Positions 1 through 64,000 of a DNA stretch of 64,000 bases are shown one piece after another; position 1 is the stretch's first letter, and every line of letters starts with the position of its first letter. Under the pieces are notes generated by a model. It had not been told where the DNA came from. It worked only from the letters and a program-made list of their open reading frames with translations, and did no database searches. The translations under genes were made by a program, and so were the position numbers. The stretch spans positions 87,407 to 151,406 of the forward strand of contig NZ_QRZF01000013.1 of the NCBI RefSeq assembly GCF_003464595.1, given 5' to 3'. Origin of the DNA: Bacteroides intestinalis. Its GTDB lineage: Bacteria; Bacteroidota; Bacteroidia; Bacteroidales; Bacteroidaceae.

Positions 1-2
1 TG

Positions 3-1001
3 CTCGACATAGATTGGGCAATTCCGGGCAGTACTGACGGTAAAGGTACTTTCAAAGAAAAATGGACACTCTACCACAAGCCGGAACAGATTATAAGCAT
101 CATCGAAAAGGCTATCTGGGGAAATACACTGGAAGAAGCAACGCAGAAGTTTCTGCTCAAACAGACGAAAGAGATACGGCATATTCCGGAACTCACCCGG
201 CTGCTCGACCGGGTAATCCCTGCCAATCTACCGGACTTAGTGGAAGCCATGACGGTGCAACTCGACCGCCTCTCGGCTGCCTCCACTGATATCATCGAGA
301 TGATGGAGGCAGTACCCGATCTGGTAAATATCGTCCGCTACGGCAATGTCCGTAATCTGGATTTCTCAAAGGTAGGCGATATGCTCCAAGCTATGATTGC
401 CCGTATCCTTGCAGGTGGAGTACTTGTTTGTATCAATATAGACGAAGAGGCCGCTACGGACATACTCAACAAACTGGTGTCTACGGATTACGCAGTTTCC
501 ACTCTCAATGATCTGGAACTGAACAGGATGTGGCTGGAATTTATCCGCCAGGTGCGTACATCCGTTAATGTACATCCGCTGTTGTCCGGCTATGCCACAC
601 GGCTGCTGAACGACAAGGGAGACATTTCAGCCGAAGAAGCGCAGAATACCCTTAGTTATTATTCTTCCATCGGTAATGCTCCGGCAGATATGGCCTACTG
701 GTTCGAAGGTTTCCTCCGTTCTTCCGGTTCCATTCTGCTGCTGGATGATAATTTGTGGAACCTGGTAAATAACTGGGTATGTTCGCAGGAAAAAGAAACC
801 TTCATGGAACTGCTTCCCATACTGAAACGCACGTTCAGCGAGTTCAGTCCCGCAGAACGCCGGAAGTTGGGTGAGAAAGCCAAGGCGGGTGGTGCAGGCG
901 GCATACAGACTGCAACAGCCTCAGCAACTTCACACAATGAAGAGGAAGCTGTGAGGGTGATTCCCTTGATTCACCGGTTATTAGGAATTGAAACGAAGTA
1001 A
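3..1001 (+). CDS. DUF5682-family protein, 3' part
   Basis: The reading frame is open from base 3, so the gene begins before the window; about 332 C-terminal codons are visible. The residues match my memory of DUF5682 proteins, which are large (about 750-800 residues), of unknown function, and usually sit between a MoxR-type AAA ATPase and a VWA protein. The visible part is mostly helical, without cysteine clusters or membrane segments, and ends in a Gly/Ala-rich linker and a short conserved tail (VIPLIHRLLG). The VWA gene follows 10 bp downstream, so the two are almost certainly cotranscribed. Family assignment comes from sequence feel plus context; the enzymatic role is unknown. Confidence 0.7.
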   Translation, partial: LDIDWAIPGSTDGKGTFKEKWTLYHKPEQIISIIEKAIWGNTLEEATQKFLLKQTKEIRHIPELTRLLDRVIPANLPDLVEAMTVQLDRLSAASTDIIEMMEAVPDLVNIVRYGNVRNLDFSKVGDMLQAMIARILAGGVLVCINIDEEAATDILNKLVSTDYAVSTLNDLELNRMWLEFIRQVRTSVNVHPLLSGYATRLLNDKGDISAEEAQNTLSYYSSIGNAPADMAYWFEGFLRSSGSILLLDDNLWNLVNNWVCSQEKETFMELLPILKRTFSEFSPAERRKLGEKAKAGGAGGIQTATASATSHNEEEAVRVIPLIHRLLGIETK

Positions 1002-1011
1002 AGAGAAAGCA

Positions 1012-2142
1012 ATGGAAGAAGAATATCTGAAAAGGTGGCGCCTGATACTGGGCGGAAACGAAGCCGACGGAACGGGTATCACACTGACCCCGGAAGAGCA
1101 ACGCATCGACCAGTCATTGGAAGCCGTATATGACAGCGACCGCCGCGGAGGACTCGGATCATCCGCCCCAAAGGTAAGCCGCTGGCTGGGAGATATCCGT
1201 GAGTTCTTTCCGCAGACTGTGGTACAGGTCATTCAGCGCGATGCCATCAAACGACTGAATATCACCTCACTGTTGACGGAAAAGGAAATGCTTGAAACGG
1301 TAGTGCCGGATGTGCATCTTGTAGCTACACTGATGTCACTCAGCCGGGTTATTCCTGAAAAGAATAAGGAAATGGCACGGCAGGTAGTCCGCAAAGTGGT
1401 GGACGAACTGCTACGCAAGCTCTCCGCCCCTACCCAACAGGCTGTGACGGGAGCGCTCAACCGTTCTGCACGGCGGAGAAATCCACGTTATAACGAGATA
1501 GACTGGAAGACCACCATCACCAAGAATTTGAAAAACTACCAACCGGAATACAAGACTATCATCCCGGAAGTCCGTATCGGTTACGGCAGAAAACGGAAAG
1601 CGATGAAAGACATCATCCTCTGTCTGGACCAGAGCGGTTCAATGGGGACATCCGTCATTTACTCCGGAATATTCGGGTCTGTACTGGCTTCCATTCCGGC
1701 AGTGAACACGCGGATGGTGGTATTTGATACGGCTGTGGTAGACCTTACCGATGACTTGCAAGATCCGGTAGACTTACTCTTCGGTGTACAGTTGGGTGGC
1801 GGTACGGATATCGCCCGCGCCCTGACCTATTGCCAGGGAGTAATCACCCGTCCGCAAGATACGGTACTGGTACTGGTGACCGACTTGTATGAAGGGGGCG
1901 ATCCGAGAGAAATGCGAAAGAAGTTCGTATCACTGGTGAATAGTGGCGTGCAACTTATCGTACTGCCCGCCCTGAATGATGACGGTGCCCCTTCTTATGA
2001 CAAAAATCATGCAGAATTTCTGGCAAATATCGGTGTACCGACCTTTGCTTGTACGCCCGATAAGTTCCCCGACCTGATGGCGGCGGCACTCAGTAAGCAG
2101 GATATAGGAATGTGGGTATCGCAGAATGTCAAGAGCACTTAG
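1012..2142 (+). CDS. VWA-domain protein (MoxR/DUF5682-associated)
   Basis: A 376-residue protein whose C-terminal half is a von Willebrand A domain with a complete metal-ion-dependent adhesion site: DQSGS beginning near residue 206, the MIDAS threonine in GGGTDI near residue 265, and the aspartate in VTDLYEGGD near residue 291. The N-terminal half is helical and basic. No signal peptide or membrane segment is seen, so it is likely cytoplasmic, as for VWA partners of MoxR ATPases that act in metal insertion or assembly. I chose ATG at 1012 over the upstream TTG at 988 because the latter overlaps the preceding gene. The stop overlaps by 4 bp the end of the convergent AraC gene. Confidence 0.85.
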   Translation: MEEEYLKRWRLILGGNEADGTGITLTPEEQRIDQSLEAVYDSDRRGGLGSSAPKVSRWLGDIREFFPQTVVQVIQRDAIKRLNITSLLTEKEMLETVVPDVHLVATLMSLSRVIPEKNKEMARQVVRKVVDELLRKLSAPTQQAVTGALNRSARRRNPRYNEIDWKTTITKNLKNYQPEYKTIIPEVRIGYGRKRKAMKDIILCLDQSGSMGTSVIYSGIFGSVLASIPAVNTRMVVFDTAVVDLTDDLQDPVDLLFGVQLGGGTDIARALTYCQGVITRPQDTVLVLVTDLYEGGDPREMRKKFVSLVNSGVQLIVLPALNDDGAPSYDKNHAEFLANIGVPTFACTPDKFPDLMAAALSKQDIGMWVSQNVKST

Positions 2143-3035
2143 TTTTGTGACAATCTATATTCGCAGGGAGATACCCCTACCAGTTTTCTAAACAGGTTGC
2201 TGAAATATTGTACGCTTGGATAGCCCAATTTTTCAGCAACCGAGCTTACTGTATAACCTTTGCCTAATAGCATCTCCTTAGCGACTTCCAGCCTTTTCAA
2301 CTGGAAGTATTCATCCAGATTCTTCCCCGTTTCAAACTTCAATAAATCACTGAAATAACGGGGAGATAAATGAAGTATATCTGCGCAGTATTTTGTAGAG
2401 GGTAATACACCGTTTTTCAATTGTCCGGACTGGATATAGTCATCCAACGCAATATCCATCTTGTTCAATATCGCCTTATTGACTTCATTCCGAGTGATAA
2501 ACTGACGGTCATAGAAACGGGAACAATAATCCAACAGGAGTTCTATATATCTTGAAATCAAGGTCTTGCTATGACAGTCTATTGCATGTTGCAGTTCCTT
2601 CTCAATATTGTACATACATTCAATTGCTTTATCCTTTTCGCGCAAGGAAAGGTGTAACGCTTCATTCAGATGATAAGAAAAGAAAGAGTAATTCTTAATG
2701 TTCCGCCCCAATGAAGTGCTGCAAAGCAAGTCGGGATGAAAAGCCAATAACCAGCCCTTTCGGGGAAATGCCTTTCCTTCGTTGATATTGATGGACTGTC
2801 CCGGAGTCAGGAAAATCATTGTTGCGTTGGAATAGTCATAATACTTACGCCCGTAGATGAAATCTTCACATTCGCATTCCAACAGTAAAATGGTGTAGAA
2901 ATCGAACTTGATAGTACGCTGCATCACATTGGCTTTAGATAAGTCAATGGCGCTCACCAACGGATGTAAGGTCTTATTTCCCAAACAGCAATTGCACTGG
3001 TGTACGGTCTCTATGTTCAATATATCCTTTTTCAA
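2139..3035 (-). CDS. AraC-family transcriptional regulator (paralogue 1)
   Basis: 298 residues: an N-terminal effector-type domain (about 1-190) and a C-terminal pair of helix-turn-helix motifs typical of AraC proteins (LSPRYFSDLL and VQYFSNLFRK). It is a paralogue of the proteins at 3032-3946 and 32316-33224; all three share the N-terminal TLHPLVS.ID/VDL signature. The start is a TTG at 3035-3033 that overlaps the TGA stop of the upstream AraC gene; it is supported because KKDILNIETV aligns with NKELLNITTV at the start of the 32316 paralogue, and the next Met would delete the conserved signature. Translation is probably coupled to the upstream gene. Its recognition helices differ from the other two, so its DNA target may differ. 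Confidence 0.85.
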   Translation of the reverse strand: MKKDILNIETVHQCNCCLGNKTLHPLVSAIDLSKANVMQRTIKFDFYTILLLECECEDFIYGRKYYDYSNATMIFLTPGQSININEGKAFPRKGWLLAFHPDLLCSTSLGRNIKNYSFFSYHLNEALHLSLREKDKAIECMYNIEKELQHAIDCHSKTLISRYIELLLDYCSRFYDRQFITRNEVNKAILNKMDIALDDYIQSGQLKNGVLPSTKYCADILHLSPRYFSDLLKFETGKNLDEYFQLKRLEVAKEMLLGKGYTVSSVAEKLGYPSVQYFSNLFRKLVGVSPCEYRLSQN

Positions 3036-3946
3036 AACTGTACATTTTGCAGTCTATATTCATTGGGCGTACAGCCGACACGTTTTTTGAACAGGCGGCT
3101 GAGGTGTTGCGGATATTGAAATCCCAAGGTGTAAGCAATCTCGCTGATTGTCTCGTCCGTTTCAACGATATGTTCTTTAGCCAGTTCGATCACTTTCATC
3201 TGAATATGTTCCTGAGGTGTCATACCAGTTTCTTTCTTAATCATGTCACCGAAATAATTGGGTGAGAGATAGATTTTATCCGCAAAGTATTTCACGGATG
3301 GCAAGCCATCCTGCACAGGAAGATTGCTTCTGAAATATTCATCCAGAAGTTGCTCAAACTTGGTAAGAGAGTCTTTATTGGCGCCGCTCCGGGTGATGAA
3401 CTGGCGTTCATAGAACCGCATACAGTAATTGAGCAGAAGCTCGATATTCATGGCAATCAATGCTTTACTATGTTTATCAATAGGATGCTCCAGCTCGATA
3501 CTGATCTTTTTCAGGCAATCCATCACGGTCTCTTTTTCCTGATCGGACAGGTGCAAAGCCTCGCTTACTGAATAAGAGAAGAAAGTATAATCCTTTATTG
3601 TCTTTCCGAGGGAGGTTCCGCGAATCAGGTCGGGATGAAAGAGGATGCCGTACACTTCTTGCTGCACTACATCATTCAGCATCTCTACTCCGGCAGTCTG
3701 GCCGGGAGCAAAGCAAACGATGGTTCCTTCCTGATAGTCATAATGCTGACGACCATACTTGATATCACAGTTCTTAGCTCCTTTCAGAAAGAGTGCATAA
3801 AGGCCATAAGTCATTTGGATATGATTGACCGATTTGGTTGCTTTGGTAAGATCCACCACACTCACCAGAGGATGCAGGGTTTCCAATCCGTAGAGACTGT
3901 TATAGTGATCTACATTATCTAATTTTATAACTCTATCCATATTCAT
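3032..3946 (-). CDS. AraC-family transcriptional regulator (paralogue 2)
   Basis: 304 residues with an N-terminal sensor domain and a C-terminal double helix-turn-helix. The two recognition regions (SPNYFGDMIKKETG and FQYPQHLSRLFKK) are nearly identical to those of the AraC protein at 32316, so both probably read the same operator. First gene of a two-gene minus-strand operon. A -7 box TATCTTTG lies at 3971-3964, and an operator copy at 4003-4028 sits just upstream of it in inverted orientation, suggesting autoregulation. Operons behind the matching direct-orientation operators (9346, 12530) are likely targets. By gene content this resembles the YqhC aldehyde-response regulator of E. coli, but that is inference. 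Confidence 0.9.
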   Translation of the reverse strand: MNMDRVIKLDNVDHYNSLYGLETLHPLVSVVDLTKATKSVNHIQMTYGLYALFLKGAKNCDIKYGRQHYDYQEGTIVCFAPGQTAGVEMLNDVVQQEVYGILFHPDLIRGTSLGKTIKDYTFFSYSVSEALHLSDQEKETVMDCLKKISIELEHPIDKHSKALIAMNIELLLNYCMRFYERQFITRSGANKDSLTKFEQLLDEYFRSNLPVQDGLPSVKYFADKIYLSPNYFGDMIKKETGMTPQEHIQMKVIELAKEHIVETDETISEIAYTLGFQYPQHLSRLFKKRVGCTPNEYRLQNVQF

Positions 3947-3963
3947 AAGTATTTGAACTGCAA

Positions 3964-3971
3964 CAAAGATA
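3964..3971 (-). promoter_or_regulatory. -7 promoter box for the AraC pair
   Basis: On the minus strand this reads TATCTTTG, a perfect match to the Bacteroides -7 consensus TAnnTTTG, 18 bp upstream of the ATG at 3946. No other match lies closer. Confidence 0.75.
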
Positions 3972-4002
3972 GAAATTATTTCAATTGAGAAATCAGGTAT
4001 CT

Positions 4003-4028
4003 GTAATTGGGGTTATCATATCCGTAAT
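4003..4028. promoter_or_regulatory. AraC operator copy A (upstream of AraC 2)
   Basis: Two half-sites CTGTAAT and CCGTAAT on the plus strand, GTAAT at 4003 and 4024, 21 bp apart. The 21 bases ending in the second half-site are identical to those of operator B at 9346 (TGGGGTTATCATATCC then GTAAT). The nearest edge is 32 bp upstream of the first base of the minus-strand -7 box, and the site is inverted relative to the AraC gene. No plus-strand -7 box follows at the usual 35-bp distance, so it is more likely an autoregulatory site than an activator site for a plus-strand gene. Confidence 0.75.
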
Positions 4029-4054
4029 AAGGGTACAAATTTCAGGATACAGCT

Positions 4055-4789
4055 TCAAAACAAAGACAACATTCGCATATCATCCAAAGCTTTCGGCTGA
4101 TATTTTATCTCACTAAATACTCCCGTAAAGCCGTCACCACGAGAACCGTGTGCCGCGAAACCTACTTTAATCTTCCCCTTCGTCTCAAGATTGAAATTCC
4201 TGACCATCAACCAGTTTTTATTGTCAGAGGAGTAGAAGAATGAATATTCCGATCCCCTCTTCACTACTGCCATATATGCGTAATCGCCTGCCGGCATGGA
4301 GTTGCAGTCATCAGAGAAAGTACGGGTGACAACGGAAACAATTGTCGGCTGAAGATGAACCGAGTTCTCATAACAGAACTTCGCCCAGACATCATCATCC
4401 TGATAAATAACAAGGGCAGCTACATCATAAACCGACTTCAATTTGCCTGTAACCCGTGCACTCATTGTAAAATCGGCTTCCGGCTCAAACAGGATAAGTG
4501 GAGCGTTCGCAACCTTCGACTTCCCGGAAGGGCTGTTGAAAAGATTCGTCTTTCCTGCCGCAGTTATGCTGATCCGGTCTTTTTCTATTTCATAATCAAC
4601 AGGGCGGTTGTAGATAATCAGATTGTGCGGAATAGTGGAAATACGCTTATTAATATCTGTCACCTGAAAGGATTTAGGCGTGTTATGCCAGAAAAGAAGA
4701 AAAGGAATAGAACTCAACTTGAACTGATTCTGCGCCGATGCAGGGATAGCTAACAGGAAAAATAAAACAAGATAGCTAAGTTTTTTCAT
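4055..4789 (-). CDS. Exported DUF1349-domain protein
   Basis: 244 residues with a clear Sec signal peptide (KKLSYLVLFFLLAIPASAQ, cleavage after about residue 19). The remainder matches the DUF1349 fold, a concanavalin-like beta-sandwich related to regulators and enzymes acting on sugars: DFTMSARVTG, the DDVWAKFCYE strand, and FFYSSDNKNWLMVR then KVGFAAHGSRGDGF. It is probably periplasmic. A -7 box (TATTTTTG on the minus strand) at 4820-4813 gives a short leader, so it is likely transcribed on its own. Binding partner unknown. Confidence 0.8.
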   Translation of the reverse strand: MKKLSYLVLFFLLAIPASAQNQFKLSSIPFLLFWHNTPKSFQVTDINKRISTIPHNLIIYNRPVDYEIEKDRISITAAGKTNLFNSPSGKSKVANAPLILFEPEADFTMSARVTGKLKSVYDVAALVIYQDDDVWAKFCYENSVHLQPTIVSVVTRTFSDDCNSMPAGDYAYMAVVKRGSEYSFFYSSDNKNWLMVRNFNLETKGKIKVGFAAHGSRGDGFTGVFSEIKYQPKALDDMRMLSLF

Positions 4790-4986
4790 AAATGTATTGT
4801 ATTAGTTTCGGACAAAAATAGACACATCCATCGGCTTTCTTCGTAAGAGTATACTAATTAAACGGAAAAGAAACTAAAACATCATTTACGATGCCTATTG
4901 GCGAACAGCAGGAACAGGTTATTCTTTATTCTCATAAACATTGCTGAACTTGTGCCTGTTTGGATGAAGATTTATTTTAGTACTGT

Positions 4987-6027
4987 ATGGAAGATAAAGA
5001 AAAGAAAGATGTTGTGTCGGCAGGCGATAACCTGACCGGCTACATGGAGACGGTAATTGCCGACTTGGAAAAAGAAGGGAAATTTCCGGCAGCACATGTT
5101 TACCGGAGTGTACTGCGCTCTTTTACCCGTTTTTGGAATGCCTCTGCACCGATGCGAGATGATCCGACATCAATGTCGAACGCCCTTGCACCAATACGGG
5201 ATGTCTTTACGCCGGAGCGACTAAAGGAGTATGAGACATGGCTAACGGAATGTGAATGCAGTCCGAACACTATTTCCACTTACATGCGCACGCTTCAGGC
5301 AGTTTATAACCGCTGGATGCCACCCGGCATGGTAGACTACAATCCGATATTGTTCAAGGAATTGTATACCAAAGTAGAGTCGCGCACCAAGCGGGCACTG
5401 ACGGCGGAACAGATGCGGCAGTTGGAGACTACGGATTTCAGCGCATTGTCGTTGCCCCAACAGCGTGTGCTGGCCTACTTCCTACTGATGTTCATGCTTC
5501 GCGGTATGCCTTTCATCGACCTGGCACATTTGCGGAAACAGGACTTGCAAGGCAGGCGTATCGTCTACCGGCGTCACAAGACAGGTAAATTGATGATGGT
5601 GGACGTGCCGCCGGACGCATTCCGGTTGCTACAGAAGTACAGAAACAGGGCTGAATCGGAGTATTTGTTCCCGATACTGAATGAGACATCTCCGGGTAAA
5701 GAACGGTATCATCTTTATCAGGATACACTGCGCCGCTTCAACCGGGAACTGGCACGGTTGATGAAGAAACTCCTGCCCGGCGTTTCCGTGAGTTCGTATA
5801 CCGCCCGCCATACGTGGGCGACACTGGCTTATCATAGCGGAACACCTCTTGGACTTATCAGCCAGTCGTTGGGACATTCGTCCATACGGGTGACGATGAG
5901 TTATCTGAAGCCCTTTGATGCGGAGGTGATAGACAAAGTAAACAGACAAGTGATTGCCTTAGTGAAAGGAAGTAAAAAGAAGAAAGTAGATAGCATCAAT
6001 ATGCTGTACGGCACTTTATTAAGGTGA
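4987..6027 (+). CDS. Tyrosine site-specific recombinase (invertase/Tsr type)
   Basis: 346 residues: an N-terminal SAM-like core-binding domain (about 15-130) and a C-terminal catalytic domain. Visible catalytic positions are R172 (MLRGMPFIDL), R274-H275 (YTARHTWATL, with Tyr where the box II His usually stands, common in Bacteroides enzymes), H297 (LGHSS) and the nucleophile Y306 (TMSYL). It is the size of the small Tsr recombinases that invert promoters in Bacteroides. Three bases after its stop lies the first arm of a perfect 20-bp inverted repeat, which makes it the obvious candidate to invert that segment. Confidence 0.9.
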   Translation: MEDKEKKDVVSAGDNLTGYMETVIADLEKEGKFPAAHVYRSVLRSFTRFWNASAPMRDDPTSMSNALAPIRDVFTPERLKEYETWLTECECSPNTISTYMRTLQAVYNRWMPPGMVDYNPILFKELYTKVESRTKRALTAEQMRQLETTDFSALSLPQQRVLAYFLLMFMLRGMPFIDLAHLRKQDLQGRRIVYRRHKTGKLMMVDVPPDAFRLLQKYRNRAESEYLFPILNETSPGKERYHLYQDTLRRFNRELARLMKKLLPGVSVSSYTARHTWATLAYHSGTPLGLISQSLGHSSIRVTMSYLKPFDAEVIDKVNRQVIALVKGSKKKKVDSINMLYGTLLR

Positions 6028-6029
6028 TA

Positions 6030-6329
6030 TTACTTGCATAGTAACGGCAAAAGTCACATACAAAGATGCATACTTTTTGACAAAAAAGCAAACAAATGCT
6101 AATAAAAAAGCTATTTAATCTTATATTTTACTATCTGGACTCCTCTTTACTATCCTAATAGATATACGAAATATAATTCCGCCTTCAATCCCTGAAAACG
6201 GATGCACTATTTGTGCGCCTTATTACCAAGACAACTTCTGTTTATATGCTCATTCCTGGGTTGGGTGCCGTCCAAAAACGCTTTTTCAACCTGCACCGCT
6301 ATAGTTGTCTGCCGTTACTATGCAAGTAA
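6030..6329. promoter_or_regulatory. Putative invertible segment bounded by perfect 20-bp inverted repeats
   Basis: TTACTTGCATAGTAACGGCA at 6030-6049 is repeated exactly as its reverse complement at 6310-6329, enclosing 260 bp (6050-6309) without a convincing gene. The arrangement, directly after a tyrosine recombinase gene, matches phase-variable promoters of Bacteroides. Inside, the best -7-like box (CATCTTTG on the minus strand, near 6060-6067, with a TTTG-like element about 20 bp upstream) points left, away from the gene at 6360; inversion would turn it to the right. If so, the present orientation is OFF for 6360 and beyond. The inversion is inferred; the repeats are seen. Confidence 0.8.
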
Positions 6330-6359
6330 CCCCACACAATCACATTAATTATACAGCTT

Positions 6360-6587
6360 ATGAAGAATCCAGAACTACACATCAAGAAAGGAGACCATGT
6401 ATGGGTACAGATATACAATGGACGGGATTATTCCTTTCATCCGCGCCTTGCGGAAGTGATTGCTACCTTGCATCTGCGCATCTCCTGTGAAGTAGTTCCT
6501 TATGTGGCACTGCGTTATCTGGACAACCGTAGCTGTGCATGCGTCCTTTATGAACAAATCAGTGGAATATGCGAAAAATCCCCCTAA
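6360..6587 (+). CDS. Hypothetical small protein downstream of invertible segment
   Basis: 75 residues (HIKKGDHVWVQIYNG near the N terminus), with an early segment resembling a small beta-barrel, then a hydrophobic stretch and two cysteines around CAC. I do not recognise the family. It is the first plus-strand ORF after the 20-bp inverted repeat, starting 30 bp beyond it, and so the first candidate to be switched by inversion. Codon use and the lack of homology I can recall leave some doubt that it is real. Confidence 0.45.
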   Translation: MKNPELHIKKGDHVWVQIYNGRDYSFHPRLAEVIATLHLRISCEVVPYVALRYLDNRSCACVLYEQISGICEKSP

Positions 6588-6677
6588 TCATCAACTGAAA
6601 TACTTTCAACAAGCAATAATTAAATAAATCCTGACAGTCAAGATGAACCGTAGAAGAGCCTAAAGACCGTTGTTGAT

Positions 6678-6765
6678 ACTTAGTACAAGTATGCTCGACA
6701 CTTAGCACAAGTATCAGGTATACTTAGCACAAGTATCGATGACACTTCTTATAAGTCTCCCACCT
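6678..6765 (+). repeat. Four tandem 22-bp units (iteron-like)
   Basis: Units begin at 6678, 6700, 6722 and 6744, exactly 22 bp apart. Units 1-3 share ACTTAGYACAAGTAT; each core is itself a palindrome (ACTT ... AAGT). The fourth is degenerate (ACTTCTTATAAGT). The array ends about 50 bp before the HU-like gene at 6813 and lies between the invertible segment and that gene. The 22-bp spacing puts the cores on nearly the same face of the helix, as expected for a protein-binding array. Confidence 0.8.
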
Positions 6766-6812
6766 CCTTCAGAATGGTCTACAGGGCATGTTTTACTTAA
6801 AAACCATAACGT

Positions 6813-7283
6813 ATGGCATTTTTCAAACCTATTTACAAAAAGATGTCCAAGAAGTGGCATCCCCAAGCCGTGAGCGTGGGTAAACCTATCGAAATGGACG
6901 AGCTTTGCAAGCAAATCGCCCTCATCTCCACCGTGAGCAGCGCCGACAGCAAGGCCACGCTCGAAGCCCTCGGCCTGGTGCTGGGAAGCAGTATGAACAC
7001 CGGTCGCACCGTCCATGTAGAAGGTCTGGGCACCTTCTACTACACCTGCGTCTCCAACGGCAAGGGCGTGGACAGCGCCGAGAAGGTGAACGCCAACCAA
7101 ATCTCCGGTACCCGCGTCCGCTTCATCCCCGAGTCGCGCCGCCAAGGTAGCGCCGTCACCCGCGCCCTCATCGGCGAGAATGTGACGTGGACCAACGTCA
7201 GCTCCATCAGTGGTCTTGACGGCACCGGTTCCGGTAAACCGAGCGGTGGAGACGGTGGCTTAGAAGAAGACCCGTTGGGATAA
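6813..7283 (+). CDS. HU/IHF-like DNA-binding protein (Bacteroides HU-HIG type)
   Basis: 156 residues. The opening MAFFKPIYKKM and KWHPQAVSVGKPI are diagnostic of the Bacteroides HU-like family, which fuses an HU/IHF core to a disordered glycine-rich tail; here the tail (from about residue 135) is GTGSGKPSGGDGG-like and acidic at the end. The HU beta-arm region lies at about 60-105 (GRTVHVEGLGTFYY). It probably bends or coats DNA. The gene is much richer in G+C at third positions than the flanking AT-rich DNA. It is followed by a strong hairpin, so it is probably monocistronic. Confidence 0.85.
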   Translation: MAFFKPIYKKMSKKWHPQAVSVGKPIEMDELCKQIALISTVSSADSKATLEALGLVLGSSMNTGRTVHVEGLGTFYYTCVSNGKGVDSAEKVNANQISGTRVRFIPESRRQGSAVTRALIGENVTWTNVSSISGLDGTGSGKPSGGDGGLEEDPLG

Positions 7284-7301
7284 GAAGACAACGCACCGCA
7301 C

Positions 7302-7367
7302 CTCTATTCAAGCAAAAACGCCCCGCTGCACAATGATGATGCAGCGGGGCGCTTTGCTTGAATAGAG
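7302..7367 (+). terminator. Long hairpin terminator after HU-like gene
   Basis: Arms 7302-7330 and 7340-7367 pair over about 27 bp (CTCTATTCAAGCAAA with TTTGCTTGAATAGAG at the base, CGCCCCGCTGCA with TGCAGCGGGGCG at the top; loop CAATGATGA). The inner part recurs in reverse-complement form at 9288-9329. Confidence 0.85.
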
Positions 7368-7411
7368 AATAATAAGTATCAGCCGTGACAGGAAGATAGC
7401 GAAATAAATGT

Positions 7412-7419
7412 TATCTTTG
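7412..7419 (+). promoter_or_regulatory. -7 promoter box for the AAA-ATPase gene
   Basis: TATCTTTG, perfect TAnnTTTG match, 59 bp before the ATG at 7478, giving a leader of roughly 50 nt. Confidence 0.65.
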
Positions 7420-7477
7420 TTGCCCTATGATAAGTATTAGGTTTTAAGTATTAAGCATTAAGTAACACCGTTGAATT

Positions 7478-9253
7478 ATGGAACAGAATAGCATCAAAGG
7501 CATCCCCTACGGACTGAGCGACTACGAGAGCCTCACCCGTGACAATTGTTACTACGTGGACAAGACCCACTTCATCCCCCTGATAGAGCAAGAAGCTCGC
7601 TACCTCTTCCTCATCCGCCCCCGCCGCTTCGGCAAGACGTTGCTCATCAACATGCTGGCCGCCTATTATGACATCAACAACGCCGACCACTTCAAGGAGC
7701 TCTTCGGAGAGCGGTGGATATACGAGCACCCAACGGCGCTGAGGGCGAAGTTCATGATACTCCGGTTCAACTTCTCCGCCGTCAACTCCACACCCGGAAG
7801 GCTGGAGGAATCGTTCGAGGAGCATTGCACAGGGCGTCTCGTAGAGTTTGCCGACAAGTACGAACACCTGTTCCAGCCCGGCTTCCGCCAAGAATTGATG
7901 AGCCGAACCACCGCTTCAACACGGCTGGATTACATCAATAGTACCGCCAGCCGCCTCCGCCTGCGCATCTACCTCATCATCGACGAGTACGACAACTTCA
8001 CCAATACCATCCTTTCCACCTTCGGCAAAGACGAGTATCGCAAGGCCACCCACGGCGAAGGCTTCTTCCGATACTTCTTCAACGTGCTCAAGTTCCTCAC
8101 CTCCGGCAACGGCATGGCACTGGAACGTATGTTTATCACCGGTGTAAGCCCCATCACACTGGACGACGTGACGAGCGGTTTCAATATCGGAACCAACATC
8201 ACTACCTCACCGTTGTTCAACGCCCTTGTGGGCTTCACCGAAACGGAACTGCGCACCATGTTGGAGTATTACCGCGACCGGGGCGCACTGACGATGGGCG
8301 TGGAAGAAATGATCGCCGACATGAAGCCCTGGTACGACAACTACCACTTCTCCGAGGAATGCCTGAACGAAAGCATGTACAACTCCGATATGACGCTCTA
8401 CTACATGAACAGTTGTCTGAAACTTGGCAAAAAGCCCAGAGAAATGGTGGACACCAACATCCGCACAGACTACAACAAGTTGCGCCACCTCATCCGGATA
8501 GACCACGAACTGGACGCCAACTTCTCCGTCATCCGCGAAATTGTGGAAAACGGACGGACATCAGGCACCATCAGCAGCGCCTTCTCCGTGGAGAAGATGG
8601 TGGACGAGAATAACTTCAAGTCATTGCTCTACTACTTCGGCCTACTCAGTATCCGGGGCGTGGAGGAAGGAGAAACTGTGCTTGCCATCCCTAACAACAC
8701 CGTGCGCGAGCAGTTCTACAACTACCTGACGGAGGCTTACGCAGATGAAGACATCTTCAGCCTGAACATCTCCACCCTGGGTAAGCTGGCAAAAGAAATG
8801 GCATACCGTGCCGACTGGCAACCCCTCTTCACCTACATCGCCACCGAACTGGAGAAGCAGAGCCGCATCCGCGAATTCATCGACGGTGAAGCGCACGTGA
8901 AGGGGTTTCTTCTTGCCTATCTCAATATGACGAACTTCTACCAGCTGATGCCCGAATATGAACTGGGAAAGGGCTACGCCGACTTCTACTTCCGCCCCAA
9001 TCCGCAGATATCGGATATCCGCTACGCCTATCTGATGGAGGTGAAGTACCTGAAGCGCGACGAGCCCGAAAGCCGCATCGCCACGCTGAAGGAAGAAGCC
9101 CGGACGCAATTGCTGAAGTACGCTTCGGACGAGATTGTCGCACAGACTATCGGCGGAGCGCAACTTAAACTGATTACCATCGTTTTCCGTGGTTGGGAGA
9201 TTGTAGGCATGGAGGAGACGGATAAATTATTCAACGAGAAACGCGACTCTTGA
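7478..9253 (+). CDS. AAA-ATPase-like / PD-(D/E)XK nuclease-family protein
   Basis: 591 residues of the family with an N-terminal AAA-ATPase-like domain (PF09820 type) and a C-terminal PD-(D/E)XK nuclease-like domain (PF08011/DUF1703 type). The P-loop variant RPRRFGKT lies at 47-54, a Walker B YLIIDEYDNF near 164-173, and the nuclease-like signature is D in GYADFYFRP (near 500) plus the E-x-K of LMEVKYLKRDE (near 519). These proteins occur in many near-identical copies in Bacteroides genomes and their role is unsettled (mobile cargo, defence or repair). GC-rich codon use differs from the neighbours. Mirror-image hairpins lie on both sides of the gene. Confidence 0.88.
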   Translation: MEQNSIKGIPYGLSDYESLTRDNCYYVDKTHFIPLIEQEARYLFLIRPRRFGKTLLINMLAAYYDINNADHFKELFGERWIYEHPTALRAKFMILRFNFSAVNSTPGRLEESFEEHCTGRLVEFADKYEHLFQPGFRQELMSRTTASTRLDYINSTASRLRLRIYLIIDEYDNFTNTILSTFGKDEYRKATHGEGFFRYFFNVLKFLTSGNGMALERMFITGVSPITLDDVTSGFNIGTNITTSPLFNALVGFTETELRTMLEYYRDRGALTMGVEEMIADMKPWYDNYHFSEECLNESMYNSDMTLYYMNSCLKLGKKPREMVDTNIRTDYNKLRHLIRIDHELDANFSVIREIVENGRTSGTISSAFSVEKMVDENNFKSLLYYFGLLSIRGVEEGETVLAIPNNTVREQFYNYLTEAYADEDIFSLNISTLGKLAKEMAYRADWQPLFTYIATELEKQSRIREFIDGEAHVKGFLLAYLNMTNFYQLMPEYELGKGYADFYFRPNPQISDIRYAYLMEVKYLKRDEPESRIATLKEEARTQLLKYASDEIVAQTIGGAQLKLITIVFRGWEIVGMEETDKLFNEKRDS

Positions 9254-9287
9254 CGATACTATTCTGTTGCGCCATATTTCAACTTTA

Positions 9288-9329
9288 AAAAGCGCCCCGC
9301 TGCATCATCATCGTGCAGCGGGGCGCTTT
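9288..9329 (+). terminator. Hairpin terminator after AAA-ATPase gene
   Basis: AAAGCGCCCCGCTGCA pairs perfectly with TGCAGCGGGGCGCTTT around a 9-base loop. Its loop and stem are the reverse complement of the hairpin at 7302-7367, with a single change across about 35 bp. Confidence 0.85.
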
Positions 9330-9345
9330 GCATTTACGAGAAACT

Positions 9346-9409
9346 GTATTTGGGGTTATCATATCCGTAATTTATCTACAAAGGAAATGCTACGTTTCCC
9401 CGACCTTTG
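9346..9409 (+). promoter_or_regulatory. AraC operator B and promoter of the 9429 operon
   Basis: Half-sites CTGTATT (GTATT at 9346) and CCGTAAT (GTAAT at 9367) are 21 bp apart. The -7-like box GACCTTTG starts at 9402, 35 bp after the second half-site. The same 21/35 geometry is found at 12530, 27667 and 32096. The start of transcription would be near 9416, which places the ATG at 9429 with a very short leader. Confidence 0.8.
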
Positions 9410-9428
9410 CAGTACAAAAAAGAAATAT

Positions 9429-10625
9429 ATGAAGAATAAATTCAAACTCAATTCAAGTACCCTACTTGTATTCATCCTCACAACCGGTGTATTCGGAATA
9501 ATCAATACCGAAATGGGTGTGATTGGAATTTTGCCCCTGATAGCCGAGAACTTTCAAGTAACTGTTCCGGAAGCGGGTTGGACGGTTAGTATATTTGCAC
9601 TGGTAGTAGCAATATCCGCTCCCATCACCCCTTTACTGTTTTCGGGTATCAACCGGAAAAAGGTGATGATACTGGCACTGGGATTATTTACATTAAGTAA
9701 TATCATCTCCATGATGACCACTAATTTTACGGCATTGCTGATATCCCGTGCACTTCCGGCATTCCTTCATCCGGTATATGTATCTATGGCTTTCACGGTA
9801 GCGGCAGCATCTGTCAGTAAAGAGAAGGCACCAAAGGCGGTAGCAAAAGTATTCATCGGCGTATCAGCAGGTATGGTGCTGGGAGTACCGGTGACAAGCT
9901 ACATTGCAAGCGAAGTTTCATATTCAATGGGCATGTTATTCTTCACCGTTGTAAATGCATTGGTACTGGTTGCAACCATCCTGTTTGTACCTTCCATGCC
10001 GGTCAAAGAGAAACTGTCCTATGGTACACAACTCGGTGTATTAAAAAAGAAAGTAGTCTGGTACTCCATTCTCGCTATCACGCTGATTAACGGAGCCTTA
10101 TTCGGGTTCTTCAGCTATATGTCTGATTACTTGAAGACAATCACCGGGGTTTCATACACCGTAATCAGTACAATGCTACTGATTTATGGACTGGCCAATA
10201 TTATAGGAAATGTAATAGCCGGAAAGCAACTGGCGGTCAATCCGGTACGTAGCATGATAATGATTCCTTTGACATTACTGGCCTTTTATATAGGAGTATT
10301 CGCTTTTGGGGAATGGCTGATGGCAATGGCAGTTATCATTCTGATCCTGGGAATTCTGGCGGGATATGGACAGAACACCATGCAATATATGATAACGCAT
10401 GCCGCTCCCGAAGCACCGGATTTTGCCAACGGACTGTATTTGTTGTCTGCCAATCTCGGTACTACAGTAGGTGCAGCCGTCTGCGGATTGTTTATCACCT
10501 TCTTCAATACGCGTTATTCCGTCATCGGCTCTTTGATATTCCTTGTTTTAAGCATTGTATTCGTCGTATTAAGAATACGTGCCACACAATCCGAAAGACA
10601 AATCAGAATGGAAATGGCTGCATAA
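9429..10625 (+). CDS. MFS efflux transporter (DHA1, AraJ/SotB-like)
   Basis: 398 residues with twelve predicted membrane helices and no soluble domain. Signatures of the drug/sugar efflux branch of the major facilitator superfamily are NTEMGVIGILPLI in helix 1, RALPAFLHPVYVSMA in the middle of the N half and GMVLGVPVTSYI in helix 5. I reject the longer frame from 9267 because the operator and -7 box lie inside it; the ATG at 9429 follows the predicted start of transcription by about 13 nt. It is first in an operon with a flavodoxin-fold reductase and an iron alcohol dehydrogenase, so it may expel a toxic small molecule or sugar-like product; the substrate is unknown. Confidence 0.9.
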   Translation: MKNKFKLNSSTLLVFILTTGVFGIINTEMGVIGILPLIAENFQVTVPEAGWTVSIFALVVAISAPITPLLFSGINRKKVMILALGLFTLSNIISMMTTNFTALLISRALPAFLHPVYVSMAFTVAAASVSKEKAPKAVAKVFIGVSAGMVLGVPVTSYIASEVSYSMGMLFFTVVNALVLVATILFVPSMPVKEKLSYGTQLGVLKKKVVWYSILAITLINGALFGFFSYMSDYLKTITGVSYTVISTMLLIYGLANIIGNVIAGKQLAVNPVRSMIMIPLTLLAFYIGVFAFGEWLMAMAVIILILGILAGYGQNTMQYMITHAAPEAPDFANGLYLLSANLGTTVGAAVCGLFITFFNTRYSVIGSLIFLVLSIVFVVLRIRATQSERQIRMEMAA

Positions 10626-10659
10626 GAAATAAGAAGTGGTTTTAACTTTATAATATAAA

Positions 10660-11208
10660 ATGATTATGACTAAGAAAGTATTGATTTTATCATCCAGCCC
10701 TCGTCGTGGCGGAAACTCCGACACCCTTTGCAACGAATTTATGCGAGGAGCAATTGAAAGTGGTAACGAAGCAGAAAAGGTTTTCCTGCGTGACAAGACA
10801 ATCCATTATTGCACAGGATGCAGCACATGTAGCCTGCACGGAAAACCTTGCCCGCAGAAAGACGATGCGGCAGAAATTATAGAGAAGATGGTGGCAGCCG
10901 ATGTAATAGTTATGGCTACACCCGTTTATTTCTACACGATGAGTGCACAGATGAAAACGTTGATAGACCGTTGCTGTGGGCTCTATACGGAGATGAAGAA
11001 TAAGGAATTTTATTTCATTGTCACCGCTGCCGAAGATGATCGGAAACTGATGGAACGTACCGTGGACACTTTCCAGGGATTTCTGGATTGCCTGGAAAGT
11101 CCAACCATCAAAGGAGTTGTGTATGGAACCGGAGTTTGGCATGTGGGCGAAATAAAAGATAAACCAGCCCTACGGGAAGCTTATGAAATGGGAAAAGAAA
11201 TAGAATAA
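10660..11208 (+). CDS. Flavodoxin-fold NAD(P)H-dependent FMN reductase family
   Basis: 182 residues beginning KKVLILSSSPRRGGNSDTL, the FMN phosphate-binding loop of the NADPH-dependent FMN reductase/iron-sulfur flavoprotein group, followed by a CTGCSTC motif near residue 50 typical of that group and the TPVYFYTMSAQMKTLIDR segment that lines the flavin site. Cytoplasmic. It is the second gene of the 9429-12411 operon (34-bp gap before, 27-bp gap after). Probably reduces quinones, nitro compounds or another electrophile with FMN. ATG at 10660 and at 10666 are both possible starts. Confidence 0.85.
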   Translation: MIMTKKVLILSSSPRRGGNSDTLCNEFMRGAIESGNEAEKVFLRDKTIHYCTGCSTCSLHGKPCPQKDDAAEIIEKMVAADVIVMATPVYFYTMSAQMKTLIDRCCGLYTEMKNKEFYFIVTAAEDDRKLMERTVDTFQGFLDCLESPTIKGVVYGTGVWHVGEIKDKPALREAYEMGKEIE

Positions 11209-11235
11209 TTTATAGGATTTAAAAAAAGAAGAATA

Positions 11236-12411
11236 ATGAGTCATTTTAGAATTTACATTCCTACCCGCACCTTGTTTGGTGCCGGTATGGTGAAGGAACT
11301 TCACAATCAGCAATTGCCCGGAAAGAAAGCAATGATTGTTATTTCAAACGGTCGCTCTACCAAGGATAACGGATATCTGAATACAGTAGAAAGCGAACTC
11401 CAGCAAGCAGGTGTTGAAACTGCCGTATTTGACCAGGTAGAAGCCAATCCGTTAAAATCGACCGTAATGGCGGGAGCCGCTTTTGCCAAGGAAAACAATT
11501 GCGACTTTTTAGTTGCCCTGGGTGGTGGAAGCGTAATGGACGCCTCCAAAGCGATGGCATTCATGGCCACGAATCCCGGCGATGTATGGGATTACATCAG
11601 TGGTGGAACCGGAAAAGGACAAACGATGGTAAACAAGCCCCTACCCCTGGTTTGCATTACCACCACTGCCGGAACAGGTTCCGAAGCAGATCAATGGGGC
11701 GTTATCACCAATGATGAAACCAATGAGAAAATAGGCTTTGGCGGTTATGATGAACTCTTCCCGATACTGTCTATTGTCGATCCGGAGTTGATGAAATCTG
11801 TTCCGCCTAAGTTCACGGCCTATCAGGGATTTGATGCGTTGTTCCACTCTACAGAATGTTATATCTCTAAAACTGCCAGTCTGATGAGCGATATGTACGC
11901 ATTGACCGCTATTGAAAATGTAGCTAAATATCTACCGCGTGCAGTTGCCAACGGAGCTGATATGGAGGCTCGTGAGAGAGTCGCATTCGCCAATAATCTG
12001 TCCGGTGCGGTAATGACCTTTTGTAGCACTACTGCCGAACACTCTTTAGAGCACGCTATGAGCGCTTATCATCAGGAGCTGCCACATGGTGCCGGATTGA
12101 TTATGATCTCCAAAGCATTCTATGAATTCTTTATAGAGAAGCATGCCTGTGATGAACGATTCATCAAAATGGCACAAGCGATGGGTATGCCGGAAGCTGA
12201 CAAACCGGAAGACTTTATCACCATGCTGGTAAAACTACAGGAAGCTTGTGGAGTGGCAAACCTGAAGATGAGTGATTATGGATTTACGCCCGATGAATTT
12301 GATACCCTTGCCACCAATGCCAAGGAAACAATGGGCAAATTATTCCTTGCCAACCCTTACGAATTGAAGCATGAGGATTGCGTGGAGATTTACCGCAAAT
12401 CGTTTCGTTAA
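11236..12411 (+). CDS. Iron-containing alcohol dehydrogenase
   Basis: 391 residues of the group III (Fe-type) alcohol dehydrogenase family. The nucleotide-binding GGGSVMDASK is near residue 96, TTTAGTGSEADQW near 138, and the metal ligands are the Asp of YQGFDALFHSTE, its His, and the His residues in TAEHSLEHAMS and ELPHGAGL. Likely an NAD(P)H-dependent reductase of aldehydes or ketones. It ends the three-gene operon controlled by operator B. An AraC gene, an iron alcohol dehydrogenase and an efflux pump together suggest aldehyde or electrophile detoxification; the substrate is inferred, not seen. Confidence 0.92.
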   Translation: MSHFRIYIPTRTLFGAGMVKELHNQQLPGKKAMIVISNGRSTKDNGYLNTVESELQQAGVETAVFDQVEANPLKSTVMAGAAFAKENNCDFLVALGGGSVMDASKAMAFMATNPGDVWDYISGGTGKGQTMVNKPLPLVCITTTAGTGSEADQWGVITNDETNEKIGFGGYDELFPILSIVDPELMKSVPPKFTAYQGFDALFHSTECYISKTASLMSDMYALTAIENVAKYLPRAVANGADMEARERVAFANNLSGAVMTFCSTTAEHSLEHAMSAYHQELPHGAGLIMISKAFYEFFIEKHACDERFIKMAQAMGMPEADKPEDFITMLVKLQEACGVANLKMSDYGFTPDEFDTLATNAKETMGKLFLANPYELKHEDCVEIYRKSFR

Positions 12412-12432
12412 TTCATAAAACCAGTATTGTAC

Positions 12433-12505
12433 GAGGCTGCATCCGGGTTAATTTCATGTTCTGAACGATAATGAGAAACATGAATTTATCTTCCGATGCA
12501 GCCTC
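12433..12505 (+). terminator. Inverted repeat after alcohol dehydrogenase operon
   Basis: GAGGCTGCATC (12433-12443) pairs with GATGCAGCCTC (12495-12505), followed by TTTTG. A second near-inverted pair (AATTTCATGTT with AACATGAATT) lies inside, so the structure is a long two-step hairpin. It separates the operon from operator C. Confidence 0.65.
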
Positions 12506-12529
12506 TTTTGTACCCGATAAACAGAATCT

Positions 12530-12593
12530 GTAATCCGGGTTATTATGTCCGTAATCCGTCTACAAAGAGTATCCCATTTACGCCGTATTTTTG
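12530..12593 (+). promoter_or_regulatory. AraC operator C and promoter of the DUF3737 operon
   Basis: Half-sites CTGTAAT and CCGTAAT (GTAAT at 12530 and 12551, 21 bp apart) with a perfect -7 box TATTTTTG beginning at 12586, 35 bp beyond the second half-site. The spacer GGGTTATTATGT closely follows operators A and B. Start of transcription expected near 12600. Confidence 0.85.
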
Positions 12594-12650
12594 CAATATA
12601 GAAAAAAGATAATCAATCATTTAATAAACAACAAGCAAAAAACTTGAATA

Positions 12651-13514
12651 ATGGAACTAATTAAAGACACTCATTACGAAGGTGAACGCCCTTTGTTCGC
12701 CACTCACAATCTTCATTTGGAAAACGTAACGATCCATACCGGCGAATCTGCCCTGAAAGAATGTAGTAATATCGAAGCTATAAATTGCCGTTTCGAAGGA
12801 AAATATCCTTTCTGGCATAACGATGGCTTCGTTGTGAAAAACTGCCTGTTTACGGAAGGAGCACGTGCCGCCCTCTGGTATTCCAATAATCTGCAAATGA
12901 CAGACACTTTGGTAGAAGCACCGAAGATGTTCCGTGAAATGGATGGTATCCGGCTGGAAAACGTACAACTGCCCTATGCACTGGAAACCCTCTGGTTTTG
13001 CCGGAATGTAGAGTTGAAGAATGTAAAAGTAGACAAAGGTGATTACCTGTTTGTACACGGTGAAAATATCAGGATTGATGACTTTGAGATGAATGGTAAC
13101 TACTCTTTCCAATACTGCAAAAACGTAGAAATCCGTAATGCGGTAATCAATTCAAAGGATGCTTTCTGGAATACGGAAAACGTGACGGTTTATGACTCTG
13201 TATTGAATGGGGAATATTTAGGCTGGCATTCCAGAAATCTGCGTTTGGTGAACTGCAAGATTTCAGGTACACAGCCGCTTTGCTATGCCCACGATCTGAT
13301 TATGGAGAACTGCACGATGACAGAAGATGCAGACCTCGCTTTTGAATATAGCAGTGTACAGGCCACTATCCATAGTCCGGTTCACAGTGTAAAAAATCCA
13401 CGTACAGGAAGTATCACTGCCGAAAGTTTCGGAGCTATAATCCTGGATGAGAATATAAAAGCACCGGGCAACTGTGAATTGAAATTATGGGACGACCAAA
13501 CCTGTTTTGACTGA
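12651..13514 (+). CDS. DUF3737-family protein (beta-helix-like)
   Basis: 287 residues that match DUF3737: repeated short strands such as LHLENVTIHTG, IEAINCRFEG, FVVKNCLFTEG and VELKNVKVDKG, with stacked Asn/Cys ladder positions typical of right-handed parallel beta-helices. No signal peptide, so cytoplasmic. No catalytic residues are assigned for the family, and its function is unknown. It starts the two-gene operon behind operator C with a MalY/PatB-type enzyme 6 bp downstream; this pairing is common in gut anaerobes as far as I recall. Shared control with the oxidoreductase operon suggests a role in the same response. Confidence 0.85.
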   Translation: MELIKDTHYEGERPLFATHNLHLENVTIHTGESALKECSNIEAINCRFEGKYPFWHNDGFVVKNCLFTEGARAALWYSNNLQMTDTLVEAPKMFREMDGIRLENVQLPYALETLWFCRNVELKNVKVDKGDYLFVHGENIRIDDFEMNGNYSFQYCKNVEIRNAVINSKDAFWNTENVTVYDSVLNGEYLGWHSRNLRLVNCKISGTQPLCYAHDLIMENCTMTEDADLAFEYSSVQATIHSPVHSVKNPRTGSITAESFGAIILDENIKAPGNCELKLWDDQTCFD

Positions 13515-13520
13515 TTAGGT

Positions 13521-14678
13521 ATGAAATACAATTTTGATGAAATCATTCCACGCCGGGGTACGAACTCTTATAAATGGGATTCTGCCAATGATGCCGACAT
13601 ATTGCCAATGTGGGTAGCCGATATGGATTTCCGTACAGCCCCAGCCGTGACAGAAGCGCTGAAAAAGCGGGTAGAACATGGTATCTTCGGTTATGTCCGC
13701 GTGCCTGACAGCTATTATCATGCGGTAATCCACTGGTTCGGCAGACGTCATAATTGGAAAATAGAGAGAGAATGGATAATCTATACAACCGGAGTAGTAC
13801 CGGCTTTATCAGCAATCATAAAAGCCCTGACGAATCCTGGTGATAGAGTTCTGGTGCAGACTCCGGTGTATAATTGCTTCTTTTCTTCCATCCGTAATAA
13901 TGATTGCGAGATGATTTCCAATCCATTGATCTATGATGATAACACCTATCGGATTGATTTTGACGATCTGGAGAAGAAAGCGGCAGACCCGAAAATAAAA
14001 TTACTGTTATTGTGTAATCCGCATAATCCGGCCGGAAGAGTCTGGAGCAAACAGGAATTAATACGTATTGGTGAGATTTGCCTTCGAAATAATGTATGGG
14101 TGGTATCAGATGAAATACATTGTGAACTGGTCTTTCCGGGACATACTTATACACCTTTTGCATCTCTTTCAGAAGAGTTCCGGATGCACTCCGTCACTTG
14201 CACATCACCCAGCAAAGCTTTTAACCTGGCCGGACTTCAGATTGCAAACATCATTTCCGCTGATGCAGATATACGCAGAAAAATAGATAAAGCCATTAAT
14301 ATCAATGAGGTTTGTGATGTGAACCCATTCGGTGTGGAGGCATTGATAGCCGCCTATAATGAAGGGGAAGAATGGCTGGAAGAACTAAAAAGTTATCTGT
14401 TTGCCAATTATCAGTATCTGAGAAACTATTTCAATGAACATCTACCGGATTTCCCCGTACTTAAATTAGAAGGTACTTATCTGGTATGGGTAGACTGTTC
14501 GGTGTTGAAGAAGTCATCAGAAGAAATCGTGACGGCTCTACTGGAAAAAGAAAAGGTCTGGGTCAATGAAGGCAGTATGTACGGGGAAGACGGAGACAAT
14601 TTTATCCGTATCAATATTGCCTGTCCACGGCAACAGTTGGCTAAAGGTTTGGAGAGGCTGAAACATGCCTTCGGATAA
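13521..14678 (+). CDS. MalY/PatB-type PLP-dependent enzyme (cystathionine beta-lyase-like)
   Basis: 385 residues of the class I/II aminotransferase fold. PMWVADMDF near residue 30, FGYVRVP near 56, [10 protein letters not shown] near 171, [10 protein letters not shown] near 196 and the PLP-lysine motif [11 protein letters not shown] near 230 are all diagnostic of the MalY/PatB C-S lyase group. It would cleave cystathionine or related C-S conjugates to pyruvate, ammonia and a thiol. Only 6 bp separate it from the DUF3737 gene. In an electrophile response such a lyase could process cysteine conjugates; that link is inference. Confidence 0.9.
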
Positions 14679-14915
14679 CTTTCTTAACATCTCCTATAAC
14701 TATATAAAAATGGACCTTCATAAAACCATATCATCATAAGCGTTTCCGTTTTTCCGGATAATTATAAAATAAATAGTCTTCATCTCAATCGTCCCAAGCT
14801 TTCATATATCCATCATCCCAACTATTTATTCAGTGCAAATTTATTCGGATTAAAACGGGAACGTTTTCTTTTATATTAGTAACTTCGCAAAAACATACTA
14901 AGAATTTGAAATATC

Positions 14916-16064
14916 ATGGAATACAGAATATTAGGAAATACAGGCCTATCAGTTAGTGTCATCGCACTGGGCTGTGAAGGTTTCGTGGGAAAAACGGAAG
15001 AACAGGTACATTCGGAAATGGATTTCGCCATCAGTAAAGGAATCAACTTTATCGATATGTATGCCTCAAACCCCGATCTGCGCAGTAATATCGGCAAGGC
15101 ATTGACCGGACGTCGGCAACAGTTTATCATTCAGGGACATCTATGTACTACCTGGGAAAACAATCAGTACCTGCGTACCCGTGATGTAGAAAAAACAATC
15201 GCTTCTTTTGAAGACCAGTTGACACGTCTTCATACGGATTACCTTGATATTGGTATGATTCACTATGTAGATAGCGAAGAAGATTTCCATGAAGTATTCA
15301 ATGGTCCTATCATTCGGTTGGCCCTGCGTCTGAAAGAAGAAGGTAAAATTCGCCATATCGGACTAAGCAGCCACAACCCTACTGTGGCAAGGTTGGCTGT
15401 AGAAAGTGGATTGATTGAAGTACTGATGTTCTCCATCAATCCCTGTTACGATTTGCAACCACCCAGCGAAAATGTAGATGATTTATGGGCTGACGAAAGT
15501 TATGCCCATTCCCTTGAAAATATAGATCCGGAACGTGAAAAGCTTTATGAACTCTGTGAGCAGAAAGGTATAGGTCTGGATGTAATGAAAGCCTATGGCG
15601 GCGGAGACTTACTGAGTGAAACGAACTCTCCCTTTGGCAAAGCGATGACACCGGTGCAGTGTATTGAGTATGCGCTAACCCGTCCGGCTGTTGCTTCCGT
15701 AATGGTCGGTTGCAAAAGTTGCGATGAAATGCAAGCTGCCATCAACTGGTGCAATGCTACTAAAGAAGAAAAAGATTACACCCCAATTATGGCAGGTATG
15801 GAAAAGTTTAGCTGGCAGGGACATTGTATGTATTGCGGACATTGCGCCCCTTGCTCAGTAGGAATTGATATAGCGAGTGTAAACAAATACTATAACCTAA
15901 CCATTGCCCAGAATGAAATACCCGAGACAGTACGCGAACACTACAAGACGCTCTCGCATCATGCCTCGGAATGCATTCAGTGCGGACAATGTGAAACGAA
16001 CTGTCCCTTTGGAGTAGCCATCATCGAACAGATGGAAAAGGCTGCGGAAAAGTTCGGATATTAG
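14916..16064 (+). CDS. Aldo/keto reductase with C-terminal 4Fe-4S domain
   Basis: 382 residues: an aldo/keto reductase (beta/alpha)8 barrel (about 1-280) and a ferredoxin-like tail with CMYCGHCAPC near 303 and CIQCGQCETNCPFG near 352, giving two possible 4Fe-4S clusters (COG1453 type). DIGMIHYVDS holds the usual His, but the strand that normally supplies the catalytic Lys reads FIIQGHL, and the Asp-Tyr motif is FIDMYAS rather than DTAxxY. The redox chemistry may therefore differ from classical members. No CTGTAAT operator was found in the 237-bp upstream gap, which is otherwise AT-rich. The stop overlaps the convergent transporter by 4 bp. Confidence 0.85.
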   Translation: MEYRILGNTGLSVSVIALGCEGFVGKTEEQVHSEMDFAISKGINFIDMYASNPDLRSNIGKALTGRRQQFIIQGHLCTTWENNQYLRTRDVEKTIASFEDQLTRLHTDYLDIGMIHYVDSEEDFHEVFNGPIIRLALRLKEEGKIRHIGLSSHNPTVARLAVESGLIEVLMFSINPCYDLQPPSENVDDLWADESYAHSLENIDPEREKLYELCEQKGIGLDVMKAYGGGDLLSETNSPFGKAMTPVQCIEYALTRPAVASVMVGCKSCDEMQAAINWCNATKEEKDYTPIMAGMEKFSWQGHCMYCGHCAPCSVGIDIASVNKYYNLTIAQNEIPETVREHYKTLSHHASECIQCGQCETNCPFGVAIIEQMEKAAEKFGY

Positions 16065-17254
16065 CAAAACGAACGTTGCTTTACTTTCCAGGCATAAAGC
16101 AACACCACGATAAACGAAAGCAACGGAACGATGAACGAGAAAGACATATTGGTCTGATCAGCCACATACCCCATCATGAGCGGTCCTACCGCTCCCCCGA
16201 TGGGGGACATCATCAGATAAGAAGACGCACGCTTCGTATAGTTACCCAATCCCCTCAATGAAAGAGCGAAAATCGTGGGGAACATAATAGCTTCGAACGC
16301 ATATCCCAGAAACAGAGCTATTAATGACAAAATGCCCAGATTAAGAACTACCAAAGACGTGCTGACCACCGTTCCCATTGCACAAACGAACAGCACTTTT
16401 TCTGCCCGGATATACCGCATAATCCAGCTACCGGCAAAACGTCCGCACATAAACAGTCCCAGACCACCGAACGAAAGTACTACAGATGCATCGCGGGCAT
16501 TCATCCAGCCATCATCCACCACATAATTAATAAAGAAGCTGTTGATTGATATTTCTGCAATCTCGTAGCAAAACAGGCTGATAATACCGAAGATAAACAG
16601 CTTGTGCGACCAAAGCCCACGTGCACCGTTTTCTCCGACTTCTTCTTCATCAGCTTCATGAACAATCTCCGGCAGGCGTATCTTATAGAATACCAGAGCA
16701 ACTCCCAATACAATGATCCCCATCAGTGTGTAAGGCAATGATATATTGCTTTCGCCCCCTTCCGAGAATAATAACAATCCCCCGATAAGCGGACCGCAAA
16801 TACATCCCAATCCATTGAACGACTGCGCCAGATTCAGGCGACTGGCAGCCGTTTCCCGGTCGCCTAATTCCGTCATGTAAGGATTAGCCGCTGTTTCCAG
16901 AAAAACCAAGCCACAGGCTATGACAAACAGAGAAAACAGAAAAAAGTTGAAAGACATCCAATATTCCCCGGGAATGAAAAGCAGGGAACCTATGCCATAA
17001 AGCAATAGGCCGAAAACCACTCCTTTCCGGTAACCGTACTTATTGATAAACAGTCCGGCAGGAATAGCCATCACGAAATAACCCAGGTAAAACATGACCT
17101 GTACCCATGCCGAATGGGCACGTGTAATAACCAGCACATCTTGAAAGTGTTTGTTTAGCACATCTAATATCGCATGTGCAAATCCCCATAAGAAGAATAG
17201 GGAAGTTACCAGAATAAAAGGAATCTTATACTCCTTCTTTACCAAATTTTGCAT
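16061..17254 (-). CDS. FucP-type sugar:H+ symporter (MFS)
   Basis: 397 residues, twelve membrane helices. The N-terminal FFLWGFAHAILDVLNKHFQ and the FLETAANPYMTELGD segment of helix 4-5 are hallmarks of the FucP/glucose-galactose branch of the major facilitator superfamily. Cytoplasmic membrane; sugar imported not determined. I start at Met 17254 (MQNLVKKEYK) rather than 17281: a -7 box TATCTTTG lies on the minus strand at 17306-17299, giving a leader of about 38 nt. Divergent from the membrane protein at 17370. Confidence 0.85.
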   Translation of the reverse strand: MQNLVKKEYKIPFILVTSLFFLWGFAHAILDVLNKHFQDVLVITRAHSAWVQVMFYLGYFVMAIPAGLFINKYGYRKGVVFGLLLYGIGSLLFIPGEYWMSFNFFLFSLFVIACGLVFLETAANPYMTELGDRETAASRLNLAQSFNGLGCICGPLIGGLLLFSEGGESNISLPYTLMGIIVLGVALVFYKIRLPEIVHEADEEEVGENGARGLWSHKLFIFGIISLFCYEIAEISINSFFINYVVDDGWMNARDASVVLSFGGLGLFMCGRFAGSWIMRYIRAEKVLFVCAMGTVVSTSLVVLNLGILSLIALFLGYAFEAIMFPTIFALSLRGLGNYTKRASSYLMMSPIGGAVGPLMMGYVADQTNMSFSFIVPLLSFIVVLLYAWKVKQRSFC

Positions 17255-17298
17255 ACAGAACTCTTTTATAAAGAAAGCCACTCAAGGTTTTCAGCGCG

Positions 17299-17346
17299 CA
17301 AAGATAGCCAAGAAGTTTCATAATACGGCAGTTTCCCTTAACTTTG
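17299..17346. promoter_or_regulatory. Divergent promoters, FucP-type gene and 17370 gene
   Basis: Minus-strand TATCTTTG at 17306-17299 points to the transporter; plus-strand TAACTTTG at 17339-17346 points to the gene at 17370. Both match TAnnTTTG, and they are 33 bp apart. Confidence 0.7.
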
Positions 17347-17369
17347 TGCCCAAAATTCAAGATTATAAA

Positions 17370-18377
17370 ATGGAACACAGAAAACTGACAAGGTATCTGA
17401 TATCGCTGGTGATGATCCTGATGATGGTCGGTTTAGCCGAATGGACCAATGAAAAGGAAATTCTGTTTCCGGAAATGACAGCGTTGATCATCGGCCTGTT
17501 AATTATCGATAAGCGGGTATGGAATGTAAAACGTTGGCAAATCATCCTGCTTATGACTCTTGGAGCAGCAGTCGGTATCTGCATTGTTCGTTATTCACCC
17601 CTGCCCTATGTGGTCAATCTATGCGCTGCATTTGCTTTTGCAGGTGCTTCCCTTTTAATCAGTCGCGCTACACTGATTCCTTTGATATCAGCTTGCGTAT
17701 TGCCCGTTTTGCTTCATACGGAAAGTATTGTTTATCCGATAGCAGTCTTTTCAATGTCAGTGTCAGTAGTGCTTGTACAAATCATCTTGGAAAAATGCGG
17801 AATACGTAACCGGATGCCTAAACCTGTCGACAGAAAACCCGGCAAGGAAGATATCATCAGATGGCTGATATTATTCTGTTTTGTAGGTGCTTTGGCCGAA
17901 TTGGCCGTCGGCATGGATTACCCCTATCTCATATTGCCCCCACTCATGGTGACCTTTGTAGAAATGGTAAACTCCAAAGCAGGATTCAGAAATCGCCCTA
18001 CACAAGTATTTCTCTTTCTGACTACCGCAGCCACTCTGGGCACTGTACTTCAAATTGTCGGTCACCACCATCTTCATCTACCGGAAAGTATCGTTGCTTT
18101 AACCATTGCGGCTATCCTATTCCTCATCTTCGAATGGACAGGGAAATTCTTTGCTCCTGCCGGAGCACTGGCGTTCATTCCTATGCTATTACCCAAAGAG
18201 AATCTGGGCTGGTTACCTTTAGAGGCTTCTATCGGAGCAGCCTTATTCATAACCATTGCCATGGTTGTCTTTCAAAAATGCTATAAATGGAATCGGGCAC
18301 AACTCATCTTCTGTGCCACCCCAACCCTACTACGTGAATATATGAACCGTAAAAAGCGAAAAAAACAAATCGAATAA
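17370..18377 (+). CDS. Multi-pass membrane protein, HPP-like
   Basis: 335 residues, about ten hydrophobic segments in two similar halves, a basic C terminus (MNRKKRKKQIE). Short HPP-family-like motifs occur twice in spirit: ILFPEMTALIIG in the first half and LPPLMVTFVEM plus FAPAGALAFIPMLL in the second. Function not established; HPP-type proteins include nitrite transporters of plastids, but I would not transfer that. The start at 17370 is set by the -7 box at 17339; the longer frame from 17151 contains both promoters. Twelve bp before an acetyltransferase gene, so probably cotranscribed. Confidence 0.7.
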   Translation: MEHRKLTRYLISLVMILMMVGLAEWTNEKEILFPEMTALIIGLLIIDKRVWNVKRWQIILLMTLGAAVGICIVRYSPLPYVVNLCAAFAFAGASLLISRATLIPLISACVLPVLLHTESIVYPIAVFSMSVSVVLVQIILEKCGIRNRMPKPVDRKPGKEDIIRWLILFCFVGALAELAVGMDYPYLILPPLMVTFVEMVNSKAGFRNRPTQVFLFLTTAATLGTVLQIVGHHHLHLPESIVALTIAAILFLIFEWTGKFFAPAGALAFIPMLLPKENLGWLPLEASIGAALFITIAMVVFQKCYKWNRAQLIFCATPTLLREYMNRKKRKKQIE

Positions 18378-18389
18378 ATTAAGAACAAG

Positions 18390-18929
18390 ATGAATACATA
18401 CATGGAAACCCCGCGTCTGATTCTACGTGATTGGAAAGAAGAAGACATCCCTGTCTTTGCCGGATTAAATAGCAACGATCAAGTAATGGAATTCTTTCTC
18501 AAAAAGCTATCTTATCAGGAAACACTCGACTTCTATTATCGCATCCGGAAGGAATTCGCATCCAGAGGATATGGGTTGTATGCAGTAGAAAAGAAAGAAA
18601 ACCATGCGTTTATAGGTTATGTAGGGTTACATGATATTACGTTCGACGTAGATTTTTCCCCGGCCGTAGAGATAGGTTGGCGCCTGATTCCCGAAGTATG
18701 GAATCAGGGATATGCTACCGAAGCGGCTTCAGCCTGTCTGGAATATGCAAAAAAGACATTGGGACTGAAAGATTTATATTCTTTCACCTCACTCCCAAAC
18801 AAACGTTCGGAACGCGTGATGCAAAAAATAGGTATGGTAAAAAGCAAAGAGTTTGATCATCCATTGGTCAGTCCCGACCATCCTTTATGCAGACATGTAC
18901 TGTATAAGATCTCCTTGATAAATATATAG
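18390..18929 (+). CDS. GNAT acetyltransferase (RimJ/RimL-like)
   Basis: 179 residues: METPRLILRDWKEEDIPVF at the N terminus, HAFIGYVGLHDITF, the acetyl-CoA loop region GWRLIPEVWNQGYATEAASA (Q/R-x-x-G-x-A), and SFTSLPNKRSERVMQKIGM, all typical of the RimJ/RimL acetyltransferases that modify N-terminal or side-chain amines. ATG at 18390 or 18402 could start translation. Likely distal gene of a small operon with 17370. Confidence 0.85.
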   Translation: MNTYMETPRLILRDWKEEDIPVFAGLNSNDQVMEFFLKKLSYQETLDFYYRIRKEFASRGYGLYAVEKKENHAFIGYVGLHDITFDVDFSPAVEIGWRLIPEVWNQGYATEAASACLEYAKKTLGLKDLYSFTSLPNKRSERVMQKIGMVKSKEFDHPLVSPDHPLCRHVLYKISLINI

Positions 18930-18970
18930 TCAATATACCGTCCACGAGTACCTGTAAGGCACATTAAAAA

Positions 18971-19047
18971 GGGCTACACCCTTTCTCCCGAATGGCTACA
19001 CCCTTTACCCCAAAAGGTGTAGCCATCCGGGAGAAAGGGTGTAGCCC
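18971..19047. repeat. Long hairpin with nested duplicated arms
   Basis: GGGCTACACCCTTTCTCCCG (18971-18990) pairs perfectly with 19028-19047, and an inner GGCTACACCCTTT (18994-19006) pairs with AAAGGTGTAGCC-like sequence at 19013-19024. The 13-mer GGCTACACCCTTT thus occurs twice directly and twice inverted within 77 bp. It may end transcription of 18390-18929 from either side, but it lacks a T run and is far longer than a normal terminator. Confidence 0.8.
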
Positions 19048-19180
19048 TGAAAAAGAAAGGATTTTCACCTTTAAAGAAAAGTGCAATATACCATAGCCTT
19101 TCTAAATGCTAATAAAAAACAATTATCACTTTTTTATTAACAAATTACGAATTAAAAGTTGCCATTCCCAACTATTGTAT

Positions 19181-19188
19181 TACCTTTG
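19181..19188 (+). promoter_or_regulatory. -7 promoter box for the RRM gene
   Basis: TACCTTTG matches TAnnTTTG; a TTG-containing -33 region lies about 20 bp upstream (near 19158). This gives a leader of about 110 nt before the ATG at 19307, the usual length for RNA-binding protein genes with 5' control. The rest of 18930-19306 apart from the hairpin holds nothing I can name. Confidence 0.6.
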
Positions 19189-19306
19189 TCGCGGTTTGAG
19201 TTACGAATCGTTATCGTATAGTTCTCCTTTTTATATCTTATTAAGCAGACCTCTCCTTTAATTATCCCCTCACTCTTACTTAATATTTATTTAATTAAAA
19301 TTTCAA

Positions 19307-19591
19307 ATGAACATTTACATTTCAGGTTTAAGCTATGGCATAAATGATGCTGACTTGAACGAATTATTCTCAGCGTATGGAGAGACCTCTTCAGCTAAAG
19401 TTATTATGGACAGAGAATCGGGAAGATCCAGAGGATTTGGTTTCGTCGAAATGACAAGCGATACAGATGGACAAAAGGCAATTAATGAACTTAACGGAGC
19501 AGAATACGATCAGAAAACTATTTCAGTAAGCGTTGCACGTCCTCGTGAAGAAAGACCCCGTAACAACGGTTATAATTCCAGACGTTATTAA
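19307..19591 (+). CDS. RRM-type RNA-binding protein
   Basis: 94 residues with one RNA recognition motif: RNP2 IYISGL at 3-8 and RNP1 RGFGFVEM at 45-52, followed by a short Arg-rich tail (RPREERPRNNGYNSRRY). This is the compact glycine/arginine-tailed RRM protein common in Bacteroides and cyanobacteria; family members bind single-stranded U-rich RNA and affect carbohydrate-use gene expression in Bacteroides. Single-gene unit, with its own -7 box at 19181 and a terminator at 19606. Confidence 0.92.
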   Translation: MNIYISGLSYGINDADLNELFSAYGETSSAKVIMDRESGRSRGFGFVEMTSDTDGQKAINELNGAEYDQKTISVSVARPREERPRNNGYNSRRY

Positions 19592-19605
19592 TGTCTACCC
19601 TACAA

Positions 19606-19643
19606 CAAGAACAGGAGATCAGATCTTCTGTTCTTGCTTTTTT
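19606..19643 (+). terminator. Rho-independent terminator of RRM gene
   Basis: CAAGAACAG (19606-19614) pairs with CTGTTCTTG (19628-19636), followed at once by a C and six T residues. Confidence 0.85.
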
Positions 19644-19741
19644 CAACTAAAACAGCAATACAAAGAAAAGAACATCGCTAAACGAATAGAATACCCGGAA
19701 GTATATTTATCCGCTTACAGTCTTATTACAATATCAGTTTT

Positions 19742-20833
19742 ATGAAGCCATTTTTTATTGGAAATATAGAGATAAAAACACCTATCATACAAGGTGGAAT
19801 GGGAGTCGGAATTTCATTGTCCGGCCTGGCATCAGCCGTAGCCAACGAAGGCGGCATTGGTGTTATTTCATGTGCAGGTTTAGGCCTGCTATACCCTAAA
19901 GGCAAAGGCGACTATACCGAAAAGTGCATTTGCGGACTCAAAGAGGAAATCAGAAAAGCCCGCCAAAAAACAAAAGGAATCATCGGAGTGAATATCATGG
20001 TGGCCCTTTCCAATTATGCAGAGATGGTACGCACTGCCATAAGCGAAAAAATCGACGTAGTCTTTGCCGGCGCAGGACTTCCGCTCGACTTACCCCTATA
20101 CCTGACACCGGAAAGCAAAACGAAGTTGGTGCCCATTGTATCTTCTTCAAGAGCGGCCAAGATTATATGCGACAAATGGCAGAAGAACTTTGATTATTTA
20201 CCCGATGCCATAGTAGTAGAAGGCCCTAAAGCCGGAGGACATTTGGGCTTTAAGAAAGAACAAATACAAGATGAGAAATACGCTTTGGAATCCTTGATAC
20301 CCGAAGTTGTAGCAATTGCAATGAGCTATAAGGAAAGAAAAGATATTCCTGTAATTGCCGCAGGTGGAATCTCTACAGGCGAAGATATTGCACGATTCAT
20401 GCAATTGGGAGCTTCGGCCGTACAAATGGGAAGCATTTTTGTAACAACTCAAGAGTGCGATGCTTCACAAACCTTCAAAGAGGTTTATATTCACTCTAAA
20501 CCTGAAGACGTTCTTATTATCGAAAGTCCCGTAGGAATGCCCGGACGAGCCATTGATGGAGAATTTATCCGTAATGTAGAGAAAGGACAGGAAAAGCCCA
20601 AATGTTGCTCGTTCCATTGCATCAAGACGTGTGACTATCAGAAAAGTCCTTACTGCATCATCAAAGCACTGTATAATGCGGCCAAAGGAAATATGAAAAG
20701 AGGATATGCATTTGCAGGCAGCAATGCTTTTCTCTCCGAAAAAATACGCAGCGTAAAAGAAGTGATAACCACATTGAACAATGAGTTCCTTTTAGCAACC
20801 TGCCAATTAGCCCCAGCGAAAATGAAAACTTAA
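19742..20833 (+). CDS. Nitronate monooxygenase family protein (FMN TIM barrel)
   Basis: 363 residues. IIQGGMGVGIS near residue 15, GIIGVNIMV near 80, VVEGPKAGGHLGF near 160 and VIAAGGISTGEDIARFMQLGASAVQMGSIF near 205-235 are characteristic of the 2-nitropropane dioxygenase/nitronate monooxygenase fold binding FMN. A C-terminal cysteine-rich insert (CCSFHCIKTC then SPYC) is present in the Bacteroides and Clostridium variants. It may oxidise nitronates or act as an enoyl-ACP-type flavoprotein (FabK is a relative); I cannot decide from sequence. A 66-residue gene follows after 12 bp. Confidence 0.85.
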   Translation: MKPFFIGNIEIKTPIIQGGMGVGISLSGLASAVANEGGIGVISCAGLGLLYPKGKGDYTEKCICGLKEEIRKARQKTKGIIGVNIMVALSNYAEMVRTAISEKIDVVFAGAGLPLDLPLYLTPESKTKLVPIVSSSRAAKIICDKWQKNFDYLPDAIVVEGPKAGGHLGFKKEQIQDEKYALESLIPEVVAIAMSYKERKDIPVIAAGGISTGEDIARFMQLGASAVQMGSIFVTTQECDASQTFKEVYIHSKPEDVLIIESPVGMPGRAIDGEFIRNVEKGQEKPKCCSFHCIKTCDYQKSPYCIIKALYNAAKGNMKRGYAFAGSNAFLSEKIRSVKEVITTLNNEFLLATCQLAPAKMKT

Positions 20834-20845
20834 AAACAATTCAAT

Positions 20846-21046
20846 ATGATGAAAAAGAGTATTGTCCGACCAGAGACCAATCAGTTAGCAGAAAACGCTC
20901 TTAAAGAGCATAAGAAAAAAGTTGGAGAAGTTATTCTTGTAGCAATTACTCCACGAACAACAATTGAGCTTCCGGCCAATCTATCTCAAGCTGAAATAGC
21001 CGAACGTGTAGAACTCTATAAAAAACTGCACAGTTCCAAAATATAA
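20846..21046 (+). CDS. Small hypothetical protein
   Basis: 66 residues, basic N-terminal half (ALKEHKKKVGEVILVAITPRTTIEL) followed by a helical segment (SQAEIAERVELYKKLH). No recognised domain. It is translated 12 bp after the nitronate monooxygenase gene and just before a strong terminator, so it is probably the distal gene of that operon. Confidence 0.6.
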   Translation: MMKKSIVRPETNQLAENALKEHKKKVGEVILVAITPRTTIELPANLSQAEIAERVELYKKLHSSKI

Positions 21047-21079
21047 TTCAGTTGATTTTTCATCGGTTGACAAAATACA

Positions 21080-21112
21080 AAAGCCCTGAAGTTTCGCATT
21101 TCAGGGCTTTTT
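21080..21112 (+). terminator. Rho-independent terminator
   Basis: AAAGCCCTGAA pairs with TTCAGGGCTTT around a short loop, followed by T residues. Ends the 19742-21046 unit. Confidence 0.85.
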
Positions 21113-21300
21113 AAATCATTCTCCTATCAACAGCCTACTTATTGCAGCATTATTCATAGCCCATTCATAGGTGTAAGCCTTATAGGCTTCAAGAGTATCC
21201 ATCATCCGGCATCACTGGTACGTTTCATGAAAAGTAAATTTCGTTCGGGCAGTCAGTTGTACACTGAGGATATCTAAAGGGAGTCCGGATCCGGATATGC

Positions 21301-22179
21301 CTATCCCCCTACTCCCGTCACTGTCTTCAGCAAATAACCTATCAGAAAGCTGATTCCGGCCACGGAGAAGCTCAACACCGCCATCTCCGTGAAACGGCGT
21401 TTAAAGCTTTCATTACGGGCAATGGCATAATAATAGTTGAAAAAGGCAATAATCAGCAACGCCATCACCAGCATGATGCATAAAGCCAGAACAGGACTTG
21501 ACAATAAGATAAACGGACCTACCAAAGCCACTACGGTTATGATATAAGCTATCCCCGTATAAATAGCTGCCTTAACCGGACGCTTATTATGAGTCTTTTC
21601 TGATTTAGTGGAAAGGTATTCGGAAGAAGCCATAGAAAGTGCCGCTGCAATCCCTGTAATGCTGCCGGTCAGCGCAATCAGTTTCGTATCATTCAGCGCC
21701 AGCGTGAAACCTGCCAATGCTCCGGTAAACTCCACCAAGGCATCATTTAGCCCTAGGACCACCGAACCCATATATTGCAAGCGCTCCTCATCTATCATTT
21801 CAATAAGCTTTTCTTCATGGTGCTGCTCATCCCGCGCCATCTCGGCAAAGTGTTCCATACTCGGGTATTGGGAATATACCCCACTCGTTTCTTTCTCTCC
21901 CAGTTCCAGACGACGAACGGCAAACGTAACACCCAGCAGACGCACTAACCATACATAAAAGCAGATTTCAAAACGATTAGGACTGACATCCTGATGAGTA
22001 TAGCCTCGTAGTGTGGCGTAGTGCCTACTTTCATCCTCTGCAATACGTTGCAATATCTCCCGGTTATGAGGATCCTTTTCCTTTGCCGCTAACTTCCGGT
22101 ATATAATACTCGATGTTATTTCCTCTTTCTGAAAGCCAATCATCTTTTTGATCAATTCTTGCTTAGTCTCTTTCTCCAT
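21301..22179 (-). CDS. Ferritin-like/VIT1 (CCC1) fusion membrane protein
   Basis: 292 residues. The N-terminal third is a ferritin/rubrerythrin-like helical domain with metal-ligand glutamates (FQKEEITSSIIYRKLA, AEDESRHYATL, ARDEQHHEEKLIEM). The rest is a VIT1/CCC1-type transporter: GLNDALVEFTGALAGFTLAL, SMASSEYLSTKSE, then hydrophobic helices. The ferritin part probably binds Fe(II)/Mn(II) and feeds the transporter in the inner membrane, so this is likely an iron or manganese exporter. The fusion is known in bacteria and archaea. No linked regulator is seen. Confidence 0.88.
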   Translation of the reverse strand: MEKETKQELIKKMIGFQKEEITSSIIYRKLAAKEKDPHNREILQRIAEDESRHYATLRGYTHQDVSPNRFEICFYVWLVRLLGVTFAVRRLELGEKETSGVYSQYPSMEHFAEMARDEQHHEEKLIEMIDEERLQYMGSVVLGLNDALVEFTGALAGFTLALNDTKLIALTGSITGIAAALSMASSEYLSTKSEKTHNKRPVKAAIYTGIAYIITVVALVGPFILLSSPVLALCIMLVMALLIIAFFNYYYAIARNESFKRRFTEMAVLSFSVAGISFLIGYLLKTVTGVGG

Positions 22180-22267
22180 GCTCTTTATTTTAAGGATACA
22201 CTAAATTATAAGTTATTTATCAGGTACAACAATCCAAGCAATAATTGTTTCCGGTCAGAATGATTTT

Positions 22268-23206
22268 TTAATAAAACATAGAAAGCTGATCGGTACGCAG
22301 ACTCTTCATTTCCCGTTCTTTAATCACTGCGTCCTTATCCACTTCTCCTATTAGCATCGGAGAATCCTTATCGTGTTTACTCCGGTTAAATTTCGCCGTA
22401 TTATAATTACCTTTAATAGCATAGCAATAAATGCAGCCATTGAGGCAGCTTTCATAAGTGCCGATGTCAATACTTTCCACACAACGACAAATGTCCCGCT
22501 GATTCTTATCTTTACGGGCAATAATAGGATATCCGACAATTCGTTCAATCAACCTATTGTCAACGCACACTCCACCCGAAATACCCAAATGAGATAAGTC
22601 GACCTTCATTGTACAAGTATCCAACTCCATCGAACATTCATCCGCAGTCTTCTTAAATGAAATGGCCATGGCATCGATATCTTCCTTTATCAACGGCTCG
22701 ATATGAAATTCACGGAGAAAGGAACGCACATGCGGATAATGATCAATAAAGCCCAGCATACACTTTTCAGTATAGTCATGCAAAGCAAATGCCATTTCTG
22801 CAAATTTGTCTTGGTGGAAAGTAACTGTGTATTGTTCGTTCGTAAGAATAGGGTCATATCGCCACACCACTTTCTCCCTTCCTATCTTATCAGAAAGGCG
22901 TTTGAATGTATCTATACGCTTTTGAAGTGGTGGCAGTTTACTTTCAAGTTCCGTTCCGTACGGATTCAGTGTAAACTGGAAATAGTATTTATAGTCCTGC
23001 AATCTGTCCAGTTTATCAATCATCGGTGCAGGATTCTTCGTCCAAAAGACAATGCAATCAATGACAGCAGGGTCCAGACTGACCCTGCTGATCATATTAG
23101 GATTATACGGATTAGGTACCAAAACATACCTTTCTTTTATCCGGTTGAGAAACCACTCCGAATAAAAAGCAGGTATATCCGTCCTGCGACTGGCACTGAT
23201 GATCAT
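22268..23206 (-). CDS. DUF1848-family protein (radical-SAM-like)
   Basis: 312 residues beginning IISASRRTDIPAFYSEWF, diagnostic of DUF1848, with VFWTKNPAP near residue 53 and a C-terminal cluster motif CLNGCIYCYA near 258 (Cx3Cx2C) preceded by DICRCVES. The cluster binds an Fe-S centre, probably of radical-SAM type, though family function is unknown. The hypothetical gene at 23219 lies 12 bp upstream, so the two are likely one operon. Confidence 0.85.
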   Translation of the reverse strand: MIISASRRTDIPAFYSEWFLNRIKERYVLVPNPYNPNMISRVSLDPAVIDCIVFWTKNPAPMIDKLDRLQDYKYYFQFTLNPYGTELESKLPPLQKRIDTFKRLSDKIGREKVVWRYDPILTNEQYTVTFHQDKFAEMAFALHDYTEKCMLGFIDHYPHVRSFLREFHIEPLIKEDIDAMAISFKKTADECSMELDTCTMKVDLSHLGISGGVCVDNRLIERIVGYPIIARKDKNQRDICRCVESIDIGTYESCLNGCIYCYAIKGNYNTAKFNRSKHDKDSPMLIGEVDKDAVIKEREMKSLRTDQLSMFY

Positions 23207-23218
23207 CTTCCTATCTCG

Positions 23219-23737
23219 CTATTCGTCGGAAGATGGGGCCACGTAATCTTCTTTAATGAATTCGTCATATACCCTCTTGGGATGGTCAAAATGAGCCACA
23301 CCTGTACGATCTTCATTAAAGTTCTCGCGTCGGAATTTTTTCAGTTTCAAGTTGTCTTCAGCATACTCTCTGAGTTTCCTCTTTTCACTCCCGTACAAAG
23401 AGCTATCCAATACCTCAGATTCCAACAAACCTTCTCTGGGAGTGATGGTAGGCAATAGATTTTGTTCCAACAGTCCGCGATAAGCACCATTGTACTCACA
23501 CCAAACATTATCGCCCAAAACAAACAAGCGATACGTGTAGTTTGACCATGCCGTCTTGATGGTAATCTCGCGGGCATAGATTTCTACTGTCGCCTCCGAA
23601 TTGTAATTCGGATCACGGATGACAACCAACTTTCTGCCTGAAATATCCTCTTTTACTAAAGTTGTCCATCTCTCACAATTCAGGATCTCTTCGATAATTT
23701 CAGGTAGTTTTTCTCTAATCTCAAAATGTATTCTCAT
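23219..23737 (-). CDS. Hypothetical protein upstream of DUF1848 gene
   Basis: 172 residues, charged, without membrane segments or cysteine clusters. N-terminal half looks like alternating strands (KLVVIRDPNYNSEATVEIYAREITIKT), C-terminal half is helical and acidic/basic (GSEKRKLREYAEDNLKLKKF). I do not recognise the family. It precedes the DUF1848 gene by 12 bp and probably shares its transcript. Confidence 0.6.
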   Translation of the reverse strand: MRIHFEIREKLPEIIEEILNCERWTTLVKEDISGRKLVVIRDPNYNSEATVEIYAREITIKTAWSNYTYRLFVLGDNVWCEYNGAYRGLLEQNLLPTITPREGLLESEVLDSSLYGSEKRKLREYAEDNLKLKKFRRENFNEDRTGVAHFDHPKRVYDEFIKEDYVAPSSDE

Positions 23738-23835
23738 ATTCTTTGCCTGTGGGTCAGGACTTTTTTACTACCCCCCAATTTGATATATGCCCCTAAAGAT
23801 AACAAGTATTTGTCAGAAAAACAATAAAAAATCCA

Positions 23836-25020
23836 TTATCTATTTGCCATGCGATAGATATTTTCCATATCATCGCGATGTAAAACCTTCAAATTTCCGG
23901 TTGTTACACTACCACCGGAACTGCATTTATCTGCCATGAGTTTAATTTCTTCGTCAGTGGCCTGCCGTCCTATCAGCTCGCAAATACTAACCGGCATCCC
24001 AATTGCGCGATAGAAATTTTCCATGGCTTCAATGCCTGCCAAAGCGGTATGTTCGGGTGATTTGAAATCATTTGTTACACCCATCACATTCACGGCAAAC
24101 TGAGCGAAACGGGTTACATTCTCTTTGTAGACATACCGTGCCCAACTTCCCCAAAGAGCTGCCAGACCTGCACCATGTGCTACATCGAATAATGCACTCA
24201 GTTCATGTTCAAGCTGGTGTGTTGCCCAGTCACCGGTTGTTCCACATCCCGTCAAATCATTGTGTGCCAAGCTACCTGCCCACATAATTTGGGCACGATG
24301 TACATAATTCTCCGGTTCTTTCAGTACTTCAAAAACGCTATCTTTTACCGTACGGAGAATACTCTCAGCAATGGCATCAGTCACCGTCATATCGTCATCA
24401 TGAGAGAAATAACGTTCCATAGTATGCATCATAATGTCCGTTACACCACAAGCTGTCTGATAGTTGGGCAATGTATAAGTCCGTTCCGGATTCATCACAG
24501 CAAATTTGCAACGGCACAGATTATTGGAATAACCTTTTTTCAAATCACCGTCCTCATTGGTTATCACGGTACTGTTACTCATTTCACTTCCCGCAGCAGG
24601 AATTGTCAGCACGGTAGCAACCGGCAGACAAGCTTCCGCATGGGCTCGTCCCATATAGAAATTCCAGACTTCACCCCCATAAGGTACACCGAAAGCAATT
24701 GCCTTCGCAGAGTCGATCACACTACCGCCACCTACAGCAAGAATGAAATCAACCTTTTCTTTTCGGCACAGTTCAATGCCCTCGTGCACTTTCGACAAAC
24801 GTGGGTTAGGAACCACCCCGCCCAGTTTTACGTAAGCAATACCTTCCGCCTCCAATGCCCGGCATATTTTATCCAGCAAACCGGAACGCTCCGCACTCTG
24901 TCCGCCATAATGTATCAGGACTTTAGTGCCGCCATATTGCTTCACCAATTTCCCTGTTTTATCTTCCGATAATGCTCCAAACACAACCTGTGTGGGTGCA
25001 TAGTAAATAAAGTCTTTCAT
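23836..25020 (-). CDS. Iron-containing alcohol dehydrogenase (YqhD/BDH type)
   Basis: 394 residues from Met 25020 (MKDFIYYAPTQVVFG). Nucleotide-binding AVGGGSVIDSAKAIAFG near 94, TIPAAGSEMSNSTVITNE near 140, metal ligands in CGVTDIMMHTMERYF, TTGDWATHQLEHELSALFD and VAHGAGL. Closest to the NADPH-dependent butanol dehydrogenase/YqhD group of aldehyde reductases. A -7 box TATCTTTG on the minus strand at 25055-25048 supports this start; the longer frame to 25050 would overlap it. No CTGTAAT operator is present. The mobile element begins about 80 bp upstream. Confidence 0.9.
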   Translation of the reverse strand: MKDFIYYAPTQVVFGALSEDKTGKLVKQYGGTKVLIHYGGQSAERSGLLDKICRALEAEGIAYVKLGGVVPNPRLSKVHEGIELCRKEKVDFILAVGGGSVIDSAKAIAFGVPYGGEVWNFYMGRAHAEACLPVATVLTIPAAGSEMSNSTVITNEDGDLKKGYSNNLCRCKFAVMNPERTYTLPNYQTACGVTDIMMHTMERYFSHDDDMTVTDAIAESILRTVKDSVFEVLKEPENYVHRAQIMWAGSLAHNDLTGCGTTGDWATHQLEHELSALFDVAHGAGLAALWGSWARYVYKENVTRFAQFAVNVMGVTNDFKSPEHTALAGIEAMENFYRAIGMPVSICELIGRQATDEEIKLMADKCSSGGSVTTGNLKVLHRDDMENIYRMANR

Positions 25021-25099
25021 CGTCAATTTTGTTTTTCTATTCTGATACAAAGATAAGCATATTGAAGGTAGAAAGGTTCATAGAAACTATAACTTTTCA

Positions 25100-25109
25100 T
25101 TATCTTTGC
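25100..25109. other. Putative attL core TTATCTTTGC
   Basis: Ten bases identical to those at 37027-37036. Left flank ends ...CTTTTCA. Includes a TAnnTTTG box, which is why a chance match between two promoters is a real alternative. Confidence 0.5.
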
Positions 25110-25225
25110 CGAGGATAAGAAACTTTAATGTATCTGTCTGAATGACAGCGTAGAGTGGAGATTAAGAAAGTTGTCGGTAACGATTTGGCAACCGTGTAAC
25201 TGCGCTGAACTGCTGCGCTTTGCAT
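25100..25225 (-). CDS. 41-residue ORF at the element's left end
   Basis: ATG at 25225-25223, stop TAA at 25102-25100 inside the putative attL core. It begins MQSAAVQRSYTVAKSL. A perfect -7 box TATATTTG lies on the minus strand at 25252-25245, 20 bp before the ATG. No known family; it could be a leader, a remnant of a gene cut by the end of the element, or chance. The promoter and short leader argue that it is transcribed. Confidence 0.35.
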   Translation of the reverse strand: MQSAAVQRSYTVAKSLPTTFLISTLRCHSDRYIKVSYPRQR

Positions 25226-25331
25226 CTCGTCGAACAACTCTATGCAAATATAGCGTTTTTCTTGGAAATAGCAAAATCGACGACTGTGTTAATGCAAAAT
25301 GCGGACAGAATCTTCCATCCGCATTATTTAA

Positions 25332-25925
25332 TCAGCGTCGCCGCTCCTGTTCTTTTTCATCGTCGCGTTGCATCCGCAGATTCAGGCGTTCGCGCAACTT
25401 GTCGAGAAAATAGGTACGGCTCTCGCCCTTGCGCCGTTTGATGTCGGTATAAGCGTCATAGAAACTTCGTGCATCGAGACGAATGCCGAACAACTCGCCG
25501 AAGAATCCGGCCAGTTCGCTCATGGTTATCTCCCCGTTGTCGATACGTTTCATCTCGTGCAAGGCGTATATCAACTCGACTATTTCGACCACAGCTCCCG
25601 TCCAACGTCGTTTGCATACATGAGGTTTCGGCGGATAAGTATCGCCGTAGCGATTCAAGATCTCCAGCTCCGTGTCAATATATCCTATGACGATATGCAG
25701 GAAACGAATTTGAGTATCACTCTCCAGCGTTTTCTCTTTCGAGATATAGCCGCATAAAACGTGCAGGCGGATACGCGCATAACGCAGGGTGCGAAAAACG
25801 GCTTTGCGGTCGTCGTCTTCGTCGCAGAGGGTGCGGAGCGTGTTATCGAAGTCGCGGAACAGTTCTTCCGTGACGGCTTGGGTGGCGGATTCTACCAAAT
25901 GATCCGTCGTGATATGATGGGTCAT
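25332..25925 (-). CDS. RteC-domain protein
   Basis: 197 residues. The order of features (FLHIVIGYIDTELEIL near 95, RWTGAVVEIVELIYALHEM near 130, MSELAGFFGELFGIRL near 155, FLDKLRERLNLRMQRDDE at the end) matches RteC, the winged-helix transcriptional activator of excision genes in CTnDOT-type elements. It marks this DNA as conjugative or mobilisable-element material. Located near the left end, reading outward. Its partners RteA/RteB are absent, so it could respond to a resident element's system. Confidence 0.85.
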   Translation of the reverse strand: MTHHITTDHLVESATQAVTEELFRDFDNTLRTLCDEDDDRKAVFRTLRYARIRLHVLCGYISKEKTLESDTQIRFLHIVIGYIDTELEILNRYGDTYPPKPHVCKRRWTGAVVEIVELIYALHEMKRIDNGEITMSELAGFFGELFGIRLDARSFYDAYTDIKRRKGESRTYFLDKLRERLNLRMQRDDEKEQERRR

Positions 25926-26165
25926 AAATGTTCGTTTTATAAGTAAATAAATCAGTTCCTTCGAGTTTGTTGAAGTGGGACTCGGTGGAGATTTATTTCT
26001 TATAAAGCGAACAGCTATCTGCTATTTTATTTTTCGCCGAATAGGTTGTATCGCTTTGTGTAGAGAGAATATGCTTTTATTCTTCATTTTTCTATTACAG
26101 TTAAATATTTGTTATTCTGGATTATATAAGAATTATAAATTATCTAATAACAGATTTATCAAAAC

Positions 26166-26771
26166 TCATTTTAGCAACCACGTCTGTACTGTTTTCAGTG
26201 CTTGTGACTGCGAGTTTTGTGCGGTTGTGCCTTTTATGGCAAGCCCTGCACTTACCGTAGCTCCTTTGCAAGCATCTTTCAGTTTACGTTCCGTACCCGA
26301 CAGCCCGCTGCCCTCGTGCGTGCAGAACGGAACGACAGTTTTCCCGTTCCAATTATGCTTCTCGATAAAGGTATAGACTGCCATCGGCATATCTCCCCAC
26401 CAGTTGGGATACCCCAAGAAGATAATATCGTAATCCTCGACTTTCACATCGCCTTTTATTTCCGGGCGTGTATTGTTTTCTTTCTCCGTTTTCGCTATCT
26501 CCACGCAAGCCTTGTACTCATCCGGGTAAGGCTTGACCGTTTCTATCCGGAACAACTTGCCTCCGCTCTCTTTCGCAATCATTTCGGCAATGATATGGGT
26601 ATTTCCCTTTTCGATATTTCCCACCGCGTAGTTCTCACCTGTCCGGGAGAAGAAAACCACAAGCACTTTCTTACGATTTTTCATATCTGTTGTTTGAGAC
26701 GTATTACCCTGCGCATGAACGGTAAACGCACATGCGCAAAGCATCATTAAAATTGATATTATATTTTTCAT
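26166..26771 (-). CDS. Exported flavodoxin-domain protein
   Basis: 201 residues: a Sec signal peptide (KNIISILMMLCACAFTVHAQ, about residues 2-21) then a flavodoxin domain with the FMN loop FFSRTGENY near 40, a PYPDEYKACVEIAKTE stretch and the flavin-site GYPNWWGDMPMAVYTF near 120. Absence of a lipobox Cys after the signal suggests a soluble periplasmic protein, although SignalP-like certainty is not possible here. Lies 21 bp downstream of the SDR gene and is probably cotranscribed. A periplasmic flavodoxin would need a redox partner there; none is evident. Confidence 0.85.
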   Translation of the reverse strand: MKNIISILMMLCACAFTVHAQGNTSQTTDMKNRKKVLVVFFSRTGENYAVGNIEKGNTHIIAEMIAKESGGKLFRIETVKPYPDEYKACVEIAKTEKENNTRPEIKGDVKVEDYDIIFLGYPNWWGDMPMAVYTFIEKHNWNGKTVVPFCTHEGSGLSGTERKLKDACKGATVSAGLAIKGTTAQNSQSQALKTVQTWLLK

Positions 26772-26792
26772 AACTCCATTGATTCAATCATT

Positions 26793-27632
26793 TCATTTTT
26801 CGGGTTTCAACGCTCCATAAAAGTAGGATGCCGTGGCGCCGCCATCGATCAGGAAATCGGCTCCTGTGATAAACGCTCCCCGGTCACTCATCAGCAGCTC
26901 GGCAACGTTAGCTATTTCATCCGCCGTACCGGGACGCCCTGCCGGACACTTGGCGAACATATTCTTGTAAAAATCACCTCGCGGCCCGTTGAACTCATCC
27001 AATGCCAGCGGGGTTACGACAATCCCCGGAGAGATGGAGTTGATACGGGCATCCCGTTCGCCCCATTTCACGGCCTCGGCCATTACACGTTTCACGTTGC
27101 AGCGTTTGGCCATCTGGTAAGCGTGCAGCGTATCCCGGATATTTTGAGGTTGAAGAATATCGAGCGAGAGCAATCCCTCTGTCGGTGTGCAGGCCAGTTG
27201 CTCGTCCTCGTCGGCAGTGAGTGCAGGCATCCGGTATCCCGACTGGCTGGAAATCGTAACGCCGACACCGCCCTCTTTGATAACTTTACCGACTTCTTCA
27301 AGCAAAACGGCAGTTCCGTACAAGTCCACTTTCAATATGGTCTCCATCGAAGCCTGCGATGGCGATACGCCCGCCGCATTGACAAGCATCGAAATCTCAC
27401 CGTGTTTCCGGGCCTCGGCAATCAGGCTCAATATGGATGCTCTGGATGAAAGATCCATTTCAACGGGTATTGCATCGAACCCGGCATTATTCATGATTCG
27501 GGCAATATCCTCCGCATTTTCCATCTTCTTATCACCCACGACTATTTTCTTTCCATAGCCTATGCGACGGGCTATTGCCATACCGATCTGACCGGCTCCG
27601 GTCAATATCATTACATCTTGTTTCATTTTCAA
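26793..27632 (-). CDS. Short-chain dehydrogenase/reductase
   Basis: 279 residues, Rossmann fold. ILTGAGQIGMAIAR is the TGxxxGxG NAD(P) loop near residue 10, LVNAAG near 84 (NxAG), the catalytic YQMAK (YxxxK) near 172, and SPGIVVTPL near 200. C-terminal FITGADFLIDGGA is the standard ending. Substrate not determined; the insert before the Tyr (about 120-165) is longer than usual. First gene of a two-gene unit behind operator D. Confidence 0.9.
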   Translation of the reverse strand: MKMKQDVMILTGAGQIGMAIARRIGYGKKIVVGDKKMENAEDIARIMNNAGFDAIPVEMDLSSRASILSLIAEARKHGEISMLVNAAGVSPSQASMETILKVDLYGTAVLLEEVGKVIKEGGVGVTISSQSGYRMPALTADEDEQLACTPTEGLLSLDILQPQNIRDTLHAYQMAKRCNVKRVMAEAVKWGERDARINSISPGIVVTPLALDEFNGPRGDFYKNMFAKCPAGRPGTADEIANVAELLMSDRGAFITGADFLIDGGATASYFYGALKPEK

Positions 27633-27666
27633 AATCTATTACTTTAATTATTATTCTTAGTAATTA

Positions 27667-27730
27667 CAAAATTACGGTATTACCGTTTGCCCGACCTTAA
27701 CCCTATTACAGAGTATCTTACCGAAATTAC
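27667..27730 (-). promoter_or_regulatory. AraC operator D and promoter of the SDR gene
   Basis: On the minus strand, half-sites CTGTAAT start with GTAAT at 27730 and 27709, 21 bp apart, separated by TTCGGTAAGATACT. The -7 box TAATTTTG begins at 27674, exactly 35 bp beyond the second GTAAT. The downstream ATG is at 27632. Confidence 0.85.
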
Positions 27731-27753
27731 AGATTGTCAGGCTGCTTGTCGTC

Positions 27754-29000
27754 TCATGTTTTACGGCGTATATACAGGGCAAATAAACCGATACTACCGG
27801 ATAACACGAGGAATACGATTCCCACAATAAAGATAAAACCGTAGGAAGTTGCATCGGCTAAAAGTCCCCAGCCCCCGGCAGCGATAGCCCCGCCTATGGC
27901 GATAGCCATCGACACGTTGGAGTAAATCTGGGCATAATTCTTATTGCCAAAAACAGAACGTACCAACATCGGTGTCTGTACCGTCACTCCAGCGTAGGCC
28001 CAACCGAAAAGGAAACCGCCGATAATGGAAAGTGTTATCCCGATGTGCCCCATCAACAACAGCACCAAGCCTGATATACCCAGTCCGATGGTTGTAAGAA
28101 TACCATACAACGTACTCCGGTCGTTTATCATTCCCAGCAAGACTTTGCCGACCGTGACACCAACCATAACCGCGGAGGCTACAAACGATGCCTGCTCCAC
28201 TGAAAACAGAATTTCCTGCATATACGTCGGAACGAACACATTAAGCGTTGCCGTCGCGTTCATTAGAAACGCGAATACTATCAACCCGTAGAAGATGGGC
28301 ATCCTGACAGCATGGGCATACTCGACTCCATCTCCCGTGGATTGTTTACCGTCTGATCGAGAGGGAACAGTGTCAGACAATTCGGCCTCTCCATAAGGTT
28401 TCAGTCCCTTGTCTTCGGGATAGTCGCGCAGGAGCAATCCCAAGATCGGAGTAACAATCACCATTATTATAATTCCGAATATCAAGTATGTCATGCGCCA
28501 GCCATATTCCGTAATAAGGAATCCCGCCAGCGGATTGAACAGTACGCCCCCGATACCGGAACCGGCACTGCAAATACCGATAAAAACCCCATACGGGTTT
28601 TGAACCAACGGTTCAGCAGAGTGGGAAATCCGAGATAGAGTAAAAAAGCCAGCATTATACCGAATACGGCTCCCGTTACATAGAATTGCCACACGGCACT
28701 GAACAGCGACATCATCATGAAAGTGGCGGCTATCATCGCAGAACAGAGAGTAAGGATCACACGGGCACTGTATTTTTCCAACAGTTTCCCGGCGAAAGAG
28801 AGTGTCAGCGTGGAAAGCAGAAAATTCAGCGACATATATAATCCGAATTTACCGACATCGACTCCTAATTCCTCGCTGACCGGCTTGTAGAAAATGCCCG
28901 CGCAACTCATTACCAATCCTACAATGACAAACATGATCAGGAAACAGCATCCCACGATCACATAACCGTAATGAAAACCGATGGTTTTATGACTTTTCAT
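27754..29000 (-). pseudogene. MFS transporter (OFA type), frameshifted
   Basis: Two overlapping frames form one transporter. The N-terminal part (29000 down to about 28590) begins HKTIGFHYGYVIVGCCFL and reaches LLNRWFKTRMG; the C-terminal part continues VFIGICSAGSGIGGVLFNPLAG in another frame. The join lies in a run of four G on the minus strand (28590-28587); five G would give a continuous reading frame of 415 residues, the usual length for oxalate/formate-antiporter-like MFS proteins. Either the gene is inactivated, the tract is phase variable, or the sequence has an error. It lies in the operon with the alcohol dehydrogenases. Confidence 0.85.
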
Positions 29001-29018
29001 ACTCTGCCTCCTTTCTCT

Positions 29019-30188
29019 CTATTGACACATTTCAAAAATTCGCTCTATATCTTCTTGTGCAAGCGGTTTGAATCCGGGTAACACACCATTGCCACAGGCT
29101 TTTCTCGCCATCACGGGAAAATCTTCGGCACGGATGCCGACCTCGGTGAAAGTACGCTTCAACCCCAGTGTGCCGAACAGGAACTCCGATAGCTTTTCGA
29201 TGCTCTGCCGGGCAATAACCATCGGTTCTTGTCTTTCGTCGATACCGAACACGTTTACCCCGAACTGTACATATTTGGAAACGGTGCTTTCATCCAAGCA
29301 ATACTCCATCCAACGGGGCGTGAGTATGGCGAGACCGAGCCCGTGAGTAATATCATAAATGGCAGACAACTCGTGTTCCATCGGATGGCAACTCCATGCC
29401 TGCCGTTTACCACCATTCACGAATCCATTGATAGCCCACGAGGAAGTCCACATCAGGTTAGCACGGGCTTCGTAATTCTCCGGTTCCCGCATGGCTATCG
29501 GTGCATACTTGATGATGGTACGCATCATACCCTCCATAAAGTAGTCCAGCATGTAGAGGTCTTGTTCCATGTTGAAATATACTTCCATGATATGCGACAT
29601 CATGTCTGCCGCACCGCAGGCTGTCTGGTAAGGACTGACCGTATAGGTGAGGGTCGGATCGAGAAACGATACTTTCGGAAGCATGGGCGGAGCCAACCGC
29701 CCGATCTTGTCTTGTGTCTCCGGATTACTGATGACGCCACCGGCATCCATCTCCGAGCCGGTGGCAGCCAGTGTCAATACCGTTATAACCGGCAATGCTT
29801 TTTCAATCGGCGCCCAGTTCTCCGAAAGAAAATCCCACGGGTCATGTTCCACACAAGCTCCTGCTGCCATAAATTTGGTGGCATCCAATGTGGAGCCGCC
29901 ACCTACTGCCAGCAACACGTCTATTTTTTCATCCTTACAAATCCGCACACCTTTTCTTACCGATTCGATACGGGGATTGGGTTCTATACCCGATAACTCG
30001 AATACTTCCAAGCCGTTTTTTTCAATTTCGGATATGACGGTATCATACAATCCGGTTTTCTTGATAGAACCTCCACCGTAAGTCAGCAATACACGTTTGC
30101 CGAACTTGCTTAACTCTTTACCGAGATGTTGCAACTGGTTTTCTCCGAAATAAACTTTGACAGGAATGTCATATATAAAACTATTCAT
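29019..30188 (-). CDS. Iron-containing alcohol dehydrogenase (YqhD/BDH type)
   Basis: 389 residues. GKRVLLTYGGGSIKKTGLY near 30, LAVGGGSTLDATKFMAAG near 92, LAATGSEMDAGGVISN near 140, metal ligands in GAADMMSHIMEVYF, CHPMEHELSAIYD and ITHGLGLAIL. It is a second member, on the element, of the same family as the gene at 23836 and very likely reduces aldehydes with NADPH. Gap of 18 bp to the MFS pseudogene and 32 bp to the Zn-dependent enzyme upstream: one operon from operator E is likely. Confidence 0.9.
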   Translation of the reverse strand: MNSFIYDIPVKVYFGENQLQHLGKELSKFGKRVLLTYGGGSIKKTGLYDTVISEIEKNGLEVFELSGIEPNPRIESVRKGVRICKDEKIDVLLAVGGGSTLDATKFMAAGACVEHDPWDFLSENWAPIEKALPVITVLTLAATGSEMDAGGVISNPETQDKIGRLAPPMLPKVSFLDPTLTYTVSPYQTACGAADMMSHIMEVYFNMEQDLYMLDYFMEGMMRTIIKYAPIAMREPENYEARANLMWTSSWAINGFVNGGKRQAWSCHPMEHELSAIYDITHGLGLAILTPRWMEYCLDESTVSKYVQFGVNVFGIDERQEPMVIARQSIEKLSEFLFGTLGLKRTFTEVGIRAEDFPVMARKACGNGVLPGFKPLAQEDIERIFEMCQ

Positions 30189-30220
30189 AATTTTCTTTTT
30201 TTGATAGGTGAATACTCTTT

Positions 30221-31360
30221 TTACTTCATTGTACGCATATCTATCACATAGCGGAACTTGACCTTACCGTCCAATACGTTTTGATAAGCCTTGTCGATTT
30301 CTTCACCGTTGGCCTTGATTACCTCTACTTCCGGATAGATATTGTGTTCTACGGAATAATCCAGCATCTCTTGTGTTTCCTTGATACCGCCTATTTGAGA
30401 ACCGAATACCTTACGAGGCCCCTGAAATATAAGGTCTGCAACAGACAAAGACGGCATATTGCGAAACGCAGGCAACCCGACAATCCCAAACTGGCCGTTG
30501 AGTTTCAGCATCTTCATATACATGGTCGGATCATATTTGGCAGGAATGGTCGATAGGATAAAATCGAAGGTTCTGTCCAGTCCTTTCAAGTCTTCCGGAT
30601 TATTTACATTCACATACCGGGAGGCTCCCATACGCATGGCGTCCTCACGCTTTTCTTCGGTGATGTCGAATACCGTCACTTCAGCTCCGAGCGATACGGC
30701 ATACTGGACACCCATGTGCCCCAAACCGCCGAAACCGGCAATGCCGACCTTATCGCCTCTCTTGACACCGGCCTGCATGATCGGCGAGTAGGAGGTGATT
30801 CCAGCGCAAAGCAACGGGGCGACTTTGGTGATGTCCGCATTTTCAGGTATCCGTATGGCAAAATCCTCGGCTACCACATAGGTATCGGAATATCCGCCTT
30901 GCGTGTGTTCATTGCCGTTGAAACGGTCTATACCGTGATAAGTCATGATGGCTCCTTCCTCGCAGTACTGCTCCAAATCATGCTCGCAGGCATCGCAGTG
31001 GCGGCATGAACCGATCATACAGCCGATACCGGCATAATCACCGACCTTGAAGCGGGTTACATTTTTACCTACTGCAACCACACGACCCGCTATTTCGTGA
31101 CCGGGAACCATAGGGTATTCCTCCGCACCCCAGTCGGCGAACACGTGGTGCAGGTCGCTATGGCAGATTCCGGCATACAATATATCAATCTGAATGTCAT
31201 TATCGCCGACGGCGTGTCGGCTGAAATTATAAGGCTGAAAATGCCCTTTCTCCTCGAAGACGGCGAATCCTTTAGCCGGAATACGTCCGTCGTTGTTTTG
31301 TGCAAACATACTCATGGTTATAAATGTTAATGCTGTTATTAAAATCATCTTGGTTTTCAT
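30221..31360 (-). CDS. Zn-dependent alcohol dehydrogenase (YahK/CAD type) with signal peptide
   Basis: 379 residues. The first 21 (KTKMILITALTFITMSMFAQ) form a typical Sec signal peptide, followed by a complete medium-chain dehydrogenase: catalytic-zinc motif GICHSDLHH near 64, VPGHEIAGRVVAVG near 85, structural-zinc cysteines in CMIGSCRHCDACEHDLEQYC near 114, and nucleotide loop GFGGLGHMG near 207. The body resembles YahK/cinnamyl alcohol dehydrogenases, NADPH-dependent aldehyde reductases that are normally cytoplasmic. Export would separate it from NADPH, so either the leader is not cleaved or the enzyme uses another donor. I keep this start because the upstream gap to 31401 is too short for a better one. 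Confidence 0.85.
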   Translation of the reverse strand: MKTKMILITALTFITMSMFAQNNDGRIPAKGFAVFEEKGHFQPYNFSRHAVGDNDIQIDILYAGICHSDLHHVFADWGAEEYPMVPGHEIAGRVVAVGKNVTRFKVGDYAGIGCMIGSCRHCDACEHDLEQYCEEGAIMTYHGIDRFNGNEHTQGGYSDTYVVAEDFAIRIPENADITKVAPLLCAGITSYSPIMQAGVKRGDKVGIAGFGGLGHMGVQYAVSLGAEVTVFDITEEKREDAMRMGASRYVNVNNPEDLKGLDRTFDFILSTIPAKYDPTMYMKMLKLNGQFGIVGLPAFRNMPSLSVADLIFQGPRKVFGSQIGGIKETQEMLDYSVEHNIYPEVEVIKANGEEIDKAYQNVLDGKVKFRYVIDMRTMK

Positions 31361-31400
31361 ACGAATACTTATTTTTACTTTATATATTTATTCTGTTTTC

Positions 31401-32069
31401 TTATTCGATAATACCGATTCTTTCGAGCCATGCTTCCACATCGTCGTGCGCATTAAAAGAGTCGGTTCCCTGCACGGCAAGACCGCTTAATACGGTATTA
31501 TCCGGATAATAGTTCCGTGCCAACCGTTCGCTGTCGCCCAAGCCACTGCCCGCATGGGTAGAAAAAGGGATCAGCACTTTACCGGCCAGATCATAAGATT
31601 CGTAGAATGTCCTTATAATCATCGGTGCTGTTCCATGCCAGATAGGATTTCCGATAAAAACGGTATCGTAATCATCGAGATTCTCTATCTTGTTCTGAAT
31701 GGCAGGACGGGCATCATTATCGTACTCTTCCCGTGCTATGGCGACTGTTTCCTGATAATTGTCCGGATAGGGAACAACCGGAAGAATTTCAAAACGGTCT
31801 CCGCCCGTCAAGTCTGCAATATAACCTGCGACACGGGCAGTATGTCCGATGTCGAGCCACTGGTTGGGATAATTATATCCCGTTCGTGAGAAATAGACGA
31901 TCAGGATTTTACCCGTTTGGATACCGGGGTTATCCGGGTCATCATTCGGCGTATCGGGAGTTTCTGTTCCCGAAAAGTCGGTAGAATCTGCAACCGGATC
32001 ATCCCCTCCGCAGGAAGTAAAGACGAAGCCGGACAATAAGCTGAAAACTACAATAAGGAATTTCTTCAT
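31401..32069 (-). CDS. Flavodoxin-domain lipoprotein
   Basis: 222 residues. A lipobox GFVFTSC places the lipid-bearing Cys near residue 20; the following CGGDDPVAD has acidic residues at +3/+4 as in Bacteroides lipoprotein export signals, so it may be surface exposed. A low-complexity acidic linker (about 22-50) leads to a flavodoxin domain with FSRTGYNYPNQW near 60 and GNPIWHGTAPMIIRTF near 140. First gene after operator E; probably heads the 31401-27754 operon. A second exported flavodoxin lies at 26166. Confidence 0.85.
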   Translation of the reverse strand: MKKFLIVVFSLLSGFVFTSCGGDDPVADSTDFSGTETPDTPNDDPDNPGIQTGKILIVYFSRTGYNYPNQWLDIGHTARVAGYIADLTGGDRFEILPVVPYPDNYQETVAIAREEYDNDARPAIQNKIENLDDYDTVFIGNPIWHGTAPMIIRTFYESYDLAGKVLIPFSTHAGSGLGDSERLARNYYPDNTVLSGLAVQGTDSFNAHDDVEAWLERIGIIE

Positions 32070-32095
32070 AACTGATTTGTTTTATTATTCTGCTG

Positions 32096-32159
32096 CAAAA
32101 TTAACCGGGTTCTTTGGGATGGAACTTAAACGGATTACAGATTGGCTTACCGAAATTAC
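32096..32159 (-). promoter_or_regulatory. AraC operator E and promoter of the flavodoxin-ADH operon
   Basis: Minus-strand half-sites CTGTAAT (GTAAT at 32159 and 32138, 21 bp apart), spacer TTCGGTAAGCCAAT, and a -7 box TAATTTTG starting at 32103, 35 bp beyond the second GTAAT. Same geometry as B, C and D. Target ATG is 32069. Confidence 0.88.
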
Positions 32160-32217
32160 AGATTGTTATCGTTCATAATTTCAAAGTGTTACGACAACAA
32201 TCCAACGTCTTACACGG

Positions 32218-32243
32218 ATTACGGATTCTCTTACCGAAATTAC
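32218..32243. promoter_or_regulatory. AraC operator F (upstream of AraC 3)
   Basis: Two half-sites AATCCGTAAT on the minus strand, GTAAT at 32243 and 32222, 21 bp apart with the spacer TTCGGTAAGAG. It lies 84 bp (4 x 21) from operator E, is inverted relative to the AraC gene at 32316, and ends 43 bp before that gene's -7 box. Probably autoregulatory or a helper site for E. Confidence 0.8.
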
Positions 32244-32285
32244 GGATTCTGACCTTTTTATGATATTGGCAAACAATGTAATTCT

Positions 32286-32293
32286 TATATTTG
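32286..32293 (+). promoter_or_regulatory. -7 promoter box for AraC 3
   Basis: TATATTTG, perfect match to TAnnTTTG, 22 bp before the ATG at 32316. Confidence 0.75.
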
Positions 32294-32315
32294 CCGTCAG
32301 AAAAATAACAAAGCA

Positions 32316-33224
32316 ATGAATAAAGAACTATTGAATATTACAACCGTTACAGAATATAATGATATGCTGGGTGTGGAGACCTTGCATCCGTTGGTGAGTG
32401 TAATCGACTTGTCGAAAGCGAAGCCGATGAAGCACATGAAACACACTTTCAGTTTTTATGTCGTATTCCTGAAAGACGAGAAGAATTGCGAGTTGGTTTA
32501 CGGACGCCAGCGTTACGATTACCGGAAAGGCTCTGTCGTGTGTCTTGCTCCCGGACAGGTAATCGGGGTGGAAGACACGGGAGAGACTTTTCAGCCTCAA
32601 GGGTGGGCGCTTTGTTTCGATCCGGAACTGATACGGGGAACATCGCTCGGTCGCAATATCCGGGAGTATTCCTATTTCTCATACGAGGTGAATGAAGCCT
32701 TGCATCTGTCGGAACGGGAGCGGAAATTGTTTCTCGACTGTCTGGAGAAGATTCAGAACGAGTTGGAACACGCTATCGACCGTCTTAGCAAACGGCTGAT
32801 TGCGACCAATATCGAACTGTTGCTGGATTACTGCCTGCGTTTTTACGAACGGCAGTTTATCACACGGGAGCGGGTTAATCACGATGTGCTGACCCGCTTT
32901 GAAATGTTACTCGATGATTATTTCCAGTCGGGAAAAGCACAACAAGACGGTCTGCCGACAGTCAAGTATTGTGCGAGTGAGTTATGCTTGTCGCCCAATT
33001 ACTTCGGAGACTTGATAAAAAAAGAGACCGGAAAATCAGCCCAAGAATACATACAGTTCAAGGTTATGGATATAGCCAAAGAACGTATCTTGAATCCGGA
33101 AAAATCCATCAGCCAAATTGCCTATGAATTGGGCTTTCAATACCCGCAACATTTCACACGGTTGTTCAAAAAAGTGGTGGGACAAACTCCGAATGATTAT
33201 AAAGGGCAGGCAATAACAGCGTAA
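32316..33224 (+). CDS. AraC-family transcriptional regulator (paralogue 3, on element)
   Basis: 302 residues, same architecture as 3032-3946: sensor domain with VETLHPLVSVIDLSKAKP at the N terminus and a C-terminal double helix-turn-helix with SPNYFGDLIKKETG and FQYPQHFTRLFKK. Recognition segments match paralogue 2 almost residue for residue. It is divergent from the flavodoxin/alcohol-dehydrogenase operon and the intergenic region holds operators E and F, so it is almost certainly the activator of that operon and of the SDR unit. The inducer is unknown. Confidence 0.92.
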   Translation: MNKELLNITTVTEYNDMLGVETLHPLVSVIDLSKAKPMKHMKHTFSFYVVFLKDEKNCELVYGRQRYDYRKGSVVCLAPGQVIGVEDTGETFQPQGWALCFDPELIRGTSLGRNIREYSYFSYEVNEALHLSERERKLFLDCLEKIQNELEHAIDRLSKRLIATNIELLLDYCLRFYERQFITRERVNHDVLTRFEMLLDDYFQSGKAQQDGLPTVKYCASELCLSPNYFGDLIKKETGKSAQEYIQFKVMDIAKERILNPEKSISQIAYELGFQYPQHFTRLFKKVVGQTPNDYKGQAITA

Positions 33225-33232
33225 ATACGAAT

Positions 33233-33550
33233 ATGGAAGAATTTAGAATCGATATGCGCAAGCCTGAAGAGGCCGACCATGCCGAAGGGATTCGTTGTGC
33301 GCAACTTTGTTTTAAGATTAACCACACCATGCCTATGACCGAAGAATATAATCGGCTTGTGTCGGAACTCTTTATGGGGAACATAGGTGAGGGAAGTCGT
33401 ATTATGCCTCCTCTGACAGTGGTACGAGGCAATCGCGTAAAAATAGGCCGGAATGTGGTAGTGATGAATAATTCGCTCTTCATGGCTGCCGGAGGTATTA
33501 CCATCACGGTAGTGGGTGGTAATCCGGCTAAAGTGATTAAACGTATATAA
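33233..33550 (+). pseudogene. Sugar O-acetyltransferase remnant with internal deletion
   Basis: 105 codons. The N terminus (TMPMTEEYNRLVSELF, then GEGSRIMPPLTVVRG) and the C terminus (VVGGNPAKVIKRI) are the ends of a maltose/galactoside-type hexapeptide acetyltransferase (normally about 185 residues), but the middle left-handed beta-helix coils with the catalytic His are missing; the join is at about 33510, in frame. Only 8 bp after the AraC gene. The short product is unlikely to be active. Confidence 0.75.
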
Positions 33551-33580
33551 AAAACAGCCGCCGTTATAGGCGACTGTTTC
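33551..33580 (+). terminator. Terminator-like hairpin after acetyltransferase remnant
   Basis: AAACAGCCGCC pairs with GGCGACTGTTT (one mismatch) around GTTATA, followed by C-rich rather than T-rich sequence. Plausible end of the AraC 3 transcript. Confidence 0.6.
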
Positions 33581-33599
33581 CCAATTGAACATTCTGCAT

Positions 33600-34330
33600 T
33601 TGGGATTCATCCGATATTCTCGGTTTTACGATACATTTCAATGTGTTCATGAAGTTCATCAACGCCGCTTTGTTTTCTCCTATCAATATTGTGTTTTCAT
33701 TCTAATCGCCCGACTTCGGAGGAGCGATTGTTCCCCGTCAGGGCAAGGCTTTTGGGAGTAACTCAAAAGGTATCGGGTTACTCGATACACACCTTGCTAT
33801 GTTCCGACGAACATAAAAATCCGCCTTCGGGCGGATTGCGGGAGAACCGCTTTCAACCGCAGCATAAAGCCGAGCGATTCGTCCTGTCGCTTGGATGCAA
33901 AGCCGAGGCTTCCGAGACGACTTTTCAAAAAACAAAACTGCCAAACGTCACCATTCCGACAATACCACGCCATTTCCGGCAGAAGCTATACAACCGATAT
34001 TTTCTTACCGTAGAAACCAATGTACGACCATCGGGCTGGACAGCCGAAGGTCGGCAGGAACAGACCGACAAGCAGCCGAATAATCCGAACGGCATACGCA
34101 CGTTGGTCGGTTCCGATATTGGTTGGTTGCGACGTTGGGCTATTGGGCGAAATATCCATCCGGCTCTATGGCTCTGCACGGATTAACGTTCCCACCCAGC
34201 GTACCTGCTATTGTCGGCAAGAGTCGTTTCAGTATGCGACCGGCACGACGCCAAACTGTGCCAAACGGACGCCACGAGCTGCCACGAAACCGAAAACGGA
34301 GGCAGCGAGCATAGGTTTGGCTACATTTGC
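33600..34330. other. Structured, apparently noncoding region of the element
   Basis: About 730 bp without a convincing gene. Frames on both strands are open for up to 166 codons but lack family features, start signals and codon preference. It contains several hairpins: GTATCG/CGATAC inside AAGGT/ACCTT (about 33767-33796), and AATCCGCC-TTCG-GGCGGATT at 33818-33837, a stem closed by the very stable C(UUCG)G tetraloop. Could be an sRNA gene or a site for element proteins. I see no -7 box that clearly starts it. Confidence 0.4.
34322..34329 (+). promoter_or_regulatory. -7 promoter box for the HTH pair
   Basis: TACATTTG, perfect match to TAnnTTTG, 23 bp before the ATG at 34352. Confidence 0.65.
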
Positions 34331-34351
34331 CCCAAACTCAAAACATGGTAT

Positions 34352-34645
34352 ATGGAAGTAGTAATTATCGAAAAGAAAACCTTTGAAGCGCTCCTTTCCG
34401 GTGTGGAGACGCTGACGGGAAAAGTCGGTGCGTTATGTCATCGTTGCAATGACAAGCAGATGCAGAAGTGGCTCGATGGGCAGGAGGTGTGCCGCCTGCT
34501 GCGCATAAGCCCTCGCACGCTGCAATCCCTGCGGGATAATCGCACTATCGGCTGTACGCAAATCAACCGGAAATTCTATTACAAGCCGCAAGAGATAGAG
34601 AGGCTCATGCCCATAGTCGGACAGGTCAGGGATGGCTCCGGCTAA
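34352..34645 (+). CDS. Small helix-turn-helix protein (excisionase-like)
   Basis: 97 residues, starting at EVVIIEKKTFEALLSGVE. A winged-helix/MerR-type HTH follows (WLDGQEVCRLLRISPRTLQSLRDNRTIGCTQ at about 45-75, then YYKPQEIERLM), a form common as excisionase-like or regulatory protein beside integrases of Bacteroides elements. Longer frames upstream (from 34211) contain the -7 box and are rejected. Paired with the next gene, 36 bp downstream. Confidence 0.8.
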   Translation: MEVVIIEKKTFEALLSGVETLTGKVGALCHRCNDKQMQKWLDGQEVCRLLRISPRTLQSLRDNRTIGCTQINRKFYYKPQEIERLMPIVGQVRDGSG

Positions 34646-34681
34646 TATTTATTTTTACCAACCACTAAATCCACAGAAAAG

Positions 34682-34981
34682 ATGAATGACAGTAACGTAA
34701 TCACGTCGGAGGACGGACGCATAACGTCGGTGTTGCACGCCTTGAAGAGGTGCGCAAAGGAGGTCGATAAGCTCACGGACGGATTTCATCCGCCGCTCGG
34801 AGGAGAACGGTACATGACCGACAAGGAGGTGATCGCCCGCCTGAAAGTCAGCCGACGCACCTTGCAGGAGTATCGTACCGAACGCAAGATACCCTATATC
34901 GTGTTCGGCGGCAAAGTCCTCTATCGGGAATCCGACATCGAGAAGATGCTCGCGGAAAACTACCGCAAGGCAATCCTCTGA
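34682..34981 (+). CDS. Small helix-turn-helix protein (excisionase-like)
   Basis: 99 residues. The HTH TDKEVIARLKVSRRTLQEY then RKIPYIVFGGKVLYRESDIEKMLAENYRK is the classic MerR-like DNA-binding domain of Bacteroides excisionase-type proteins (HTH_17). With the previous gene it forms the control pair next to the integrase. Followed by a strong bidirectional terminator. Confidence 0.85.
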   Translation: MNDSNVITSEDGRITSVLHALKRCAKEVDKLTDGFHPPLGGERYMTDKEVIARLKVSRRTLQEYRTERKIPYIVFGGKVLYRESDIEKMLAENYRKAIL

Positions 34982-34987
34982 AAACGA

Positions 34988-35017
34988 AAACGGGCAGGTG
35001 TCGAAGCCTGCCCGTTT
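34988..35017. terminator. Bidirectional terminator between HTH pair and RhuM-like gene
   Basis: AAACGGGCAGG (34988-34998) pairs perfectly with CCTGCCCGTTT (35007-35017). A-rich on the left and T-rich on the right, so it can work from both strands; it sits between convergent genes. Confidence 0.88.
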
Positions 35018-35032
35018 CCTTGCTTGTCCGGT

Positions 35033-35407
35033 TCAATTCGGAAGCCCGTCCTTATATCGAATGACAATCGGAGGTGTCGTGCGTCGGGGTGCGGTGGCCG
35101 TCTTTACCAGCCACTTTCTGAAAACCGACGTAGGGTAGGTATTCAACCGGAACGCGAGGGCTACGACGACCTCCATGTTATACACGTCCGTATTGTTGCC
35201 GCTGTCCAGACGGATGCATTTGCAGACCTCGTAATCGTTCAGGGCGTCGCTTTTGATGATCGTCTTGATTGCGCTGCTTACCACTCCGGCTGTCGTGCCG
35301 AACAGTTCGACTATTTCCGCTTCCGTCATCCATATAGCGGCGGTATCGGTCGGTATATCCAATCTGCCGTACTCGTCTATCGTGATAATGTTTCTTTCTC
35401 TTTTCAT
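35033..35407 (-). CDS. RhuM-like small protein
   Basis: 124 residues. MTEAEIVELFGTTAGVVSSAIK is a putative DNA-binding helix pair and the remainder (NMEVVVALAFRLNTYPTSVFRKW) matches the N-terminal part of RhuM/Fic-associated virulence-type proteins found near integrases in Bacteroides elements. It is shorter than full RhuM (about 320 residues). Role unknown, likely in element maintenance or regulation. Twenty-one bp downstream of the integrase gene on the same strand. Confidence 0.65.
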   Translation of the reverse strand: MKRERNIITIDEYGRLDIPTDTAAIWMTEAEIVELFGTTAGVVSSAIKTIIKSDALNDYEVCKCIRLDSGNNTDVYNMEVVVALAFRLNTYPTSVFRKWLVKTATAPRRTTPPIVIRYKDGLPN

Positions 35408-35428
35408 CGTATTCTGTTTTTAAGTTTA

Positions 35429-36661
35429 TTAAATCGCTTGACAAATAAAGTTCTCCATCTGCTCGATACGCTGCGCGAGTTTCTCCATATCGCGGCTCAC
35501 TTTCTCGGCTGTAATCTTCGCATAGATCTGCGTCGTGCGGATGCTTCGGTGGCCCAACATCTTCGAGAGTGTTTCGATAGGTACGTCGTTCGACAAGCAG
35601 ACCGTCGTGGCATAGGTATGGCGGCTCATGTGCCACGTGACGTTTTTCTCGATACCGCAGTTCTTCGCTATGACTTTGATACCGTTTTTACAGTTATCGT
35701 AACATGGAACGGGTAGCAACTTATCTCCCTCGGCCATGCCGTCGTATTTCTCGATGATATGCTTGGCGACATCCAACAGTCGGATATTCGTTTCGACACC
35801 TGTTTTCTGACGGTTGGTGTTCAACCACAAATGCCCGTCGAACGAGGTTTGCAGATTCGCTCGGGTGAGGTTCGCCATATCCGTCCAGCTCAATCCCGTG
35901 AAGCTGCAGAAGATGAACAAATCACGAATCAGTTCATAGCTTTTCTTCTTGAATGTGCCATTGATTAAAAGTGTAATTTCTTCTTTGGTCAGAAAGCCCC
36001 GTTTGGTCTCCTCTTTGGTGATGCTGTATGCGAAGAACGGATCGCGCTGCAACAAGCCGTTATTGACGGCCATATAGATAATCTTCCGAAACGGCATCAT
36101 ATACGACCAGACCGTGTTGTTGCAATGGTTCTTTTCCACTCGCAGGAACAACTCGAAGTCGGTGATGAATGCCGGAGTAAGTTCTTTGAGCGCAATGTCG
36201 CTGACTTTGTACCGCTTTTCGACGAACTCCGCGAGGTGTTTGTAAACGACGCAGTATTTCCAATAGCTGCGCAGGCTTTTGAGTTTGCCGACCTGCTTCT
36301 CGTAATCCTCGTTATGCTGGCGGAATACGGCGAGCAGTGTCTCGTGGTTCATACCCAATCCTAAATAGGCATTGCGAACTTTCTCGGCGGTAACGTAGTT
36401 GTCGCGGTCGCTGATCTGCTGATAGGCTTGGTTGATACTCACACGAATCTTATCCAACATCCGGTTGGTCTCTTGCGCCACGATGCTGCGACCGGAAACG
36501 CGTCCCGACTTTACGTTCCACGATTTCTCCTCCACGTCCAATTTACAACTGAATTGAGCGATTTTGCCGTTTACGGTAATACGGCACATGACCGGAATAA
36601 GCCCATTCTTTTTCGGGGCATTACGTTTTAGATAAAACAAAACTTTGAATGTCGATCTCAT
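35429..36661 (-). CDS. Tyrosine recombinase (integrase) of the element
   Basis: 410 residues: N-terminal arm-binding domain, SAM-like core-binding domain (about 100-200) and catalytic domain. The catalytic positions are seen in TWHMSRHTYATT (HxxR near 348), LGHRSIRTTQIY (His and the Tyr nucleophile near 380). At the box I position the sequence reads FTGLSWTDMANL, with Ser rather than Arg after GL; IntDOT of CTnDOT also lacks that Arg. The gene is near the right end, reading inward. Its promoter box TAATTTTG (minus strand, 36690-36683) sits inside an inverted repeat. Confidence 0.9.
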   Translation of the reverse strand: MRSTFKVLFYLKRNAPKKNGLIPVMCRITVNGKIAQFSCKLDVEEKSWNVKSGRVSGRSIVAQETNRMLDKIRVSINQAYQQISDRDNYVTAEKVRNAYLGLGMNHETLLAVFRQHNEDYEKQVGKLKSLRSYWKYCVVYKHLAEFVEKRYKVSDIALKELTPAFITDFELFLRVEKNHCNNTVWSYMMPFRKIIYMAVNNGLLQRDPFFAYSITKEETKRGFLTKEEITLLINGTFKKKSYELIRDLFIFCSFTGLSWTDMANLTRANLQTSFDGHLWLNTNRQKTGVETNIRLLDVAKHIIEKYDGMAEGDKLLPVPCYDNCKNGIKVIAKNCGIEKNVTWHMSRHTYATTVCLSNDVPIETLSKMLGHRSIRTTQIYAKITAEKVSRDMEKLAQRIEQMENFICQAI

Positions 36662-36704
36662 AACTCTACAATTTTTTGGTTACAAAATTATTTCTTGTAG
36701 AGTT
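36662..36704. repeat. Inverted repeat around the integrase promoter
   Basis: AACTCTACAA (36662-36671) and TTGTAGAGTT (36695-36704) are perfect inverted 10-mers bracketing the minus-strand -7 box TAATTTTG. The right arm extends to TAGAGTTGTTC (36698-36708), whose exact reverse complement occurs at 25232-25242 near the left end. Likely an operator or an integrase arm-site. The rest of 36709-37026 holds no gene I can support; it is the right end of the element. Confidence 0.6.
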
Positions 36705-37026
36705 GTTCTTCGATACGCAAATCGCAGCATATCAACGCAATCGCACCCGAAATAGAACTTTTTTCGCCTCCCTCTGCCCGAATTTCGGAAATCCGACTAT
36801 ATTTGCAGTCGGAACAAGGCGAATAGAGCTTGTATTTCAGCGCTTTGAAACCTTCCTAAAACCGCCTTTACCATTCGGAACAGAGTAACGGGATAGTAAC
36901 GTAACTCTGGTTTCAGTTGGCTTTTCGATGGCTTCGGTTTGGCTGCGACTTCGCAGTCCGTTCATCTCTAATCCCCTTGTTTACAACCTTCTTGCTCCAA
37001 TCCGCTCTAACTCTCGGTTTTTATCC

Positions 37027-37036
37027 TTATCTTTGC
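37027..37036 (+). promoter_or_regulatory. Putative attR core and -7 box of the hydrogenase gene
   Basis: TTATCTTTGC includes the -7 box TATCTTTG (37028-37035), 40 bp before the ATG at 37075. The same ten bases occur at 25100-25109. Confidence 0.6.
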
Positions 37037-37074
37037 ACCGTAATTACCGACTAACTAATCCGATAATAAATATT

Positions 37075-38535
37075 ATGGCATTTACCAACAACATTATGAT
37101 TGTCCGCCACAGATTGCTGACAGAGCTGGTAAAACTGTGGAGGGATAACGAACTTGTAGAGAAAATAGACCGTCTTCCCATTGAATTGAGTCCGAGAAGG
37201 TCAAAACATGCAGGACGCTGCTGCGTACATAAAGAACGCGCCGTGTGGAAATACAAATCACTGCCGTTGCTGGGACTGGATATGGAAGATGAAAAAGATG
37301 AATTAACCCCATTATCAGAGTATGCAGCACATGCACTGGACCGTGCAGAAAACGGAACGCCGAAAGATAACATCATGTGTGTGATTGACGAAGCATGTTC
37401 CGCCTGCGTACAAATCAATTACGAAATCACCAACCTTTGCCGCGGATGTACCGCCCGTAGCTGCCAGACCAACTGTCCGAAGAAAGCTGTCCATGTAAAG
37501 GAAAGCGGACAGGCATGGATAGACCATGATGAATGCATCAGTTGTGGTATTTGCCACAAGAGCTGCCCCTATCATGCAATTGTTTATATCCCCGTACCTT
37601 GCGAAGAAGCTTGTCCGGTGAAAGCCATCAGCAAGGATAAGAAAGGTATCGAACACATCGACGAAAGCAAATGTATCTATTGCGGAAAGTGTCTCAACGC
37701 CTGTCCATTCGGAGCAATTTTCGAAGTGTCACAGGTATTCGATATCCTGCACAAGATACGCAAAGGAGAAAAAATAGTGGCCATTGTGGCACCGTCTATC
37801 CTGGGACAATTCAAGACTACTATTGAGCAGGTATATGGCGCATTCAAAGCTGTAGGATTCACTGATGTCATCGAAGTGGCTCAGGGAGCTATGGATACGG
37901 TCAGCAACGAAGCACATGAATTGATAGAGAAGTTGGAAGAAGGACAGAAGTTTATGACTACTTCTTGTTGTCCTGCCTACATTGAGCTTGTTGACAAACA
38001 TATTCCGGGCATGAAACCTTATGTTTCAGGCACAGGTTCACCGATGTATTATGCAGCACGCATTGCCAAAGAGAAACATCCGGATGCTAAAGTAGTTTTC
38101 ATCGGTCCGTGTGTAGCCAAACGTAAAGAGGCCCAGCGTGATGAAGCTGTAGATTTTGTTATGACTTTCGAAGAAGTGGCATCTGTATTGGACGGACTGG
38201 ATATTCAGTTGGAGCAATCGCAACCTTATGCCATGTCGTTCGCATCCGTGCGCGAGGCACATGGATTTGCCCAGGCTGGTGGCGTAATGGGAGCAGTAAA
38301 AGCCTATCTGAAAGAAGAAGCTGACAAAATCAATGCCATCCAAGTAGCTAATCTGGATAAGAAAACCATCGGTTCATTGCGGGCGTATGCCAAATCAGGC
38401 AAAGCACCGGGGCAATTTATAGAAGTGATGGCATGTGAAGGTGGCTGTATCACCGGACCTTGTACGCACAATGAGATTGCCGCAGGTAAACGTCAGTTTG
38501 TACAAGAATTAGCTAAACAGGAAAAGACGTATTAA
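37075..38535 (+). CDS. [FeFe] hydrogenase, monomeric (group B-like)
   Basis: 486 residues. The N half holds ferredoxin-type clusters (CRGCTARSCQTNCPKK near 134, CISCGICHKSCPYH near 160, CIYCGKCLNACPFG near 200) and the C half the H-cluster domain with the three signatures TTSCCPAY (near 300), GPCVAKRKEA (near 345) and MACEGGCITGPC (near 455), supplying the four cysteines of the H-cluster. Reversible H2 formation, with ferredoxin as likely partner. A longer frame from 36928 is rejected since the -7 box at 37028 lies inside it. Followed by hydE, hydG and hydF, its maturases. Confidence 0.88.
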   Translation: MAFTNNIMIVRHRLLTELVKLWRDNELVEKIDRLPIELSPRRSKHAGRCCVHKERAVWKYKSLPLLGLDMEDEKDELTPLSEYAAHALDRAENGTPKDNIMCVIDEACSACVQINYEITNLCRGCTARSCQTNCPKKAVHVKESGQAWIDHDECISCGICHKSCPYHAIVYIPVPCEEACPVKAISKDKKGIEHIDESKCIYCGKCLNACPFGAIFEVSQVFDILHKIRKGEKIVAIVAPSILGQFKTTIEQVYGAFKAVGFTDVIEVAQGAMDTVSNEAHELIEKLEEGQKFMTTSCCPAYIELVDKHIPGMKPYVSGTGSPMYYAARIAKEKHPDAKVVFIGPCVAKRKEAQRDEAVDFVMTFEEVASVLDGLDIQLEQSQPYAMSFASVREAHGFAQAGGVMGAVKAYLKEEADKINAIQVANLDKKTIGSLRAYAKSGKAPGQFIEVMACEGGCITGPCTHNEIAAGKRQFVQELAKQEKTY

Positions 38536-38536
38536 A

Positions 38537-38701
38537 ACCAGCGTAGCGCTGGAGCAAGGCTTCCTTTCGGCGTACAGACTATTTTTCATCCGCAGATAAC
38601 ACGGATTACGCTGCTCTTAAGGCTGCGCCATGCTTCTATAGTATACAACGAGCACGGAGAGAAAAAATCCGTGTGATCCGTGTCATCCGCGGATGAAAAA
38701 T
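38537..38701. repeat. Palindromic REP-like element before hydE
   Basis: ATTTTTCATCCGCAGATAAC (38581 on) and its near reverse complement ending ATCCGCGGATGAAAAAT (38676-38701) form an imperfect 27-bp stem around about 70 bp; a short perfect hairpin CCAGCG-TAG-CGCTGG (38537-38551) precedes it. The core words ATCCGTG and ATCCGCG recur in the element at 41187-41271. Confidence 0.7.
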
Positions 38702-38708
38702 AAATAGC

Positions 38709-39740
38709 ATGAAGAACTTGATTGATCAATTACATAACAAGCGGACCCTAAGTGCTGAAGAATACAAAGCACTACTCCTTTGCCAAGACGCTGATACTTT
38801 AAAGTATCTGCAGGAGCAGGCACGGGAGGTGTCACTTGAACAGTTTGGCAATCGGGTATTTATTCGTGGGCTGATTGAGATTACCAACCATTGCCGTAAC
38901 AATTGCTATTATTGCGGCATACGGAAAGGAAATCAATCTGTTCTCCGTTATGAGTTGACACGGGAAGATATTCTGGAATGTTGTCGTGAAGGGTATACCC
39001 TCGGTTTCCGGACTTTCGTCTTGCAAGGTGGTGAAACATCCTCTGTAAAAGATGATTTTATCCTTGAAACTGTTACTGCTATACGTCGTGAGTTTCCGGA
39101 TTGCGCCATCACACTATCATTAGGCGAAAAGTCCCGTGAGACTTACGAGCATTTCTTCCGGGCGGGTGCCAATCGATATTTACTCCGCCACGAAACGCAT
39201 AATGAAAAACATTACCATCATCTGCACCCCGATAAGATGTCTATCAGACAACGCCTGCAATGTTTGGCATGGCTGAAAGAAATAGGATATCAGACAGGAA
39301 CAGGTATTATGGTAGGCAGTCCGGGACAAAACACCGATCATCTGGTGGAAGACCTCCTTTTTATAGAGCAATTTCATCCTGAAATGATAGGAATCGGTCC
39401 TTTTATTCCGCACCACGATACCCCGTTTGCAGCATGCCCGCCGGGAAGCATAGAGATGACTCTGAAACTTCTTTCCATCTTCCGGTTAATGCATCCGAAG
39501 GTGTTATTACCCTCTACCACAGCATTAGCAACGCTTGCACCGGATGGACGAGAACGCGGAATACTGGCAGGAGCCAACGTAGTAATGCCAAACCTTTCTC
39601 CCCCGGAACTACGGAACAAATACTCACTTTATGATAACAAAGCCTCTTTGGGAGCCGAAGCTGCAGAAGGCTTACAACAATTAGAAGAAAAACTGACGGT
39701 TATCGGATACCGGATATCGAAAGAAAGAGGAGACTACTAA
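38709..39740 (+). CDS. hydE: HydE, [FeFe]-hydrogenase H-cluster radical-SAM maturase
   Basis: 343 residues, radical-SAM fold. The SAM-cluster motif CRNNCYYC at 62-69 (Cx3Cx2C), GGETSS near 115, MVGSPGQNTDHLVEDL near 205 and the length match HydE, which helps make the organic dithiomethylamine bridge of the H-cluster. Followed by hydG after a 33-bp gap and preceded by the hydrogenase gene plus a REP-like repeat. Confidence 0.92.
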   Translation: MKNLIDQLHNKRTLSAEEYKALLLCQDADTLKYLQEQAREVSLEQFGNRVFIRGLIEITNHCRNNCYYCGIRKGNQSVLRYELTREDILECCREGYTLGFRTFVLQGGETSSVKDDFILETVTAIRREFPDCAITLSLGEKSRETYEHFFRAGANRYLLRHETHNEKHYHHLHPDKMSIRQRLQCLAWLKEIGYQTGTGIMVGSPGQNTDHLVEDLLFIEQFHPEMIGIGPFIPHHDTPFAACPPGSIEMTLKLLSIFRLMHPKVLLPSTTALATLAPDGRERGILAGANVVMPNLSPPELRNKYSLYDNKASLGAEAAEGLQQLEEKLTVIGYRISKERGDY

Positions 39741-39773
39741 TCACTAATCACTCACCCCTAATCACTAAAAAAC

Positions 39774-41192
39774 GTGTATAATGTAAGTTCAAAGCAGGCA
39801 GAAGAGTTCATCGATCACCAGGAGATACTGAATACGCTGGACTATGCCCGTACCAATAAAAACAACCGTGCCCTCATTGAGAGTCTGCTCGAAAAGGCAG
39901 CCTCATGCAAAGGCTTGTCCCATCGTGAAGCCGCTCTACTGTTAGAATGCGACCAGCCCGACCTGACGGAACGTATCTTCCATCTGGCACGGGAAATTAA
40001 GCAAAAACTATATGGCAATCGCATCGTAATGTTCGCCCCGCTATACCTTTCCAATTATTGTGTGAACGGATGCGTTTACTGCCCCTATCATGCAAAGAAC
40101 CGCACTATCGCCCGCAAGAAATTATCACAGGAAGAAATACGCCGGGAAGTGATTGCCTTGCAGGATATGGGACACAAACGTCTGGCACTGGAAGCCGGCG
40201 AAGACCCGCTACGCAACCCCATCGATTATATTCTGGAATCTATTCAGACCATCTATGGTATTCATCATAAGAATGGTGCTATCCGGCGGGTAAACGTGAA
40301 TATTGCCGCTACAACGGTAGAGAACTATCGTCGGCTGAGAGATGCAGGTATCGGTACTTACATTCTTTTCCAGGAAACCTATCACAAGGAGAATTACGAG
40401 ACCCTGCACCCCACAGGTCCTAAAAGCAAGTATTCCTATCACACCGAAGCTATGGACCGTGCCATGGAAGGTGGTATCGACGATGTAGGTATAGGTGTAT
40501 TATTCGGGTTGAATACCTATCGATACGATTTCGTAGGATTATTGATGCATGCCGAACATCTGGAAGCGGCATTCGGTGTCGGACCGCATACAATCAGTGT
40601 ACCCCGTATCTGCCCGGCGGATGATATTGAAACAAAAGATTTCCCCAATGCCATTTCTGATGAAATGTTCTGCCGCCTCGTTGCGGTAATCCGCATTGCA
40701 GTGCCTTACACCGGAATGATCATTTCCACCCGTGAATCGGAAGCTGTACGACGTAAGGTATTGGAATTAGGTATTTCACAAATCAGTGGCGGCTCACGTA
40801 CCAGCGTAGGCGGATATGCCGTACCGGAAACGAAAGAAGAGAACTCGGCCCAATTCGATATCAGCGACCGCCGCACACTGGATGAAGTTGTAAACTGGCT
40901 GCTCGATCTGGGACATATCCCCAGTTTCTGTACGGCTTGTTATCGTGAAGGGCGGACGGGTGACCGTTTCATGTCTCTTGTCAAGCGGGGACAGATAGCA
41001 AATTGCTGTCAGCCCAATGCCTTGATGACTCTGAAAGAATATCTGGAAGATTACGCTTCACCCGAAACCCAGGAGAAAGGTATCCGCCTCATTCATGAAG
41101 AGATGGAACGCATCCCGAATCCAAAAATCCGGGAAATAGCTCTGCGAAACCTGCATGAGATAGAGGAAGGGAAAAGAGATTTCAGATTTTAG
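39774..41192 (+). CDS. hydG: HydG, tyrosine-cleaving radical-SAM maturase
   Basis: 472 residues starting at a GTG (39774); the nearby ATG is out of frame. The SAM cluster motif CVNGCVYC is at 96-103 (Cx3Cx2C) and the C-terminal auxiliary cluster motif CTACYREGRTGDRFM near 386 with a third Cys in NCCQPN. HydG splits tyrosine to deliver CO and CN ligands to the H-cluster. Length is as expected. Confidence 0.92.
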   Translation: MYNVSSKQAEEFIDHQEILNTLDYARTNKNNRALIESLLEKAASCKGLSHREAALLLECDQPDLTERIFHLAREIKQKLYGNRIVMFAPLYLSNYCVNGCVYCPYHAKNRTIARKKLSQEEIRREVIALQDMGHKRLALEAGEDPLRNPIDYILESIQTIYGIHHKNGAIRRVNVNIAATTVENYRRLRDAGIGTYILFQETYHKENYETLHPTGPKSKYSYHTEAMDRAMEGGIDDVGIGVLFGLNTYRYDFVGLLMHAEHLEAAFGVGPHTISVPRICPADDIETKDFPNAISDEMFCRLVAVIRIAVPYTGMIISTRESEAVRRKVLELGISQISGGSRTSVGGYAVPETKEENSAQFDISDRRTLDEVVNWLLDLGHIPSFCTACYREGRTGDRFMSLVKRGQIANCCQPNALMTLKEYLEDYASPETQEKGIRLIHEEMERIPNPKIREIALRNLHEIEEGKRDFRF

Positions 41193-41271
41193 GCACGGAT
41201 TACGCGGATGAACGCGGATTTTTTATAGCGCAGCCTTTAATCCGTGAAATCCGCGTAATCCGCGCCTAAAA
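41187..41271. repeat. Palindromic REP-like element between hydG and hydF
   Basis: TTTTAGGCACGGATTACGCG (41187 on) and its near reverse complement CGCGTAATCCGCGCCTAAAA ending at 41271 form a stem of about 33 bp with a loop of about 20 bases. It covers the last codons of hydG and its stop. Shares core words with 38581-38701. Confidence 0.75.
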
Positions 41272-41312
41272 TGATCAAATCCCCATTTATTAACCCCTTA
41301 ATATTGAGACTA

Positions 41313-42494
41313 ATGAATCAGACTCCTAATGCCAACCGCCTACACATCGCCCTCTTCGGACGGCGAAACAGTGGAAAATCCAGTCTTGTCAATGCCTTGA
41401 CAGGGCAAGATACCGTTATAGTCTCCCCCACTCCCGGCACTACTACTGATCCTGTGACAAAAGCAATGGAAATTCATCCACTCGGTCCGTGTCTGCTTAT
41501 TGACACTCCGGGCTTCGATGACGAAGGCGAGCTGGGAGAAATGCGCGTAGAACGCACCTTGAAAATAATTGGAAAAACCGACATCGCCCTGTTGCTTTGT
41601 GAAACCGGAGACGCACAGGAACAGGAATGGCTTCAACGATTGAAGGAACGAGGCATCCCTGTCATATTGCTTCTGAACAGAGCTGACGCACGCCCCAATA
41701 CGACAGAGCTGGCAGAACAGATAAAAGCAAGTTGCGGACAGCCTCCCATCATCGTCAGTGCCAAAGACGGCACAGGTATCGAAGCCATCCACCGCGCCAT
41801 TCTGGAAAAGTTACCTGCCGATTTCGGAGAACAAACCATCACCGGGAGCCTCGTAGCAGAAGGTGATGTAGTAGTGTTAGTCATGCCCCAGGACCTTCAG
41901 GCACCTAAAGGACGACTTATCCTTCCCCAAGTACAGACAATCCGCGAACTTCTGGACAAGAAATGCCTGATTATGAGTTGTACCACAGATAAGCTGAAAG
42001 ATACACTACACGCACTTGCCAATCCCCCAAAATTGATTATCACGGACTCGCAAGTATTCCACACCGTATACGAACAGAAACCGGCTGAAAGCCGACTCAC
42101 TTCCTTCTCCGTACTCTTTGCCGGCTACAAGGGAGATATACACTATTATGTAGAAAGTGCATTCGCCATCGACCGACTAACGGAACAATCCCGCGTATTG
42201 ATAGCCGAGGCCTGTACCCATGCTCCACTGACAGAAGATATAGGCAGAGTAAAAATCCCCCACCTGCTGCGTAAGCGAACAGGTGAAGGATTGCAGATAG
42301 ATATTGTCTCCGGAAATGATTTTCCAGAAGATTTATCCCCATACAATTTGATTATCCACTGTGGCGCCTGTATGTTCAATAGAAAGTATGTACTGAGTCG
42401 CATTGAACAGGCACGTGCGCAACAAGTACCCATGACAAACTACGGAGTAGCCATTGCCCACCTCAACGGCATACTGAACAAGATCGTGTACTAA
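41313..42494 (+). CDS. hydF: HydF, GTPase scaffold for H-cluster assembly
   Basis: 393 residues from Met 41313 (MNQTPNANRLHIALFG). GTPase P-loop GRRNSGKSS near 16-24, switch regions TTTDPVTK and DTPGFDDEGE, then a dimerisation domain and C-terminal cluster-binding HCGACMFNRKY. The protein carries the 2Fe precursor to apo-hydrogenase. I prefer 41313 over 41271 because the REP-like repeat runs to 41271 and conserved HydF starts resemble MNQTPN. Confidence 0.9.
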   Translation: MNQTPNANRLHIALFGRRNSGKSSLVNALTGQDTVIVSPTPGTTTDPVTKAMEIHPLGPCLLIDTPGFDDEGELGEMRVERTLKIIGKTDIALLLCETGDAQEQEWLQRLKERGIPVILLLNRADARPNTTELAEQIKASCGQPPIIVSAKDGTGIEAIHRAILEKLPADFGEQTITGSLVAEGDVVVLVMPQDLQAPKGRLILPQVQTIRELLDKKCLIMSCTTDKLKDTLHALANPPKLIITDSQVFHTVYEQKPAESRLTSFSVLFAGYKGDIHYYVESAFAIDRLTEQSRVLIAEACTHAPLTEDIGRVKIPHLLRKRTGEGLQIDIVSGNDFPEDLSPYNLIIHCGACMFNRKYVLSRIEQARAQQVPMTNYGVAIAHLNGILNKIVY

Positions 42495-42698
42495 GGGAAG
42501 ACCTCCCACCCCACTAAGGAGAGACCTCCTGGCTCCCTAAGGGAAGACCTCTCATTCCCCTAAGGGAAGAGTTTATATACCGTCTGATATAATAAATTAT
42601 ACCGGGTGGTATATCTTTTTATACCGAGCGATATATGAACTCTCTCCTTAGGCTATCGCTAACTGCTTCCTTAGGCTATTGGCAACTGCTTCCTTATA
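42492..42698. repeat. 22/23-bp periodic array between convergent hydF and hndA
   Basis: TAAGG words begin at 42492, 42515, 42538 and 42561 (23-bp period); three TATACCG words begin at 42576, 42598 and 42620 (22-bp period); two TTAGGCTAT words begin at 42648 and 42671 (23-bp). The outer parts are also imperfect inverted copies: CTAAGGGAAGAG(TTTATATA) on the left against CTAAGGAGAGAG(TTCATATA) on the right when reversed. No ORF. Confidence 0.75.
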
Positions 42699-42705
42699 AC
42701 CGAAG

Positions 42706-43182
42706 CTACTCCAGTTCCTCCAGCACCTTCTTCACATCCACAGCCTGAAGCCTCCCGTACACCTTCTCTCCAATCATCACTACGGGTGCCAGTCCGCACG
42801 CTCCTACGCAACGCAGACAATCAAGTGAAAACTTCCCGTCCGGTGTCGTCTCTCCGACTTCGATGCCCAGCACGCGCTTGAATTCTTCAAGCAATTTCTC
42901 CGAACCACGTACGTAGCACGCCGTTCCCATACACACCGAAATAGGATGTTTACCTTTAGGAGTCATCGTAAAGAAAGTATAGAATGTTACCACACCATAC
43001 ACACGCGACACCGGAACATTCAGCTTTGCAGCAATCAGGCGCTGCATCTCTTCCGGCAGATAGCCGTGCAGATGCTGCGCTTCATGAAGTATATTGATAA
43101 GTTCGCCCGGCTGGTTGCCATGCTTGTCACAAATAGCACGCACTTGTTCGGCAACGTCACAGGCTAATTTGATATCTGACAT
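42706..43182 (-). CDS. hndA: NuoE-type [2Fe-2S] subunit, HndA-like
   Basis: 158 residues. Thioredoxin-like 2Fe-2S subunit with cysteines C84 and C89 (CMGTAC) and C125 and C129 (CVGAC), as in NuoE and HndA. Together with the following two subunits it forms a cytoplasmic NAD(P)-linked hydrogenase complex. Distal gene in transcription order (the operon reads right to left: 46967, 44969, 43182). Confidence 0.9.
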   Translation of the reverse strand: MSDIKLACDVAEQVRAICDKHGNQPGELINILHEAQHLHGYLPEEMQRLIAAKLNVPVSRVYGVVTFYTFFTMTPKGKHPISVCMGTACYVRGSEKLLEEFKRVLGIEVGETTPDGKFSLDCLRCVGACGLAPVVMIGEKVYGRLQAVDVKKVLEELE

Positions 43183-43202
43183 AGTTTCTCCGTTTTAATA
43201 AG

Positions 43203-44969
43203 TTAATCAATCGCCTTATTGAAATAATGCGTATGCAGCAACCGCTCCGCAGTCTCACTCAGCGGTTTACCCAGATATTCCTCATACAGAGTCTTGATGT
43301 ACGGATTCTCGTGCGATTTACGCAAAGGCTTCTGTGCATCTTCCCGATACAGTGCATTGGCACGTGCATACAGCACCTCCGAGTTGCCATGATGCAACGG
43401 TTGTCCACCTCCACCGATACAGCCACCCGGACATGCCATAATCTCAATCACATGATACTCATTCCGTCCATGGCGAATATCTTCCAACAATTGACGCGCA
43501 TTACCCAGACCATGAGCAATACCCACCTTCAGTTCAAAACCATCCAGATCAATCGTCGCACGGCGCACACCGGCCAGACCACGCACCTGCTCAAAGTTTA
43601 CATTCTCCAATGTCCGCCCGGTATAAATCTCATAAACCGAACGCAATGCCGCTTCCATCACACCACCGGTCGTTCCGAAGATGACACCGGCACCTGTTGA
43701 AGCTCCCATCGGATGATCAAATTCCTTATCCGTCAGTAGCGTAAAACCTACGTTAGCACGTCTGATAAGTCGTGCCAGTTCACGGGTGGAAATAGAATAA
43801 TCCACGTCCGGACTGCCATCTGTCTTAAACTCATTGCGGTCGCACTCATACTTCTTCGCTAGACAAGGCATAATAGATACCACTACCAGCTTTTCACGCG
43901 GAATACCCATCTTCTCCGCCCAGAATGTTTTGGCAATGCTACCGAACATCTGCTGCGGCGAACGTGCCGTAGAAGGAATATCAAGCATATCGGGGAAATG
44001 ATGTTCAAAGAAATTCACCCATGCCGGACAACAGGAAGTCAGGATAGGCAGGCGAACCGATTTATCCCCATTCATATAACGTGTCAGGCGATTCAATATC
44101 TCGGCACCTTCTTCCATGATGGTAAGGTCGGCGGCAAAGTCTGTATCAAATACATAATCAAAACCCAATTCACGAAGGGCGTACACCATCTTTCCCGTTA
44201 CTAACGTCCCGGCAGGCAGTCCGAATTCTTCTCCCAGAGCCGCACGAACGGCCGGAGCTGTCTGTACAATAACTACCTTATCCGGATTTTCCAGATCCAG
44301 CAACAAGCGGTTAGTATGATCGCGTTCCGTCAATGCCCCTACCGGACAAACAGCTACACATTGTCCGCAATAAGTACATTCACTATCGCTCATCATCTTA
44401 TCGAAAGCCGGAGCAATCGTAGTATTGAAACCACGACGAATGGCTCCCAAGGCGCCTACCGTCTGCACTTCATTGCATACACTCTCGCAACGTCTGCAGA
44501 ATATACACTTATCCATATTCCGCACAATGGACGAAGTGACTTCACGCTTACGAGGCGAAAGTTCCCCACCATTATAAGGCATCCGCCGGATATTAAAACG
44601 TAATGCCAAAGTCTGCAACTCACAGTTGCCGCACTTCGGACAGGTAAGGCAATCATTCGGATGATCCGAAAGTATCAATTCAGCCACCACCTTGCGGGCA
44701 TTCATCACACGCAGGGTACTGGTACGCACCACCATTCCTTCTGTACAACGGGTGGCGCAGGCGGGAGCCAGATTACGGCGTCCTTCCACCTCCACGACAC
44801 AGATACGGCACGAAGCCGGATTATTCTTAACGCAAGTCCCCTTCAAATCAATATGGCAAAGGGTAGGTATATCTATACCGATTTTCCGTGCGGCTTCCAG
44901 GATAGTCGAGCCTTCGGGTACGGTAATATAATGGCGGTCTATTTGCAGGGTTATTTGTTTTTCTTCCAT
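43203..44969 (-). CDS. hndD: [FeFe] hydrogenase catalytic subunit, HndD-like
   Basis: 588 residues. N-terminal 2Fe-2S domain (cysteines 38, 54, 57, 71), a His-ligated 4Fe-4S region (SDHPNDCLTCPKCGNCELQ), two 4Fe-4S motifs (CIFCRRCESVC and CTYCGQCVAVCP), then the H-cluster domain with TSCCPAWV (near 320), MPCLAKKYE (near 373) and MACPGGCIGGGG (near 510). Catalytic subunit of a bifurcating or NADP-reducing hydrogenase. Matured by HydEGF encoded convergently. Confidence 0.93.
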   Translation of the reverse strand: MEEKQITLQIDRHYITVPEGSTILEAARKIGIDIPTLCHIDLKGTCVKNNPASCRICVVEVEGRRNLAPACATRCTEGMVVRTSTLRVMNARKVVAELILSDHPNDCLTCPKCGNCELQTLALRFNIRRMPYNGGELSPRKREVTSSIVRNMDKCIFCRRCESVCNEVQTVGALGAIRRGFNTTIAPAFDKMMSDSECTYCGQCVAVCPVGALTERDHTNRLLLDLENPDKVVIVQTAPAVRAALGEEFGLPAGTLVTGKMVYALRELGFDYVFDTDFAADLTIMEEGAEILNRLTRYMNGDKSVRLPILTSCCPAWVNFFEHHFPDMLDIPSTARSPQQMFGSIAKTFWAEKMGIPREKLVVVSIMPCLAKKYECDRNEFKTDGSPDVDYSISTRELARLIRRANVGFTLLTDKEFDHPMGASTGAGVIFGTTGGVMEAALRSVYEIYTGRTLENVNFEQVRGLAGVRRATIDLDGFELKVGIAHGLGNARQLLEDIRHGRNEYHVIEIMACPGGCIGGGGQPLHHGNSEVLYARANALYREDAQKPLRKSHENPYIKTLYEEYLGKPLSETAERLLHTHYFNKAID

Positions 44970-45059
44970 TTTCTTTCAGTTTACAAGGTTACAGTCAACA
45001 AGGTAACAAGTCTTCGAGGCAACTTCCTTGTCCCCTCGTCAACTTGTTTCCTTGTTCCC

Positions 45060-46967
45060 TTAAACAACATTGATTGCTTTGAATTTACAGCGTGCCATGC
45101 ACATGCCGCACTTAATGCACTTGTCCGGATTGATGACATGCGGTTTGCGCACATCACCCAGAATAGCATCCGCCGGACAATGTTTAAAGCAAAGATGGCA
45201 ACCGATACATAGTTCCGGATTAATGGTATAAGTCAGCAATGCTTTGCACTGCTTCGCCCGGCAGGTTTTATCCCTCACATGCTCTACGTATTCATCATAA
45301 AAGTTATTGAGCGTAGACAGTACCGGATTGGGTGAAGTCTGTCCCAACCCGCACAAGGCGGTATCCTTTATCACCTTTCCCAATGTAGAGAGTGCATCCA
45401 GATCTTTCATCGTGCCTCGTCCTTCGGTTATCTTGTTCAACATTTCCAGCAGACGCTTGTTACCAATACGGCAGGGCGTACATTTTCCACATGATTCTTC
45501 CACCGTAAAATCAAGATAGAAACGTGATACAGAAACCATGCAATCATCTTCATCCATTACAATCATACCACCGGATCCCATCATCGATCCTTCCGCCAGC
45601 AAGTTGTCAAAGTCAATCGGTGTATCCAGGTGCTTTTCTGTCAGGCATCCCCCCGAAGGTCCGCCCGTCTGCACCGCCTTGAATTTCTTTCCTCCCTTAA
45701 TGCCACCGCCAATTTCATAAATCACCTCACGCAGTGTCGTACCCATTGGCACTTCTATCAAGCCGACGTTGTTAATCTTACCGGCCAGGGCAAATACTTT
45801 AGTCCCTTTCGAACGTTCCGTACCGATAGAAGAGAACCACTCCGCTCCCTTTGTCAAGATAATAGGAATATTGGCAAGCGTTTCCACATTATTCACATTG
45901 GTCGGCTTGCCCAGATAACCAGCTTCGGCAGGAAAAGGAGGTTTCAAGGTAGGTTCACCGCGCTTTCCTTCCATAGAGTGGATAAGCGCAGTTTCCTCAC
46001 CGCATACGAATGCTCCCGCTCCGTAACGTATCTCAATATCAAAACTGAAATCCGTACCGAATATGTTCTTTCCCAGCAACCCGTATTCACGTGCCTGGGC
46101 AATAGCAATTTTCAATCTTTGTATGGCCAGCGGATATTCTGCCCGGATATAAACCAATCCTTTCGGAGAACCAATGGAATAACCGCAAACTGCCATAGCC
46201 TCAACAATGGAGTGCGGATCACCTTCCATGATGGAGCGGTCCATAAAAGCACCGGGATCCCCTTCATCGGCATTACACACCACATATTTCATGTCGGCTT
46301 TCTGCTTATTGGCAAACTCCCACTTCAGTCCGGTAGGGAAACCACCACCGCCACGTCCGCGAAGTCCAGAACGTTTTATCACGTCAATCACTTCCTCCGG
46401 CTTTTTATGGAGCAGACTATCTGCCAATGCCATATAACCATCCAGTGCAATATATTCCTCAATGTTTTCGGGATCGATAAAACCACAGTTACGTAAAGCG
46501 ATGCGCATCTGCTTCCGATAGAAATCCATGTGCTTGGAGTCACTGACGGTCTTCTCCGTCTTCGGATCGATGTAGAGCAGCCGTTCTATCTTCCGTCCCC
46601 CGATAATATGCTCTCTGACTATCTCGTCGGCATCATCAGGAACCACTTGGGTATAGAAAGTGTTATCAGGGATAATCTTTACGATAGGTCCCTTTTCACA
46701 AAAGCCGAAACAACCGGTAGTGATAATGTCCACCTTGTCGGCAATATTATTTCTCTCGAGTGCTTGCTGAAGACGTTCAGCAATAATGTGGCTGTCGGAT
46801 GCCTTGCAACCTGTACCGCCACAGATCAGAATTTGCAGATGCTCGGTTCCCAATGCCAACCCACAGCATTGCGCCGCAACCGTCTCATTGCTTTCTTCAC
46901 GTAGCAAGAGCGTGCCTTCTGCCCTTTTCTTGATAATTTTCAGATCATGGATAGTTAGTACTTTCAT
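45060..46967 (-). CDS. hndC: NuoF-type subunit with 2Fe-2S and 4Fe-4S domains, HndC-like
   Basis: 635 residues from Met 46967. N-terminal thioredoxin-like 2Fe-2S domain (CGGTGCKAS, TGCFGFC), then NuoF-type NADH/FMN-binding region (RGRGGGGFPTGLKWEFA, CNADEGDPGAFMDRS, GAGAFVCGEETAL, ESCGKCTPCR) and a C-terminal pair of 4Fe-4S clusters (CIGCHLCFKHCP, CIKCGMCMARCK). Accepts electrons from or donates them to NAD(P)H. The longer frame to 47003 overlaps the -7 box at 47000-46993. Confidence 0.92.
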   Translation of the reverse strand: MKVLTIHDLKIIKKRAEGTLLLREESNETVAAQCCGLALGTEHLQILICGGTGCKASDSHIIAERLQQALERNNIADKVDIITTGCFGFCEKGPIVKIIPDNTFYTQVVPDDADEIVREHIIGGRKIERLLYIDPKTEKTVSDSKHMDFYRKQMRIALRNCGFIDPENIEEYIALDGYMALADSLLHKKPEEVIDVIKRSGLRGRGGGGFPTGLKWEFANKQKADMKYVVCNADEGDPGAFMDRSIMEGDPHSIVEAMAVCGYSIGSPKGLVYIRAEYPLAIQRLKIAIAQAREYGLLGKNIFGTDFSFDIEIRYGAGAFVCGEETALIHSMEGKRGEPTLKPPFPAEAGYLGKPTNVNNVETLANIPIILTKGAEWFSSIGTERSKGTKVFALAGKINNVGLIEVPMGTTLREVIYEIGGGIKGGKKFKAVQTGGPSGGCLTEKHLDTPIDFDNLLAEGSMMGSGGMIVMDEDDCMVSVSRFYLDFTVEESCGKCTPCRIGNKRLLEMLNKITEGRGTMKDLDALSTLGKVIKDTALCGLGQTSPNPVLSTLNNFYDEYVEHVRDKTCRAKQCKALLTYTINPELCIGCHLCFKHCPADAILGDVRKPHVINPDKCIKCGMCMARCKFKAINVV

Positions 46968-46992
46968 TTTGTAATAGATTTGGGGTCGGGAA

Positions 46993-47000
46993 CAAAGATA
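46993..47000 (-). promoter_or_regulatory. -7 promoter box for the hnd operon
   Basis: Minus-strand TATCTTTG, perfect match to TAnnTTTG, 26 bp upstream of the ATG at 46967. Confidence 0.75.
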
Positions 47001-47162
47001 CAAAAAGACTTGATATTACAAAAGGAAAGCAATAAAGATTGCAGGAGGGAGAATACGCGGTTATAGATTACAATATGATATAATTCACAAATAACAATAT
47101 ATAAGTATTCACGAAAAGGATATTCACTATTTATAGGTATTGCCCCATCTCCTCATTTGTGC

Positions 47163-47170
47163 GACCTTTG
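47163..47170 (+). promoter_or_regulatory. -7 promoter box before DUF6686-eno
   Basis: GACCTTTG, the same variant as in operator B, 21 bp before the ATG at 47191. Same-strand genes 47191 and 47540 follow. Confidence 0.5.
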
Positions 47171-47190
47171 CAGCAAACAAAAATCAGCTT

Positions 47191-48820
<1,630 letters not shown>

Positions 48821-48849
48821 TGCTTTGTAGTGAATAAGTCATAAAAGCA

Positions 48850-48879
48850 AATGCGGGTGCCTGTGAAGGTACCCGCATT
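48850..48879 (+). terminator. Hairpin after eno
   Basis: AATGCGGGTGCC pairs with GGTACCCGCATT (one G-T wobble) around TGTGAA. No clear T run, so perhaps a stabilising hairpin. Confidence 0.6.
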
Positions 48880-48901
48880 CGCATTATACAATATGAATAA
48901 T

Positions 48902-48931
48902 AAAAAAGGTGCCCATGCGAGCACCTTTTTT
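48902..48931. terminator. Bidirectional terminator between eno and 48946
   Basis: AAAAAAGGTGC pairs with GCACCTTTTTT. A and T runs flank both sides, so it can end transcripts from eno and from the convergent small gene. Confidence 0.85.
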
Positions 48932-48945
48932 ATTGTGTGTATAAC

Positions 48946-49251
48946 TTATTTCTGAACTTCCCCTTTTTCATTGAAAAGGACCGAATTCTCTGTACCGGCT
49001 GCATCCACCAATGTTACCTTGTAAGTCTTAGTTCCATCCTCAGCAACTTCAACAGCTGCCTCTTTGATGGTCGCTTCCGAGTAGTTTTCTTTAATGGCAT
49101 CCTGAACTGCCTGCGGGAGTTCCTTCACATCAATCGGTTTAAACTCGTTGATCATCGTTGCGATTTCAACATCTGATACCATGTTGTTAGCAAATGCTAC
49201 TGAAGTACCCAATCCCATTACCAATGCTACTGCTAAAAATAACTTTTTCAT
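48946..49251 (-). CDS. Small exported PepSY-like protein
   Basis: 101 residues with a Sec signal peptide (KKLFLAVALVMGLGTSVAFA, about 20 residues). The mature part has one PepSY-like unit: ELPQAVQDAIKENYSEATIKEAAVEVAEDG then TYKVTLVDAAGTENSVLFNEKGEV. Small periplasmic proteins of this type are common in Bacteroides and have no assigned partner. Upstream region 49252-49464 is AT-rich and holds nothing else I can name. Confidence 0.75.
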   Translation of the reverse strand: MKKLFLAVALVMGLGTSVAFANNMVSDVEIATMINEFKPIDVKELPQAVQDAIKENYSEATIKEAAVEVAEDGTKTYKVTLVDAAGTENSVLFNEKGEVQK

Positions 49252-49464
49252 AATTCTAATTGTTTAAGTTAAACATTTCTTGTTTGCTCTCACATTACAT
49301 AATGCAAGACGCATGCCAAAGCTATTACCAAAACAGTATTAATCTATATATCAACCACTTATACTAAGACAGTATAAAATTAATTTTCCGATTTTGAGTA
49401 TTTTTTCCACAATTATGTGGATATCCGTCCACAGTAATAAACACCCTATAAAACCATCACCTTC

Positions 49465-50430
49465 TTATTTCTGAATCCTAATATTAGAAATATGTAAGTA
49501 GAAGTATTGCTTCATAAATCCAATATAAATCAGACTAAGTAACAAGATGGTACACAATAAATATAAATAGCGATAATTCGAGAAGTATATATACCCAATT
49601 ATTACAACTACCTGCATAGCCATATAAATCAGTGAAACCGCTACATGAGGTATCTTCAATTCATTAGCCATCAACTGATACATATGTTTGCGGTGAGGTA
49701 AACCAATGTTCTCATGAAGCATCAGTCGATGAATGATAGTCAGAACACTGTCGACACCATAAACGGACAACAGGATAATCCAACTGAAATCTTCAGTCTT
49801 TATAATCAGCCTCCCTATAAGGAAGAGGAGAATAAAAGCAATGCTTACAGAACCAACGTCACCGGCAAAGCACTTCGCTTTCTTACGGAAATTAAAGAAA
49901 CAAAATACTAGAACAGAGCATAGAACTGTATAAATCAAAACAGGTTCTACAAACTCCTTTATTTCAGCATTAATATAGGCCAATGCACTTAGAACAATTA
50001 ATGAGTAACCACCGGTAATGCCATTGATTCCATCCATGAAATTATAAGCATTAATAATACCTGTACAAACTATCAATGCGATAATTATCCACCACCACGA
50101 AAGAGAAAACAGCCCCCATTGGTAAAACATTAAAACCATAGCGATAAAGTGAAATACTAACCGCAAACCTTGAGAAGTGGAACGAATGTCATCTACAAAA
50201 CTGATAAAGGTAATTAGAGTTAATGCTAACATGAACCAGGGATATTCCCACTCATTACTCAAGAAATAAGCCAAAGCGCCAAAATAGAAAATGATTCCGC
50301 CACCACGCAAAGTAATCCGGGTATGAGAACTTCTCTCATTGGGCTTATCGATGATATTGCACTTATCAGCTATTCTAAAATAAAAAAGTTCTGCCAGAAA
50401 TAGCAGAACCAGTATAATCAGGTAATACAT
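49465..50430 (-). CDS. WecA/MraY-type polyprenyl-phosphate sugar-phosphate transferase
   Basis: 321 residues with about ten membrane helices. RSSHTRITLRGGGIIFY near 34, SFVDDIRSTSQGLR near 80 and NAYNFMDGINGITGG near 127 are the cytoplasmic loop signatures of the WecA/TagO/MraY superfamily, plus FAGDVGS near 190 and LPHRKHMYQ near 245. Likely adds the first HexNAc-phosphate to undecaprenyl phosphate to start the repeat unit. Last gene of the capsule operon in transcription order. Confidence 0.9.
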   Translation of the reverse strand: MYYLIILVLLFLAELFYFRIADKCNIIDKPNERSSHTRITLRGGGIIFYFGALAYFLSNEWEYPWFMLALTLITFISFVDDIRSTSQGLRLVFHFIAMVLMFYQWGLFSLSWWWIIIALIVCTGIINAYNFMDGINGITGGYSLIVLSALAYINAEIKEFVEPVLIYTVLCSVLVFCFFNFRKKAKCFAGDVGSVSIAFILLFLIGRLIIKTEDFSWIILLSVYGVDSVLTIIHRLMLHENIGLPHRKHMYQLMANELKIPHVAVSLIYMAMQVVVIIGYIYFSNYRYLYLLCTILLLSLIYIGFMKQYFYLHISNIRIQK

Positions 50431-50466
50431 AACCGTACTTGCCCCTTTAATTTTAATTCTTTATTA

Positions 50467-51429
50467 TTAATTTGAAAACGATCTTATCGTTTTCAAAATT
50501 CCATCAGCAGCACGAACAGGCATTCGTTCAATGCCAAGTGCAGCTTTAATCTTTTCATTGCTCACCACATAATTCTCAGTCAACTTCCGCAAACGATCCA
50601 TATTCAAAGGTAAATGAAGCAGTGTTCCCACACCTGCACAACCTTCCATCATCTTCCGATTCACCTTCCAGATATGAGGTTCTTTGCCCATAGCCTCACA
50701 CATGAGAGCAATCAATTCATTGGTAGACAGAGCTTCATCATCACCCATGTGATAAATACCACTCGCTACATTTTTTGTCAACAAACCTTCCACTACATAG
50801 CAAAGGTTATCTATAGAAGTAAATGACCTCTTATTTTCAAAATCTCCCAACGGCCAAGGAATACCCTTCTTTACCACATTATAAAGCAGATTCAAATTTC
50901 CCTTGTTACCCGAACCATGAATCATACAGGGGCGAAGAATATACACCTGCTTCCCATCATCATGCAGCTTTAATTTTTCATTCTTAATTCTTAATTTATC
51001 GAGAATATAATTCTCAGCTGCTATCTTACTCTCTCCGTAAGGTCCCAATGGCATAGGTATCACATCCTCCCTCAACGCATCTCCTACTACACTATCGGCA
51101 GCAGCCTTCACTGAACTGAAGAATATGAACTTTTTAGCTGTAGATTCCAGAAAGAAATCAAAAATCTTCTGCGTCAACCCTACATTGATATCAAAATAAA
51201 CCTGCGCAGCAGATTGATTCTTTGTATCATGTGCTTTGCCTGCAAGATGAATGATAGCATCAAACTGAACATTACAAAGCACTTCTAATTCGCTCCACAA
51301 AAACGTTCTTACTACTCCTTCTTTCTCAGGCGTAACAATATCCAACCCATAAAGAGTATGATGCTCCTTTAAAATCATAGCAACATTGGAACCCACAAAG
51401 CCGTGAATGCCAGTAATAAGTATGTTCAT
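50467..51429 (-). CDS. NAD-dependent epimerase/dehydratase (extended SDR)
   Basis: 320 residues. GIHGFVGSNV near 7 (GxxGxxG), HLAGKAHDT near 66, FFSSVKAA near 108 (catalytic Ser region) and YGESKIAAE near 135 (YxxxK). Probably makes a sugar nucleotide (for example 4-epimerase or 4-reductase) used by the first transferase, as usual beside WecA-type genes. Substrate not determined. Confidence 0.87.
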   Translation of the reverse strand: MNILITGIHGFVGSNVAMILKEHHTLYGLDIVTPEKEGVVRTFLWSELEVLCNVQFDAIIHLAGKAHDTKNQSAAQVYFDINVGLTQKIFDFFLESTAKKFIFFSSVKAAADSVVGDALREDVIPMPLGPYGESKIAAENYILDKLRIKNEKLKLHDDGKQVYILRPCMIHGSGNKGNLNLLYNVVKKGIPWPLGDFENKRSFTSIDNLCYVVEGLLTKNVASGIYHMGDDEALSTNELIALMCEAMGKEPHIWKVNRKMMEGCAGVGTLLHLPLNMDRLRKLTENYVVSNEKIKAALGIERMPVRAADGILKTIRSFSN

Positions 51430-51446
51430 TTAAATAAAATTTTAAA

Positions 51447-52559
51447 TCAGAGACATATTTCCTCTAGATAGCGGTTCACAATTTGACGTTCATCAAACTT
51501 CGCTATCACTCTTTCACGGCCATTCATACCCATTTCTCTTATTTCTTTCTCAGACATTGACAACACTATTTCCATCTTAAATGCCAGGTCATCAACATCT
51601 TTAGGTTTACACAATACACCGTTATAACCATCTTGCACAATATCCCTACACCCTACATTATCTGTAGCAAGAACCATACGTCCCATAGCACAAGCCTCCA
51701 TCAAAGAACGAGGTACTCCTTCCCCATAAAAAGTAGGTAAAACCATACAATCCGATTCTTCAATATTTAGACGCACATCCGGAGATGAGCCTAAATACCG
51801 AACAAGTCCTTCCCTTTCCCATTTTCGGATTTCTTCTTCCGAAATAACATCTTTGCTTAATCCGTCAACCAATCCCAACAACTGAACTTCAAAACCACCG
51901 ACTCCTTTCTCATGAAGTCGTTTTACAGCTTCCACCAAGTACTCTAGTCCTTTTTCACGAAGCATACGTCCCATATACAGAAAAACAAAAGGTGTATGTC
52001 GTTTATAGTCTGCATAATTAAAAAAGTGAATATCTACCCCCTCTCCCGGCAATATTTCAATTTTCCTTTCTTCAATTATATGTTTCTGAAGGAAAGCATC
52101 ACGGTCATCTTCATTCAAGACCCATACTTTACGGGAGAACCTAAAAGCAAACCGATAGAGTCTCCACACAATCTGCGATATAGTTCCCCGATTTTTAAAT
52201 ACCGAACCTGTTCCTGGTACCACCGACAATGAGGAAATACTATTTATACCTGAAGCTATCGAACCGTAAATATTAGGCTTTATTGTATAATGCACAATAA
52301 AATTAGGTTTCAACTGGTGGTATTTTTTCAAAAAGCCTACAAGTAATTTGAAATCTCCAAACAGAGAAAACTTGGGTCCTATTCGGTAGGGTATATGAAC
52401 TGCCCCTGTTTCCGTAATCCTATCTACATAATATTCGTAGGGTTCGGGAGACATCACAAACACCTCATACCCATGAGCAATAAAAGCCTTAGCCACAGGT
52501 AGACGAAATATACAGAAACAACGGGTAGAGTTATCTACAAACAAGATTTTTTTAGACAT
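51447..52559 (-). CDS. Glycosyltransferase, GT4 family
   Basis: 370 residues. N-terminal SKKILFVDNSTRCFCIFRLPVAKAF and C-terminal EX7E-type region (FYGEGVPRSLMEACAMGRMVLATDNVGCRD) match GT4 (GT-B fold) transferases similar to PglA/WbnK. Retaining hexose or HexNAc transfer in capsule assembly. I start at Met 52559 rather than 52613. Confidence 0.9.
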   Translation of the reverse strand: MSKKILFVDNSTRCFCIFRLPVAKAFIAHGYEVFVMSPEPYEYYVDRITETGAVHIPYRIGPKFSLFGDFKLLVGFLKKYHQLKPNFIVHYTIKPNIYGSIASGINSISSLSVVPGTGSVFKNRGTISQIVWRLYRFAFRFSRKVWVLNEDDRDAFLQKHIIEERKIEILPGEGVDIHFFNYADYKRHTPFVFLYMGRMLREKGLEYLVEAVKRLHEKGVGGFEVQLLGLVDGLSKDVISEEEIRKWEREGLVRYLGSSPDVRLNIEESDCMVLPTFYGEGVPRSLMEACAMGRMVLATDNVGCRDIVQDGYNGVLCKPKDVDDLAFKMEIVLSMSEKEIREMGMNGRERVIAKFDERQIVNRYLEEICL

Positions 52560-52724
52560 AGAAAAGATTGTTAGCGTCCGTAAGCATTGTATCATCCTAA
52601 TATGTATACACATTGCGGTTGTCTGATTGCAATGCCTTTATATCACTATCCAAGCAGAATAGTATTTATATGCCAATAGTGACATTATCTTATAACTGTA
52701 AGTTTTATTACAGAAATACAAAAA

Positions 52725-53822
52725 TTAATTTTGTTGAGCTTTCTTTTTATAAAATACATATATATTCAAAAACAACAGCATAAATAAAAATATAAAGTTT
52801 GTACGATACCGAATGGCCGAACCTGGATTAAAAATACCAAAAGGATAATGTAGAAAACAAATACCTACTATTATAATAGAGTAAACAGAAAAAAACATAG
52901 CATGCACTTTTGCTCTCACTAAAAAATGAAAAAATATTTTTCGGCAGAGATAAATAAATAATCCTATCATAAATAAGCTTTCTAATCCCGCCACCAAATG
53001 TGATGGTTTCATTACCATTTCACTTAATGTGGGTCCATAAAAAGCTTCCAACATTCCTAATGGTGCCTTACGGAAAAAATCATCTTTTTGTAGCCAAATA
53101 TTATCACGAGTAGATTCTGCACTATCTAAAGAAAAATGAATATACATCATATCAGCATATTCATTGACAAGGTCACGCATTAAATACAATCCCAACAAGT
53201 TACATCCAATAAAAAAAACACCTACTCCAAGTTTTCCTTCTGGTGTTTTGAATTTTTCATTTATCACATAAACAAGAATCAATGCTTGCAAGATAAAAGG
53301 AAAATATTGTGGCTTAAAAAGGAGACATAAATACAAAGCCAAAAAGTCTCTTTTTCGGACTTGATATTTTCGATTAAAAAAGTTTATAAGTAAAACTCCA
53401 AATATTGCAGAGAAAGCAAGTCCGAATATTTCTTTAGAACAAACCGATGTCCAAATACAGAAATTTGGCAAACTAATTAACACCAATAAAAAAGATGAAT
53501 TGACAAATTTCCTTAAGTTTAACTCATTTATCGTCCACTTCACTATCCAAAAAGAAATCATCATAAAAGGGAAGTTAGAGATTATATTTGTTCCCCCAAA
53601 AAGAGTACCTATTAAGCCACCAATACAATCCATTAGAGAAGTCGAATTATAAAAAATGGAAATAGTAAAATTAATTCCTGCGCCCAAATAACGTTGGGTA
53701 TCTCCTAACGTCGAAATACGTCCAAATACTAATATAGCAAAAAGAAGATAAAAAAAACGAATTATGAAATAGGTAAACCAAAAACAATCAATTTTACAAC
53801 TATATTTCATGCATAAACACAA
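52725..53822 (-). CDS. Capsule repeat-unit polymerase (Wzy-like)
   Basis: 365 residues with about ten hydrophobic segments and no soluble domain larger than 60 residues. FGRISTLGDTQRYLGAG near the N terminus and the late periplasmic loop followed by GSAIRYRTNFIFLF resemble EpsG/Wzy-type polymerases. Sequence similarity within the family is low, so the call rests on topology and position. Confidence 0.7.
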   Translation of the reverse strand: MCLCMKYSCKIDCFWFTYFIIRFFYLLFAILVFGRISTLGDTQRYLGAGINFTISIFYNSTSLMDCIGGLIGTLFGGTNIISNFPFMMISFWIVKWTINELNLRKFVNSSFLLVLISLPNFCIWTSVCSKEIFGLAFSAIFGVLLINFFNRKYQVRKRDFLALYLCLLFKPQYFPFILQALILVYVINEKFKTPEGKLGVGVFFIGCNLLGLYLMRDLVNEYADMMYIHFSLDSAESTRDNIWLQKDDFFRKAPLGMLEAFYGPTLSEMVMKPSHLVAGLESLFMIGLFIYLCRKIFFHFLVRAKVHAMFFSVYSIIIVGICFLHYPFGIFNPGSAIRYRTNFIFLFMLLFLNIYVFYKKKAQQN

Positions 53823-53855
53823 TCACAATATTTCAAATTTAATATAAAACTAGGT

Positions 53856-54947
53856 TTAGATATACGCCAATTGATTATAATAGTATTCCCACTTATCGCA
53901 TATGGCTTCTATATCAAAAATAGTAGATTCATGCTTGTTTTTCTCTCCTATATATTTTAATTGCTTAGGAGACATTAAAACTACAACCTCCATCTTGCGC
54001 ATGAGTTCTATTGAATTTCTTATAGGAACAACATATGCTGGATCTACAATTTCTTGGGCTACCATTGTTGAAATTATAGGCAAAGAAGCAGCTTTTGCCT
54101 CAATAATAGTCATAGGCAAACCTTCCCACGCAGAAGATAATATAAAGCAGTTAGCCGCACTATAATAATCTATGACATTAGAATGTGCTCCTGCTAAAAA
54201 AACATTATTATTTAGTTTATACTTATGAATCAGAATTTCTAATTTACGTCTCAGTTCCCCTTCCCCTAAAATCAATAATTTAACCCAGTTATATTTAATA
54301 TATAACATAGAAAAAGCTTCTATAAGATTTATTTGATCTTTAGCTTCTGTCAAACGACCGACGTTTAAAAATAAAAATTCATTCGAAGATATTCCATATT
54401 GCTTTCTTATACATTCTCCTAATAATTCGTTCCTTCCAAACTTCTCTAAAGCCAATCCATTATAAACAGTAAACGTTTTTTTAGGAGAAAAAACGTTTTG
54501 ATTAATAAAATAAGTTGTTGCTTCATTAGAAACATTCGTGTTAATATCAGATAACCAGTCTGTTAGCCTATAAAAAAACATACGTACATTACTTCCAATA
54601 TTCTTATTATGTTCAGTTGTTATTAATGCAAAAGAATGATTAAAAGCATGTAGGATGCGAGAAAAAATATTAGCATGAAACATATGAGAATGAACAACCT
54701 GAGGATGAAACACACTAACATAGCGTTTAGCAAGAAATAGCATTTTTATCAAGGAATATAAATTCTTTTTCATTCCTCCTCCTAATATGATAATATTTTT
54801 ATCAATGAGATATGACAATCGATTATTACCTGTCAAAAATAAAAGACTAACTTTATGCCCCCGCTTACACATCTCATTCGCTATATTTATCGTTACGATC
54901 TCAGCACCACCTATTCCCAAGCCAGTAATAATATATAAAAGATTCAT
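53856..54947 (-). CDS. Glycosyltransferase, GT4 family
   Basis: 363 residues. GLGIGGAEIVTINIANEM near 10, FLNVGRLTEAKDQINLIEAF near 195 and SSAWEGLPMTIIEAKAASLPII near 280 (EX7E) mark a GT4 retaining transferase. Very AT-rich, like its neighbours. Confidence 0.92.
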   Translation of the reverse strand: MNLLYIITGLGIGGAEIVTINIANEMCKRGHKVSLLFLTGNNRLSYLIDKNIIILGGGMKKNLYSLIKMLFLAKRYVSVFHPQVVHSHMFHANIFSRILHAFNHSFALITTEHNKNIGSNVRMFFYRLTDWLSDINTNVSNEATTYFINQNVFSPKKTFTVYNGLALEKFGRNELLGECIRKQYGISSNEFLFLNVGRLTEAKDQINLIEAFSMLYIKYNWVKLLILGEGELRRKLEILIHKYKLNNNVFLAGAHSNVIDYYSAANCFILSSAWEGLPMTIIEAKAASLPIISTMVAQEIVDPAYVVPIRNSIELMRKMEVVVLMSPKQLKYIGEKNKHESTIFDIEAICDKWEYYYNQLAYI

Positions 54948-55029
54948 AATATTTTTTTACATTTACACGAACAACAGTCCAATATACATATACCAACAAG
55001 GTATCATACATTTATTATATTTAACTTCC

Positions 55030-55749
55030 TCATTTTTTTTTAAAGACAAAACGCCGTATTTTACCTAAAATATGAGTAATTTGAGGACCGACAAAAGCTG
55101 CTATATAATTAATAACCATTTGTTTTTTAGGAAGCCAAGAACCTGCAAAATAGTGAATGCAATAAGTATTTTTTGTAGATAATATTCTTCCGCAAGATTT
55201 AGGAGAAAAATAATCTTGTGGATAAATAGTAAATAAACCTAAGACATCCTGATAAGTGTTGTCTTGTTTCAATCCACATTTACACATATAATTGGTAATT
55301 GTTACTACATTGGTTGTTAAATCTAATTTTCCATCTAATTTAATAAAATGTCGTTCCTGATAATATTCCAAAATTTCTTTCACCCAAATTCCCCCTTTCT
55401 CACTTGCTATAATACCTGTTGAAATTGTTGTCTTACTTTCAAATCCGAGAAAGGCACTATGATGCAAAAAAACATCAAGATTACGTACAACTTCAACATC
55501 TGTATCCATATAAATACCTCCTTCCATATACAAAGCATATAAACGTACATAGTCTGCTACAAAAGCAAACTTTCCAGCTTCATAGGCTTCTTTTACATAA
55601 GGAATATTATTAATATCAAAATTTTGCTCATTCCATTCTTTTATCTCATAATCAAAAAGATATTCTTTCCAAGAGGCAATACATTTCTGAGCTAAATCAG
55701 GTAATATTCTTCCGCCAAACCAACAGTAATGAATAATTTTAGGTATCAT
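55030..55749 (-). CDS. Glycosyltransferase, GT32 (DXD, capsular type)
   Basis: 239 residues. IPKIIHYCWFGG near the N terminus, ADYVRLYALYMEGGIYMDTDVEV near 66-88 with the metal-binding DTD, and FEHSAFLGFE-like part. This is the OCH1-like capsule transferase group (mannosyl or galactosyl). Confidence 0.9.
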   Translation of the reverse strand: MIPKIIHYCWFGGRILPDLAQKCIASWKEYLFDYEIKEWNEQNFDINNIPYVKEAYEAGKFAFVADYVRLYALYMEGGIYMDTDVEVVRNLDVFLHHSAFLGFESKTTISTGIIASEKGGIWVKEILEYYQERHFIKLDGKLDLTTNVVTITNYMCKCGLKQDNTYQDVLGLFTIYPQDYFSPKSCGRILSTKNTYCIHYFAGSWLPKKQMVINYIAAFVGPQITHILGKIRRFVFKKK

Positions 55750-55787
55750 AACAGTATTGTATATCCATCATCTAATAATATATAAAA

Positions 55788-56360
55788 TCACAATAAATAC
55801 TCTCTACGATAAGGATTTGCATGATCACTAACTTTTCTGGCCGGTATCCCAGCTATGGTAATTCCTATATCTTCAAAGCTCCGATTAACAACAGCATTTG
55901 CTCCAATCTGGCAATTACTCCCTATTTTTATTTTCCCAAATAGTTTAGCACCTGGACCTATCCAGACATTATCACCTATAATAGGACAATCATCTTCAGA
56001 TTTTCCTTGCATTCCAATATTCACTCCTTGATGAACATCACAATATTTGCCAATACGAGCATTAGAATTAACAACAATAAGGCCTGTGTGATTAATCCTT
56101 AACCCGCCGTCAAATACGTTTATAGGAATATCAAATCCTAATCTTCTTCCTATACAATAATGCCTATATTTATACCAACATAAAAGTAATTTATGAACAA
56201 AAGACTTATCACGATTATTAAAATAATATTCATGATATCTGAGAGTTATTTCAAATTTCCATACATCATCACCTATAAACCGAGGTTTTCTTCTTTTAAT
56301 ACCTAATGCATATTTGTCCATTGACAAATAACATTTCAAATCATGCCTTGTAAAAATCAT
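55788..56360 (-). CDS. Serine acetyltransferase-like (left-handed beta-helix)
   Basis: 190 residues. Short helical N terminus, then hexapeptide repeats (IGKYCDVHQGVNIG, IGDNVWIGPGAKLFG, IGSNCQIGANAVV) with catalytic His in DVHQG. In a capsule locus it most likely O-acetylates a sugar rather than serine. Confidence 0.88.
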   Translation of the reverse strand: MIFTRHDLKCYLSMDKYALGIKRRKPRFIGDDVWKFEITLRYHEYYFNNRDKSFVHKLLLCWYKYRHYCIGRRLGFDIPINVFDGGLRINHTGLIVVNSNARIGKYCDVHQGVNIGMQGKSEDDCPIIGDNVWIGPGAKLFGKIKIGSNCQIGANAVVNRSFEDIGITIAGIPARKVSDHANPYRREYLL

Positions 56361-56418
56361 CTACGCTTATCCCCTTTATATTTTTAAATATTAAATTTAT
56401 TATATCCAAATTCTCTAC

Positions 56419-57639
56419 CTATCTACTTAAAAGAGTATTTACAAGCTTATCCCAGCTAAATTCATTATTCACTTTACTAACATTATTCATTGCGTATTCT
56501 TCCAATCCAGCAAGTGAAGTATTGTATATAGTCATCATTTTTTTTGAAAGCTCCGTAACATCAAAACAACATAATAATCCATTCTTACCATTTTCCACCA
56601 ATTCTTTTATTGCAGTTATAATATTCTCACCATCAGGATTGTAACCTATAACCGGTAAACCTGATGCCATTGCTTCCAAGGTAGTTTGTCCAAAAGCTTC
56701 ATAACGAGATGTCATCATAAAACAGTCTGATAAATTATAAAATTCAGCAGGTTTTATTGTTGAATCAAAAAATACAATATTCCGTTCATTTTTTTGCTTA
56801 ACAAGATTTACTAGTCGCTTCTTCTCAGGTCCATCTCCAACTATTAAAACCTTAGAATTAGCTTTTACATATTCAGGTAATATTCCATAAGCCCTAATGA
56901 CATCCTCAAAACCTTTAGCCTCAATTATACGTCCTATACATAAAAAAATGAAACAATTTGCTAATCCGTAATTCTCTTTACATATTTTTCTCCTTTGTTT
57001 ATCAAACTTAAAAATATCTGTTGCTACCCCAGGTTTAACGATTAAAATCTCCCTTTCTCCAATAAAGTCCAATATTTGTCGTTTCATATTTACACTAAAA
57101 ACAGCACAGGTTGTACATCTCTTTATTGCATTTTTTTGTAACCACATATACATACGAATATTAGTTTTTAGCAAAACTAATTTCTTCAACTTCGTTATAA
57201 AATCAACATGAGAGTTTCCTCTATCATCCAGACCTTTAACCATACTTGGAACTAAATAAATAATATTCTTAAAGCCAGCCAAATAAGCAGCATAGGCAAT
57301 AACATGACTACGTATTACTAATTGTGTCCTAGCACCATACTGTTTTTTCAATTGAAGAAAGCCTATTAATGCAGAAAGCAAAAGGAACAAAGGGTCAATT
57401 AACGCAAATGGTCCCCATGAATGTATCCTCCAAAAACGAATAATATCAACACCTCCCTCGTTCTCTTTTTTAGGTAATCTTTTATCTTTTTCTAAAGAAG
57501 AATCACTTGCAAAAATCACAGCATTATATCCTTTTTGCAAAATAGTTTGAGACATATAATATATAGAGTTTTCAATACCTCCATAAAATGGCTTATACGT
57601 AATATTTGCAAAAATCACAGTTCCAGCCTTGTTTTCCAC
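56419..57639 (-). CDS. Glycosyltransferase, GT4 family
   Basis: 406 residues. YGGIENSIYYMSQTI near the N terminus, FLCIGRIIEAKGFEDVIRAYG near 227 and TSRYEAFGQTTLEAMASGLPVIGYN near 310 give a clear GT4. One base separates it from the upstream gene at 57640, so the two are translationally linked. Confidence 0.92.
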   Translation of the reverse strand: MENKAGTVIFANITYKPFYGGIENSIYYMSQTILQKGYNAVIFASDSSLEKDKRLPKKENEGGVDIIRFWRIHSWGPFALIDPLFLLLSALIGFLQLKKQYGARTQLVIRSHVIAYAAYLAGFKNIIYLVPSMVKGLDDRGNSHVDFITKLKKLVLLKTNIRMYMWLQKNAIKRCTTCAVFSVNMKRQILDFIGEREILIVKPGVATDIFKFDKQRRKICKENYGLANCFIFLCIGRIIEAKGFEDVIRAYGILPEYVKANSKVLIVGDGPEKKRLVNLVKQKNERNIVFFDSTIKPAEFYNLSDCFMMTSRYEAFGQTTLEAMASGLPVIGYNPDGENIITAIKELVENGKNGLLCCFDVTELSKKMMTIYNTSLAGLEEYAMNNVSKVNNEFSWDKLVNTLLSR

Positions 57640-58845
57640 TTACTTTTTTCTTATAAATTTTAATATAGCTATGGCAATATCATCTCTTTTACCGCCATAA
57701 GCGTGACTTTCTCTTCCCGAAAATTTATATTTTTCAATATTAAGATATACCTTTTCTAGTATGCTTTTCACCTGGCTATCTTTACTTTTTTTATAATAGA
57801 GACAAAGAGTATTAAAGACCCAGGCATCAGAACGTACCATATATTGTTTCATTTGTGGAACTCCATCAGAAGACAATATTGGATAAAAATAAGTACCATT
57901 CCAAGAAAATTGCTTAATCCAAACAATAATTTTCTCTATCAATCTATTAGCTCCTTCTATTTTACACCCCAAACTATCTTGAGCCATCATCAATCCAGAG
58001 GCTACAGAACAAAGCCCCCAAACATGAATATGATCTTTAAAAAATATTGTGTTATTAGTGTATGGAGTTATTTCAAATCTCTTAGATAAAGATATCACAT
58101 GTTCTGAAGCATTTTTAATCATTTCTGCCTGAAGAGTATTAGGACTCACTTGCTGAGCATAAGAATGAACTTCTACTTGTTGCATTTGATGATAATAGTC
58201 TATTTTACTTAGCATTATCTCAGAAATATCCTTTCTTTCTTGTACTGGATAATACCAAAATTTACCCGGATCAGACTCTGAACTATACATTGATTTTTCA
58301 AGATAATTAATCATACCTTGATATATGGTTGAGAGTTCAATATCTTTTTTCTGAAAAACTCCTATATAATACCCCAAAGCAGCACAAACAAATGAAGTTC
58401 CATTATAAACCATTATTTCAGAAGTTGTATAGGGAGAATATGGAATCGCATAAACTCCTTCTGATACTTTTTTTACATTCTTTTTTATCCAACACACTGC
58501 TCTATCTGCATAAGGTTGGATATCATCATAAGCGCTAAAAACACGTGCGTACTCTGTTAGTGCAAGTAATCCAACCATCTCTGGAGAGGTAGAGTCCCCT
58601 TTTTTATGCATCATTCCAAAAAAGAAATCATATCCGATATCGAATCCTCCATCAGGCATTTGTATTTTCTTCAATATTTCCACAACTTTCTCTGACCGCA
58701 TTTTCCATTTCAGTTTTTTTGTTGCTTCATACATTCTCAAACATCCCAGCAATGCTTCATATACCGTTTGACTACAATACCTCACTTTAGGATATGGAAA
58801 AATAAACCGATACACATACACTAAAATACCCTTTACATTTTTCAT
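57640..58845 (-). CDS. Alpha/alpha-toroid-like protein of the capsule locus
   Basis: 401 residues, all helical with regular pairs (QMPDGGFDIGYDFF, MVGLLALTEYARVF, YNGTSFVCAALGYYIG, HVWGLCSVASGLMMAQ, DAWVFNTLCLYY). The pattern resembles (alpha/alpha)6 toroids as in terpene cyclases, heparinase-like or glucuronyl C5-epimerase enzymes. No signal peptide and no clear catalytic motif. Lies between a flippase and a GT4 gene, overlapping the flippase by 4 bp. I do not recognise a characterised relative; an epimerase acting on uronic acid is one guess. Confidence 0.5.
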   Translation of the reverse strand: MKNVKGILVYVYRFIFPYPKVRYCSQTVYEALLGCLRMYEATKKLKWKMRSEKVVEILKKIQMPDGGFDIGYDFFFGMMHKKGDSTSPEMVGLLALTEYARVFSAYDDIQPYADRAVCWIKKNVKKVSEGVYAIPYSPYTTSEIMVYNGTSFVCAALGYYIGVFQKKDIELSTIYQGMINYLEKSMYSSESDPGKFWYYPVQERKDISEIMLSKIDYYHQMQQVEVHSYAQQVSPNTLQAEMIKNASEHVISLSKRFEITPYTNNTIFFKDHIHVWGLCSVASGLMMAQDSLGCKIEGANRLIEKIIVWIKQFSWNGTYFYPILSSDGVPQMKQYMVRSDAWVFNTLCLYYKKSKDSQVKSILEKVYLNIEKYKFSGRESHAYGGKRDDIAIAILKFIRKK

Positions 58846-60296
58846 TTCACAAACATTTTAATAAGATAAAATATATCAGTTTTTAGTAACCTCACAACAA
58901 TAAATACAGCAAAAACGAGCAGTGCTATTCTTGCAAATATATCAACAAAAACAAACGATAAGAATATCAATACAATCAATAATAAAAAGACTATAAATAA
59001 TATTTTTATATCAAAATGTTGTATTCTACATTTCTTTACTAACAAATAGGCTAAATTAAGCTGTGCAATTATCGTACTTATAATAAAAGAGACTACAATA
59101 CCTAGTACACCATGAGTTCTTACAAAAATGAGAGATAAAACTATTTGTATAATTACCATATAGGTATTCATTAGAAAAAAAGAAAGATTTTTTTCTTTGG
59201 ATATTATTATCATAGAATGGATATTGCCTAAACTTCCTATAAAATATCTAATCACTAATAATAAAAAGCACAAAGAGTTCAGTTCCAAATTATTACTAAA
59301 TATGGATAATATTTCACGATTAAATAAAACTAAAACAGAAGATATTAAAAACGTTAATAATAAAATATAGCGAGCAATCTTATTATATTGTAATGTCAAT
59401 TCCAAGTTTGCCTTTTGGGTGTTATCTGCCAATATTGTAGAAAAACCAGACTGAAAAACATTCCCAAGCCTAATAGGAAGAAAAGTAATAAGACTTGCTA
59501 TTTGAACAATTAAAAAGTATTGAGCTAATTCCATTTCGCCCAAATACCCTAAAACTAAAATCTGATCAGCATACCCATAAAGAAAAGTCAATATTGTTCC
59601 TAAATGTACGAAAAAAGCCTGACTCCAATAGCCTTTAGGCAGATAGTATTTAATATGAAATCCTTTACGGGGTACAAAATAGCATAAAAAAATTACAAAA
59701 ACGAAACACCAGACTGAACCTATTAAGCACAAAAAAGTATTAAACTCATAGCCTACAAATTTAGGCAATAAACCTATAGTGATTAGTAATAAAAAGACTG
59801 TTACAAACAAGATCTGCGCACTATTCAATATAGCGGATAATTTATATTCTCTTAATCCTATTAAAGTATTAACTCCTGTTTGTCCAAAACCATAAAATAT
59901 AATAAAGAAAAAGACAAGTAACCAATTTGAAATTTGCAATGTTCCAATTATATTATTTGGTAATTTGGAATAATACAAAAAGAAAACCACCGACATCAAT
60001 ATCATTAATATTGCCGAGTTTAGATATGAACTAAAAACAAATTGCGATTGCTTTGAAGGATCCTTTATTTTAGGTAGAAAAGTTGAATAAACATTTGTTG
60101 CTCCAAATACAAAGAATGTATTCACAAGACCTATAAAAATATTGATAGAAGCAAATGCTGATACAAATTCTATACTTATAGAACTTAACAGCCAATTCCT
60201 CACATATCCCAAAGGCAAAGAAAGAAAAGAAAAAAAAGCAAAAAAAACAACACCTATTGCTAATTTATTCTTGTCATTAACCATTATGTTTCCCAT
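58842..60296 (-). CDS. Flippase (Wzx/MATE-like)
   Basis: 484 residues with about fourteen hydrophobic segments, basic cytoplasmic ends, no soluble domain. N-terminal FFAFFSFLSLPLGYVRNWLL and the long run of helices match the PST (Wzx) group that moves lipid-linked repeats across the inner membrane. ATG at 60296 or at 60284 may start it; 9 bp gap to the dehydrogenase gene upstream. Confidence 0.88.
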   Translation of the reverse strand: MGNIMVNDKNKLAIGVVFFAFFSFLSLPLGYVRNWLLSSISIEFVSAFASINIFIGLVNTFFVFGATNVYSTFLPKIKDPSKQSQFVFSSYLNSAILMILMSVVFFLYYSKLPNNIIGTLQISNWLLVFFFIIFYGFGQTGVNTLIGLREYKLSAILNSAQILFVTVFLLLITIGLLPKFVGYEFNTFLCLIGSVWCFVFVIFLCYFVPRKGFHIKYYLPKGYWSQAFFVHLGTILTFLYGYADQILVLGYLGEMELAQYFLIVQIASLITFLPIRLGNVFQSGFSTILADNTQKANLELTLQYNKIARYILLLTFLISSVLVLFNREILSIFSNNLELNSLCFLLLVIRYFIGSLGNIHSMIIISKEKNLSFFLMNTYMVIIQIVLSLIFVRTHGVLGIVVSFIISTIIAQLNLAYLLVKKCRIQHFDIKILFIVFLLLIVLIFLSFVFVDIFARIALLVFAVFIVVRLLKTDIFYLIKMFVK

Positions 60297-60305
60297 TCAA
60301 TATAG

Positions 60306-61571
60306 TTATAGTCTACTATCTATAATACTTCGTTCTAAATAACCCTTCACATCATAAATGACATGAACATATTTCACTAAAGATTGAATATTCATTTTTA
60401 AAAACTCTTTATGTGCTACTGCTAAAATTACAGTATCAAATTTGTCTATTGGTAATTTATTTACGACTGCAATACCATATTCATGCTTTACAGACATTGG
60501 ATCAACCCATGGGTCGTAAACTGTTATATTATTGGTATACTCAGAAAGAACACTATATATATCAACGACCTTAGTATTACGGATATCAGGACAATTTTCT
60601 TTAAATGATATCCCCAAAATCAGAATTTTAGACTCCTTCACCACAATTCCTTTCAAATTCATACATTTAATTACCTGATTGGCCACATAAGCCCCCATTC
60701 CGTCATTCAAACGACGGGCGTTGTACATTATTCGTGGTAAAACACCATATACTTGTGCTTTCTGGATTAAATAATATGGATCTACACTGATACAATGACC
60801 ACCCACCAAACCTGGTTTTAATTTAATAAAATTCCATTTAGAAGCAGCAGCGTCTAGGACATCATTAGTATCAATTCCCATTGCATTAAATATTTTAGAT
60901 AGTTCATTCATAAATGCAATATTTACATCACGCTGGGAATTCTCTATTATTTTTGACGCCTCTGCAACTTTGATAGACGGAGCTTTATGAGTTCCATTAA
61001 TAAGAATTGAATTATATAAAGCATCTACAAGTTCAGCTATTTCCGGAGTCGATCCTGACGTTACTTTTTTGATCTTTTCTACAGTGTGTTCCTTATCGCC
61101 AGGATTAATACGTTCAGGAGAGTAACCTGCATAGAAATCAGAATTATATTTCAAACCTGATACCTTCTCTATTACAGGTAAACATTCTTCTTCTGTAACT
61201 CCCGGATAAACCGTAGATTCATAAATTACTATATTATTTTTTGATATAACTCTGCCTACAGTTGCACTCGCACCAATTAATGGAGTCAAATCAGGCCTAT
61301 TATCTGTATCAACTGGAGTAGGTACTGCAACAATATATATATTACAATCTTTAATATCATCTATATTGGATGTACATTTAAAACCATTCTTAAGCGCCGC
61401 CTGTAACTGCTCATCAGAAATCTCCAATGTTACATCATGCCCATTATTTAATGCATTAACACGCTCCTGATTCATATCGAATCCTATAGTTTGATACTTA
61501 GTAGAAAAAAGTCTAGCTAATGGAAGTCCCACATAACCTAAACCAATAACACAAATCTTCTTATTTTTCAT
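60306..61571 (-). CDS. UDP-sugar 6-dehydrogenase (TviB/WbpO type)
   Basis: 421 residues. ICVIGLGYVGLPLA near 6 (NAD loop), VAVPTPVD near 82, STVYPGVTEEE near 120, ENSQRDVNIAFMNEL near 210 and the catalytic-Cys motif GLVGGHCISVDPYY near 257. Matches UDP-GlcNAc/GalNAc 6-dehydrogenases; the product would be a HexNAc uronic acid, making the capsule acidic. First biosynthetic gene after upxY/upxZ. Confidence 0.92.
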   Translation of the reverse strand: MKNKKICVIGLGYVGLPLARLFSTKYQTIGFDMNQERVNALNNGHDVTLEISDEQLQAALKNGFKCTSNIDDIKDCNIYIVAVPTPVDTDNRPDLTPLIGASATVGRVISKNNIVIYESTVYPGVTEEECLPVIEKVSGLKYNSDFYAGYSPERINPGDKEHTVEKIKKVTSGSTPEIAELVDALYNSILINGTHKAPSIKVAEASKIIENSQRDVNIAFMNELSKIFNAMGIDTNDVLDAAASKWNFIKLKPGLVGGHCISVDPYYLIQKAQVYGVLPRIMYNARRLNDGMGAYVANQVIKCMNLKGIVVKESKILILGISFKENCPDIRNTKVVDIYSVLSEYTNNITVYDPWVDPMSVKHEYGIAVVNKLPIDKFDTVILAVAHKEFLKMNIQSLVKYVHVIYDVKGYLERSIIDSRL

Positions 61572-61618
61572 TTCTCTATTTTTATAGCACCTTTAAAGTT
61601 ATCATACACATCACAGCT

Positions 61619-62101
61619 TCAGTCAATACAACAATATGGATAAGGATTATCCGCAATATTTTTCAGCTCTTCTATGATTTCTGTTTGTTCAGAATTCAAA
61701 GTTGCCTTATCCCAACTATCAATAATGTCATAGGCCTCCTGAAGCAAAGATTCTTCATAAATCTCCCCATAACAAAAGGTCAGCAAACGAACTTTTAGTA
61801 AAGAAGGGGGAAGCTGTTTCAGGATATTGCAGATACGGTCTAAAACAGCTTGTTTCTTTTCTCTTTTATCTCCATAGTCATAGATGGTAGCATTATAACC
61901 CATTAGAAGAGCTAAACAAAGGTTGGCTTCTTCTTCGATACCGGAACTTTTTGCGACAAAAAGAGAATCCGATTCTACAAGAACCTCCTTGTTCAGTCGA
62001 GTAAAATCATCTGAATAAATGGGTTCACCGTCCATACCAAGATACATAAGCTTATGAGCCAAATGCTGAAGCTCACGAGCACAGGAAAGCAGATCATTCA
62101 T
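61619..62101 (-). CDS. upxZ: UpxZ-type transcription inhibitor
   Basis: 160 residues: ARELQHLAHKLMYLGMDGEPIYSDDF near the N terminus and the helical remainder match UpxZ, which blocks the UpxY proteins of other capsule loci so that only one capsule is made at a time. It follows upxY by 28 bp, the usual order. Confidence 0.9.
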   Translation of the reverse strand: MNDLLSCARELQHLAHKLMYLGMDGEPIYSDDFTRLNKEVLVESDSLFVAKSSGIEEEANLCLALLMGYNATIYDYGDKREKKQAVLDRICNILKQLPPSLLKVRLLTFCYGEIYEESLLQEAYDIIDSWDKATLNSEQTEIIEELKNIADNPYPYCCID

Positions 62102-62129
62102 TGAAATATGAGTATGATATGATTAAATA

Positions 62130-62669
62130 TTATTTTATTATCTTCAGATAGGATTTTGGTACTTTTACACTGGCTGTCAAAATACCATTAATGCGAATAA
62201 CGACGTATGTCTTATTGGCTTCTGTAGTTATTTCTCCTTCGATACCACGAAAATCACCTTTAACAACCTTGACTTTATTCCCGATTGTGAGAGGTTCGTT
62301 GTCAAAGCTGACTCCGTCCGGATTCAAATCCATGACAAACATGAAATCCTTCATCTGTTTATCGGGAACAACAAGCATGGAGTGAGTGAAAAGATCCTTC
62401 ATATAGAAAAGCTGTACACCATAAACATTAGAAATGTCACAGGCTGTTTGCTTGGTGGCACAAACGAATATCAAATTGCGGATAACAGGGACTTCACTAC
62501 GCTTCCGACGATATTTCAACTGAGATATTACAATTTTAGTAGGAAGATAATAGTCAATATCCAATTTTTCGTCGGATTTCAGCTTCTCAAGCAACTTGCC
62601 GATTGCAAATTCTTGCTTATCACGTGTACGAGCTGCAAACCAATACTTCTGAGTTTCAACCACTTGCAA
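62130..62669 (-). CDS. upxY: UpxY-type transcript antiterminator (NusG family)
   Basis: 179 residues. NusG N-terminal domain (KYWFAARTRDKQEFAIGKLLE, PTKIV, PVIRNLIFVCAT) and a KOW domain (IGNKVKVVKGDFRGIEGEI near 130). UpxY proteins allow RNA polymerase to read through the leader of their own capsule operon. First gene of the capsule operon; the leader lies at 62670 onward. Confidence 0.92.
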   Translation of the reverse strand: MQVVETQKYWFAARTRDKQEFAIGKLLEKLKSDEKLDIDYYLPTKIVISQLKYRRKRSEVPVIRNLIFVCATKQTACDISNVYGVQLFYMKDLFTHSMLVVPDKQMKDFMFVMDLNPDGVSFDNEPLTIGNKVKVVKGDFRGIEGEITTEANKTYVVIRINGILTASVKVPKSYLKIIK

Positions 62670-62813
62670 TAAATAAAATCAGGAATATTACTTTAGATAT
62701 GGATACGCTTCGCGGCTTGAGCAAGGCATTTCCTTTTTCAAGCTGAAAATAGATAAACCAAGTTGTCATCTACTTTAATACACTGAGAACGAATGGATTA
62801 ACAAAGAAAAATG

Positions 62814-62837
62814 TCTTTTAATCGTTCGTTTAAAAGA
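62814..62837 (-). promoter_or_regulatory. Hairpin in the upxY leader
   Basis: TCTTTTAA (62814-62821) pairs perfectly with TTAAAAGA (62830-62837) around an 8-base loop TCGTTCGT. On the minus strand it lies about 145-168 nt upstream of the upxY ATG and is a candidate pause or recognition site for UpxY. The only good minus-strand -7 box I see is TAAATTTG at 63371-63364, giving a leader of almost 700 nt. Confidence 0.45.
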
Positions 62838-63005
62838 TGGCATTTTAGCCTGTATCCACCCTAAGATTCTTTCGGCAAAAAGACAAGTGTAAAATCACAA
62901 TTTTATTTCAGGGATAACTAGTTATAGATTAGTAATATATGACACTAGTTAAAAGCCAAATCGATTTTATTTATCAGAATATTTTGTTGTTTCATTTCAA
63001 GACAT

Positions 63006-63013
63006 TATCTTTG
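63006..63013 (+). promoter_or_regulatory. Plus-strand promoter in the upxY upstream region
   Basis: TATCTTTG at 63006-63013 with TTTG at 62983-62986, 19 bp between the two, a very good Bacteroides promoter. It points right, away from the capsule operon, toward the gene at 63405. Between it and that gene are about 390 bp with two hairpins and no ORF I support. Confidence 0.6.
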
Positions 63014-63166
63014 TGAACATTAAACGAACGATTAAAAAACACCCTCTACTTATCACAATCATTATTGACAGTAATAAGTTTCCTTCTACTCTTATCCTCT
63101 ATTTCATCATCATCGCAGCTTATTTTGATAACTTCTCAATGTTGCATTTCTTTTTTAATAATGTAC

Positions 63167-63184
63167 GTGCGTATATATACGCAC
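63167..63184. repeat. Perfect 18-bp palindrome
   Basis: GTGCGTATATATACGCAC reads the same on both strands and is an unbroken alternation of purine and pyrimidine. It lies between the capsule promoter region and the gene at 63405. Confidence 0.75.
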
Positions 63185-63236
63185 AGGCGCGTATTTCCCT
63201 ACTTTTTCTTTAGACCTTGTTACACACACTTTATAT

Positions 63237-63265
63237 TAATAGGTAGGTGGGGCTACCACCTATTA
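63237..63265. repeat. Short hairpin TAATAGGT/ACCTATTA
   Basis: TAATAGGT (63237-63244) and ACCTATTA (63258-63265) are perfect inverted 8-mers; AGGTGG (63245-63250) and CCACCT (63256-63261) give an alternative inner stem. No T run follows. Confidence 0.5.
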
Positions 63266-63404
63266 CATCATTTTGTGTATCACACACAGAACAGAAAAGT
63301 TTCATTTTTATATACCAACATGATAGTTTTCACGATAATAACAGTTAATTTTGCTTTCGAATGCAAATTTAAAATAAATTACTAACATCTAAAATTGTAG
63401 TTTT

Positions 63405-63784
63405 ATGACTAAAAAAACACAATCTTGAGCATTGAGCTCATAAGTAAAGATGCCTGTGGCATCGAGATCGAAAGAAAAGGAAACAGGATCGACATCCTGT
63501 TGGTTGAAAATGAACCGGTTGACCAGCAGGTCGTAGTCAGGGCGGAAGAAAGAATAGAGTTCCTCACTCCCTGGATAAACATGCTTATCCATCATAAAAA
63601 AGAGGCGGGACTCAAAGGGACAAAGCATTTGGCAAGGAAGCTGTATCGCATGGCAAGGTTCGAGAAAGGGAAGCATGAGGAAGGATTTCTGACGATGGAA
63701 AGCATTAATACCGAAATCATTAGCTTAAGGAAAAAAATCAGGGAAGAGAAACTGGGAATGGAAAAGAAGAAGAAAAAGAAGTAG
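63405..63784 (+). CDS. Hypothetical protein, possible frameshift in a leading A tract
   Basis: From TTG at 63425 the frame encodes 119 residues (MSIELISKDACGIEIERKG, later HHKKEAGLKGTKHLARKLYRMARFEKGKHEEGF, ending in six Lys). An ATG at 63405 lies out of frame; one extra A in the 7-A tract at 63411-63417 would join it (MTKKNTILSIELIS). I recognise no domain, though it is likely a Bacteroidales mobile-element or capsule-flanking protein. A terminator follows at 63799. Confidence 0.55.
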
Positions 63785-63798
63785 GAATTCAATATTGT

Positions 63799-63835
63799 GC
63801 AAAAACGCCTTTTCGGTTGAAAAAGGCGTTTTTGC
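63799..63835 (+). terminator. Rho-independent terminator
   Basis: GCAAAAACGCC pairs with GGCGTTTTTGC with a T run in the right arm; ends the 63405 gene. Confidence 0.85.
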
Positions 63836-63899
63836 CATTCCGGATATTATACCCTACTTCGCGCCGCCAACAAGGCAGACTAAAACAACTAACAAAGAA

Positions 63900-64000
63900 A
63901 TGGAAAATATTCCGGTTACCGCATACAGCGGATTCAGCAACGTTCGGGGAGAGATAACCCTGAGAAAAGTAATTGAAAACATCACAAAGGGAGTACACGC
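63900..64000 (+). CDS. 5' end of a gene cut by the window
   Basis: ATG at 63900; 33 codons are visible (MENIPVTAYSGFSNVRGEIT then LRKVIENITKG). The opening recalls the BT4734-like/VirE N-terminal family that often lies next to capsule loci in Bacteroides, but 33 residues are too few to be sure. It continues past the window end. Confidence 0.5.
   Translation, partial: MENIPVTAYSGFSNVRGEITLRKVIENITKGVH

Follow-up and report, generated by a model that had tools for sequence, protein, structure and literature searches.

Six copies of a YGTAAT-N15-YGTAAT pair, read directly from the sequence, are present in the window (i.e. the whole 64,000-nt stretch of DNA analyzed here), where they occur on both the chromosome and a mobile element. 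Their layout is that of a predicted operator built as a tandem 21-bp AraC-type repeat, with half-site 2 covering the -33 position, and in sequence comparisons this operator recurs beside many sister regulators in Bacteroidales. The best explanation overall, and one we hold to be quite probable, is that the paralogues AraC2 and AraC3 autoregulate and act as class II activators at the promoters of reductase operons, like YqhC-yqhD-dkgA. This would give a predicted, fixed-geometry operator for an apparently uncharacterized one-component AraC group in many Bacteroidales, one that would allow regulons to be predicted from genome sequence with no need for expression data and that provides a regulator/promoter pair to use in gut Bacteroides.

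Predicted operator copies and -7 boxes in the window

All six direct half-site pairs with 21-bp spacing named in the original prediction are present. Three lie on the forward strand: 4002-4028, on the araC2 side and proposed to be autoregulatory; 9345-9371, belonging to an operon for an MFS transporter, FMN reductase, and iron alcohol dehydrogenase (Fe-ADH), with a nonconsensus half-site 1 (TGTATT); and 12529-12555, belonging to a DUF3737 operon. The others are on the reverse strand of the element and belong to an SDR operon (27705-27731), a flavodoxin operon (32134-32160), and the araC3 side (32218-32244, also proposed to be autoregulatory). All six copies are identified both by reading the sequence and by weight matrix.

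At all four operon-side copies the -7 box begins 35 bp after the start of the second GTAAT, as predicted. The boxes are TATTTTTG at 12586-12593 (forward strand) for the 12529 operator, and TAATTTTG at both 27667-27674 and 32096-32103 (reverse strand) for the 27705 and 32134 operators. The fourth, at 9402-9409 (forward strand), reads GACCTTTG and is therefore not a full TAnnTTTG; its nonconsensus GA form recurs at a related promoter in locus L146, and also in L075 and L078. On the far side of the 4002 and 32218 copies, no TAnnTTTG is found at the 35-bp distance.

The window contains 5 exact pairs; 300 simulations under a first-order Markov model give a mean of 0.057 and never more than 2. Three exact pairs are followed by [TG]AnnTTTG at 30 bp (the 9345 copy is inexact), and all 300 simulations yield 0. 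A weight matrix built from 69 same-genus sites, with the window and locus L031 left out, independently ranks exactly these six copies first. Specifically, the top four sites (12528, 9344, 32096, and 27667) score 63.8, 55.4, 46.1, and 39.4 bits, ranks five and six (4001 and 32180) score 4.3 and 4.0, and the next window site scores -9.8, with -6.8 being the best of 20 simulations; the matrix scan finds no seventh copy in the window. A scan allowing 2 mismatches returns 45 matches vs 26.7 expected (0 of 100 shuffles reached 45), and these are evidently mostly background.

Operator architecture, regulators, and proposed autoregulation

Each half-site consists of GTAAT followed by a box with a TA core, which reads GGTWA in half-site 1 and TMTACA or TTAAG in half-site 2. 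The motifs earlier described as two spacer subtypes correspond to the second box recognized within each half-site. In same-genus sites half-site 2 lies over the -33 region at a constant distance of 30 bp from the -7 box; 39 exact sites carry TMTAC at -33, not TTTG, which is the predicted layout of an activator. Two protomers of AraC2 or AraC3 would bind one operator in the same orientation, each reading GTAAT plus a second box beyond. At the four promoters, the downstream protomer would sit over -33, 30 bp from the -7 box, standing in for the -33 element and activating in class II style.

E. coli AraC binds araI1-I2 as two 17-bp half-sites in direct repeat 21 bp apart, with two boxes each; its downstream half-site overlaps -35, and the regulator combines a cupin domain with an AraC DNA-binding domain (DBD). 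The window operators are likewise two-box 21-bp repeats, and a cupin domain plus AraC DBD is predicted for their regulator. They differ from the E. coli system in sequence, promoter type (-7/-33), targets, and signal, and arabinose genes are absent.

Three AraC paralogues are encoded in the window, all with PF12833 and PF00165 above cutoff (i.e. the C-terminal two-HTH AraC DBD). The chromosomal regulator araC2 (3032..3946, reverse strand; Pfam HTH_18 and HTH_AraC) overlaps araC1 (2139..3035, reverse strand; same Pfam domains) by 4 bp, and the two are therefore probably cotranscribed. AraC1 is 44-49% identical to the other two and its recognition helices have diverged, whereas those of AraC2 and AraC3 (32316..33224, forward strand, on the element; Pfam AraC domains, 58% identical to AraC2) are nearly identical in the DBD comparison. 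The AlphaFold model of AraC2 (pLDDT 87.5) predicts an AraC DBD and a cupin domain, the putative regulatory and dimerization domain of an AraC/XylS member. In Foldseek, its separate domains match RhaR, AraC, and AraC-type DBDs (RhaR domain TMt up to 0.74; 0.66-0.67 against AraC 2arc), while the best full-length matches, Rns and ToxT, reach a TM of only about 0.3 with an rmsd of about 20 A. The signal is perhaps sensed through three conserved cysteines.

The copies at 4002 and 32218, which the original prediction had listed among the activator sites, are regulator-side copies that point away from araC2 and araC3 and are phased to the araC promoters. The araC2 -7 box (3964..3971, reverse strand; TATCTTTG) is 30 bp from the operator edge and that of araC3 (32286..32293, forward strand; TATATTTG) is 41 bp away. 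In relatives, 47 of 63 regulator-side operators have this distance at 29-31 bp (8), 38-42 bp (38), or 51 bp (1), these spacing classes having changed 4 times on the tree, with at least 3 changes forced; 16 of the 63 lack a TAnnTTTG within 70 bp, and in a separate comparison two operators are off phase (19 and 49 bp). Because these copies face away and are helix-phased to the araC -7 boxes, their placement indicates that araC2 and araC3 probably autoregulate.

A different reading is that AraC2 and AraC3 mainly repress, or that araC-side copies loop with promoter copies, araO2-araI1 being a known looping pair. The regulator-side and second copies are indeed close at araC3 (84 bp) and in loci L147-L150 (141-326 bp); the copy nearest to that of araC2 in the window is 5.3 kb away. 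We do not claim looping, because the five separations (84, 197, 141, 326, and 170 bp at araC3 and L147-L150) share no helical phase, and half-site 2 over -33, with TMTAC replacing TTTG in the 39 exact sites, argues against repression. We consider this reading unlikely, and favor activation with autoregulation.

Association with AraC relatives

A genome-wide scan, proposed earlier as a check, was run in 37 same-genus genomes and finds the pair with a -7 box 73 times, compared with 4 in the control. When the gaps are allowed to vary, 39 of 55 same-genus matches fall at a single spacing (15,30) among 121 possible ones, with every other spacing having at most 2. The pairs could in theory arise by chance or represent a general Bacteroides promoter motif, given that mismatched GTAAT pairs are common (e.g. 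251 one-mismatch pairs in genome G001 vs 235 in its reversed control). The 73 vs 4 count, the fixed spacing in relatives, the specificity of the matrix, and the 5 exact pairs in the window against 0.06 expected all run against this, and it is extremely improbable.

With one mismatch allowed, all 22 same-genus genomes that encode an AraC of at least 50% identity contain the operator, as do 3 of the 15 that lack such an AraC (Fisher 2.5e-7, ignoring shared ancestry); matches in two genomes, G024 and G030, seem to be spurious, and G010 was counted as having the AraC although its copy is in pieces with stops. Exact operators show the same association (17/22 vs 2/15; Fisher 1.9e-4, again ignoring shared ancestry). 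Of 79 related araC genes, 45 have an operator in the 300 bp upstream, in either orientation (reversed control 5), and 29 have an exact one there (control 0). In a larger set, 73 of 155 AraC relatives have an upstream operator (control 4), and for 76 neither form of the operator passes the thresholds applied. Operator midpoints fall outside ORFs at 71 of 79 sites, compared with about 17% of those loci being non-ORF, and a same-strand gene is within 260 bp of 65 of 79. Residues specifying a GTGTT-variant operator were also sought; discrimination is seen at 22 columns, but because all eight proteins are closely related to AraC3 (74-79%), this signal is confounded and was set aside.

Of the 79 operator sites, only 16 lie no more than 300 bp from an AraC of this group; for 42, the fetched locus (mostly 9-20 kb) contains no such AraC. 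The sites could therefore serve other AraC-type proteins. They might, for example, belong to a hybrid two-component regulator (HTCS), with the one-component AraC genes being mere neighbors. The 21-bp geometry is standard for AraC-type domains, and PMC3878776 describes Bacteroides HTCS operators, bound by AraC-type DBDs, as direct repeats averaging 21 bp. By comparison, the window regulators are one-component proteins of 302-304 aa with only AraC domains in Pfam, which finds no kinase or receiver domain in any of the three, and their predicted targets in the window are reductases and transporters rather than polysaccharide loci. Against the alternative, the operator accompanies this AraC group across many Bacteroidales and takes up comparable positions upstream of araC; in the genus, it is present in 22 of 22 genomes with such an AraC vs 3 of 15 without. 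We find the alternative quite unlikely, and the prediction that these are activator sites of AraC2 and AraC3 is supported by comparative genomics (45/79, 22/22 vs 3/15, and the -33 overlay), with the spacers, regulator-side copies, and geometry corrected as above.

Predicted target operons and the mobile element

Profile matches identify the predicted targets as the MFS/FMN reductase/Fe-ADH operon (9429..12411, forward strand), a DUF3737 protein with a PatB-family C-S lyase of aminotransferase fold (12651..14678, forward strand), and, on the element, an SDR oxidoreductase with a flavodoxin (26166..27632, reverse strand). The second element operon (27754..32069, reverse strand) encodes a flavodoxin, Zn-ADH, Fe-ADH, and MFS transporter (two overlapping ORFs), and araC3 is divergent from it. 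The best NCBIfam models of its Zn-ADH and Fe-ADH are Ahr and PRK15138, both below curated cutoffs, and in L084 a DkgA-like aldo-keto reductase (also below cutoff) follows an operator. Flavodoxins, FMN reductase, ADHs nearest to YqhD/Ahr, SDR, and MFS suggest, as the likely role, an inducible response that detoxifies reactive carbonyls or quinones; this role is weakened because targets across operators are mixed (DXS, DUF3737, Fe-S/TonB operons, and hydrolases).

In gene layout this may resemble E. coli YqhC, described in PMC5297802 as an AraC/XylS activator whose gene is divergent from those of two reductases, one YqhD-type and one an aldo-keto reductase. It differs in having several paralogues and several operons, with one copy on a mobile element, and no YqhC model is among the NCBIfam matches. 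We found no published account of the operator in CC-licensed PMC articles, beyond which absence cannot be claimed, and the available excerpt of PMC11253607 has nothing on site geometry. The system has the look of a new regulon belonging to a familiar type; its novelty is modest, since 21-bp AraC-type repeats have already been described in Bacteroides.

The boldest claim concerns the code shared by the resident and mobile regulons. In a more speculative reading, which we consider less likely than not, the element's AraC regulon uses the host's chromosomal operator code and plugs into a resident stress response on arrival; AraC2 and AraC3, given their nearly identical recognition helices, would each drive the other's promoters too, and operators would act as seams for operon exchange. 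The predicted operator makes such cross-wiring directly testable. Plasmids and phages were rejected as the home of the element: in plasmids, 26100-33600 has no near match at the DNA level, none of the AraC3 relatives from plasmids (61 records) or phages (5 records) reaches 60% identity, and viral contigs give one partial AraC3 match (57%). Among 399 family genomes, 16 match parts of 27600-32330, and none of the matches listed spans it. A DUF1349 block at the chromosomal locus was dropped as a second seam event, because two adjacent operators are also the layout in L147-L150. In Phocaeicola faecalis (L225), the element's SDR operon and araC3 are joined at a single mosaic operator; at this very place in the window, two direct-repeat operators flank a 4.5-kb operon block.

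Operator architecture and its conservation

The operator consists of two YGTAAT half-sites in a direct pair 21 bp apart (YGTAAT-N15-YGTAAT), followed at target-operon promoters by a 30-bp gap to a -7 box. All six half-site pairs of the original prediction are read in the sequence where it placed them, i.e. at 4002, 9345, and 12529 on the forward strand and at 27705, 32134, and 32218 on the reverse strand, and in four of these, the target-operon promoters, the second GTAAT starts the predicted 35 bp before the first base of the -7 box. The box is TAnnTTTG, as proposed, at three promoters but not at 9402, which reads GACCTTTG, an incomplete TAnnTTTG. The window holds 5 exact pairs, compared with 0.057 expected (300 simulations), and 3 exact pairs with a -7 box, compared with 0 across 300 simulations. 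A weight matrix from other same-genus genomes ranks the four promoters at the top and the regulator-side copies (4002 and 32218) next, with the rest at or below simulated background. Looser counts say little, specificity lying in the complete architecture: the window has 45 matches with two mismatches, compared with 26.7 expected (0 of 100 shuffles reach that count), and the half-site pair alone occurs 251 times in the whole genome of G001, the nearest genome examined, compared with 235 for the reversed control.

We also scanned 61 genomes (37 same-genus and 24 from other families) with free gaps of 10–20 and 25–35 bp. The same-genus genomes yield 55 matches (reversed pattern, 19). The 15/30 spacing accounts for 39 of these, and the remaining 16 are scattered across 15 of the 120 other combinations. 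The frequency check proposed with the original prediction, run here in related genomes at fixed spacing with one mismatch, comes out in its favor, with 73 matches in 25 of 37 same-genus genomes (reversed control, 4), and the same pattern gives 6 matches vs 7 for the control in the 24 other-family genomes.

The 39 exact sites share letters absent from the search pattern. Specifically, C lies directly 5' of the second YGTAAT in all 39, positions +4 to +7 after the first GTAAT are G (36), G (34), T (37), and A (27), and positions +4, +6, +7, and +8 after the second are T (37), T (38), A (36), and C (32). As such, each half-site pairs its GTAAT box with a second one built around a TA core. Two "spacer subtypes" had been described; both types exist, but the column counts identify them as second boxes of half-sites and not spacers. 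In the window, the element type is GGTAAG and TTAAG or GTAAG, and the chromosomal type GGTTAT and TCTACA (TACAA at 4002). By analogy, the arrangement of operator and -7 box appears to be that of a class II AraC activator, of which araI1-I2 is an example, here with the second box of half-site 2 at the -33 position. This box lies 22–27 bp 5' of the -7 box, the place of the -33 element in the Bacteroides consensus, given as TAnnTTTG at -7 and TTTG at -33 (PMC7366714).

These sequence comparisons support a real and conserved operator, and both support and sharpen the initial interpretation. The operator's kind is already familiar, as AraC-type direct-repeat operators are described for Bacteroides HTCS (PMC3878776). 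The new aspects are the predicted regulon with its putative regulators, the phasing on the helix next to araC, and a code common to host and element.

Proteins that may read the operator

The chromosomal AraC2 (3032–3946) and the element-borne AraC3 (32316–33224) share 58% identity, and AraC1 (2139–3035), also chromosomal, is 44–49% identical to both. With one mismatch, the operator is present in 22/22 same-genus genomes that have an AraC at 50% identity or more (including G010, assigned on a gene in pieces) vs 3/15 lacking one, and the exact operator in 17/22 vs 2/15, shared ancestry being ignored in both comparisons. The best 80 of at least 520 AraC relatives from named genomes span Bacteroides, Phocaeicola, Parabacteroides, Paraprevotella, Alistipes, Muribaculaceae, and others. 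Among these, 79 have enough upstream sequence, and the operator lies within 300 bp 5' of araC, in either orientation, in 45 (reversed control, 5), the exact operator in 29 (control, 0). In a larger set of 155 distinct AraC genes, it is found at 73 (control, 4). Both its presence alongside such AraC proteins and its position 5' of their genes support AraC2 and AraC3 as the probable users of the site, as predicted.

A GTGTTTT version with the 21-bp repeat kept (two mismatches allowed) occurs at 9/155 AraC genes (control, 0). Seven of the nine are AraC3-like (74–78%), and the matches at the other two loci, L161 and L136, look like chance. At L242 and L244–L249, GTGTTTT-like boxes replace GTAAT 5' of AraC3-like genes with the 21-bp repeat unchanged, and at L243 such a box is seen in a single half-site only. 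The replacement is a natural switch of operator code with recognition helices almost unchanged. A stricter GTGTTTT pattern matches a single one of the 201 family genomes scanned, G459, which carries such an AraC, and is absent from G500, although G500 carries one too. Neither operator form accompanies 76/155 AraC genes, 42 at 56% identity or more, several with worn operator versions by eye, and 34 below, many of them AraC1-like.

Regulator-side copies and the mobile element

The copies at 4002 and 32218 are found 55 and 71 bp, respectively, 5' of the araC starts and point away from araC. They are proposed autoregulatory sites, which would either activate or repress araC. On the araC side, TAnnTTTG starts 30 bp from the operator edge at araC2 and 41 bp from it at araC3. 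The larger set contains 63 operators of this kind. A TAnnTTTG lies no more than 70 bp away on the araC side in 47 of them (8 at 29–31, 38 at 38–42, and 1 at 51 bp) and is missing in 16; a less filtered set adds two further distances, 19 and 49 bp, each from a locus's second pair. In an IQ-TREE phylogeny of 46 proteins, the 30-bp class requires 4 changes, at least 3 of them forced by well supported branches. That the steps recur at one helical turn suggests a need to keep the operator on the same face relative to the araC promoter. In seven relatives (L151, L152, L155, L157, L158, L162, and L163), an operator with one GTAAC half-site faces araC instead or in addition, 30 bp from the -7 box, which is the layout of putative self-activation.

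G001 matches the window at 96–98% as far as 21204 and not beyond, where an RteC homologue and a tyrosine integrase are encoded. A 96% identical araC3 occurs in Phocaeicola faecalis, whose locus matches, left of the operator, 26089–27735 with the SDR-flavodoxin operon and promoter (94.6%) and, right of it, 32217–33505 (94.2%), the two window matches overlapping inside the operator. Because they meet there, a 4.5-kb block with the second operon would have been gained or lost at this point. Among 12 AraC3 relatives at 69–79%, 9 adjoin genes of the SDR type, the flavodoxin type, or both, resembling the SDR operon's own, and one of the 9 has a Zn-ADH nearby too; these neighbors, with the seam as a single example, lean towards a gain in the window's lineage.

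Between araC2 and its operon lies an island (4942–9313) carrying genes for a tyrosine integrase and a protein that looks HU-like by eye, along with one large ORF. It is absent at the same place in B. timonensis and bigger in G001, with an additional 825-aa ORF. One terminator-like GC-rich hairpin sequence is present twice, at 7315–7355 and 9289–9329.

Target genes and a possible role

The window operons encode an MFS transporter, FMN reductase, an Fe-ADH, DUF3737 and a PatB-family C-S lyase, two flavodoxins, an SDR, a Zn-ADH nearest Ahr, and a further Fe-ADH nearest PRK15138 (YqhD). First genes at 64 sites, counted among the 25 commonest of 45 families, include DUF3737 and alpha/beta hydrolases (9 each), the FMN reductase/flavodoxin fold (8), aldo-keto reductase and DXP synthase (6 each), Fe-S ferredoxin-type (5), and Flavodoxin_4 and the metallo-beta-lactamase fold (4 each). 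Such a set of functions is consistent with reactive carbonyls or quinones being reduced and exported. A proposed parallel is the YqhC system, in which an activator of the AraC/XylS family is encoded divergently from yqhDE (PMC5297802). Cysteines at 57 or 58 (116/116 aligned AraC relatives), 173 (115/116), and 142 (106/116; AraC3 numbering) are conserved, which suggests that these proteins may sense redox state or electrophiles.

DXP synthase, named by NCBIfam in the L075 copy (L075:4671–6428), would not be expected among the targets of a stress-type regulator. In the element operon, the MFS transporter (27754–29000) occupies two ORFs that overlap in different frames and looks frameshifted.
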